Part shown: positions 1-30,493 of the stretch, piece after piece
Layout of the letters: the number at the start of each line of letters is the position of its first letter
How positions within the stretch are numbered: position 1 is the first letter of the stretch
Virus record (IMG/VR): IMGVR_UViG_3300017728_000062
Coordinates: 1-30,493 of that record
Direction: 5' to 3' (one strand)
Length of the DNA: 30,493 nucleotides
DNA from: a virus
Position numbers and translations under genes: made by a program
Notes under the pieces: generated by a model
The model's database searches: none
What the model was told of the DNA's origin: nothing
What the model saw: only the letters and a program-made list of their open reading frames with translations

Positions 1-1026
1 ACAGTAGTTAAAACATTAAGTGAAAATGAAGAATTATTTGATTTTATTACAGAAGTGGCAAGACAGAATGTAAACAAAAAAGTATTAAATTTTATATACA
101 ATAAACATAAAAACTTTGAATTATCATCAGGACAAAATGTTTTATATTACTTATTAGAAAATAAAAATATTGATGAAAAAGTAATGTATGATTATTATAA
201 TCAGTTTGTTAAAGGCTTGTTAAACTCTACTATGCCAAGTGGTGAAATGTATAATGAAGGTTTAGGTTGCATTTTACAATTTGTATCTAGTCCGGCGTTA
301 CCAAAATCAATTCAGCTTGATATAGTGAGAAATTCAGAACTTGTAAAAAAAGGAGAGAAAATGGTGTTTCCGGACATTTTAGGCCGACTAGAGTGGTCTC
401 ATGTTCTGGACAAAGAAACGTGCATACAAATTTTTAACAAATTTGGTTATGAAAAATCCAGTTTAACTAACAATCGTTATGCACCAATTGCTGATTATTT
501 AATTAATGATCTTGATGAATTTTTAGATAATGAAAATATATTAGATAAAACTACTGTTATGCAGGCTCGAGCAATGAAAAGAATTAACACCATTTTTGTT
601 AACCAAGAAATAACTAAAGATGAGTTGCTATATGTTTCCGAAAAGATAGATAAATTAATAGCTGGGAGGTATTTAAAAAATAGATCAAGCAATGAAGGTG
701 GTGTCTTTGGTATAGACACTTGGATAGTGTATTGCACAGTTAGTTTAATTAATAATAAAAACTTTAGCAGAGAAATTTTAGATGCAATGAACATTACACT
801 AGAAGAAGAAATTAACATGCTGTCAACAGTTTTGGAATATGAGAGAGAGACTGATGAGATGTTTGAGGAAGAGGGCTACGACGAAGATGATGAACCTAAA
901 AAGTTTGATTTAATTAAAGATGGCTTGCCTTACTTAGAGTATTATTCTGGTGGAGAAAAGCTTAAGAAAAAATTACCAAGAGCATACAATCATTTAAAGA
1001 ATGCATCAAAGTATGGAACAGGCTAA
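1..1026 (+). CDS. Unknown protein, 5'-truncated by window edge
   Basis: The reading frame is open from base 1 to the TAA at 1024-1026, so the gene starts before the window and at least 341 residues are visible. A GTG at 55 is not a convincing start because coding-like sequence continues upstream of it in frame. I do not recognise the family. The protein looks soluble and mostly helical, has no membrane segment or signal peptide, and carries a very acidic patch near the C-terminus (EEEGYDEDDE) followed by a basic tail. It is the only plus-strand gene here. It converges on the minus-strand cluster so tightly that its TAA shares bases with the TAG of the facing gene. It probably belongs to a separate transcription unit to the left. 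Confidence 0.75.
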   Translation, partial: TVVKTLSENEELFDFITEVARQNVNKKVLNFIYNKHKNFELSSGQNVLYYLLENKNIDEKVMYDYYNQFVKGLLNSTMPSGEMYNEGLGCILQFVSSPALPKSIQLDIVRNSELVKKGEKMVFPDILGRLEWSHVLDKETCIQIFNKFGYEKSSLTNNRYAPIADYLINDLDEFLDNENILDKTTVMQARAMKRINTIFVNQEITKDELLYVSEKIDKLIAGRYLKNRSSNEGGVFGIDTWIVYCTVSLINNKNFSREILDAMNITLEEEINMLSTVLEYERETDEMFEEEGYDEDDEPKKFDLIKDGLPYLEYYSGGEKLKKKLPRAYNHLKNASKYGTG

Positions 1027-1253
1027 GCTTCAGCCTTAGTAACCCACAGGCCGTCTTGATTTTCCAAGTCAATCGTTTCTCTAGAAGTTCCATTTAAATA
1101 AACAAGTAAACCTTTTATAAAATAGTGGTCTTGAATAATCTCTACAATTAAGCAGTTATTCTTTATTTTTCTACCGTAATAAAATATATCAATCATATCG
1201 CCTTCTTTTAACTGTGATACAAATCGTATTTCTTCTTTGTGCTTATCTGACAT
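1023..1253 (-). CDS. Small unknown protein, SH3-like barrel candidate
   Basis: This 76-residue protein is the last gene of the leftward cluster. Its start lies inside the 3' end of the vWA gene (11-nt overlap), which suggests translational coupling. The sequence alternates short hydrophobic strands with turns: a GDMIDIFYYG opening, an NCLIVEII strand, and a YLNGTSRETIDL strand. That layout resembles the small proteins at 4475-4732, 4729-4983 and 4931-5137, so it may belong to the same loose family of small beta-rich proteins. No catalytic motif, signal peptide or membrane segment is visible. Function is unknown. Confidence 0.65.
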   Translation of the reverse strand: MSDKHKEEIRFVSQLKEGDMIDIFYYGRKIKNNCLIVEIIQDHYFIKGLLVYLNGTSRETIDLENQDGLWVTKAEA

Positions 1254-2454
1254 TTATTTTAGTCTTTCCCCATCGCAAAGTAATTTGTGCATTGCTACTC
1301 AACATTTCAGTGCATGCATAAAAAGGTGCTACATCATAGAATTTAAATATTTTTTCTTCATTGTTGTATGTATAATCAATATTTTCTTCCAGAAGAGTCA
1401 AACCATTAAATATATTTGCTGGGTAATCTGCTAGTACTGGACCAATCTTACACATTATCTCTTCAATAATAGCATTGAATGCACCATTAACTTGTTGTGT
1501 ATTAACAATATAGTTATAGTCAATTGAGTTTTGATTCAACACGTTACCACTGACACTTTGTAAAGCAGCAACGTTTGCATTGTCTACACCTAGTGTATAC
1601 GTTGTTATACAAGGATTTTGAACAGTTGTTTGTCTGCAATTATCTGGATTAATACTGAAAATATTATTTTGCACAAAGTCTCGAGAAGGATCAATGCCTT
1701 CATTGGGCGATCCGTCACTAATTAGAATAATATAATAAGATTCATAATCAGTATTTCTAATTTTAGATAGAGCGCTATTCAAAGGGGAAAGAAAATTAGT
1801 TCCTCCTCCAGCGTTGTAAGTATTTAAAATAGACAATACGTTTAATTTGTGTTGCTGACCTTTTCCAATAGGCGTTTCTATTATAACATTGTCGTTGTAA
1901 AGAACTACTGAATAGTTTAAGTTATAGTCAGCATTTACAAATTGTCTTGCAGTAGTTTTTAGCTGATTTATTCTATTTCCTTGCATAGAGCCGCTAAAGT
2001 CTAGCAAAAGTATAACAGCTGTGTCTATTAACTCAATATCATGAACTTCTTCGTTTACCTCTAAGATGTTTTCTTTAGAAACATATCCTCTTCCTGGATC
2101 ATACGTGGATGTAATTTTAAATCTTCTCTTACACAAATCTTCAGCGTTACATTCGAGACCTAAGTCTTCACAAAAAAAGTCTGGCTCTGGTGATTCAAGA
2201 ACTATTGCGCATTGGTTTAAAGTATTACTCGAACAAATTGTTTCAATATCATTTGAATTTTTTATACCTTCTCCTACGTCAATACTACATGTATCAAGTA
2301 GTTGTTTTTCGTAAGATATGTTTAAAGATATTCTTCCATATTGAATTGCTATCAAAGAAATACTAGCCAAGACAGCTGCTAATAAAACTGTTGTTAAAGC
2401 TGCGAAACCTTTACTTTGAAGCCTTTTTGAGATATATAAGATGTTTTGTTCCAT
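1243..2454 (-). CDS. Membrane-anchored vWA-domain protein with pilin-like N-terminus
   Basis: This 403-residue protein has a basic N-terminus, then one hydrophobic segment at about residues 17-37 beginning SKGFAALTTV, then a mainly extracytoplasmic-looking part. The segment resembles class III/pilin-like or TadE/TadG-like anchors but lacks the Glu at +5 of true type IV pilins. A von Willebrand factor A domain follows from about residue 143. Its MIDAS motif looks complete: D152-x-S154-x-S156, T219 in GGGTN, and D247 in ISDGS. Many cysteines (for example at 56, 74, 82, 95, 101 and 108) suggest disulfides. vWA domains bind ligands through a metal ion, so a surface or virion adhesion role is plausible, but this is inference. 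The 5' end overlaps the upstream nuclease gene by 44 nt; no later start would keep the membrane segment. Confidence 0.75.
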   Translation of the reverse strand: MEQNILYISKRLQSKGFAALTTVLLAAVLASISLIAIQYGRISLNISYEKQLLDTCSIDVGEGIKNSNDIETICSSNTLNQCAIVLESPEPDFFCEDLGLECNAEDLCKRRFKITSTYDPGRGYVSKENILEVNEEVHDIELIDTAVILLLDFSGSMQGNRINQLKTTARQFVNADYNLNYSVVLYNDNVIIETPIGKGQQHKLNVLSILNTYNAGGGTNFLSPLNSALSKIRNTDYESYYIILISDGSPNEGIDPSRDFVQNNIFSINPDNCRQTTVQNPCITTYTLGVDNANVAALQSVSGNVLNQNSIDYNYIVNTQQVNGAFNAIIEEIMCKIGPVLADYPANIFNGLTLLEENIDYTYNNEEKIFKFYDVAPFYACTEMLSSNAQITLRWGKTKINVR

Positions 2455-3181
2455 TGTAATTTTTGTTTTCTATATTGTCTATATTCCAATAATGATTGCT
2501 TTGTTTAATCTGAGTATAAAACTCATGCATTAACAAAACATCAATGTTTACACCTTGCTGTTTTAAAATATCAGCAGCTAAGAGATTTGAATTAAACTTC
2601 CTATCTCGACGTATTGCTTTCAACTCTACGTACTTGCCAGTGTCAGGATGATAAAAGTCTGGTGTGTATTGTTTATCTCTTCCATCATATCGAACTGTAA
2701 AGGTTTTATGTTCATATATATAAGGCTTGTTTGTAGCTTCACACCACCTTGCATAGTCTGCTTCTAAAGATGACTTAAAGAAATAGCTTGGAGGTAAGTC
2801 ATATCTAAAACCTAGTCTGCCGTTAGAAGGTATTTCATGGAGACCACTGCTTTGCGCTTTGTTTTGACATTCCTTGCCACAATACTTTGTTTCTCTGCCT
2901 TTAGGTTTTTGATAGTCAACGCCGCAGTAATCGCATTTAAGATTAACTCTTTCGCGTTTATTTTTTTTTAGGTAGCATTCTCTAGAGCAATAAGTCTTTC
3001 CTCTCTTAGACTTAAAATCTATTCCACAAACTTCACATTTTTTAATGCTATATTTAATGCTTGACTTGTTTTTGCATTCTTTCGAGCAAAACTTTGATGT
3101 TTTTGCTCTTGACACAGGTTTCTTGTATTCTTTTTTGCAGCAATCACAAATTAAAGTGACTTGGGTTGATGTTTTCGGCAT
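2411..3181 (-). CDS. Zinc-finger PD-(D/E)XK endonuclease, candidate free-standing homing endonuclease
   Basis: The 256-residue protein begins with three similar zinc modules of pattern CxxC...CxxxC: C12/C15/C32/C36, C49/C52/C65/C69 and C83/C86/C91/C95. A restriction-endonuclease-like domain follows, with E130, P164-D165 and E176-L-K178 forming the PD...ExK catalytic set. Such zinc-finger plus PD-(D/E)XK proteins occur among phage free-standing homing endonucleases and related nucleases, so a mobile, site-specific DNA cutter is the best call; a repair or restriction role is possible. It sits between the epimerase and vWA genes and overlaps the vWA start by 44 nt, as expected for an inserted gene. 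Its ATG and Shine-Dalgarno lie inside an RNA hairpin (3179-3206), suggesting restrained translation. Confidence 0.75.
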   Translation of the reverse strand: MPKTSTQVTLICDCCKKEYKKPVSRAKTSKFCSKECKNKSSIKYSIKKCEVCGIDFKSKRGKTYCSRECYLKKNKRERVNLKCDYCGVDYQKPKGRETKYCGKECQNKAQSSGLHEIPSNGRLGFRYDLPPSYFFKSSLEADYARWCEATNKPYIYEHKTFTVRYDGRDKQYTPDFYHPDTGKYVELKAIRRDRKFNSNLLAADILKQQGVNIDVLLMHEFYTQIKQSNHYWNIDNIENKNYNGTKHLIYLKKASK

Positions 3182-3206
3182 ACTTACTCCTTTTTAAATA
3201 AGTATG
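3179..3206 (-). promoter_or_regulatory. RNA hairpin hiding the start codon of the endonuclease gene
   Basis: On the minus-strand mRNA, CAUACUUA (3206-3199) is an exact 8-bp complement of UAAGUAUG (3186-3179). The second arm contains the AUG start codon (3181-3179), and the 12-nt loop holds the Shine-Dalgarno AAAGGAG. Folding would block initiation. Similar hairpins over ribosome-binding sites are known to delay translation of T4 homing endonucleases such as I-TevI; applying that here is inference. The stem is AU-rich, so it may breathe. Confidence 0.6.
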
Positions 3207-3207
3207 C

Positions 3208-3240
3208 CTTAGGGCGACAACCCTAAGTATTTTACTTAGG
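3208..3240 (-). promoter_or_regulatory. Two mutually exclusive hairpins at the epimerase stop codon
   Basis: On the minus-strand RNA, CCUAAGUA (3240-3233) pairs with UACUUAGG (3229-3222) around an AAA loop; the UAA stop of the epimerase gene straddles the 5' arm and the loop. Alternatively CUUAGGG (3227-3221) pairs with CCCUAAG (3214-3208) around UUGUCG. Both structures use the same CUUAGG bases, so only one can form at a time. A ribosome at the stop codon would favour the second. No U-run follows, so a simple Rho-independent terminator is unlikely. Confidence 0.5.
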
Positions 3241-4218
3241 AAAAAATTGTTTTAGGTCAACATCTTGAGCTCTAGCTTGATCTAAGTATTTTAAAGGATT
3301 GTAACTCTCACTCGCATCTTTTATTGATTGCCATGACTGATCTATGCCTTGCCTAAGAGTTCGAACATTTGCAAAGCCCATAAAGTCAATAAACTTCTTA
3401 TTAGACAATCTATGGTTTCCTAGGTAGTCTGTTTCTGGGTGCCACTTAACTACAATTTCCAACGTTGAACCAGTAACTTCTTCTATGATAGAAACTATTT
3501 CTAAAGTATTATGTGGATTACTAGCTGTAATGTTAAAGTCTTCATTTCTGACATTAGAGTTAATCAGTCTTACAACACTATTACAGAAGTCCTCTACATG
3601 CATATAGTCTTTTATTTTTTCTGGATCTAAGAATATGTCAATGTTTTCTATTCCATTTTTAACACCAAATAAAGACTTCGCAATTAAAGAGTTCATATCG
3701 CCAATACCACCGTAAGCAAATAAAGGTCGCGTGACAAGCCACTCTTTTGCATTATTCCTTACTAACATCTCGCCGGCGTATTTCTGGACAGCGTAATTTG
3801 TCCTAGGAAATATTTCACTATTTTCAAGAATATCAGATTCTTGATACTTGTACGTGTCATAAATAACTGTTGTGCCTGTATACACAATTAGCATGTCACA
3901 ACTATTTGCAGCTTCAACAATTGTCTGTGTGCCTAAAATGTTCGTGTTGATGGAATCCTCAGGATTTAAAGCAACAACATCAGTTCCTACAACAGCTGCA
4001 TTATGCACAATGCAGTCAAGATTTAGACTTTTAAACAATTGAACCCAAGATTCAGTATTATTAGAATATACACAGACTTCATCTGTTTCTGTGTATATCA
4101 TCGCTGCCTTAGCATGTTCTGATTTATCAATAGATACAAATTCATGCCCTTGATTGATAATTTCTTGTGACAAGTTAGTTGCAATAAAACCTTTTTCGCC
4201 TGTAATGCCTATTTTCAT
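3232..4218 (-). CDS. NAD-dependent epimerase/dehydratase (extended SDR family)
   Basis: The 328-residue protein has the Rossmann nucleotide-binding start MKIGITGEKGFIATNL (a variant of TGxxGxxG, residues 4-12), an HNAA motif near residue 73, a Thr-rich strand YTGTTV at 113-118 and the catalytic Y142-x-x-x-K146. This is the pattern of extended short-chain dehydrogenases that act on nucleotide sugars. The exact substrate (4-epimerase, dehydratase or reductase) cannot be told. In phages such enzymes are thought to alter surface sugars of the host or virion. It starts with a 4-nt ATGA overlap with the small gene upstream and ends in the hairpin region before the endonuclease gene. Confidence 0.85.
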   Translation of the reverse strand: MKIGITGEKGFIATNLSQEIINQGHEFVSIDKSEHAKAAMIYTETDEVCVYSNNTESWVQLFKSLNLDCIVHNAAVVGTDVVALNPEDSINTNILGTQTIVEAANSCDMLIVYTGTTVIYDTYKYQESDILENSEIFPRTNYAVQKYAGEMLVRNNAKEWLVTRPLFAYGGIGDMNSLIAKSLFGVKNGIENIDIFLDPEKIKDYMHVEDFCNSVVRLINSNVRNEDFNITASNPHNTLEIVSIIEEVTGSTLEIVVKWHPETDYLGNHRLSNKKFIDFMGFANVRTLRQGIDQSWQSIKDASESYNPLKYLDQARAQDVDLKQFFPK

Positions 4219-4466
4219 TGATTGCTTCCTTTTAGAATTTTAACGACTTTTATGTCTTTTGTTTTAATGTTATATACTTTGTTGCTTTGTGTATCTAGCA
4301 TTTTATAGTCAAAAAACTTTTTAATGCCATATTTTGTTTTATTTTCAAAAAGATATTTTCTACTTAAAACCAGCGCTGTTCGTGGTCCTAAAAATTGATT
4401 TTTAAAAACTTTATGCATAAATGTTACAAGATCAGAAGATTCCAGTCCTTCTGTGTAAGATGACAT
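4215..4466 (-). CDS. Small unknown protein
   Basis: This 83-residue protein overlaps the epimerase start by 4 nt, so the two are likely co-translated. It is basic (many Lys), with no membrane segment and no motif I can name. The C-terminal third (YNIKTKDIKVVKIL) resembles the strand-turn-strand ends of the neighbouring small proteins, so it may be a distant member of that group. Its job is unknown; being coupled to the epimerase gene is the only hint. Confidence 0.6.
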   Translation of the reverse strand: MSSYTEGLESSDLVTFMHKVFKNQFLGPRTALVLSRKYLFENKTKYGIKKFFDYKMLDTQSNKVYNIKTKDIKVVKILKGSNQ

Positions 4467-4474
4467 ATAACTCC

Positions 4475-4732
4475 CTAGCTTAGATATTTAACTTGTATAT
4501 CAATTATTTTGTGTATTGTTATATTCTCTACTTTACCATCCCAGAAAATGGTCATTCCGGTGGGTCTAAGACCATCTTTAAGAGATAATCCTACTAATAA
4601 GCAATTTTCATATTTCTTTGGTTTATTATAATATGAATAATCAATAATTACACTTATCATTTTGCCAATATCATTTTTGTCTAAATAAAAGTCTTGATTT
4701 AACCTTATAAAGTCGCTGTTTATTTTCGTCAT
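4475..4732 (-). CDS. Small beta-rich protein, possible paralogue cluster member
   Basis: The protein has 85 residues. Its core reads DIGKMISVIIDYSYY, then YENCLLVGLSLKDG, then MTIFWDGKVENITIHKIIDIQV. This is a series of short strands closing with a D-hydrophobic-x-V end, like a small SH3-like barrel. The same order (opening strand pair, NCLLhhh strand, short loop, LhhhxxxG, Dhh) appears in the next gene upstream and, less clearly, at 1023-1253 and 4931-5137. It overlaps the upstream gene by 4 nt. No catalytic residues are evident. Function is unknown. Confidence 0.6.
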   Translation of the reverse strand: MTKINSDFIRLNQDFYLDKNDIGKMISVIIDYSYYNKPKKYENCLLVGLSLKDGLRPTGMTIFWDGKVENITIHKIIDIQVKYLS

Positions 4733-4983
4733 ACTGTCGTAACGCTAACAAATACATCCTCATCTTCTAAATCAACAGCCTGAAGTCTGCCTTTTTCTGT
4801 CATAAAAAGTAACAAGTCTTTATTTAAATTTCCTTTTTCAATGCATATCAAAAGGCAGTTTTGATAATTAGATATGAAGCTGTAACTCTTATACTGGATT
4901 GATACATTAACTATTTCTTTTATGTGTTGTTTAATTTTTTCTATCAAGAACTTTATACTCCATAATGCTATAAGGCACAACAT
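4729..4983 (-). CDS. Small beta-rich protein, start uncertain
   Basis: The frame gives 84 residues from an ATG at 4983, but that start lies 53 nt inside the upstream gene and has only a poor Shine-Dalgarno. A TTG at 4947, nearer the end of the upstream gene, would give about 72 residues; neither can be preferred with confidence. The conserved-looking part is IVNVSIQYKSYSF...YQNCLLICIEKG...LLLFMTEKGRLQAVDLEDEDVFVSV, parallel to the protein at 4475-4732. The hydrophobic N-terminus (CLIALWSIKFLI) may simply be readthrough of overlapping sequence rather than a membrane segment. Function is unknown. Confidence 0.5.
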   Translation of the reverse strand: MLCLIALWSIKFLIEKIKQHIKEIVNVSIQYKSYSFISNYQNCLLICIEKGNLNKDLLLFMTEKGRLQAVDLEDEDVFVSVTTV

Positions 4984-5137
4984 CAGTTGTCTTATTGCCT
5001 ATTACATAAATCATTGCAGAAAAATTTAGATCTTTTTTAATCTTATAGACTATCCCTAGCTTTTCTTCTTCGTTCGAGTAAAGAAAATTATATCTAATTA
5101 GGTCGCCTATTTTCAGGTCGTGTATGTAATCTATCAT
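4931..5137 (-). CDS. Small unknown protein, SH3-like barrel candidate
   Basis: This 68-residue protein starts at an ATG overlapping the Fpg stop codon by 4 nt (ATGA type), which points to translational coupling. It opens LKIGDLIRYNFLYSNEEEKLGIVYKI, a pattern (hGDLhR...GIVxKI) common among small barrel-like proteins of marine phages as I recall them, and ends with YSIMEYKVLDRK. It resembles its downstream neighbours in size and layout. No enzyme motif is visible and the role is unknown. Confidence 0.6.
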   Translation of the reverse strand: MIDYIHDLKIGDLIRYNFLYSNEEEKLGIVYKIKKDLNFSAMIYVIGNKTTDVVPYSIMEYKVLDRKN

Positions 5138-5952
5138 TGAAAATCTCTTTTTTTAGCTCCGATCGTCTGTCTTTCTCTAACCCAGTGTGTTGTCCTTTTA
5201 TCGAGAGTCGTTTCTTTAATTACATTATGACCATTACAGTCTTTGTTTCTTCCATAAACAACAAAACCTTGAACAGCATTCCCATTATTACCATCAAAAG
5301 TATAGTAACTTTGAATTGTTGCTCCTTGTTCATTATATGACTTGTTAATTACAAATCTTATCGCTTTATCAAGTGTTATCAGGTTTTTGTCTGTTAAATC
5401 TTTTATTAAAGAATGTGGATTTATACGTGAATACCATAAAGATTCTGCCTTGATATAATTACCAACTCCAGAAATAACCTTTTGATTCATCAATACATCA
5501 CATATATTTTTATTGTTTTTTTGCCTTAAAAACTTAACAAAATCAGATGAAGAAGGGGGATTAGACAACATGTCAGGTCCAATAGATTTAAGCTTTTTTG
5601 CCAAATCTTTTCGATTTTTAATCTGAACTGTTCCAAAATTTCTAATATCATTGAAATACAATGTATCGTCTTCATAAAATTTAATCTCTATTCTAGAGTG
5701 ATCTGTTTTTTTTCTAGACCAGTTTCCTGTCATCCCTAAAGTATTAAAAATAATTATGTCTTCTAAGTCAAACCATATAAATTTACCTTTGCAATTAAAA
5801 CTTTTAATTTCTTTGTCTGATAATATCTCTAGGTTTGAAATTGGTTTTTTGATATATCTTCCACTTAATACATTAACTGATTTTATTTGATAGTGTCTAA
5901 AATTTTGATTTAGCTTATCAACAAATAATTTAACTTCAGGTCCTTCTGGAAT
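5134..5952 (-). CDS. mutM: Formamidopyrimidine-DNA glycosylase (Fpg/MutM-like), AUU start, zincless finger
   Basis: From an ATT codon at 5952 the frame encodes 272 residues, close to the usual 270 or so. The N-terminus is then (M)PEGPEV, the family hallmark in which Pro2 is the catalytic nucleophile and Glu3 is also needed. Other family marks: KGKFIWFDL with the conserved Lys, LGMTG, DIRNFG, and the helix-two-turn-helix with NQKVISGVGN...E. The C-terminal VYGR...KRTTHW...Q matches the finger region but has only one Cys, so zinc binding is lost, as in zincless-finger relatives such as plant Fpg and NEIL1. The enzyme removes oxidised purines and cuts the abasic site. Beginning at the first ATG (5733) would delete the nucleophile, so the longer form is preferred. 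Confidence 0.88.
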   Translation of the reverse strand: MPEGPEVKLFVDKLNQNFRHYQIKSVNVLSGRYIKKPISNLEILSDKEIKSFNCKGKFIWFDLEDIIIFNTLGMTGNWSRKKTDHSRIEIKFYEDDTLYFNDIRNFGTVQIKNRKDLAKKLKSIGPDMLSNPPSSSDFVKFLRQKNNKNICDVLMNQKVISGVGNYIKAESLWYSRINPHSLIKDLTDKNLITLDKAIRFVINKSYNEQGATIQSYYTFDGNNGNAVQGFVVYGRNKDCNGHNVIKETTLDKRTTHWVRERQTIGAKKRDFQ

Positions 5953-5965
5953 AATACACCTTCCT
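5950..5965 (-). promoter_or_regulatory. Ribosome-binding site supporting an AUU start for the Fpg gene
   Basis: A strong Shine-Dalgarno AGGAAGG (5965-5959) lies 6 nt before an ATT codon (5952-5950) that directly precedes the CCA for the catalytic proline. An in-frame TAG at 5970-5968 bounds the frame. Between that stop and the proline there is no ATG, GTG or TTG in frame. AUU starts are rare; the best known is E. coli infC, where initiation is controlled by IF3. Confidence 0.7.
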
Positions 5966-5992
5966 AACTATTTTTTTACAAAATTTAAATCT

Positions 5993-6202
5993 TTAATCAT
6001 TTAAAATTCTATTAGCTTCAGGATCGTCTAAGTCTGTATTTGCTAAATCTTTTTCATTTTCTTCCAGATCAGGCAAAGTATTGTCATGCACATAATTTGC
6101 TAAATTATCTTTTCCAACCCATTTAAAAAATTGCATTAGCGGATGACCAATTATATTGTGAAATGCATAGTTTTTAAGAAATTTTCTGTATTTAAGATTC
6201 AT
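5993..6202 (-). CDS. Small unknown protein with HNIIGHPLM motif
   Basis: The protein has 69 residues: a basic N-terminal half containing FHNIIGHPLMQFFKWVG and a strongly acidic C-terminal half (DLEENEKDLANTDLDDPE). Short phage proteins with a similar NIIGHPL(M) string seem familiar to me from marine phages, but I know of no function. The N-terminal half could be an amphipathic helix; there is no clear transmembrane segment. It sits 3 bp after the deoxyribosyltransferase gene and about 40 bp before the Fpg ATT start, probably in the same transcript. Confidence 0.6.
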   Translation of the reverse strand: MNLKYRKFLKNYAFHNIIGHPLMQFFKWVGKDNLANYVHDNTLPDLEENEKDLANTDLDDPEANRILND

Positions 6203-6205
6203 TTT

Positions 6206-6655
6206 TTACTCAATTGCGTCTGCATAAGGTTCGTTTGGCAAGCTGCCAGTTTCAATAATTCTATCAAGATAGTCTTCTAATTGTTCAAATGTTGTGCAGA
6301 CTTTAATTCCACTTCTTGCTAGCATAAGATTAAACTTAGCGCCAGGAGGAAGACCTGCGCAAAAATAAACTATTGGTCTTTTAAATGCATGCGCATAGCC
6401 AGCTTCCCAAATAGTTCCAATGTCTTTGTCTCTTGTGTTAACAAGAAGAAAGTCTGAAGTTTCAATATGATGAAGATTTCCTGTAAATGTTTCGTCTTGG
6501 ACTTCTTTTGTCGCATCAGGCGGACAAATAAATATCCTGCGTGGTGATGCTAAATCAAAAGATTCAGCACGATCATCAAAAATCTTTTCTAATTGCGTAA
6601 GTTCTGCGTCTTGTGTAGGATTAAACCAACCGCTAGCTAAATAAATCTTTTTCAT
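6206..6655 (-). CDS. Nucleoside 2-deoxyribosyltransferase-like enzyme
   Basis: The 149-residue protein has the usual length and marks of the family: the opening KKIYLASGWFNPTQ (substrate loop), ETSDFLLVNTRDKDIGT, and WEAGYAHAFKRPIVYF, with E84 in the position of the catalytic glutamate and D78 nearby. These enzymes swap or hydrolyse the base of 2'-deoxynucleosides or their monophosphates, so it could salvage bases or clear unwanted nucleotides. It follows the divergent ThyX gene by about 80 bp. That suggests a nucleotide or base-modification role, which is inference. A clear Shine-Dalgarno (AAAAGGA) precedes the ATG. Confidence 0.82.
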   Translation of the reverse strand: MKKIYLASGWFNPTQDAELTQLEKIFDDRAESFDLASPRRIFICPPDATKEVQDETFTGNLHHIETSDFLLVNTRDKDIGTIWEAGYAHAFKRPIVYFCAGLPPGAKFNLMLARSGIKVCTTFEQLEDYLDRIIETGSLPNEPYADAIE

Positions 6656-6695
6656 TAAATTGTTCCTTTTATAAATAAATTACTATATTTTTAAT

Positions 6696-6737
6696 TGTTT
6701 TACATTAGAGATTGTTGTTTGTAGCTGTTTTACATTA
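6696..6737. repeat. 12-bp direct repeat
   Basis: TGTTTTACATTA occurs at 6696-6707 and again at 6726-6737, 30 bp apart start to start, in the gap between the ThyX-like and deoxyribosyltransferase genes; the second copy covers the ThyX-like stop codon. On the minus strand it reads TAATGTAAAACA, containing the TGTAAA core seen in the promoter-like motifs, but no good -10 follows. It may be a regulator site or AT-rich chance. Confidence 0.4.
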
Positions 6738-7706
6738 AAACTCGCTATCTAAATTTTTTCTGATTAATCGTACAGCTTCAACATCATCGTTCCACATTCT
6801 TGTAAAGATTTTTTCTTCACCAGATTTGTTTCCATTAATCTCTTCACGACGACATGCATAAATTGAATCTTTTTCATTAAATTCAAACAAATCGTTCTTT
6901 GGCTCTGGCTGATAAAGATTTGTGCCTCGTGAGGTAAAGGAACCATCAGGCAATTCAACCCTAAAGGTTCGAACATAATGCATGTCAGGTTTTTCAAAGT
7001 TTAAGCATGTAGAAACTTCAGGTATTGCTGTGCAAACAATTTTTGCGATACGTGTTGCAATAATATTATCTACTTCTGGTTGAATTTGCACATCTTGACG
7101 CTGTCTAATAAAACCAATTAAATCTTTAAGATTAAATCGAGCAACATAAAAAGTCTCAAGTGCCTTAGGCAAAATAACTCGTGAGTCCATTAACGACACA
7201 ACGCGAGAATCAACCATATCAGAATAAAGTTGTTTTGCTGCAGAAGCAACTTCAATAAATCGATGATGAAAGTCTGAGTTTTCAACAGACTCAGGAACTA
7301 AAATGTTGTCATTCCTAAGATCACGATCACCGGTGCACTGCGCTGCAAATGAACCTGCTCTATGTCTAATTAAATGAGTTACAGTTTGTGTATCGATTCC
7401 ACTAATTTTAAAAGTAAAACCTAAACACTCCATAGGCGTTGGAAGTGCTCTAAAGTTAAGAACATCTTGCAAGTTAAGTGAGGCTTCTTCTGGTAAAGCA
7501 TTTTCAAATGAAGTCTCAGAAGGTGTGTCAGCCCAAGTTGCTTTTGTCATGTGCCACGCAATTTTTTGAGCTTGCTCTCTTGTAGGTCCATCAATTAACT
7601 CAATATCAAGTGACTCTAGATTGTTAATGTAATTAGTAACAGGAACTTGATCAAATTTAAGCTCCATAGGAAGAGTGACTTGTTTAAGATCATTATTAAT
7701 TGGCAA
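6735..7706 (-). CDS. Divergent flavin-dependent thymidylate synthase (ThyX) paralogue
   Basis: This 323-residue protein is longer than usual ThyX (about 220-250). It keeps the general ThyX plan: PTPMECLGFTFKISG before R114-H115-R116, then SRVILPKALETFYVARFNLKDLIGFIRQR and RQDVQIQPEV, whose Arg aligns with the dUMP-binding Arg. The signature RHRx7S is altered: the last Ser is Cys (C124), and the Glu two positions earlier is Ala. There are extra N- and C-terminal parts. Because a canonical ThyX is encoded at 9419-10123, this copy may use another nucleotide or make a modified base. It starts at TTG (7706), with AAAGGAG placed well upstream and no better start. A promoter-like motif precedes it. 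Confidence 0.8.
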   Translation of the reverse strand: MPINNDLKQVTLPMELKFDQVPVTNYINNLESLDIELIDGPTREQAQKIAWHMTKATWADTPSETSFENALPEEASLNLQDVLNFRALPTPMECLGFTFKISGIDTQTVTHLIRHRAGSFAAQCTGDRDLRNDNILVPESVENSDFHHRFIEVASAAKQLYSDMVDSRVVSLMDSRVILPKALETFYVARFNLKDLIGFIRQRQDVQIQPEVDNIIATRIAKIVCTAIPEVSTCLNFEKPDMHYVRTFRVELPDGSFTSRGTNLYQPEPKNDLFEFNEKDSIYACRREEINGNKSGEEKIFTRMWNDDVEAVRLIRKNLDSEF

Positions 7707-7733
7707 ATTTATTCTCCTTTGTATTTACCATTT

Positions 7734-7762
7734 ATTTTAATATTAAAAATTAAAATTTACAC
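7734..7762 (-). promoter_or_regulatory. Promoter-like motif GTGTAA-17-TAAAAT upstream of the ThyX paralogue
   Basis: On the minus strand GTGTAA (7762-7757, in context TGTGTAAA) is followed after 17 bp by TAAAAT (7739-7734), 5 of 6 matches to a sigma70 -10. Transcription would begin near 7727, about 20 bp before the TTG start. The upstream element matches those at 10173-10178, 19671-19676 and 23349-23354. Confidence 0.55.
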
Positions 7763-7764
7763 AT

Positions 7765-8415
7765 TTATGTTTTATTAATCTGATTTCTTAGCTGGATTAA
7801 AAGTTCTTTGTCTTTATGTGAAGCATTTAAAGTTTTCAATACATCAGAAAAACTGACTTTTTTTAAAATGCAAGTAGTCATAACATATTCGTATAAAGAA
7901 TCGATGTCAGCTTGGATTGCATCTTTCTTTTCTATATCTAGATGTAAAATGTTTTTATTAACGACAAATTGCAGTTCTTTAGCTAGAACGCAAAAAAGTG
8001 AGGTCTTGAATTTATTTAAATCTTTAATTTTTAAATTCGAAGATATTGAACATTCTATAAATCCTTCATCACTTTTATGTTTTTTATCATAATAAAAATT
8101 ACAATTTAAAACTTCAAAATAAAAATTTTTAAAAGTATCAATTAAATTTAAAGTAATGTCACACATAAAATCGTAGCATATAAGCAAAGAGTGGTTAAAG
8201 TTAACATCATAGGTTTTATTAAATATGTTTTTAAAGCTCGAGGTCGCTGTCATTTGTAAAATGTCAGACTCTATATTGATTGTAATGTTTCCATTGTTTA
8301 TCATTCCTGTAATATAAATCAAATCAAATTCAATAATTCGCCATATGTTGTCAAGATAGTAATAAGACCTAAAGTTATTGTTTTTATATAATTCTAGATC
8401 TTCGTGGAAAAACAT
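7765..8415 (-). CDS. Unknown protein, 216 residues
   Basis: I do not recognise this protein. It is rich in Asn, Phe, Tyr and Lys and looks soluble and alpha/beta, with no signal peptide or clear membrane helix. The N-terminal two thirds alternate short strands (WRIIEFDLIYITGMINNGNITINIESDILQ); the C-terminal third looks helical (KDAIQADIDSLYEYV...SFSDVLKTLNASHKDKELLIQLRNQ). It lies between the all-alpha dUTPase-like gene and the promoter of the ThyX paralogue, so it is probably the last gene of the transcript starting before the canonical ThyX. No function is proposed. Confidence 0.65.
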   Translation of the reverse strand: MFFHEDLELYKNNNFRSYYYLDNIWRIIEFDLIYITGMINNGNITINIESDILQMTATSSFKNIFNKTYDVNFNHSLLICYDFMCDITLNLIDTFKNFYFEVLNCNFYYDKKHKSDEGFIECSISSNLKIKDLNKFKTSLFCVLAKELQFVVNKNILHLDIEKKDAIQADIDSLYEYVMTTCILKKVSFSDVLKTLNASHKDKELLIQLRNQINKT

Positions 8416-8429
8416 GTTACACCTTTAGA

Positions 8430-8804
8430 TTAATACCCTTTTGTTAACCTTTCTTTAATTATCTCGTCTTTCTTTTTAAATGCATTGTAAAATTCGTCAA
8501 CGTCTACACCTATTAAAATAATAAGAGAATAAAAATAATTAAAAGCATCGACAATTTCTTCTAAAAACTCTTCTCTATTGATTTCTGGCATTTCTGTTTC
8601 TCTATGTGGCTTCCAGTTTTTTAAATGTCCAAGTGCTTCAAACATTTCTTCTACACCTTTAAGAGCTGTTTCACGCAGTAAAGCTTGACTACTTTTACTT
8701 GAAATATCTACTGGCCAAGATGGATATGAATCTTTATATTTTTCTTTGATTAAATGCATAAAGACTTCTCTTTTTTCAAAGATTTCGTCTAATCTATCTT
8801 GCAT
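8430..8804 (-). CDS. All-alpha NTP pyrophosphohydrolase, dimeric dUTPase/MazG-like
   Basis: The 124-residue helical protein carries the metal-binding pattern of the all-alpha NTP pyrophosphatase superfamily: E53-x-x-E56 in VEEMFEALGHL and E83-x-x-D86 in LEEIVDAFNYF, with a preceding ETALKG helix. The spacing and the DAFNYF segment resemble dimeric dUTPase-like enzymes more than MazG. The likely reaction is dUTP (or dUDP) to dUMP and phosphate or pyrophosphate, feeding ThyX next door. It would be a second, unrelated dUTPase beside the trimeric one at 14718-15203. It could also act on another dNTP. It follows the 72-residue gene by 3 bp. Confidence 0.78.
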   Translation of the reverse strand: MQDRLDEIFEKREVFMHLIKEKYKDSYPSWPVDISSKSSQALLRETALKGVEEMFEALGHLKNWKPHRETEMPEINREEFLEEIVDAFNYFYSLIILIGVDVDEFYNAFKKKDEIIKERLTKGY

Positions 8805-8807
8805 GTT

Positions 8808-9026
8808 TTAACTTTCTGTCTCAAAATTAGATTCTTGCGATGCGTCTACCATTTTTTCAACTTGCTCGTTAAATATTTTTTCATACTCACTGTTTAAAAT
8901 TACCTTATTGTTTTCATTTACTTCCATCTGCATCATTCTTAAATGATCAACAATGTCTGTTCCTGTTAATAGCGCCATCTGTATAAGCTTGACAATTTGC
9001 GCAATTGCTGTATCGTCTAAATTCAT
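8808..9026 (-). CDS. Small unknown helical protein
   Basis: The 72-residue protein is predicted by eye to be helical: DDTAIAQIVKLIQMALLTGTDIVDHLRMMQMEV, then EYEKIFNEQVEKMVDASQ, ending in an acidic, polar tail. It has no membrane segment and no known motif. It sits between the ferredoxin-like unknown and the dUTPase-like enzyme with gaps of only 8 and 3 bp, so it is co-transcribed with nucleotide enzymes. Function is unknown. Confidence 0.6.
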   Translation of the reverse strand: MNLDDTAIAQIVKLIQMALLTGTDIVDHLRMMQMEVNENNKVILNSEYEKIFNEQVEKMVDASQESNFETES

Positions 9027-9034
9027 TTTTTCTC

Positions 9035-9394
9035 CTAAATTATTATGGGTCTTTTCTTTAAATTTCTATCTATAACTTGATCGTCATGTTCCATTACTTT
9101 AATCATATCTACTCCTTCTATCTTCTTAAGTGACTTAATCATATCTAAAAAAGGTTTTTTTGTTTCAATAAATGTAGGTATATAAGAAACGTTAAGCTCA
9201 ATTAGTCTGTGCCCGTATGAAGAAACGACTTCTGATATTGGTCGTGTTTGCCTGACAGTTACAACTCCCGGGAGTGCTCTCATGTCTGTCATAATGTCTA
9301 AAACAGTTGGATCTTCTCTTTCTTCGATTTTTATTCTACATCTCACCAAGGTGTTAACTAAGTCAGAATGTCTTTCTAGTATTAAGTTTTTCAT
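9035..9394 (-). CDS. Unknown protein with ferredoxin-like (ACT/EF1B-like) pattern
   Basis: In this 119-residue protein, the order RCRIKIEE-(helix)-TDMRALPGVVTVRQTRP-LIELNVSYIP-(helix)-KSLKKIEGVDMIKVMEHD suggests a beta-alpha-beta-beta-alpha-beta ferredoxin-like fold, such as that of ACT or EF1B-type domains: a strand, a helix ending in LPGV, then further strands. That is a fold-level guess from pattern only; no ligand-binding motif is seen. It lies just downstream of the canonical ThyX gene, with an AGAAGGAG Shine-Dalgarno before its ATG. Function is unknown. Confidence 0.6.
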   Translation of the reverse strand: MKNLILERHSDLVNTLVRCRIKIEEREDPTVLDIMTDMRALPGVVTVRQTRPISEVVSSYGHRLIELNVSYIPTFIETKKPFLDMIKSLKKIEGVDMIKVMEHDDQVIDRNLKKRPIII

Positions 9395-9418
9395 ATAATT
9401 CTCCTTCTATTATAATAA

Positions 9419-10123
9419 CTATTTATTATTGAGAATATAACTTTCTACTGTAACTGGCCAAAGTTTCTGAATAATCTCGAGCATTTTGTTGGCCAATGCT
9501 TGAATTTCTAGCTGTGATCCTTCATGAGTTCTAAGCTTAATAAATTTTAAAATATTATTTAGATTAGCAGTCGCATAATATTCTGTATATAGACTTTGAG
9601 GAAGAATCATTCTTGCTTGCTCGCGAGCAATACCTTTGTTGATCATATCATAATATAATTTGACAGAGTTTTGTACATGGTAATCTACAGCTTCATTGCA
9701 TAGTCTACTTTCAAGTAAAACAGGATAAGAATCCATTTGCGGATTAATTTGATTATCTATGTTAGATGCTTGTCTATTAGACTTATGCTGTGTTCTATAA
9801 GAATTAGGAATATAAAATTCCATATTTACATCTGTATATCGGCGCGATATTTCATTATAAGACCACGTCCTGTGCCTATGGTGTTGTGATCTAACAAATA
9901 AAGGAACTTTTATTCTAAATGTAGCAATATTATGCTCTAAAGTAGAAGTATGTTGATGATCAATTAAATAATTGATTAGCTTTTTGTCTTTACTGTCTAG
10001 TGTTTCTTTCTGAACTCCAAAAGAAACACGAGCAGAATTAACAACAGTAATATCGTTACCCATATGTTGTACTAGCTCTATTTTACCAATATTGTCTTCG
10101 TAAAGATAATGTGTATTTGTCAT
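9419..10123 (-). CDS. thyX: Flavin-dependent thymidylate synthase
   Basis: The 234-residue protein has the family length and the intact signature R83-H84-R85-TWSYNEI-S93 (RHRx7S), preceded by STLEHNIATFRIKVPLFVRSQ. A later AREQARMILPQSLYTEYYATANLNNILKFIKLR leads to R198 and SQLEI, the dUMP/FAD-binding region. ThyX makes dTMP from dUMP using methylenetetrahydrofolate, FAD and NADPH. It lets the phage supply dTTP independently of a host ThyA. Two dUTPase-type enzymes and ribonucleotide reductase in this window supply its substrate. A promoter-like motif lies at 10150-10178, followed by AAAAGG ahead of the ATG. Confidence 0.95.
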   Translation of the reverse strand: MTNTHYLYEDNIGKIELVQHMGNDITVVNSARVSFGVQKETLDSKDKKLINYLIDHQHTSTLEHNIATFRIKVPLFVRSQHHRHRTWSYNEISRRYTDVNMEFYIPNSYRTQHKSNRQASNIDNQINPQMDSYPVLLESRLCNEAVDYHVQNSVKLYYDMINKGIAREQARMILPQSLYTEYYATANLNNILKFIKLRTHEGSQLEIQALANKMLEIIQKLWPVTVESYILNNK

Positions 10124-10149
10124 ATAAAACCTTTTATTTAATAATATTG

Positions 10150-10178
10150 ATTATATTAAATTTCGGAATGATTTACAC
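10150..10178 (-). promoter_or_regulatory. Promoter-like motif GTGTAA-17-TATAAT upstream of thyX
   Basis: On the minus strand GTGTAA (10178-10173, context CGTGTAAAT) is followed after exactly 17 bp by a perfect TATAAT (10155-10150). The start point would be near 10143, about 20 bp before the thyX ATG. It lies in the 77-bp gap after the endolysin stop. It is one of the best matches to the motif repeated in this window. Confidence 0.65.
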
Positions 10179-10200
10179 GAATATTAAAAATAAATTAAAA

Positions 10201-10995
10201 TTAAACTATATCTTTATCAATGCCGTAATAAAGTTTTTCTGCCCAAGGAATAACATCCCATTTTTTTGCTGAAATGTTGTGGTGACCTACTACACTATAT
10301 TTCGAAGCTTCGGCAACCGGCATTACATCTAAGATTTCACATACTGGCTTGTTCTGTAGGCCTGTTGATTCTCTTAAAGATTTCAAAAACTGCCGACAAA
10401 CATCTGCAAAGTCATCGCCAATCATTATAAGCTTACGACCTCTAACTCTGCGATCAGGTATTTTACAAACTTGAAGTGATGAATCTGGGTACCAGACTTT
10501 AGTTTTTTCCCAATACTTGTCGTCTGGATGCATGCAAATATCAATACCAATAGAGTGCTTATTAAACTTTCCTGCGTGATATGCCACAAGCCCTGTGTCT
10601 AAACATTGTAGTATTTCATATTCATTAGTTTTATGATTTCTGCCAATTAAAAAGTGTGAAGAAACATGTCTTCCTCTTGCGAGATTAAATACATTGTAAC
10701 AATGCCTCGTATTTAGACCACCCCAATGAACACATATCGTAGAAGGATCTGCTTTTCTTTTATACCAGTTCTTAGTGCCGTCATCTAGCTCATAAAGTGA
10801 TGCTGACCAGTCGACCTCTAATGGCGAATCAATAGGAACAACTTTTCCCATGTGCATCATAATAGGCATTCCGTAATAATTCCTTACAGCTCTATGTGTA
10901 TTTGGTCCATAAACTCCGTCTGCCTTGACTCCGACTTCTTGCTGGAGTGAAATTACGTAGTCCTTATTTTTATTTAAAGTTTTAAATTGTTCCAT
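10201..10995 (-). CDS. Endolysin: peptidoglycan-binding domain plus N-acetylmuramoyl-L-alanine amidase
   Basis: In this 264-residue protein, residues about 10-42 match a PG_binding_1 repeat (VISLQQEVGVKADGVYG, then THRAVRNYYG). Residues about 85-255 form an Amidase_2 domain: H90 in TICVHWGG, SSHFLIGR, YHAGKFNKHSIGIDI, and GHHN...W with H238 or H239 and D247. H90, one of the later histidines, and D247 (in place of the Cys of T7 lysozyme) would bind zinc. It cuts the amide bond between N-acetylmuramic acid and L-alanine, releasing progeny at lysis. There is no signal peptide, so a holin (not identified here) is probably needed. It follows the ClpP-like gene by 11 bp, probably on one transcript. 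Confidence 0.9.
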   Translation of the reverse strand: MEQFKTLNKNKDYVISLQQEVGVKADGVYGPNTHRAVRNYYGMPIMMHMGKVVPIDSPLEVDWSASLYELDDGTKNWYKRKADPSTICVHWGGLNTRHCYNVFNLARGRHVSSHFLIGRNHKTNEYEILQCLDTGLVAYHAGKFNKHSIGIDICMHPDDKYWEKTKVWYPDSSLQVCKIPDRRVRGRKLIMIGDDFADVCRQFLKSLRESTGLQNKPVCEILDVMPVAEASKYSVVGHHNISAKKWDVIPWAEKLYYGIDKDIV

Positions 10996-11006
10996 AATGT
11001 TTTTCC

Positions 11007-11612
11007 TTAGTCTAGTTCAATAGCAACTGTGACCTTTCCTTTTAACGAAGGAATTCTTAACTGTTGCACTATATTATGTTCTTTTGCTTCTTCAGCTTCT
11101 AAAAACCAATCGGCATGACCTTTGTCATGTATAAGATCTAAAAAGTAATTATCAGCTTTTCCGCAATTTCTTGCCATCATTGTATATAACTTTTTATTAA
11201 GTCGTTCAGCTTCTCTTGCGTCAGCTTTTAATTCTTCAACTTTACCAAATGCCATAGTTGAGACGTCATGAATCATTAAGATTGCATCTTTATCCATAAA
11301 GCGAAGTCCTTCTTCGCCAAAAGAAGCAAACAAAGCGCCGCAAGACATTGCCTTACCTTTGATTATTGTAGCAACTGGGACTTTTGATGATTTTAAAGAT
11401 GCTATCATTGACAATAAAGAATAAGCCTCGCCTCCGTAAGAATCAATGACTATAGGAACTACGCTTTGGCCAGTATTTTGAGCGGCGCTTATTAGGGTTG
11501 CAAATTCATTTGCAGACTCTTCATCAAACTTATTAACTGTAATAATTACTGGGTCGCTTCTAAGCTCAATTTCTTTAATTAGCGGTGACACGTCTGCAAT
11601 AAAATTAATCAT
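11007..11612 (-). CDS. ClpP-like serine protease
   Basis: The 201-residue protein matches the ClpP/crotonase fold. The oligopeptide-binding strand is IVIDSYGGEAYSLLSMI; the catalytic Ser is S90 in KGKAMSCGALFAS, His is H115 in ILMIHDVS, and Asp is D168 in GHADWFLEAEEAKEHNIV. All three triad residues are in place. Some phage ClpP-like proteins are prohead proteases, but this gene sits with the endolysin and thioredoxin, not with head genes. A role in remodelling host proteolysis, or a head protease placed away from its partners, both remain possible. A promoter-like motif precedes it at 11638-11665. Confidence 0.9.
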   Translation of the reverse strand: MINFIADVSPLIKEIELRSDPVIITVNKFDEESANEFATLISAAQNTGQSVVPIVIDSYGGEAYSLLSMIASLKSSKVPVATIIKGKAMSCGALFASFGEEGLRFMDKDAILMIHDVSTMAFGKVEELKADAREAERLNKKLYTMMARNCGKADNYFLDLIHDKGHADWFLEAEEAKEHNIVQQLRIPSLKGKVTVAIELD

Positions 11613-11637
11613 AAATAACCTTTCTTTTGTTTTTAAT

Positions 11638-11665
11638 ATTATATTAAGAATTTTTTAATTTACAT
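11638..11665 (-). promoter_or_regulatory. Weaker promoter-like motif ATGTAA-16-TATAAT upstream of the ClpP-like gene
   Basis: On the minus strand ATGTAA (11665-11660) precedes a perfect TATAAT (11643-11638) by 16 bp. The upstream element differs by one base from GTGTAA and overlaps the thioredoxin stop codon. Transcription would start near 11631, about 20 bp before the ClpP-like ATG. Confidence 0.4.
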
Positions 11666-11902
11666 TTTACGGAGATAATCAATTGTTGTAGCTCCAATTT
11701 TTCTTGATACTTCCGTTCCATTTTCTAAAACTACAAAAGTAGGCACGTTCATAATTTGATGCTTTGTTGCTAATTCAATGTCTTCAGATATGTCAATTAT
11801 TTTTAAATTAATTTCTTCTCGAATACTTTCGCTAAGCGTCATTTTTATCTGGCTACAAGGGCCGCACCACGGCGCGCTAAAAAACAGTATTTCTCTATTC
11901 AT
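11660..11902 (-). CDS. Thioredoxin-like protein
   Basis: The 80-residue mini-thioredoxin has the active site WC13GPC16 (FFSAPWCGPCSQIK), then the cis-proline NVPTF and a GATT segment. It is shorter than E. coli thioredoxin (about 109) and nearer the size of glutaredoxins, lacking the first beta-alpha unit. It probably reduces the ribonucleotide reductase encoded just upstream (NrdB is 13 bp away), whose NrdA C-terminus carries the matching CxxC pair. Confidence 0.92.
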   Translation of the reverse strand: MNREILFFSAPWCGPCSQIKMTLSESIREEINLKIIDISEDIELATKHQIMNVPTFVVLENGTEVSRKIGATTIDYLRKM

Positions 11903-11915
11903 AATATTCCTTCTT

Positions 11916-12881
11916 TTAGTTTAATAATTCCCATCCCCAGTTATCACCACTCATGCCATCTGCATTATAGTCTGTAACAGTTCCTTCAAAAAAGTTTTTA
12001 AAGCTGTCGCCATTAATAATCCAGTCAAGCCAGTCCAGAGGATTGTTTTTTACTTTAAAATTAGGTTTTAGTCCTAATTGTATTAGCCTTCTATCCGCAA
12101 GATAGCGAATATATTGCTTTACTTCTTCTTTTTCTAAACCTTTAATGTGACCCATTTCGTATGCCAGATCAATAACTTTGTCTTCTAAGTGAACAGCCTG
12201 ACGATACATTTTATAAATTGACTTTTTAAATTCGTCGTTTACAATTCTCGGATGCTCTTTGACGTATTCTCTAAAGAGCTGCGTCATTCCTTGAACATGC
12301 ATTGTCTCATCTCTAATGCTCCACTCAACTATTTCGCACATTCCTTTCATTTTGCCGTATCTCTGGTAGTTTAGAAGCATAACAAAAGCTGAAAATAGAC
12401 TCATTCCTTCATTACATGCAGACTGTGCTAGTGCAATCCCAAGACCTTTCTTGGTGCTTACATCATTTTGTTGCATAAATTCAATTTTATTGCTCATTTC
12501 TTTATACTCTAAAAAAGCACCATACTCTTCTTCAGGTAATCCTAACGTATCATTAAGAAGAGCATAACTACGTTGATGAGTGCCTTCCCGGTTTGCAAAG
12601 CTTAATAGCATACTCCTGATTTCATTGTTTTTGAACTTAGGAATAAACAGATCACAATAATTACCTCCTACTTGTACGTCACTTTGTGTAAACAAACGAA
12701 GTATTTGCGTAATGTGATTTTTTTCTTCTGTAGAAATCTTGCCACCTTTCCACTGGTTTACGTCTTCAGCTAGCTTTGCTTCCCAACTGCCCCAGTGAAT
12801 TTTTTCGTGACTTTCTGCAATTTCCATTGCCCATGCGTATTTAAAGGGCTTGTATGTTGTGTTATATTTAAGTAGTGACAT
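11916..12881 (-). CDS. nrdB: Class Ia ribonucleotide reductase, beta (radical) subunit
   Basis: In this 321-residue protein all iron ligands are visible with the spacing of E. coli NrdB: D68, E99, H102, E158, E192 and H195, with the radical tyrosine at Y106 (FANREGTHQRSY). The C-terminal NWGWELLN provides the tail that docks into the alpha subunit, with a penultimate hydrophobic stretch. The subunit makes the tyrosyl radical used by NrdA to reduce ribonucleoside diphosphates. It lies 34 bp after nrdA and 13 bp before the thioredoxin gene, so the three act as one unit. Confidence 0.95.
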   Translation of the reverse strand: MSLLKYNTTYKPFKYAWAMEIAESHEKIHWGSWEAKLAEDVNQWKGGKISTEEKNHITQILRLFTQSDVQVGGNYCDLFIPKFKNNEIRSMLLSFANREGTHQRSYALLNDTLGLPEEEYGAFLEYKEMSNKIEFMQQNDVSTKKGLGIALAQSACNEGMSLFSAFVMLLNYQRYGKMKGMCEIVEWSIRDETMHVQGMTQLFREYVKEHPRIVNDEFKKSIYKMYRQAVHLEDKVIDLAYEMGHIKGLEKEEVKQYIRYLADRRLIQLGLKPNFKVKNNPLDWLDWIINGDSFKNFFEGTVTDYNADGMSGDNWGWELLN

Positions 12882-12915
12882 TGTTCAACCTTTGTTAAAT
12901 CTTTGTATAATATAA

Positions 12916-14703
12916 TTATCCTTGACAGCTCAAACATTCATCAGGATCAGTAAAGTCTTGTAGCTTATCTTGTTCTACTTTTTGACTTACTTTTTCTGCC
13001 GAAGCGCCTGCGTTTGTTCTAAGGTAGTATAATCCTTTTAAATTCTTTATCCACGCTCTAATATGTACAGCATTAACAACTGACTTATCTGTTCCTGCTG
13101 GAAAGAACAAGTTAACACTTTGACCTTGACAAATAAACTCTTGTCTATCACCTGCATGATCAATAATCCATCGTTGATCTAGCTCAAACGCTGTCTTAAA
13201 TACTTGCTTATGCCAATCTGTCATAAATTCTAAGTGTTGAACAGAACCTTCTGAAAGAATAATGGACTTCCACTGCTTTTTTAACCATGCTTTTGTGTCT
13301 TTAATTTCTAAATCTTTACAATACTGGTCTAAGACTTTTTCTAGATGAGGATTTTTAACAAGATAAGAACCGACTCTGGTTCTATGCGTATATGCATTTG
13401 ATTTCCAAGGCTCAATAGACGGAGATGTTCCTGCAATAATTGAAGAATTTGCATTAGGAGCAATTGCTAGCAAGTGAGCATTTCTAACTCCGTGGCCAAT
13501 TCCGTCGGGACATTCACCTTTTAATTTAGCCAACGATATTGTTTTCTGTTTTGCTTTTTCTTTAATATCCATAAATATCTTTTTATTTGCTACAATAGCA
13601 ATACTGGATTCAAACGGTATATTTTTTTTCTGGAGGTATGCGTGAAAACCCATTGCGCCCAAACCAAGGCTTCGTTCAGCAATTGCTGATCTAATTGCAC
13701 GTTCTAAAGGCTTAGGCGCATTATTGATAAAGTAAGTAATTACATTATCAAGATATTCAATTAAATCTTCTACTATTATAGAGTCTTTCCACTCATCATA
13801 CTTTTCAATATTAAGAGAACTTAAGCAGCAAACTGCACTTCGGTCTGGTGATGTTGCCAAGTGGATTTCATTGCAAAGATTACTACCATGAATTTCAAGA
13901 CCTAAATCTTTCTGGAACTGCGGTAAGTGCTTGTTTGCTTCGTCAATAAAATTAATATAAGGCTCTCCAGTTCTAAATCTTACTTGAAGTATTCTTTGCC
14001 AAAGCTGTCTAGCATCAACTGTGTCTCTAACTGTGTTTTCATTTGGGTCTTTTAGATTCCACGTCTCACCATTAACTACAGATTCCATAAACTCGTTTGT
14101 TACATTTACAGCGTTGTTCAAGTTAAAACATTTTCGATTAATGTCGCCACCAGTTGGAACTCTAATGTTAAGAAACTCTACAATGTCAGGATGAGAAACA
14201 TTCATATAAGCTGCATACGAGCCTTTTCTAGTCTTACCTTGACGATAAGCTGTCATGTCGCTGTCAACAGTCTTTAAAAACGGCATAGGCCCTGGAGAAA
14301 TATAGCTATTTGATCTAACGTCACTCCAATGACCTCCTACTCCACCACCTTTAACAGACATCCACCTTAACTCGTCTGAATGTGATATTAGTCCTTCGAG
14401 TGAGTCATCGACGTAAGTTAAGAAACATGATATTGGCAATCCTCTAGCTGTCTCATTAGGTCTTGGCGCATTTGACAAGATTGGTGAGCTAAACATAAAC
14501 CAACCTTTAGACGCGTAGTCGTATATTCGCTGGGCTAAATCTAAACAATTACCAGAAAATGCTACAGCGGCTCTTGCAAAGCTTTCTTGAGGTGACTTTT
14601 CATCTTCGTTCATATAGTAGTCACGTAACAAGTTTTTTGAAAATTCTGTGAGCGAGTCGTCTCTATCTAAATCTATAGTAATACCATAGCATTCTTTTTT
14701 CAT
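12916..14703 (-). CDS. nrdA: Class Ia ribonucleotide reductase, alpha (catalytic) subunit lacking the ATP cone
   Basis: The protein has 595 residues. Visible active-site parts: C93 (PISCFL), N275-L-C277-N-E279 carrying the thiyl Cys and the acid, C292/C293 (VCCLSSLN), Y559-Y560 of the radical path (GLYYLRT), and the C-terminal redox pair C590/C593 in ECLSCQG. The protein is about 160 residues shorter than E. coli NrdA. It begins directly at the ten-helix region with no N-terminal ATP-cone domain. ATP cones shut the enzyme off when dATP is high, so this enzyme may lack that brake, as suits a phage. It sits 14 bp downstream of the dUTPase gene. Confidence 0.95.
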   Translation of the reverse strand: MKKECYGITIDLDRDDSLTEFSKNLLRDYYMNEDEKSPQESFARAAVAFSGNCLDLAQRIYDYASKGWFMFSSPILSNAPRPNETARGLPISCFLTYVDDSLEGLISHSDELRWMSVKGGGVGGHWSDVRSNSYISPGPMPFLKTVDSDMTAYRQGKTRKGSYAAYMNVSHPDIVEFLNIRVPTGGDINRKCFNLNNAVNVTNEFMESVVNGETWNLKDPNENTVRDTVDARQLWQRILQVRFRTGEPYINFIDEANKHLPQFQKDLGLEIHGSNLCNEIHLATSPDRSAVCCLSSLNIEKYDEWKDSIIVEDLIEYLDNVITYFINNAPKPLERAIRSAIAERSLGLGAMGFHAYLQKKNIPFESSIAIVANKKIFMDIKEKAKQKTISLAKLKGECPDGIGHGVRNAHLLAIAPNANSSIIAGTSPSIEPWKSNAYTHRTRVGSYLVKNPHLEKVLDQYCKDLEIKDTKAWLKKQWKSIILSEGSVQHLEFMTDWHKQVFKTAFELDQRWIIDHAGDRQEFICQGQSVNLFFPAGTDKSVVNAVHIRAWIKNLKGLYYLRTNAGASAEKVSQKVEQDKLQDFTDPDECLSCQG

Positions 14704-14717
14704 ATATATTCCTTTAT

Positions 14718-15203
14718 TTAATCTGAACTACCAATCTTCCCATGATTTCTCTGAGAAGATGTTGTAATGTTTAAATATTCTTCTTTGTCTACAATAGAGA
14801 ATTGATTGTCACATTTAACAACAACAATTTGAACGGGTAATTTTACATTTGAGTCTAATATAAATTCTTCTGAACCTACGTTAACTAAATTAACAAAAAC
14901 TTCACCTGTATACCCGCAGTCAATAACACCTGCTCTTACTTTAAGTGGTGTCTTTGTAATTGATCCTCTTTCTTGAATAAGCGCAACGTAACCTTTAGGC
15001 ACTTGCATTTTCAAACCGGTTGGAATTAATGTTTTACTGTTTTTGGGCAAGACTGATTGTGGGCAAATCGTTGCTTTATTTCCTGCGTTGTATAGATCGA
15101 GACCTGCACTTTCTCCATTATATGCAGGAGAGTAATCTTCTACAGCTATTTTATTTGTCCCTAAAGTAAACTTTAAACTTTCCATTAAAAAAATATTAAC
15201 CAT
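14718..15203 (-). CDS. dut: Trimeric dUTPase
   Basis: The 161-residue protein shows the five dUTPase motifs in order: ESAGLDLYNA (motif 1), QERGSITKTPL (2), RAGVIDCGYTGEV (3, with the catalytic Asp and uracil-binding Tyr), VNLVNVGSE (4) and QRNHGKIGSS (5). Motif 5 departs from the usual RGxxGFGSTG but keeps the layout. It turns dUTP into dUMP, protecting DNA from uracil and feeding ThyX. The ATG at 15203 overlaps the helicase end by 8 nt and has AGAGGT upstream; a second ATG at 15185 lacks a ribosome site. Confidence 0.92.
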   Translation of the reverse strand: MVNIFLMESLKFTLGTNKIAVEDYSPAYNGESAGLDLYNAGNKATICPQSVLPKNSKTLIPTGLKMQVPKGYVALIQERGSITKTPLKVRAGVIDCGYTGEVFVNLVNVGSEEFILDSNVKLPVQIVVVKCDNQFSIVDKEEYLNITTSSQRNHGKIGSSD

Positions 15204-16572
15204 CTTTTTGATTTACCTCTTTCCACTTTTCTCTTAATTTTTCTTTCATTGTGTTATTGTCTTGAGCGACTGCTTCATTCAATGACATTTCAGTATCATC
15301 AAGAATTTCAAATTTTGATTTAGCTGTGTCTATGTTTATTGGAAATAACAATCCATCTCTTCCAGCACGATTCTTAGCTACAAATATTCGACCTCCGCCT
15401 GTAGACTTTTCCATTGGCTTACGACTTATCGATAAAACTACGTCTGCAACTTGTGCCTTACCATAAGACTCACCTAGATTTTCTAAGCCTACAACGTCAG
15501 ACTTTGAAGAATCTTTGTTCGCTTGTGAAGCAGTCCAAATAGGTATTTGCAATTCCACAGCAAGATTTCTTAATTCTGTATAAATCAACTTTAACTCGTG
15601 TCTTAAAGAATCGTATGCTTTAGAAGACTTCATTACGTCAGCATAGTCAACAGTCACCAAACTAGGTTTAAAACCTTTTAGTGTAAGCTTTTCAATATGA
15701 TTTCTTAATGTCATAACTGAAGCTGAACCTGTTGGGTACTCTTTTATAATAAGCTTTCCTAACTCCATTTTTTTGTATTTATTAACTACTTCAAGTTTTC
15801 TTTCAATAATCTCGTTACTTGGTATATCACAAAGATTTGAATCATACCTCTTGCCTGTGTCATGTTCTGATAGTTCGAATGTATAGTGTATTACATTTTT
15901 GCCAGCTCTCATAGCTGCACATCCCATTGCAACTAAGAAGTGTGATTTACCTACGCCTGTGTTTGCTGCAATGACACCTAGCTCACCTCTTCCTAGACCT
16001 CCTCTAAGTATATCTTGAGAGTCAATCTTGTCTAAACCAGTCGGACAAACTTGCCTGTTTATTTGAACAAATCTTGCTTCAATGTCATCAAAGAAATTAT
16101 GACCTGCTGTGTTAGGCATACCAACAGAAATAGCTTCTTTCATAATTTTTAAGACTGATTCATACTTTTCTGTTTGAATTAGTTCAACACTTTGTTCTAA
16201 TGCATCTCTAAATGCTTGACGTTTGCAGAATTCAAGAGACTTATCTTTTACATATTGCAAGTCGCCCATATCAGGATTAGTCTTCATTCGATGAAGGTAC
16301 GCAATAATTTGATCTCTTAACACATGATCTTTTGATTTTGATAAATCTTCTTTAATGATTGTGATAAGAATTGTTAGCGTTGGAAATGTCTTGTATTTAT
16401 TATAATAAGAATAGTATCTTTCGCAAAGAAAAGAAAGATACTTTAAATCAAAATAGTCGTGACTCATTACCTCAATCATTTGAGCTGACCAGTTTATATC
16501 TGTAAGCATGCTTTGGAAGACTTTTTCCTGAAATGGCTTACCAAACTTAGAAAAGTTTTTGTTTTGACTCAT
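15196..16572 (-). CDS. Replicative DNA helicase, DnaB/gp41 family
   Basis: The 458-residue protein has an N-terminal helical domain (about 1-150) followed by a RecA-like motor. The motor includes GGLGRGELGVIAANTGVGKS (Walker A near 204-210), LVTVDYADVMK (Walker B), IPIWTASQANK and a C-terminal FVAKNRAGRDG with the arginine-finger region. It would form a hexamer and unwind the fork 5' to 3'. It overlaps the exonuclease gene by 4 nt and sits in the replication operon. The length matches T4 gp41 (about 475). A separate primase is not seen in this window. Confidence 0.92.
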   Translation of the reverse strand: MSQNKNFSKFGKPFQEKVFQSMLTDINWSAQMIEVMSHDYFDLKYLSFLCERYYSYYNKYKTFPTLTILITIIKEDLSKSKDHVLRDQIIAYLHRMKTNPDMGDLQYVKDKSLEFCKRQAFRDALEQSVELIQTEKYESVLKIMKEAISVGMPNTAGHNFFDDIEARFVQINRQVCPTGLDKIDSQDILRGGLGRGELGVIAANTGVGKSHFLVAMGCAAMRAGKNVIHYTFELSEHDTGKRYDSNLCDIPSNEIIERKLEVVNKYKKMELGKLIIKEYPTGSASVMTLRNHIEKLTLKGFKPSLVTVDYADVMKSSKAYDSLRHELKLIYTELRNLAVELQIPIWTASQANKDSSKSDVVGLENLGESYGKAQVADVVLSISRKPMEKSTGGGRIFVAKNRAGRDGLLFPINIDTAKSKFEILDDTEMSLNEAVAQDNNTMKEKLREKWKEVNQKDG

Positions 16573-17540
16573 TGAATTTTGTTCCTTAGAGATGATTTAA
16601 GTGCAATTAAAAATGTGTGAATATTAAAAAAGTTTAAGCCTTCACGATTCATAATTTTAAGAAGATTCATTTTGTTAATGCTCGACTCTTTATTGTCATA
16701 TTGATGATTGATTTTTTTAATTTGATCAGCACTTAACATAGCAGAGTCTAAATACATTAATTTCCAGTTTTTATGTAATAGTAATTTGTTATTTATTATA
16801 TTCTCATAAAGTTTTATTTTACACTTTAAGTTAACTTTTTTACTTGATTCATTAATTATATCACTTATTGACATTTCTTTTTGCTGTGTTAATTCTGGAA
16901 ATCGTTTGACCATGGTTTTTATACCAGCACCTTTTATACCTTTAATACCGTCGCTAGTGTCGCCTGCAAAGCATCTTACTAAACAAAAGTTATATGCTGG
17001 TACGCTCCACTTGTCTAATACATATTTTTTATCAATCAGTATTTTCTTGTTAGGCGACCAAATTTTTGTATTTTCATCTAAAAGTTGATAGTAGTCTTTG
17101 TCAGAGGTAACAATTATTTTTTCATGATCAACATTTTTAGTCTTAGTTAGATATGAAATAACATCATCAGCTTCGCAATCACTAACATAGATTTGTGTTA
17201 CTGGAGTTTCGTATAATATTTCAATAAGTATTTTAAGTTGATTGTTTCTGTTCTCAGAAGTATCAGGTATATCGCTATAATAAGAACTTCTATTAAGTCT
17301 GACTGGTCGCCTGCCATTTTTATAGTCAGGATCAATACTTCTTCGTCTTAAAGAACCTCCACCTTCCCACGCAACTACGATTTTTTGAGGATTAAACTTG
17401 GCTGATAAATGCTCTATGTTACGCAAAAACCCAACAATGGCTCCACATAAATTACCGTTAAGAGACTTTGTTGGGTTTGCTGCAAAGTGTCGCATAAAAA
17501 CATTCAAGCCGTCAATATAGATAACAGGCTTGTTGCTCAT
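16569..17540 (-). CDS. 5'-3' exonuclease, FEN/RNase H (T4 Rnh-like)
   Basis: The 323-residue protein has acidic metal-binding residues in YIDGLNVFMRHF (D10), VAWEGG, VSDCEADDVISYL and VTSDKDYYQL, then a helix-hairpin-helix in FAGDTSDGIKGIKGAGIKT. These are the standard blocks of PIN/FEN-type 5' nucleases. It would remove RNA primers from lagging-strand fragments, as T4 Rnh does, and fits between the RecA and helicase genes. It could also supply the 5' nuclease missing from the small DNA polymerase at 22258-23319. Confidence 0.92.
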   Translation of the reverse strand: MSNKPVIYIDGLNVFMRHFAANPTKSLNGNLCGAIVGFLRNIEHLSAKFNPQKIVVAWEGGGSLRRRSIDPDYKNGRRPVRLNRSSYYSDIPDTSENRNNQLKILIEILYETPVTQIYVSDCEADDVISYLTKTKNVDHEKIIVTSDKDYYQLLDENTKIWSPNKKILIDKKYVLDKWSVPAYNFCLVRCFAGDTSDGIKGIKGAGIKTMVKRFPELTQQKEMSISDIINESSKKVNLKCKIKLYENIINNKLLLHKNWKLMYLDSAMLSADQIKKINHQYDNKESSINKMNLLKIMNREGLNFFNIHTFLIALKSSLRNKIQ

Positions 17541-17547
17541 TATACTC

Positions 17548-18747
17548 CTATTTTAACATTTCAAAAGCTTCAGAGTGTTCTTCCATAATATGATCATGAA
17601 CAGCTTTAATGTCTGTATAGCTTTCTGTATCAATCTCAGGATCTCCAGTCTCATTTTTACGAATCATAGCTTTTTCAAGAATCATATCAACATATTGACC
17701 AAATTCAGGATGAAAAATTATTTGATCAAAGTCTGCCTTGTAGAATTTCTTATCTACAATAACTTCACCTGTATCTAAAGTAGAAACTATTAAGTTTTTC
17801 CATGCACCGTTACCAGATATTTCAATATGATAGTTATCGATTTCTTCTGGCCCGTGCTTTCTTAACAGATCAAACATCTGTTCATGCTCTTTAATACCTT
17901 TACCAAAATGTATCTCAAAGTTACATGTTCTAAAAGGCGCTGATACTTTGTTTTTGATTATCTTTGCAGAGACATTAATACCAATCGGCTCTTTTTCTTT
18001 GTTTACAATTTGAGAACCTGCCCCAAGTTTAATCCTAACAGAGCTGTGAAAAGGTATTGCCATACCACCTGGCGTAGTTGTAGGGTCACCGTACATTACA
18101 CCAACTTTTGTTCTGATTTGATTTAAACAAACCATTAGAACTTTTTCATTAGCAATAACGCCTGTAATCTTTCGCATACCTTTTGATATCGCGCGGGCTT
18201 GAAGCCCTATACTCTCCTTATCATAGTCACCTACTAGCTCTGCTTTAGGACTAGTTGCTGCAACGGAGTCCCATATAATAGTAACTGGGACATCCTTGTC
18301 CATTGCTTTAGCTTTGATAATAGTAGACTCTGCGATAGAAAGCACTTCTTCTGTGCAGTGTGTGTCTACGTAGACAAATCTTTTTGATATGTCAACCCCT
18401 AGTATTCTAAGATTCTCTACAGAAGTAGCGTTTTCTGTGTCAATATAAACAACTATTCCACCCATTTTTTGTGTAGATCTAGCTATTTGAGTTGCAATGT
18501 GTGACTTACCAATAGAAGGAGGACCAAATATTTCTACAATTCTACCTTCTGGTAAACCTCCACTTTTTTGGTTTGAGATGATATAGTCTAATTGTTTAGA
18601 ACCTGTACTTATCCATCTTTTGACATGTGTAGGAGACTCATCTGTGCTTAGATTGTAAGCTACTCTAGCGCCTCTTTCTTTATTTAAAGACTTAATTAAG
18701 TCAGAAGTAAAGTCGTCTAACTCTTCTTTTTTTTTAGATTTAGCCAT
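17548..18747 (-). CDS. recA: RecA/UvsX-type recombinase
   Basis: In this 399-residue protein, the ATPase core has G75-PPSIGK81-S82 (Walker A), VTIIWDSVAATSPKAEL (Walker B and loop L1 region) and VCLNQIRTKVGVMYGDPTTTPGGMAIPFHSS (the QIR...PGG segment and loop L2). This sequence looks closer to bacterial RecA than to T4 UvsX in these blocks. It would coat ssDNA and pair homologous strands, starting recombination-dependent replication and repair. It is 21 bp downstream of the ssDNA-binding protein gene and 7 bp upstream of the exonuclease gene. The symbol marks the family; UvsX would be the T4 equivalent. Confidence 0.93.
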   Translation of the reverse strand: MAKSKKKEELDDFTSDLIKSLNKERGARVAYNLSTDESPTHVKRWISTGSKQLDYIISNQKSGGLPEGRIVEIFGPPSIGKSHIATQIARSTQKMGGIVVYIDTENATSVENLRILGVDISKRFVYVDTHCTEEVLSIAESTIIKAKAMDKDVPVTIIWDSVAATSPKAELVGDYDKESIGLQARAISKGMRKITGVIANEKVLMVCLNQIRTKVGVMYGDPTTTPGGMAIPFHSSVRIKLGAGSQIVNKEKEPIGINVSAKIIKNKVSAPFRTCNFEIHFGKGIKEHEQMFDLLRKHGPEEIDNYHIEISGNGAWKNLIVSTLDTGEVIVDKKFYKADFDQIIFHPEFGQYVDMILEKAMIRKNETGDPEIDTESYTDIKAVHDHIMEEHSEAFEMLK

Positions 18748-18768
18748 TATGATCGTTAACTTTCTTTG

Positions 18769-19557
18769 TTATAGTGAGTCCAAGTCGGCAAATGCGTCAT
18801 CAAGGCTTTTATATTTCCCGTTAATTGCATCAGGAGAATTGTCATCAACTTGAGTTGTCTTTTGATTAAATCCTCCACGAGTTGTTTCTTTAACTTCTTC
18901 TTCGTCACCATTTAACCATTCGTTAATGATTCTTTCTAAGTCTTCATAAGTCTTGAGTTCAAATAAATTGTTAACGTCTGGAATGTTATCTAGCCACTGC
19001 TTTGACTTTGATGAGTCTTCTGAAAGAGGGGAATCTTTTCCTCGAGGCCTCACATCAGTTGTTGCCCATTGCTGTCCTGGATTTTTTTGACAACTAATAC
19101 GAACATCACGACCTTCATGTGGGTCTGTAATGTCACCGTAATCTTCATCAAGCATGTAGTTCAAAAGTGTTTGATAAACAGTCTTTCCAAATGCCCATAA
19201 ACGCACACCTTTTTCTTCTTCGCCTCTTACAACAACTGGAGCATAACAACGCATCTTTGGGTATAACTTTTTTGCTAGCTCATATGATTCTTTTGAACCT
19301 TCATCACGAAGCTTTGTAATAAGCTCTTGGATAGGATCTGGCTTGTCAAATTGATAAGGTGCTAAAAGACCAGGATTATTGCCAATGTTGTAATAGAACA
19401 TTAGCTCTTTAAATGGTTGACCGTCATTATTAGGGTATGCCATAAGACGAACAGTAGTCTCAGCACCTTCTTCAGGTCGCCACATAGTATTCTTCTTTGA
19501 GTTTTGTCCACTGAGTTGTCCAAGTTTCTTGCGGATTGCTGCTAGATCAATAGCCAT
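18769..19557 (-). CDS. Single-stranded DNA-binding protein, T4 gp32-like
   Basis: The 262-residue protein has a basic N-terminal stretch (MAIDLAAIRKKLGQL...KK), an OB-fold-like middle with aromatic residues (FKELMFYYNIG, MRCYAPVVVRGEEEKGVRLWAFGKTVYQTL), and an acidic tail ending DDAFADLDSL. That order (cooperativity region, OB core, acidic protein-interaction tail) is the gp32 plan. No clear zinc-binding Cys/His set is seen, unlike T4 gp32. It is the first gene of the replication/nucleotide transcript, with a strong promoter-like motif 90 bp upstream and AAAGGT before the ATG. Confidence 0.88.
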   Translation of the reverse strand: MAIDLAAIRKKLGQLSGQNSKKNTMWRPEEGAETTVRLMAYPNNDGQPFKELMFYYNIGNNPGLLAPYQFDKPDPIQELITKLRDEGSKESYELAKKLYPKMRCYAPVVVRGEEEKGVRLWAFGKTVYQTLLNYMLDEDYGDITDPHEGRDVRISCQKNPGQQWATTDVRPRGKDSPLSEDSSKSKQWLDNIPDVNNLFELKTYEDLERIINEWLNGDEEEVKETTRGGFNQKTTQVDDNSPDAINGKYKSLDDAFADLDSL

Positions 19558-19629
19558 ATTGTTTAATACCTTTCATAGTATTTGTTTAAATTTTTAATTG
19601 GTTATTTGTTATTTTTTTAATTTGTTTTG

Positions 19630-19644
19630 ATCACCAATTGTGAT
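19630..19644. promoter_or_regulatory. Dyad ATCAC-N5-GTGAT at the presumed transcription start
   Basis: ATCAC (19630-19634) and GTGAT (19640-19644) are an exact 5-bp inverted repeat separated by CAATT. It falls about 4-18 bp downstream of the -10 hexamer of the promoter before the ssDNA-binding protein gene, the usual place for an operator. It may also be a short RNA hairpin. At this length chance cannot be excluded. Confidence 0.35.
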
Positions 19645-19647
19645 ACC

Positions 19648-19676
19648 ATTATATTATATATTTTTAATTTTTACAC
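19648..19676 (-). promoter_or_regulatory. Promoter-like motif GTGTAA-17-TATAAT of the replication operon
   Basis: On the minus strand GTGTAA (19676-19671, context TGTGTAAAA) is followed after 17 bp by a perfect TATAAT (19653-19648). A second overlapping reading, TTGATG (19681-19676) with 17 bp to another TATAAT (19658-19653), is a sigma70-type option, but the GTGTAA form is shared with other sites. It is in the largest gap of the window (148 bp, 19558-19705), which otherwise holds only AT-rich sequence and a small dyad. Confidence 0.65.
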
Positions 19677-19705
19677 ATCAAATTTATTTATTTTTATATC
19701 TTTTC

Positions 19706-21355
19706 TCAACTAAGCTTTTTAGCTTTTTCTTGAGCTTTCTTCTCAGCTTTTAACCTTTTAATTTCTTCTATTTTAAGGCATAAGTCATTAAATGCTTGAG
19801 TTATAATTGCAATATTTTCATTGTTATAGTTATCGCCTGGCTCGACAATGCGCCAAGCTCTTTTGTTTCTTACAACTCCTAACATTGTTTTCATTATCTT
19901 AGAAGCTAAGCTTTTATTTGGATTGTTTAACAAGTCAACAATATCACTTGTAAATTCATAAAAACTTTCAGGTGTAAAGAAGACTCTTAGTTTAGTCCTA
20001 AGGTTCATGCTACCAATCGTCACTGCGTAGTTTAAAGTATTGTATCCTGATGAGTTTTTTCTTATTTGATCACTTGAATCTAAAGTTACATCCTGTAGTT
20101 TTATTGCTTCAGCAACTTCAAACAAGCTTTGAGAAGCTGATCTTAGGTCGATAGCTCCATACTCAAATGATGATGCAAATGGACTTTGGATTCGTTGTAA
20201 GTCTCCATACTTTGGATTAGGTATCTTAAATCCTATTTGATCTTTAATAGAAACAAAAAGACCTTCAAAAGGAGAACTAGGTGCAATCAAAGATCCACTT
20301 AATGAAGTCATAAGTAATTCAGTTAACTGTGGTTTTATGTTTTCTAAAACAAACTGTTTAAAAGATCCCGTCGAATGACTTTGAATTTCCTGTTTTAAAG
20401 AAGAAAGTATATCAATATATTCCTGAGTTATTTCAGGAAATCTTTTTGCTTGATTTGGTCCCATAAAATAAATATTGTATTCTGGATTTGTCATTGCTTT
20501 TGCATCTTCTTCAGTAAATTCTCCTGAGTATACAACTGCGTATTCTTTTCTGCCAGGTATACTGTATGATATATAATCGCCTTTTCTATCATCTGATTTA
20601 AGTGATTCAACGCCAAAGTATTTATAAGTTCCTTCTGGCATTTTGTGTGGGTAAGAATATTTAAAAGAATTGTATATACTTCTAGAAGCTCCGGATCTAT
20701 TTAAAAATAAATACCAATTGTATCCTGCACGTCTTCGATGGCTAGATTTTTTAAACTCATCGTATGTATGTAAGTCGCTGTATTTTGTTTTCATAATGTC
20801 AACATTAGTTACTGGTAGACCTTTTTTTAATCTATCAGACTTTTCTTTATCAAAAGATTTTTTTGTCGCAATAAAAATCTGTGGGCCTGTGTTTATAGTT
20901 TTGTTTGTCTTTTTATCTTTTTTATAACCATCTGGTCCAATCAAAACTGAAACGTGTTGTCCACTAAACTTTTCTGTCATACTTATTTGATAGCCTTCAA
21001 CAGCATTACCTAACATATGCTCTATAAAAGCTAAGATCTGATCTTTAGAAAGATTTTCTAGTTGTGGTGTTTTTTTTGATTCAAACAAAAAAGAATAATT
21101 TTCTTTTAGTGTCCTCTTTCTACCTTTTTCTCCGCCATTCTTAAGATACCACTGAACAGATCTTGTATAAGTCTTTTTCTTTTTACCTTTTGATCTATGC
21201 TTTTTATCTGTTGCAGTAGACTTTTTGTACATATTTTTTCCTTGAGAACCAGCTTTTGGTCCTGTTCCTAAAGGTGTTACTACTCCACCAATACCTCCAG
21301 CTACGCTAAATTCTCTAACTAGTGCTTCTAAAACTTTATTATAAATATCTTGCAT
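19706..21355 (-). CDS. Ligase-like nucleotidyltransferase, putative
   Basis: The protein has 549 residues. The N-terminal 90 or so are basic and low in complexity (KKHRSKGKKKKTYTR). From about residue 120 the pattern resembles DNA/RNA ligases: ISMTE128-K129-F-S-G132 as motif I with the Lys to be adenylated, IFIATKK, YFGVESLKSD as motif III-like, PFEGLFVSI near 363 as motif IV and GFKIPNP near 376 as motif V. T4-like marine phages carry large unknown proteins with an EKxxGQ block of this kind, as I recall. The DNA or RNA substrate cannot be told, and activity is unproven. It ends in a Lys/Glu-rich helix. It closes the operon that starts with the small polymerase. Confidence 0.55.
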   Translation of the reverse strand: MQDIYNKVLEALVREFSVAGGIGGVVTPLGTGPKAGSQGKNMYKKSTATDKKHRSKGKKKKTYTRSVQWYLKNGGEKGRKRTLKENYSFLFESKKTPQLENLSKDQILAFIEHMLGNAVEGYQISMTEKFSGQHVSVLIGPDGYKKDKKTNKTINTGPQIFIATKKSFDKEKSDRLKKGLPVTNVDIMKTKYSDLHTYDEFKKSSHRRRAGYNWYLFLNRSGASRSIYNSFKYSYPHKMPEGTYKYFGVESLKSDDRKGDYISYSIPGRKEYAVVYSGEFTEEDAKAMTNPEYNIYFMGPNQAKRFPEITQEYIDILSSLKQEIQSHSTGSFKQFVLENIKPQLTELLMTSLSGSLIAPSSPFEGLFVSIKDQIGFKIPNPKYGDLQRIQSPFASSFEYGAIDLRSASQSLFEVAEAIKLQDVTLDSSDQIRKNSSGYNTLNYAVTIGSMNLRTKLRVFFTPESFYEFTSDIVDLLNNPNKSLASKIMKTMLGVVRNKRAWRIVEPGDNYNNENIAIITQAFNDLCLKIEEIKRLKAEKKAQEKAKKLS

Positions 21356-21385
21356 AATATACCTCTTTAATACATTATATATTTA

Positions 21386-21991
21386 TCAAAAAGGCACTTT
21401 ATATATTCCTAAAATTTTATCTCTTTCATCTTTCATGACTGACTCGTGAGCCATTTGCATTATTAAAGAGAGTCTAGATTTATGTGCACTGTAAAATTTG
21501 CTGTCTTCAGAAGTCATATCTTTTAATAGCGATAGTGCTTCCCACTCTTGCCAAGACAAATTAACATTGTGGCGTTGCAAAATAAATAGCGTCATATCAT
21601 TTACTTGATATTTTGGGCATGATTCATTCCAATCGTAATATTGACCTAGCTTTTCTTTATGCCATTCAGACTCACACTCAACGTATCTATCTTGTGTTGC
21701 ATTACCTACTCTGCCTAAGATAGACAATAAAGAACATTTAATAATAGACGTTGGATTTGTATCATAATTAAGAGCCTTTAAAATATTGTTTGAAGCTTTT
21801 GCTAATTCTAAAGAATACTCAACCAATCCTCCAATTCCACAAAACGGCTCTTTTTCTCTCTGAGAAAAAGAAGACATAATTATTCTTTGATCCCATTTGC
21901 TTATTAAATTATCCACGTTTTCATCGTTTAGTTTACTTAATAAATTACTATACTTGTTCCATAAAGTTTCAACGTCACGTTCTTTATACAT
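21386..21991 (-). CDS. Degenerate HD-domain protein
   Basis: The 201-residue protein follows a phage HD-domain layout: GGLVEYS, then a long helix, then CSLLSILGRVGNAT, then ESEWHKEKLGQYYDWNE, then LFILQRHNVNLSWQEWEALSLLKD. In active relatives the two blocks read GGLxEHS and LLHDLGKVG. Here the first His is Tyr59 and the HD pair is Ser90-Ile91, so the metal site appears lost. It is therefore probably a structural or regulatory pseudoenzyme. It lies between the 82-residue gene and the ligase-like gene with short gaps. What it binds is unknown. Confidence 0.6.
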   Translation of the reverse strand: MYKERDVETLWNKYSNLLSKLNDENVDNLISKWDQRIIMSSFSQREKEPFCGIGGLVEYSLELAKASNNILKALNYDTNPTSIIKCSLLSILGRVGNATQDRYVECESEWHKEKLGQYYDWNESCPKYQVNDMTLFILQRHNVNLSWQEWEALSLLKDMTSEDSKFYSAHKSRLSLIMQMAHESVMKDERDKILGIYKVPF

Positions 21992-21999
21992 TTATTTCC

Positions 22000-22248
22000 T
22001 TATAATTTCCATTCAATTCCCGTAAGGTCTTGAAATTTCTTGGTAAAAAATTTTTTCTGATCTGCAAGTTCTAAAACTCTATCTAAAGAGTTTTCTTTAT
22101 ATAGAGATTCTCTAAGTTTTTTTGATGCATCTAAAAGATTTTGAAATGTTTCTAACTGAATTCTCTCACCTGATAATTCTGCTTCGATATCATTACCAAC
22201 TATATAGTTAGCTGCAACTTGGTGTAAAAAACTACTTTTATTTTTCAT
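22000..22248 (-). CDS. Small unknown helical protein
   Basis: The 82-residue protein looks largely helical: FLHQVAANYIVGNDIEAEL, then IQLETFQNLLDASKKLRESLYKENSLDRVLELADQKKFFTKKFQDLTG. Its heptad-like Leu spacing could allow a short coiled coil. There is no membrane segment and no named motif. It lies directly after the polymerase gene (9-bp gap) and before the HD-like gene (8 bp), so it may be a partner of either. Function is unknown. Confidence 0.6.
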   Translation of the reverse strand: MKNKSSFLHQVAANYIVGNDIEAELSGERIQLETFQNLLDASKKLRESLYKENSLDRVLELADQKKFFTKKFQDLTGIEWKL

Positions 22249-22257
22249 AATATACCT

Positions 22258-23319
22258 TCAAATAAAGTCTTCTATGCTAAGAGGAAAATATCCTAGACCT
22301 TTTTCTAAATATCCTTTATCTATTATAATGTTCAACTCTTTTATGTAGTCATTATTTACATCAAAAATAATTGCATCATGCAAAACATAAAGCGGTTTAC
22401 ATAAGTTTTTGTCAATTATGCTAGACAATTCTGAAAAACATTTTAAAGATATATCTACTGCAGTTGATTGTATGTAATTATTTACTATTATGTTTTCTTT
22501 TATTTCTTTGATATTATGTAAAGGTCTTCCAAAATAGTTTCTTCTAAACGAATTATTCTTTTTACTTTCAGCAATGTTTAAAAGCTTTGAAATATTAAAA
22601 TAACTTTTTAACATATTGAATACTTCTTCAGACCTAGCGCGTGTCAAGTCTGCTAAGTTATTACTTTTTGCTCCGTATAGAATAGAAATAACTGCTCTTT
22701 TAATAACTGATCTATCTACGTTAAACGATACCTTGTCTCTAAAGTATTCGTATATGTCTTCGTTGTTACTTTTATCAAGAAGATGTAATGCAAGACGAGG
22801 TTCTAGATTACAAAAGTCGACTGATACTATCTTGCCATTTAGAAAAGAAGATTTTAATATGTTTCTACACCTTTTAGGCAATGTTAGTATTCTTGGGCCT
22901 TCTTTTACAGTTAATCTTCCTGTTACTGTATTGTTTGTATACTCTATTTTGCTTGCAAAACTATTTACTGGCTTGAAAGATTTAATTGACGACTTCACTG
23001 TTTCATTATTTTCTATTTCAAGAAAAGCTTTGTAAGCTAAAATATCAATTTTAGGCTCTACGAGATTATTAAGAAAATTTTCATATAAATCATACCTTTT
23101 CAAGAAGTTAAAGTCTTTATCTAAATCATCTAGTCTATCTTTAACTGAATTAATATCATTATAAAATTCTTCTAAAAAATGATCAGGTAAAATAGACTGC
23201 CAATCTAAACTTTTTATTTCTTTTTTAAGAAATTTTAGATTTAATCTATAGAGTCTTGGTAAGTCTAAATTATAAATCTTTGCAAAATTAATTGTTTTAT
23301 TTATATCTTTTATATTCAT
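22258..23319 (-). CDS. Minimal family A DNA polymerase
   Basis: The 353-residue protein holds the family A polymerase blocks: T133-GRL (before motif A), D168 in VSVDFCNLEPRLALHLL (motif A), R203 and K207 to Y215-G216 in DRSVIKRAVISILYG (motif B/O helix), FGRPLHNI, NYIQSTAVDISLKC, and H314-D315-A316 in VLHDAIIFDV (motif C). Both catalytic aspartates are present; motif C has Ala where most have Glu. There is no 3'-5' or 5'-3' exonuclease domain, and residues 1-130 would be a reduced thumb. E. coli Pol I is 928 residues and its polymerase part about 400. It may be a repair or gap-filling enzyme or one half of a split replicase. No Shine-Dalgarno is visible; the promoter predicts a near-leaderless message. 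Confidence 0.85.
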   Translation of the reverse strand: MNIKDINKTINFAKIYNLDLPRLYRLNLKFLKKEIKSLDWQSILPDHFLEEFYNDINSVKDRLDDLDKDFNFLKRYDLYENFLNNLVEPKIDILAYKAFLEIENNETVKSSIKSFKPVNSFASKIEYTNNTVTGRLTVKEGPRILTLPKRCRNILKSSFLNGKIVSVDFCNLEPRLALHLLDKSNNEDIYEYFRDKVSFNVDRSVIKRAVISILYGAKSNNLADLTRARSEEVFNMLKSYFNISKLLNIAESKKNNSFRRNYFGRPLHNIKEIKENIIVNNYIQSTAVDISLKCFSELSSIIDKNLCKPLYVLHDAIIFDVNNDYIKELNIIIDKGYLEKGLGYFPLSIEDFI

Positions 23320-23325
23320 ATTTAA

Positions 23326-23354
23326 ATATTAAAAACAAACAATATAATTTACAC
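23326..23354 (-). promoter_or_regulatory. Promoter-like motif GTGTAA-17-TAATAT upstream of the polymerase gene
   Basis: On the minus strand GTGTAA (23354-23349, context CGTGTAAAT, as before thyX) is followed after 17 bp by TAATAT (23331-23326), 4 of 6 matches to a -10. The predicted start point is close to the ATG at 23319, so the message would have almost no leader. The -10 is the weakest of the four strong motif sites. Confidence 0.45.
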
Positions 23355-23369
23355 GATTTTTTTTATATT

Positions 23370-24467
23370 TTAACTATGACTATGCTCATCTCTGAGCGCT
23401 TTAAGCCAAGGAGCCAAGTTTTTACCTCTTGCACTTGATCCTCGCCCCCAAGCTTTAACATTGTTTGTGTGCTTTATTTTTTTAGCAATTAATTGTGATA
23501 GATTACTCACAAACTTGTCTTCACTAATATCCTGTAATATTTTTCTTTTCGTAACTGAATCAAGCTGATCAAGCGTTATACTTTTGTATGGACTATTTTC
23601 TCCTGTGACTTCTATGTTTCTTTTGGCTATATCAATATGAAAACCTATTCCTTTGGAGTATTCTGCATGGGCACCTATACCATGTGCACCTAACATATAA
23701 CAGTATCTTGCAAATGTTTTTATTATTTTAGCATCTTTTTCTTTTTTTAAAGACATGTTTTTGCCACTTTTATCTTTAAGTCTTACATCACATGCAAAAC
23801 CCTTATCATGTCTAATAGTTCTAGATGCAAGTCTCGGTGGCACTTTTATCTCTTGTTGATCAATCTTTAAAGTTTTTCCAGCTTCGTACAAAGGAAATTG
23901 TCCACCGCTATAAATTACAATATGATCTAAGTCATTAAAAGCTTCATTCGTTAAAAGAAAAGCAAAATGAACAAGTTTAAACAATACTGGTTGAACCAAA
24001 AGTCTTCTAACTTGATTAGGTTTAGGAAAATCTATATTGTTTTTCTTTCCTACCCTATTATATATAACTTTTCCGCCTGTTTGTTTTTCCATTACAGTTA
24101 AATTATTTTTATCTGTTAAAAACTCATAAGTCATTTCGAGGCTTATTTTGTTTAATTCTTCAATATAGCCATTTATCTTTGCATCACTTGTTTTTGATAT
24201 TTTTGGAAGCAAGTCTTCACTTGAATAATAATATCTTTGACTTGATTGTGGCGCTTTCATTGCAGATAATTTTTTTGATGGGCCTTTAACAACTCTTAAG
24301 TTTAAACTAAGACCAGCCAAAGCTTTGTCGTCAATTTCTTTGACGTCAACAGGAGCGCTTGCTGCGCGAGGAAGAGGTAGACTTATTTGTGGCGTAGAAT
24401 CAGTCAAGTATGTGCGTGTAAGTGTTGTTATTATTAATTTTATTTTGTCTGGTTTTATATTTGTCAT
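23370..24467 (-). CDS. M15-type D,D-peptidase-like protein, tail-associated
   Basis: The protein has 365 residues. Residues about 180-285 match the M15/Hedgehog-type zinc peptidase fold: HIVIYSGGQ, R-x-x-R-H220-DKGFACD227-V and GIGFH277-I-D279. H220, D227 and H277 would bind zinc. The N-terminal 170 residues have no clear relatives to me and may attach the protein to the tail. Such enzymes cut peptide bonds in peptidoglycan. It lies 1 bp after the baseplate gene, so it probably helps the tail cross the cell wall at infection, while the amidase at 10201-10995 serves lysis. Confidence 0.75.
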   Translation of the reverse strand: MTNIKPDKIKLIITTLTRTYLTDSTPQISLPLPRAASAPVDVKEIDDKALAGLSLNLRVVKGPSKKLSAMKAPQSSQRYYYSSEDLLPKISKTSDAKINGYIEELNKISLEMTYEFLTDKNNLTVMEKQTGGKVIYNRVGKKNNIDFPKPNQVRRLLVQPVLFKLVHFAFLLTNEAFNDLDHIVIYSGGQFPLYEAGKTLKIDQQEIKVPPRLASRTIRHDKGFACDVRLKDKSGKNMSLKKEKDAKIIKTFARYCYMLGAHGIGAHAEYSKGIGFHIDIAKRNIEVTGENSPYKSITLDQLDSVTKRKILQDISEDKFVSNLSQLIAKKIKHTNNVKAWGRGSSARGKNLAPWLKALRDEHSHS

Positions 24468-24468
24468 G

Positions 24469-27400
24469 CTACTTGTAAAACTCCGAAGAATATTCTATTT
24501 TTTTAAACTGATTTATAAATTCTCTTAACGACAAAGAATATGTGTATTCTTTTTTATGCGCTATAATTTCTCCTTTGTCATTTACTACATTTTCTATTAT
24601 ATTTTCATCTTTTTTGCTAAATTCTAATTTGAAAAAATTCGTGTATAAGTTTAATTTTGGTGTTTTGGAAACGTAAGAATCTGTTAGTTTTACTATTTTG
24701 ATTACATTTTTTTCGTCACTAAAAAATGTAATTAAGCTTATAATTATTTCTTCATTATCTGCGTTTAAAGAAAGTGTCATGTCAAAGAAACCTTCACCAC
24801 CATTTTCATCAAAAGAATCAATTTTTTTTATATTTTTATCAAATTTAATTTCAACTTTATTTATTAATTCGCTTCCAGTGTTTTTTACGATATTTTTACT
24901 TTCAACCATAAACTGGTTTTTTGTTTTATAAAATATCTTAAAATAAGAGCTTTCTTTTTTGTCAAACAATTCTAAATTAATTTTTTTCGTAATTTTATCA
25001 TTTAAAAACAATACTTCATCTTCGTTTATTCTTACATTTTCAAAAGCTGCTGCATCTCCATACTCTATCTCCCTCTCTAACAGCTCTTTCTTATCAAGCA
25101 CAAGATTAGTTGTAGCTTCTACTTCAAGCCATACAGACTTTTTACCAATTGTGTTTATTAGAGAAACAATGTCAGATCCATTTAGTTGTTCTTTTATTAC
25201 TGGTTCTAGTTTTTTAAATTTATCAATATGAAAACTAGACTTTGAAATATCAATAAAAAAGTCTAAACCTGTATTTAAACTTTCTGAATCTTCTATGAAA
25301 AAGCTAGGTTTGTATTTAGGGTTAACTTTGCAATTTAATGATTTTGTTTGAACAAAAGGGTATAAATTAGCTTCATCTATTATATTACTTTGATCAGGAA
25401 CTAAAACAAAATTAACAGGAGATTTCAAGTGTTTATCTTCAATTACTTTAAAATAAATATTTCTCTCACTAAAAGTATTTAAATAATAACTAATTACGCT
25501 TGAAAGATTTTCACCTTTACCAGGTTTAGATTTTGAAGCTTTTGTAAAACTAAAGTTGCTTGTATTGTTTTTTATGTTAAAACTTTGCATCTCTTTCAAA
25601 ATATCAGCAGATTTTACTAATTTTTCTAAAAAACTGTTGTTGTAAATCAAAAAACAAAAAATACTGCTAAACTTGTTGACAATGTCAGAATATATAGGTA
25701 CTTTTATCGATTTTGCTGATAAAGCTATGAGTCCTGTATTGATAAATCCGGTGCCGCCAAGATCAGTCTTCCACGTTTTTCTTATAGGTATTGCATTAAT
25801 TGGAACACCAAAGTCTTTTTCAGACAGAGTTTCTTCTGCGTTGCTACTAAATAACTCGAGGCCTTCGCCTCCTGTTTCTTTGAGTAGCTTATCTATTAAG
25901 TCTGCAGAAGATTCAAACTGTCCGTAATTGTCGCCATAAGAAAGCTTTAAACTTGTAGTAAACTTACCAGGAGAAAGATTATGCGTAATTCCTGTTACTA
26001 CATACTTGTTGTCAATTGTTGTGCCTGTTTCAAAATCAAGAAAAATACTTTGTCCAAAGTTAATCCATGGGCAGCCTACTATTTCGACGCTTGCTTGTGT
26101 AGGTAATATTCTTAACGGGAGATCAGCATTTACTCTATTATTTATCTCGTTTTGATTGTTTCTATCTGGTCTTGTAAGAAATATTGTTTGCAATTTGTTT
26201 TCGTTTATGGTTGAAACATTTGCGCTTATTAATGCCGTATTTTGTGTACCAAATGTTAAAGAAGGATATATCTGCTTATAAAAATCTTTTGTATTACCTA
26301 TAAAGCTAGACGACAGTTTGCTGTTTCTTGAAATATTTTTGTGATTAATAAAAAGTTTTTTGCCTTTTCGTAGGAGAATTCCTTCTTTTACAAGCTTTTG
26401 TATTTCTTTTTTTGCATTTTCAATGTAACTTTTTCTTGTTCCTTTTCCTGACTTTAAATCTTTTCTAGTTTTTGCAAGCAAATTAATAGGTTTTAACAAG
26501 TTTTCGCCATATATCTGCTCTAAAATATTTGCTGAAGATGCAAAAGGTATTTCAGTTCTGTCATAAATAGATATTCTTAATATTGTTCTTTCAAAATTAG
26601 AATGTTTTTTCTCTGTAAGGCAATCAAAATTCATACTAATTTGTGGTATAATAAACTTAACATCATTTTCTTTGTTATAAGGCTCATCTGGGTAATAAAT
26701 TTCATGCAACTTTCTAGCTAGCTTAAGTTGATACCTTTGAGATTCATCTTGCGTGTCTTTGGGTTTAACAGGATCAAAAACACTTTCTCTTTCTTTGTAA
26801 AGATCTTTTAATCCGTAAGAAGGATTGTCTTTATGCTGAATACATCTTAATATTATTTGTGTTATTAATGACTCTGGAGTGATTACTGTTCTCTTACTAA
26901 ATATACCTAAAAGTAATTCTTTGAGCTCGAACTTTGATACTAAAAGAGTCGCAATATTATAACAAGACATTGCACCACAAAACTCATTTGTATTATAAAA
27001 AATAGTTTGAACTTCATCAAAGTTTCCAGAGTTTGCGACATATCCTTGCACTATTGTATTGATTATAGTGCCTAAAGAAACATAGTCACCTTCACTTTCT
27101 ACGTTTTCTGGTAAATCAATTGGAAAAAAAGGGTCAATTAGTCCATATCCGCCTACAACACTTTGTATTATTTCTTTTTCTCGCTCTTCTTCTTCAGCAT
27201 CTTGATCTACTACTTTTTTTAATGTTTGTATTATATTTGAAAAAGACTCCCTTACTTCTTCAAAAGACCTAGTTAAAGCTTGCACGTCGTAATCATTATT
27301 TAATTGCCAAACGCCATTTTTACCGTCTGCTTTTTTTAATCCTAATAAACCCACTATTTTAGGAAAATTATCTTGACCAAGTCCAGAAAGATTGATTTTT

Positions 27401-29091
27401 TTTTGTTTATTTATAATAAAAGTGCCGTCTTCTTGAAAAAAAGACCAGTTATCAATAAATACTCTTATGTTTTCAATGCTAGACTCAGAAATTCTTTGTG
27501 TGCTACTAAATATATCTGTAAAGTTGTTAAGAATAGCATTAGATATTGTGTCTAATTTTTCTGAATTGTCTATTGATGACGACTTTACTAGTATTTTTCT
27601 ATTATGCCTTATTAAATTAAAGTAGTTAGAAATTTCTTTTATAGATATTCTATTGGCAATTGATGTTTCTATTTGCTGAGCTTTAAACTCATAAGGACCT
27701 TTCATTGCTATAGAAAGATCAATGTTGACAAGACCAGAGTTATCTATGCTCATAGAAGAATTAACAATCATATACTTTTCTGTAACTCTTGAATTGCCTA
27801 AAAAATAACTAAGTGGATTATTTTTATTATCGACGTCAGAATTAATCCAGCCGTATTCCAAAACAAGTTCAGCGCCAAAAACACCGAATAAATCAGGCTT
27901 TACAAAAGGTGCGATGTCATTCATTCTTGTTCTATCATGTAAAACTAGACTTAGCTTTCCAGTTTTATAGGACATTAATCCTTTTGTTGGCGCTGCATTT
28001 ATGCTAAAGTTTTTAAGCGTCATAAAAGGCTTTGCAGGATCGTGTACTGTTGTTAGTCTATTTTTTACTTTATGATTTTGTGCATGCCCTATAGGCTCAT
28101 TCATATTGACTATAGATTGAGGTGTGCTAAACAAAGATAGATTTGTTCTAATTCTATTTTTACCGAGGTGATCTCCTTCGAAGCTTGTGTAATTACTCGT
28201 AACTTCAGCAGAATTTCTTGTCCCAAAAAGAAATTGATTTATGGTTGATGTTCTTAGCTTTGCATGAGAATCTTGAGGAGATCCTTTGTCTGATATGTTT
28301 GGTAAGACAAAAGTGGCATCAAGAAAAGGATAAGCTTTACTCAACTCTATGCTATTCATAGAATTAAAAAAGGCAGAAAGCTCTAACGCATTTTGGGTGC
28401 CAACTTTCATGTCTGGATTTGTTACTAGGATACTTGAAACAGAAGTTTTGGTCTTGGATGGATTTTTTATATTTTTATTAAAAGAACTTGCCTTAAAACT
28501 TTGCGCAATAGATTTTTCTATTGCTTTGTCTGTTGTAGTAGCTGTATTTACAAGCGCAGCATTTGCTGCATTAAAATTTGCGAACGCTGAGAGAGTCTTA
28601 AGATCTCTTTTATAAACTGGTTTTTTAGAAAGCAGACTTGCTCCAGTAGCTGATGTATAAGCACCTAAGTTAGACTTTACGTGGTTAAATAAAAAGTTTT
28701 TTGCGACACGATAATTTCGGACGTCAAGCTTTCCTTCATAATTAGAGTGATAAATCATTATTGACTTTTTAAGATAATCAATTACTTCTGGTTTTACATT
28801 CACAAGTTGATTATTAACTGTCTGACTAATAAATGTAACTATTTCATAAGTAGTATAACCAGTATTTGTCAAGGATTGAAAAAGATTTGAAATAAATGTA
28901 TAAAATTGTTTTTGGTCAAGCTTTTTGTTGATTTTTTTACTGTTTGTTTCAAAAAGTATTTCTTCGTTTGTAACAAGCTGCAAATAGTTTATTAAACCTG
29001 AGTCGTTGATTACTTTATGCACTTTTCCGTAATTAGTTGAATCACTTACATTGCTATAAATTGAGTTTTTTGGAATGTAACCAGATGACAT
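24469..29091 (-). CDS. Giant baseplate hub/tail structural protein
   Basis: The protein has 1540 residues. Around residues 350-420 a segment (TLKNFSINAAPTKGLMSYKTG, then GAELVLEYGWIN) resembles large baseplate proteins of T4-like marine phages. Around residues 1000-1075 the stretch VEIVGCPWINFGQ, KYVVTGITHNLSPGKFTTSLKLSYGD has the pattern of gp27/gpD-type hub proteins, where a GNxhxVxxVxHxhxxGxFxTxLxL strand pair ends the barrel domain. The rest (helical N-terminus, KKE-rich linker about 610-650, and C-terminal 450 residues) is unassigned. Neighbours (LysM-like wedge protein and M15 peptidase) support a baseplate role. The length suggests a fusion of hub and other parts. Confidence 0.7.
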   Translation of the reverse strand: MSSGYIPKNSIYSNVSDSTNYGKVHKVINDSGLINYLQLVTNEEILFETNSKKINKKLDQKQFYTFISNLFQSLTNTGYTTYEIVTFISQTVNNQLVNVKPEVIDYLKKSIMIYHSNYEGKLDVRNYRVAKNFLFNHVKSNLGAYTSATGASLLSKKPVYKRDLKTLSAFANFNAANAALVNTATTTDKAIEKSIAQSFKASSFNKNIKNPSKTKTSVSSILVTNPDMKVGTQNALELSAFFNSMNSIELSKAYPFLDATFVLPNISDKGSPQDSHAKLRTSTINQFLFGTRNSAEVTSNYTSFEGDHLGKNRIRTNLSLFSTPQSIVNMNEPIGHAQNHKVKNRLTTVHDPAKPFMTLKNFSINAAPTKGLMSYKTGKLSLVLHDRTRMNDIAPFVKPDLFGVFGAELVLEYGWINSDVDNKNNPLSYFLGNSRVTEKYMIVNSSMSIDNSGLVNIDLSIAMKGPYEFKAQQIETSIANRISIKEISNYFNLIRHNRKILVKSSSIDNSEKLDTISNAILNNFTDIFSSTQRISESSIENIRVFIDNWSFFQEDGTFIINKQKKINLSGLGQDNFPKIVGLLGLKKADGKNGVWQLNNDYDVQALTRSFEEVRESFSNIIQTLKKVVDQDAEEEEREKEIIQSVVGGYGLIDPFFPIDLPENVESEGDYVSLGTIINTIVQGYVANSGNFDEVQTIFYNTNEFCGAMSCYNIATLLVSKFELKELLLGIFSKRTVITPESLITQIILRCIQHKDNPSYGLKDLYKERESVFDPVKPKDTQDESQRYQLKLARKLHEIYYPDEPYNKENDVKFIIPQISMNFDCLTEKKHSNFERTILRISIYDRTEIPFASSANILEQIYGENLLKPINLLAKTRKDLKSGKGTRKSYIENAKKEIQKLVKEGILLRKGKKLFINHKNISRNSKLSSSFIGNTKDFYKQIYPSLTFGTQNTALISANVSTINENKLQTIFLTRPDRNNQNEINNRVNADLPLRILPTQASVEIVGCPWINFGQSIFLDFETGTTIDNKYVVTGITHNLSPGKFTTSLKLSYGDNYGQFESSADLIDKLLKETGGEGLELFSSNAEETLSEKDFGVPINAIPIRKTWKTDLGGTGFINTGLIALSAKSIKVPIYSDIVNKFSSIFCFLIYNNSFLEKLVKSADILKEMQSFNIKNNTSNFSFTKASKSKPGKGENLSSVISYYLNTFSERNIYFKVIEDKHLKSPVNFVLVPDQSNIIDEANLYPFVQTKSLNCKVNPKYKPSFFIEDSESLNTGLDFFIDISKSSFHIDKFKKLEPVIKEQLNGSDIVSLINTIGKKSVWLEVEATTNLVLDKKELLEREIEYGDAAAFENVRINEDEVLFLNDKITKKINLELFDKKESSYFKIFYKTKNQFMVESKNIVKNTGSELINKVEIKFDKNIKKIDSFDENGGEGFFDMTLSLNADNEEIIISLITFFSDEKNVIKIVKLTDSYVSKTPKLNLYTNFFKLEFSKKDENIIENVVNDKGEIIAHKKEYTYSLSLREFINQFKKIEYSSEFYK

Positions 29092-29092
29092 T

Positions 29093-29368
29093 TTAAATGC
29101 TGTCCTTTATTTGTTCTATATCACTTAAATTTAAAGGTATCTTTAAAACAACACCTTCAGGCACTTGTAACCACCAACCTACACCACTAGCTGCAGCAAT
29201 TATCCACCACAAAGATCCGTCTTCATAATAATCATATGCATAGTGATCTAGTCGTTTACCACTTTGCGTAATAACTAAATCATAATCTATCTCTTCGTTG
29301 TTAACAGATTTGTATATATAAGGTGAAATATTAACTTCAGCGTCATTAACTAATTTATACTTTTCCAT
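29093..29368 (-). CDS. LysM-like baseplate wedge protein (gp53/gpX-like)
   Basis: In this 91-residue protein, the core GKRLDHYAYDYYEDGSLWWIIAAASGV, then VPEGVVLKIP, follows the LysM-like pattern seen in tail protein X of P2 and the related wedge proteins of T4-like phages: a strand, a helix with the WW pair, then PxGxxLxIP. Such proteins sit in the baseplate rather than acting on cell walls. It lies 1 bp before the giant hub protein and 3 bp after the tail protein at the window edge, so the three are probably translated together. Confidence 0.78.
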   Translation of the reverse strand: MEKYKLVNDAEVNISPYIYKSVNNEEIDYDLVITQSGKRLDHYAYDYYEDGSLWWIIAAASGVGWWLQVPEGVVLKIPLNLSDIEQIKDSI

Positions 29369-29371
29369 GAG

Positions 29372-30493
29372 CTAACTTCTTTCTTTCATGTCAGTAATAA
29401 CATCTCTATATATTTCTGCACGATTAACACCTGTTGCATCGATTCCTGGTGGTATATCGTGAATAGGTGCAAATTGTATCGTTATTTTTGCGCCCATTGG
29501 CAATGAAACATCTCCCTTATATCGTCCTTCAACATTTGTTGTTTCCCAAAGTTGGTTGTTCGTATCTATGCTTAAAGAAGTTATAAATCCAGCAAGACCT
29601 AAACCTTGAGTCGACTCAAATGCTTTTTGATAAGGATTGTTAATTCTTTTGCCATCCTCTAAGTGTGCAGGAAAAACTTTTTCTAGCTTTTCCTCGTCAG
29701 AGTTTTCTTTTAAATCATAGACATTTTTATATACTGCCTGTTTAACACTAATTATTTCATTTTCGTGTATTAAAAAAGCATTTCCTTCATTAATTTCTTT
29801 AATTTTAAATATAAAATACTTTTGTCTAAAGCTTTTATTACCTTGAGAAACAAAGTTTATTACCTTAAATTTGTCTTTGAATGTATACATTATTTTTGGA
29901 TTAGTAACTGACAAAAAATTCTTTTCGTTATTTCCCGAAAGAGAAAAATCGCTCACACCTCTGGATCTTAAACCCTTATTTAAAAACATACTTAAGTCAC
30001 GTGACATTGTTGACATGTCAGAATTATATACATTGTCATTATCATCATTAAGAACATGAAAAAACTTTGACTTATCAAAATCTTCAGTAATTTTAAAGCT
30101 TACTTCACCTTCTTTAACAAGTACTTCATTTGTAAACACTTTATTGAATTTGTTTTTCATTCCTTTTGAATAGAGTTTTTTCATGTCATACTCAGAATAG
30201 TTTGAGCGTATAAGATCGCCGACTTTAAGTCTTATTAAAGGTGAAGCCGTTGGAACTTGTGTAAAAGGAAATCTAAAGCTTTCATTTTTTTTAAAATCTC
30301 CTGTATTTGCTGGAAGACCGTCTGACCATTGGGGGTAAACTAAAGTCACTAGTTTGTTAATTTGTTGCCACATCAAAGCAAAGTCTTCTTCGTTCATTGT
30401 AACAAGAGAAAAAGATACGCTAATACTTCGTGTTGTTTTTGTATAATGCTGTGCATCATCAATTCTACCAAAACCAGTAATTTGACTATACTG
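29372..30493 (-). CDS. Tail/baseplate structural protein, 5'-truncated by window edge
   Basis: The frame is open from the right edge (base 30493) to the stop at 29372, so about 373 residues are visible and the start is outside. An ATG at 30397 is not the start, because the upstream 32 codons read like protein (GFGRIDDAQHYTKTTRSISVSFSLVT) and match a pattern I associate with tail structural proteins: GR...Y..TTRSISxSF..V, then W..INKLVTLVYPQW. The later LPMGAKITIQFAPIHDIPPG strand resembles the ends of the same proteins. Its place next to the LysM-like wedge and hub genes supports a baseplate or tail-initiator role. The exact part is unknown. Confidence 0.7.
   Translation of the reverse strand, partial: QYSQITGFGRIDDAQHYTKTTRSISVSFSLVTMNEEDFALMWQQINKLVTLVYPQWSDGLPANTGDFKKNESFRFPFTQVPTASPLIRLKVGDLIRSNYSEYDMKKLYSKGMKNKFNKVFTNEVLVKEGEVSFKITEDFDKSKFFHVLNDDNDNVYNSDMSTMSRDLSMFLNKGLRSRGVSDFSLSGNNEKNFLSVTNPKIMYTFKDKFKVINFVSQGNKSFRQKYFIFKIKEINEGNAFLIHENEIISVKQAVYKNVYDLKENSDEEKLEKVFPAHLEDGKRINNPYQKAFESTQGLGLAGFITSLSIDTNNQLWETTNVEGRYKGDVSLPMGAKITIQFAPIHDIPPGIDATGVNRAEIYRDVITDMKERS

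Follow-up and report, generated by a model that had tools for sequence, protein, structure and literature searches.

Phage T4 segB encodes an endonuclease of the GIY-YIG family. In its message, as in those of T4 I-TevI and of mobE from Aeromonas phage Aeh1, a hairpin hides the ribosome-binding site, and the transcripts that begin at the late promoter of I-TevI are too short to form that hairpin (PMC2988022). In a second account, an effect of the hairpin on translation is shown for mobE and implicated for segB, and in T4 gene e the late promoters lie in the region that encodes the 5′ strand of the masking stem, with late messages being free of it (PMC3014915). Here we describe a locus of similar anatomy in a group of little-known bacterial viruses, distant relatives of T4, in which a stable stem pairs the Shine–Dalgarno sequence (SD) and the AUG of a nuclease gene, as in I-TevI, segB, mobE and e.

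As with T4 I-TevI, the gene is that of an endonuclease on what would be a long multi-gene message, the stem masks its SD, and a message begun inside the 5′ arm would escape (PMC2988022). Unlike I-TevI, which the same source describes as a GIY-YIG enzyme encoded in the td intron, the gene at this locus is free-standing and its product PD-(D/E)XK-like; a late promoter is established for I-TevI, whereas here there is only a motif (PMC2988022). A free-standing phage endonuclease gene with a hairpin that masks its ribosome-binding site is shared with segB and mobE, the latter of the HNH type (PMC2988022), but the nuclease belongs to another family than either, the phage clade is remote from theirs and the stems have been rebuilt across relatives. 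Like T4 gene e in the second account cited above, the locus has its candidate promoter in the 5′ strand of the masking stem; unlike it, the gene is that of a nuclease (gene e encodes lysozyme), and in gene e the promoters have been mapped. Judged by this anatomy, the present case is predicted to work as I-TevI, segB, mobE and e do, and we assign a probability of roughly 0.6 to the reading that its hairpin brakes nuclease translation at the RNA level and that messages starting inside the 5′ arm are released from it. Regulation of this type is already known from I-TevI, segB and mobE, and the phage clade and the nuclease family are its new carriers; we found no description of such an arrangement in these phages in the open-access literature, a scope outside which most subscription journals fall.

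The window, by which we mean the whole stretch of DNA analysed, is a virus record of 30,493 bases, and the locus is the junction in it between two genes on the minus strand, that of an NAD-dependent epimerase (3232..4218, 328 aa, Pfam PF01370), the upstream neighbour, whose stop codon occupies 3234-3232, and that of the nuclease (2411..3181, 256 aa). Downstream, a gene for a VWA-domain protein (1243..2454, minus strand, Pfam PF13519/PF00092) starts inside the nuclease gene, and the order epimerase, nuclease, VWA-domain gene is kept in many relatives. The nuclease and VWA-domain genes have 44 nt (2411-2454) in common, the 3′ end of the one and the start of the other, so that a deletion of the nuclease could damage its neighbour. 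All larger genes between 1243 and 30397 lie closely packed on one strand, many of them with replication or nucleotide functions, and the nuclease gene is situated near the downstream end of this long block. No Rfam family reached its gathering threshold anywhere in the window.

Many genes of the window, mostly 45-95% identical, are shared with contigs of 75-153 kb, among them G004 and G007. Gp23 (PF07068) was found in 5 of 15 nuclease-carrying records, these two included, and nowhere within the 30 kb of the window. An early guess that these were Pelagibacter phages was dropped; judged by UvsX and by a structural-region protein of G004, the named phages that come nearest, with 30-37% protein identity, are Microcystis phage Mel-JY01 and Flavobacterium phage immuto. 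A search for the late sigma factor with gp55 of HTVC008M gave no match in 14 records, profile phrog_12791 matched HTVC008M itself alone, and profile phrog_234 (gp55) gave a weak match in G004 (4.7e-4), whose ORF occurs in 5 of the 15 records, exactly those with Gp23. The remote gp55-like candidate, L064:5191-5973, has relatives in G005, G006, G007 and G009; Pfam and PHROGs assign no sigma factor to it, and from their sequences it and its relatives are a possible, distant late sigma factor.

The nuclease protein combines N-terminal CxxC repeats, resembling a zinc ribbon, with a C-terminal PD-(D/E)XK-like domain in which D175, E186 and K188 are invariant in 17 of 17 aligned rows. We take these three to be the PD-(D/E)XK catalytic residues and read the order of helices and strands predicted with a modest model as the one expected of that fold; the protein is a probable DNA-cutting enzyme. 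Its C-terminal part matched phrog_945 (endonuclease, 5.1e-6), its CxxC region matched phrog_1271 (HNH endonuclease, 8.1e-16), and one relative weakly matched Phage_endo_I (0.0072). For the nuclease of the window there was no Pfam family, no tblastn match among 50,697 named phage records, and nothing significant in the PDB by sequence or, with the modest model, by fold; the T4 endonuclease VII family was found in 0 of 9 records by a search that gave no match anywhere and is hence uninformative.

The nuclease was present at 47 of 65 epimerase loci, and of the 18 loci that lacked it, one (L214) is on a truncated contig and 17 belong to remote relatives with identities of 38-50%, so that occupied and empty sites among close relatives were not found in this set. 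Empty loci that are exclusively remote or truncated are unlike the site pattern expected of an active homing gene, and from the sequences the nuclease has the look of a settled resident, not of a homing gene that is polymorphic; it would be as likely to serve such a resident role, for example as a resolvase-like or host-DNA nuclease. It mostly adjoins the epimerase, the exceptions being loci with no epimerase match (L007, which has a short flank, L021, L040, L042, L163, L164, L170 and L173) and three in which the epimerase lies 234-1267 nt away (L053, L054 and L156). The comparison with T4 homing endonucleases drawn in a preliminary description of this DNA was apt for the mode of regulation, but homing in its usual polymorphic sense is doubtful.

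That description had reported three inverted repeats in the junction, here called hairpins A, B and C, and all three were found where it had placed them. Hairpin C (3177..3208, minus strand) consists of a 5′ arm at 3208-3196, a loop at 3195-3190 and a 3′ arm at 3189-3177, and forms 13 pairs, including two G-U pairs, around CAUACUUA/UAAGUAUG. The AUG of the nuclease (3181-3179) is buried in the stem as had been proposed; the SD, AAGGAG (3187..3192, minus strand), had been placed in the loop, which is half true, as the other half is paired, and the stem is longer than had been described. From the AGGAG part of the SD onward, the sequence is invariant in an alignment of 15 leaders. Computed folding of the 101-nt region gave -29.8 kcal/mol against a mean of -13.1 for shuffled sequences (z = -6.15; 0 of 200 shuffles as low), and the partition function gave hairpin C a probability of 0.99 in contexts of 101 to 601 nt.

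The strength of the mask was expressed as opening energy, the cost of unfolding the region from -14 to +3 around the start, and leaders were dereplicated by merging identical ones and thinning those at least 80% identical. The opening energy in the window, 17.3 kcal/mol, was equalled or exceeded by 1 of 73 other leaders, and the median was 11.7 in 20 dereplicated nuclease leaders vs 3.1 in those 73 from the same contigs. A value of at least 9 kcal/mol was reached by 10 of 10 nuclease copies vs 25 of 450 other genes (767 genes scanned, 460 with an SD), and a value of at least 7.5 kcal/mol by 21 of 26 dereplicated nuclease leaders, distant relatives included, vs 37 of the 450; the set of 26 omits L166-L168 and L173, which have no SD-preceded start, and the maskless L166-L168 count against universality. 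A start-site hairpin does hide the start of the nuclease, and this mask far exceeds what other genes in these phages show. We infer that it represses the nuclease in vivo.

The preliminary description had gone further and let the three hairpins compete, with a ribosome that ends the epimerase deciding which of them forms and the nuclease being coupled or delayed in consequence. The three inverted repeats exist in the window, hairpin A (CCUAAGUA/UACUUAGG on the coding strand with a 3-nt loop; 3222..3240, minus strand) does span the epimerase stop codon, both partners of one of its pairs have changed in a group of relatives, and A and hairpin B (CUUAGGG/CCCUAAG on the coding strand; 3208..3227, minus strand) are indeed mutually exclusive. 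Hairpin C, however, is compatible with either of them, the one nucleotide that B and C share being 3208, and it kept its probability of 0.99 when 3260-3220, and even the stretch to 3212, was held single-stranded as a model of a ribosome at the epimerase stop. In the partition function the probability of A varied with the context (0.38-0.75) and that of B was 0.01-0.05; the cross-pairings proposed between the UAAGUA and UACUUA segments of A and C came out at 0.00. In the relatives, 82.7% of the cells of A were paired, a percentage that 10 of 500 shuffles reach, but the hairpin is often interrupted and its central pair is unformed in 9 of 14 rows; B showed no covariation, and 452 of 500 shuffles pair equally well. 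Coupling to the epimerase fares no better, as masking is retained in L021, L042, L053, L054 and L156, loci that either lack the epimerase or have it over 230 nt upstream, and the distance to the upstream gene ranges from 40 to over 1200 nt among relatives that retain the mask. With A weak in relatives, B devoid of covariation and C unmoved by the modelled ribosome, a ribosome-driven switch was rejected, and we regard its chance as negligible.

The same observations bear on whether the stem is an element of mRNA processing or stability, or a terminator, whose position at the start site would be incidental. A stable stem between two coding regions is what such an element would look like, but what this stem tracks is the nuclease start, with its SD and AUG, rather than the stop codon upstream. 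No terminator was found on the coding strand from 2300 to 8500. The interval contained 1 terminator-like site, fewer than the 2.1 expected, and this was hairpin B, on the opposite strand. We consider an element of this kind most improbable.

A scan of viral contigs gave 53 relatives of the nuclease at 68-92% identity, and a profile scan gave 72 nuclease loci with identity down to 43%; the 15 leaders of the covariation alignment were taken from the nearest relatives. In these leaders 91.8% of the cells of hairpin C were paired, compared with 26-52% in slid controls, and none of 500 shuffles was as high, nor did any of 500 reach its covariation score. At pair 11-41, two sequences have A-U in place of G-C; at pair 16-36, U-A or A-U replaces C-G, among four cells in which both sides are changed or wobbled. 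Compensatory changes were confined to these 2 of the 13 pairs, a count matched by 189 of 500 shuffles, and the support for hairpin C therefore lies in the percentage paired and the covariation score. The preliminary description had proposed to look for covariation and had named a lack of compensatory changes in relatives as an argument against it; such changes exist in relatives, and the hairpin therefore survives.

The stem of hairpin C is extended by G-U pairs in 13 of 15 and 7 of 15 rows. These two pairs matter for an RNA, but not for a DNA palindrome, and they bear on the possibility that the repeat is an operator bound as DNA, either by the nuclease itself, in autorepression as in I-TevI, or by another protein. 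A near-perfect inverted repeat does surround the start, and I-TevI has an operator over its late promoter (PMC2988022). The sequence of the arms, however, changes wholesale from relative to relative while the nuclease remains 54-92% identical, and we hold an operator to be very unlikely.

In relatives further removed, the mask is kept with stems of unrelated sequence and of different topologies: GATATTTA/TAAATATC in L034, TAATACT/AGTATTA in L029, CCATAAGTA/TACTTATGG in L045, GATTGAC/GTCAATC in L053, and in L159 a stem in which the SD itself forms part of the 5′ arm. Masks of 15.5-16.7 kcal/mol were found in records reached via a helicase search, namely L359 and L360, which have identical leaders, and L361; masks were weak in L040, L163/L164 and L170. 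In L166-L168 there was no mask, and the nuclease AUG lies 4 nt past the epimerase match (around position 2500) with no SD, an arrangement suggestive of coupling in place of masking. The 87-kb contig G016 carries two members of the nuclease family, at 50134-50892 and 61639-62400 (L356 and L362), the second of which is divergent and has a weaker mask of 7.5 kcal/mol. Masks rebuilt from unrelated sequence across dozens of uncultured relatives indicate selection for masking itself, and a fold that many relatives keep despite changed letters suggests, at the level of sequence, a brake on the timing or the amount of the enzyme.

How such a brake might be released is suggested by ATACTTA (3199..3205, minus strand), an instance of a promoter-like core, ATANTTA, within the 5′ arm of hairpin C. 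In the window, a computed message start 6 nt past ATACTTA (about 3192-3194) removes the 5′ arm and lowers the opening energy from 17.3 to 0.8 kcal/mol, and in messages whose 5′ end is 3200 or any position downstream of it, the probability of hairpin C is at most 0.06. Messages that read through from the upstream replication and nucleotide genes would have the start folded away and would yield little nuclease. A message begun inside the 5′ arm would lack that arm, and its start site would therefore be open; ATANTTA, which lies in the arm at a fitting distance, is the candidate promoter of this shortened message, and the nuclease would be made mainly while that promoter was active, probably late in infection, in the manner of T4 I-TevI and segB and of Aeh1 mobE.

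Between -36 and -20, ATANTTA is present in 20 of 26 dereplicated nuclease leaders vs 84 of 450 other genes; the reversed pattern, which served as a composition control, is present in 39 of the 450. When 209 upstream regions from T4-like contigs, with nuclease leaders excluded, were searched for motifs, ATAaTTAta emerged (log-likelihood 78 vs 36-50 in shuffled sets); in another set, drawn from contigs closer to the window and comprising 144 regions, the top motifs were instead GTGTAAAT and a TATAAT-like one. GTGTAAAT recurs upstream of genes in G001, G003, G002, G010 and the window, in about 22% of the 144 regions, and is possibly another promoter class. Under the motif model the nuclease leaders scored a median of 3.5, little above the 2.6 of other genes, in a comparison that took the best-scoring sites, which lie elsewhere in some leaders, whereas the count of 20 of 26 uses the plain ATANTTA pattern; the C in the ATACTTA of the window is rare in the model (0-2%). 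The plain T4 late promoter, TATAAATA, is absent from the window leader. Upstream regions of HTVC008M, which is remote from this group, show ATAAATA; NATAAATA is given for cyanophage S-PM2 (PMC2984593) and late promoter prediction failed in pelagimyophages, a different marine T4-like group (PMC7029224). ATACTTATC was seen after the epimerase in L235, a locus without the nuclease.

Alternatively, the hairpin could be a constant damper that lowers the nuclease at all times, with no internal promoter, ATANTTA being there largely as the pairing partner of UAAGUAU. The mask is wider in its distribution than the motif: ATANTTA is absent from 6 of the 26 dereplicated leaders, four of which are still masked at 7.5 kcal/mol or more, and strong masks without it occur in L053, L054 and L359-L361. 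Two comparisons with early genes gave no clear separation of ATANTTA as a mark of late genes, the motif being found at 4 of 21 structural vs 4 of 77 replication genes (p = 0.06) and, with a longer upstream stretch, at 6 of 21 vs 14 of 77 (p = 0.22), which leaves room for a damper. Against it, the motif is kept with a different stem in L045 and in the loop, as ATACTTA, of another endonuclease leader, L257, and its distance to the AUG is steady in most leaders. We consider a constant damper doubtful, and prefer the reading of hairpin C as a brake released from within its 5′ arm, in which we infer both the use of the motif as a promoter and the late timing.

Strong start hairpins are also found outside this nuclease family. 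Among GIY-YIG, HNH-type and other PD-(D/E)XK-like endonuclease hits in records of these phages, of which 14 of 15 were scored (L252, below the family cut-off, was left out), seven (L249 and L253-L258) have opening energies in the 87th percentile or higher, and ATANTTA is present in six of these seven leaders; the opening energy of L246, whose start is uncertain, is also high. The pattern is missing from four further short GIY-YIG proteins and from L250 and L251. Start hairpins together with ATANTTA were noted in the leaders of GIY-YIG, HNH-type and PD-(D/E)XK-like endonuclease genes at L097:11237-12052, L092:2856-3842, L097:295-1203 and L086:5534-6916. Some ThyX, exonuclease and other genes also have strong start hairpins, and the masking device is therefore not limited to endonucleases. 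Examples are the ThyX-like genes at L099:17410-18108, L098:13812-14510 and L091:8063-8764, with stems such as TCATATATTAATA with TATTAATATATGA. Within the window, a 549-aa gene without a family match (19706-21355, minus strand) has a masked start of 12.4 kcal/mol with GATAAATATATAAT just upstream, and the opening energy of its relative in G001 is 10.2; directly downstream of the nuclease in L021, a 161-aa gene (L021:2641) has a start hairpin of 20.3 kcal/mol with CATATTTA in the 5′ arm.

As a tentative extension, to which we give rather less than an even chance, endonucleases of the unrelated PD-(D/E)XK, GIY-YIG and HNH types may share one device in these phages, in which the promoter core sits in the arm or loop and the stem is rebuilt around it while the core and its spacing are kept, and ATANTTA may be an unrecognised late promoter of the clade. 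Some 40 bases would then be clock and lock in one. The leaders of the nuclease gene also point to a motif that may be a promoter in this uncultured T4-like clade.

Follow-up and report, generated by a model that had tools for sequence, protein, structure and literature searches.

A GTGTAA/TATAAT promoter signal across a clade of large uncultured phages, and a sigma70 divided between regions 4.1 and 4.2 as its candidate reader

A recurrent box, GTGTAA, precedes -10-like hexamers in several intergenic regions of a viral genome fragment, raising the question of whether it marks promoters and, if so, which protein reads it. The window, by which we mean the whole 30,493-bp stretch that was analysed (IMG/VR virus record IMGVR_UViG_3300017728_000062, 32% GC), encodes proteins of the T4-superfamily type (UvsX/RecA, gp32, a DnaB-like helicase, an exonuclease and a baseplate subunit), together with ThyX, a ThyX paralogue, a family-A polymerase-like protein and ClpP. 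No cultured phage close to the window was found among 50,697 phage records, in which the best UvsX match was 37% identical and the 1540-aa protein of the window had no match. Many uncultured contigs were close to it, with UvsX identities of up to 96%, and 19 related contigs of up to 306 kb, mostly fragments, were read whole using simple gene calls made in this analysis. The phages that carry the motif are large, uncultured and mostly marine, and form a T4-superfamily-like clade. Assignment of a host from MAGs that contained relatives (Halobacteriovorax, Methylococcaceae, Bacteroidota, Miltoncostaeales) was dropped, the binning being judged unreliable.

The four GTGTAA sites to which a sequence-only reading of the window had drawn attention, those before the ThyX paralogue, thyX, the gp32-like gene and the polA-like gene, were all recovered; they lie on the minus strand, and in each the -10-like hexamer follows GTGTAA after exactly 17 bp. 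The weaker fifth site of that reading, before clpP, was confirmed as well (Table 1). Its statement that other occurrences of GTGTAA had no matching -10 was wrong, since two more on the minus strand are followed by TATAAT, one upstream of dnaB and one upstream of gene 4215-4466. Two plus-strand matches to the pattern (4453 and 12686) look like background.

Table 1. Predicted promoter sites in the window, with their counterparts in related contigs
Downstream gene	Site	Strand	Elements	Counterparts in relatives
Gene 4215-4466 (probable promoter)	4625..4653	-	GTGTAA, N17, TATAAT; inside short ORF 4475-4732, 164 bp before the gene	171 bp before the orthologous gene in G001
ThyX paralogue (6735-7706)	7734..7762	-	GTGTAA 7757-7762, N17, TAAAAT 7734-7739	Before the orthologue in G001, G002, G003, G004, G009, G013
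thyX (9419-10123)	10150..10178	-	GTGTAA 10173-10178, N17, TATAAT 10150-10155	Conserved in G001, G003, G004, G009, G011
clpP (11007-11612), weaker site	11638..11665	-	ATGTAA 11660-11665, N16, TATAAT 11638-11643; read from sequence	TGTAA-N17-TATAAT before clpP of G002 and G003
dnaB (15196-16572)	16795..16824	-	GTGTAA, N18, TATAAT; inside exonuclease-like gene, 252 bp before dnaB	252-253 bp before dnaB in G001, G004, G013
gp32-like ssDNA-binding protein (18769-19557)	19648..19676	-	GTGTAA 19671-19676, N17, TATAAT 19648-19653	Conserved in at least ten relatives, down to 68% protein identity
polA-like gene (22258-23319)	23326..23354	-	GTGTAA 23349-23354, N17, TAATAT 23326-23331	Conserved in most relatives, 34-36 bp upstream of the ATG, down to 31% protein identity

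The window is AT-rich and its intergenic DNA contains many TATAAT hexamers, so that chance matches had to be considered, but the counts refute this explanation and leave it next to no probability. Over the whole window GTGTAA-N16-18-TAnnnT occurred 8 times against 1.49 in shuffles, a number reached in 0 of 100 shuffles, while the intergenic DNA held 5 sense and 0 antisense sites against 0.04 expected, with 0 of 1000 dinucleotide shuffles reaching the observed count. The comparison with shuffled intergenic DNA of relatives, named as the refutation test in the sequence-only reading, was survived by the motif, which had 101 sense sites in the 19 related contigs against 1.95 in shuffles. Relatives of 44–54% GC, in which AT-richness is no explanation, contributed 19 sites against 0.18 expected, and one of 46% GC (G028) had 24 exact matches against 0 for a reversed-pattern control. 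Sites before orthologous genes are also conserved (Table 1): in many relatives gp32, thyX, its paralogue, the polA-like gene and dnaB each have one at a corresponding distance upstream. At the polA-like gene, where only 6 nt separate the -10 from the ATG in the window, the conserved distance of about 35 bp between site and ATG leads us to predict a leaderless mRNA. At the clpP site, the -35 (11660-11665) shares bases with the stop codon of the thioredoxin-like gene that lies upstream.

The signal has the bipartite form of a sigma70-type promoter, a TATAAT -10 with a second box 16–18 bp upstream. In 80 related loci TGTAA and TATAAT were spaced by 17 bp 73 times and by 18 bp 29 times, whereas each other spacing from 8 to 29 bp had counts of 0–10; TTGAC before TATAAT gave no peak at 17 or 18 bp in the same loci. 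The -35 is thus GTGTAA and not TTGACA, as had been proposed, and promoters of the TTGACA type showed no excess in the relatives. The 101 sites yield the consensus GTGTAAAT-N15/16-TATAATA, although TTG-like variants (TTGTAA) occur. A gapped-word search that was not primed with the motif ranked its parts first in G004, G005, G013 and G028, and joint first in G033. A sense-strand excess of the T4-type late octamer TATAAATA was looked for and not found. As sequence evidence the GTGTAA/TATAAT motif is secure as a phage promoter signal, and its distribution identifies it as a putative genome-wide promoter across a whole clade.

The genes downstream of the motif suggest what kind of promoter this may be. 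It recurs every few hundred bases in parts of G004 (206–239 kb), G013 (88–122 kb), G028 (1–18 kb) and G033 (1–15 kb), and in the G004 cluster the downstream genes are small ORFs like those of immediate-early regions. It also stands before replication genes and, in G001 and G004, before a sigma gene. The same box thus serves early-like clusters and replication genes, and is not a middle-only signal. The base that follows GTGTAA differs between these presumptive timing classes in some members: it is A in 2 of 25 early-like cluster sites as against 7 of 8 others in G013, and in 2 of 18 as against all 4 others in G028, the cluster sites having mostly C, T or G, while G004 shows the split weakly. 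This difference possibly reflects two readers or a code for promoter strength.

The sequence-only reading had proposed that a phage activator or an altered host polymerase recognises the box, as MotA does at T4 middle promoters. A phage factor is indeed likelier than plain host sigma70, but the analogy with MotA did not hold up: the MotA box lies closer to the -10, at about -30, whereas GTGTAA sits at the canonical -35 distance (17–18 bp from the -10) and is the same in early-like clusters. Many proteins of these phages are without assigned function, and one of them might be a MotA-like DNA-binding activator that binds GTGTAA beside host sigma70. However, a search for the MotA DNA-binding domain (PF09158) gave no match above cut-off in 18 records, a weak control since the control genomes held no true positive, and a family of sigma region 4.2 proteins offers a simpler reader; with the canonical spacing, this makes such an activator highly improbable.

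Region 4.2 of sigma70 reads the -35 box, and it is this part that is missing from the sigma factor of the relatives. Their sigma70-like protein comprises regions 1.2, 2 and 3, with Pfam matches to all three in G001. Of 44 homologues, 43 terminate shortly beyond LRFG, which closes region 4.1, and the tail often carries a conserved FPxTxEM. The chain stops directly after region 4.1, does not contain region 4.2, and is therefore without the helix that reads the -35. An AlphaFold model of this truncated sigma had a mean pLDDT of 81. Neither this gene nor the one described below is present in the window fragment; the truncated sigma was likewise not found in G002, G003, G008, G009, G011 or G012, which, like the window, are fragments in which absence is uninformative. 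A frameshift that would restore region 4.2 to the sigma was rejected after a six-frame search of G000–G012, in which the only 4.2-like frame was a stand-alone gene of G004. Two other candidates were also set aside: a virus-encoded polymerase, because the RNA polymerase beta subunit was not matched in the 19 contigs, and a 334-aa protein of G010 and G007 with a region-4-like helix, because its homologues are without the helix.

Region 4.2 occurs on its own as a gene of 75–119 aa with four conserved cysteines, first met in G004, then in G013 and G024, and then in at least 242 viral contigs. Its position is shared by G004, G013 and G024, in divergent orientation to a PhoH-like gene. The consensus of the protein is TCFxxH...C....CRYW......NC....TLQEIGDxFGITRMR[IV]CQIEK; the scan was seeded partly with the recognition helix, and the observed invariance of that helix is biased accordingly. 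The protein matches Sigma70_r4 with an E-value of 8e-10 over profile positions 18–50, which correspond to the region 4.2 helix-turn-helix, and it matches SigA region 4 chains in the PDB. Its AlphaFold model (mean pLDDT 86) places a helix-turn-helix at residues 55–86 (helices 55–62 and 66–86). The top Foldseek matches of this model were to sigma region 4, with none below an E-value of 0.001, and because these values are weak the identity of the protein is carried by the sequence matches.

Changes in the recognition helix may bear on the altered box. In E. coli, position -33 is read less strictly when E585 or R588 is substituted, and R584 has an effect at -31 (PMC2613000). In the equivalent positions the phage helix retains R584 and Q589 but has M for E585 and C for R588, whereas the fused sigma of the outlier G022 retains RERIRQ. 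At 17-bp spacing the G at -33 is retained, and a shift of one base (TGTAAA, 16 bp) makes -33 a T. The link between these residues and a reading of GTGTAA is suggestive but loose; the substitutions do not correspond neatly to the altered bases.

The two proteins fit together as parts of one sigma. On the profile of phrog_351, a phage family of full-length sigma70, the large protein covers positions 501–692 and the small one 693–726, and RpoD/SigA profiles and PDB sequences put the join at the same place. Both pieces occur on 11 of the 13 contigs of at least 187 kb that carry the truncated sigma. The two contigs without a separate 4.2 gene are about 202 kb each and may be incomplete. We infer that the two proteins act jointly on the polymerase, in such a way that the host core with a two-piece phage sigma would start at GTGTAAAT-N15/16-TATAATA as an early/middle promoter. 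The large piece (about 235–260 aa; regions 1.2, 2, 3 and 4.1) would read TATAAT, and the small piece, with its Cys-rich N-terminus and a re-specified 4.2 helix-turn-helix, would contact GTGTAA instead of TTGACA. This two-piece sigma on the host core is the best-supported reader of the motif, and the one we cautiously favour.

The small piece, a complete reading head, could alternatively dock on the host sigma70 holoenzyme, replace the host's own region 4.2 and redirect the enzyme to GTGTAA, with the truncated sigma acting elsewhere. Appropriation of this kind would have a parallel in T4, where AsiA and MotA remodel sigma70 region 4 (Hinton review, as cited in PMC2613000). It would also suit G028, which has the 4.2 gene and the motif but no Sigma70_r2 match above cut-off in its 236 kb, although that contig may be incomplete. 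We think it improbable, given that the 4.2 protein supplies exactly what the truncated sigma is missing and that both are on most long contigs.

Transcription of early phage genes normally precedes the appearance of phage proteins and is usually the work of unmodified host polymerase. The early-like use of the box therefore means that a split sigma must arrive with the virion, or that the host sigma must tolerate the box. It is conceivable, if unlikely, that the host sigma holoenzyme itself recognises GTGTAA-N17-TATAAT, at any rate at the early-like genes, and that the phage pieces serve a later or different class. The dense early-like clusters bearing the motif and the TTGTAA variants would agree with this, as would the differing base after GTGTAA in G013 and G028 if it means two readers. 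However, GTGTAA and TTGACA are identical at no more than 3 of 6 positions, and the latter is not in excess in these phages; the same motif is found in phages of 27–54% GC, whose hosts probably differ; and G022 (427 kb, an outlier lineage), which has a full-length sigma and no separate 4.2 gene, shows no motif excess. A motif scan of 249 Pseudomonadota genomes was discarded as a test of the host, the TTGACA control being without excess as well.

The two-piece sigma and the motif do not always occur together. G030 has both halves with the same helix and no motif excess, although a TGTAAAT-like site still precedes its polA-like gene, and G029 has both halves with no exact match; at least one 4.2-bearing lineage is thus without a clear motif. 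G008 (143 kb) had no motif site above 13 bits. A fuller account, towards which we are slightly more doubtful than inclined, is that a primary-type viral sigma was cut between regions 4.1 and 4.2, and that the freed Cys-rich 4.2 protein with GTGTAA specificity is used throughout the early and middle programme of a widespread uncultured group, with the base next after GTGTAA (A as against C, T or G) separating replication from early-like genes in some members. If this is true, a phage group known from many marine samples would possess a sigma70 that is split by nature and whose -35 code has changed, and with it a compact two-protein switch to redirect bacterial polymerase. The modular recognition of -10 and -35 boxes could then be tested directly, and the annotation of these genomes and metatranscriptomes would gain a promoter rule.

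We found no report of a phage sigma split between regions 4.1 and 4.2 in the non-subscription literature searched, and the nearest known systems are T4 gp55/gp33 and SigO/RsoA of Bacillus subtilis. Like phrog_351 sigma factors, whose profile both pieces match, the proposed factor is of the sigma70 family, but its two pieces lie on either side of a cut at profile position 692/693 in what is otherwise a single chain. As at the middle promoters of T4, where MotA and AsiA act, a phage protein is proposed to give the host polymerase a new upstream specificity, although the position of the box and the type of reader differ. A gp55-like sigma is also encoded in nine of these genomes. A review of T4 late transcription terms gp55 and gp33 a split sigma, in which gp33 does not resemble sigma in sequence and recognises no DNA sequence (PMC2988020). 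The phage proteins would resemble this pair, a sigma2-like protein and a sigma4 mimic, in spreading a sigma function over two proteins on the host core polymerase. They differ in that the large piece spans sigma70 regions 1.2 to 4.1, the small one is a genuine region 4.2, judged by its clear match to Sigma70_r4 (E 8e-10) and by SigA region 4 matches in the PDB, and a -35 box is present; if the proposal is true, gp55/gp33 would no longer be the sole split-sigma logic known in such phages. In B. subtilis, sigma2 and sigma4 functions reside in separate, cooperating proteins, SigO and RsoA (PMC8103513). The functions would likewise be separated in the phages, with joint action proposed, but SigO provides sigma4 and RsoA sigma2, whereas the phage cut falls within region 4, separating 4.1 from 4.2, and the two pieces are encoded far apart in the phage genomes.

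Besides the GTGTAA promoter, a second motif consisted of a single box, [CG]ATA[TCA]TTA[TGA], located mostly 30–40 bp before the gene start. In the upstream regions of 20 genomes it was biased toward the sense strand, occurring at 177 genes in sense versus 40 in antisense, and a clear case in the window precedes the gene at 2411-3181. The hairpin CTTAGGGTTGTCGCCCTAAG in the same part of the window is directly followed by the late-like motif CATACTTAT, and the two could possibly form a back-to-back terminator and promoter.

The 306-kb relative carries a variant promoter class, in which GTGTAG or GTGTAA is followed by an unusual -10 box (TTA[CA]ATTATATATGTAA), combining the same -35 half with a different -10 half. 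This genome also seems to encode its own tmRNA, with the tag ANNNYHYESARLAA. At the polA-like gene of the window, the ATG lies just 6 nt beyond the -10 box, a spacing that relatives share; we predict a conserved leaderless mRNA.

The phage has a pair of ThyX-family genes in the window. One scores strongly against the family and the other less so (E 3e-50 vs 8e-18), and the weaker-scoring gene may have a different function. Among the relatives, G001 encodes a DnaE-type polymerase and, at most two genes upstream of sigma, a protein that looks GroEL-like on visual inspection of its sequence.

Locations of features in the window and in relatives
Feature	Location	Strand
Clear one-box motif	window, about 3198-3206	-
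Hairpin with adjoining late-like motif	window 3182-3231	-
Variant promoters, examples	G024:C5 (L233-L248), before the gene starts at 145178, 162107, 180219, 251792	
-10 box to ATG, polA-like gene	window 23320-23331	
ThyX-family genes	window 6735-7706 and 9419-10123	
tmRNA, 306-kb relative	L240:11716-12106	-
DnaE-type polymerase, G001	L091:10671-14246	
GroEL-like protein, G001	L092:12015-13652	

Nine genomes possess a gp55-like sigma, for which the one-box motif may serve as the late promoter.
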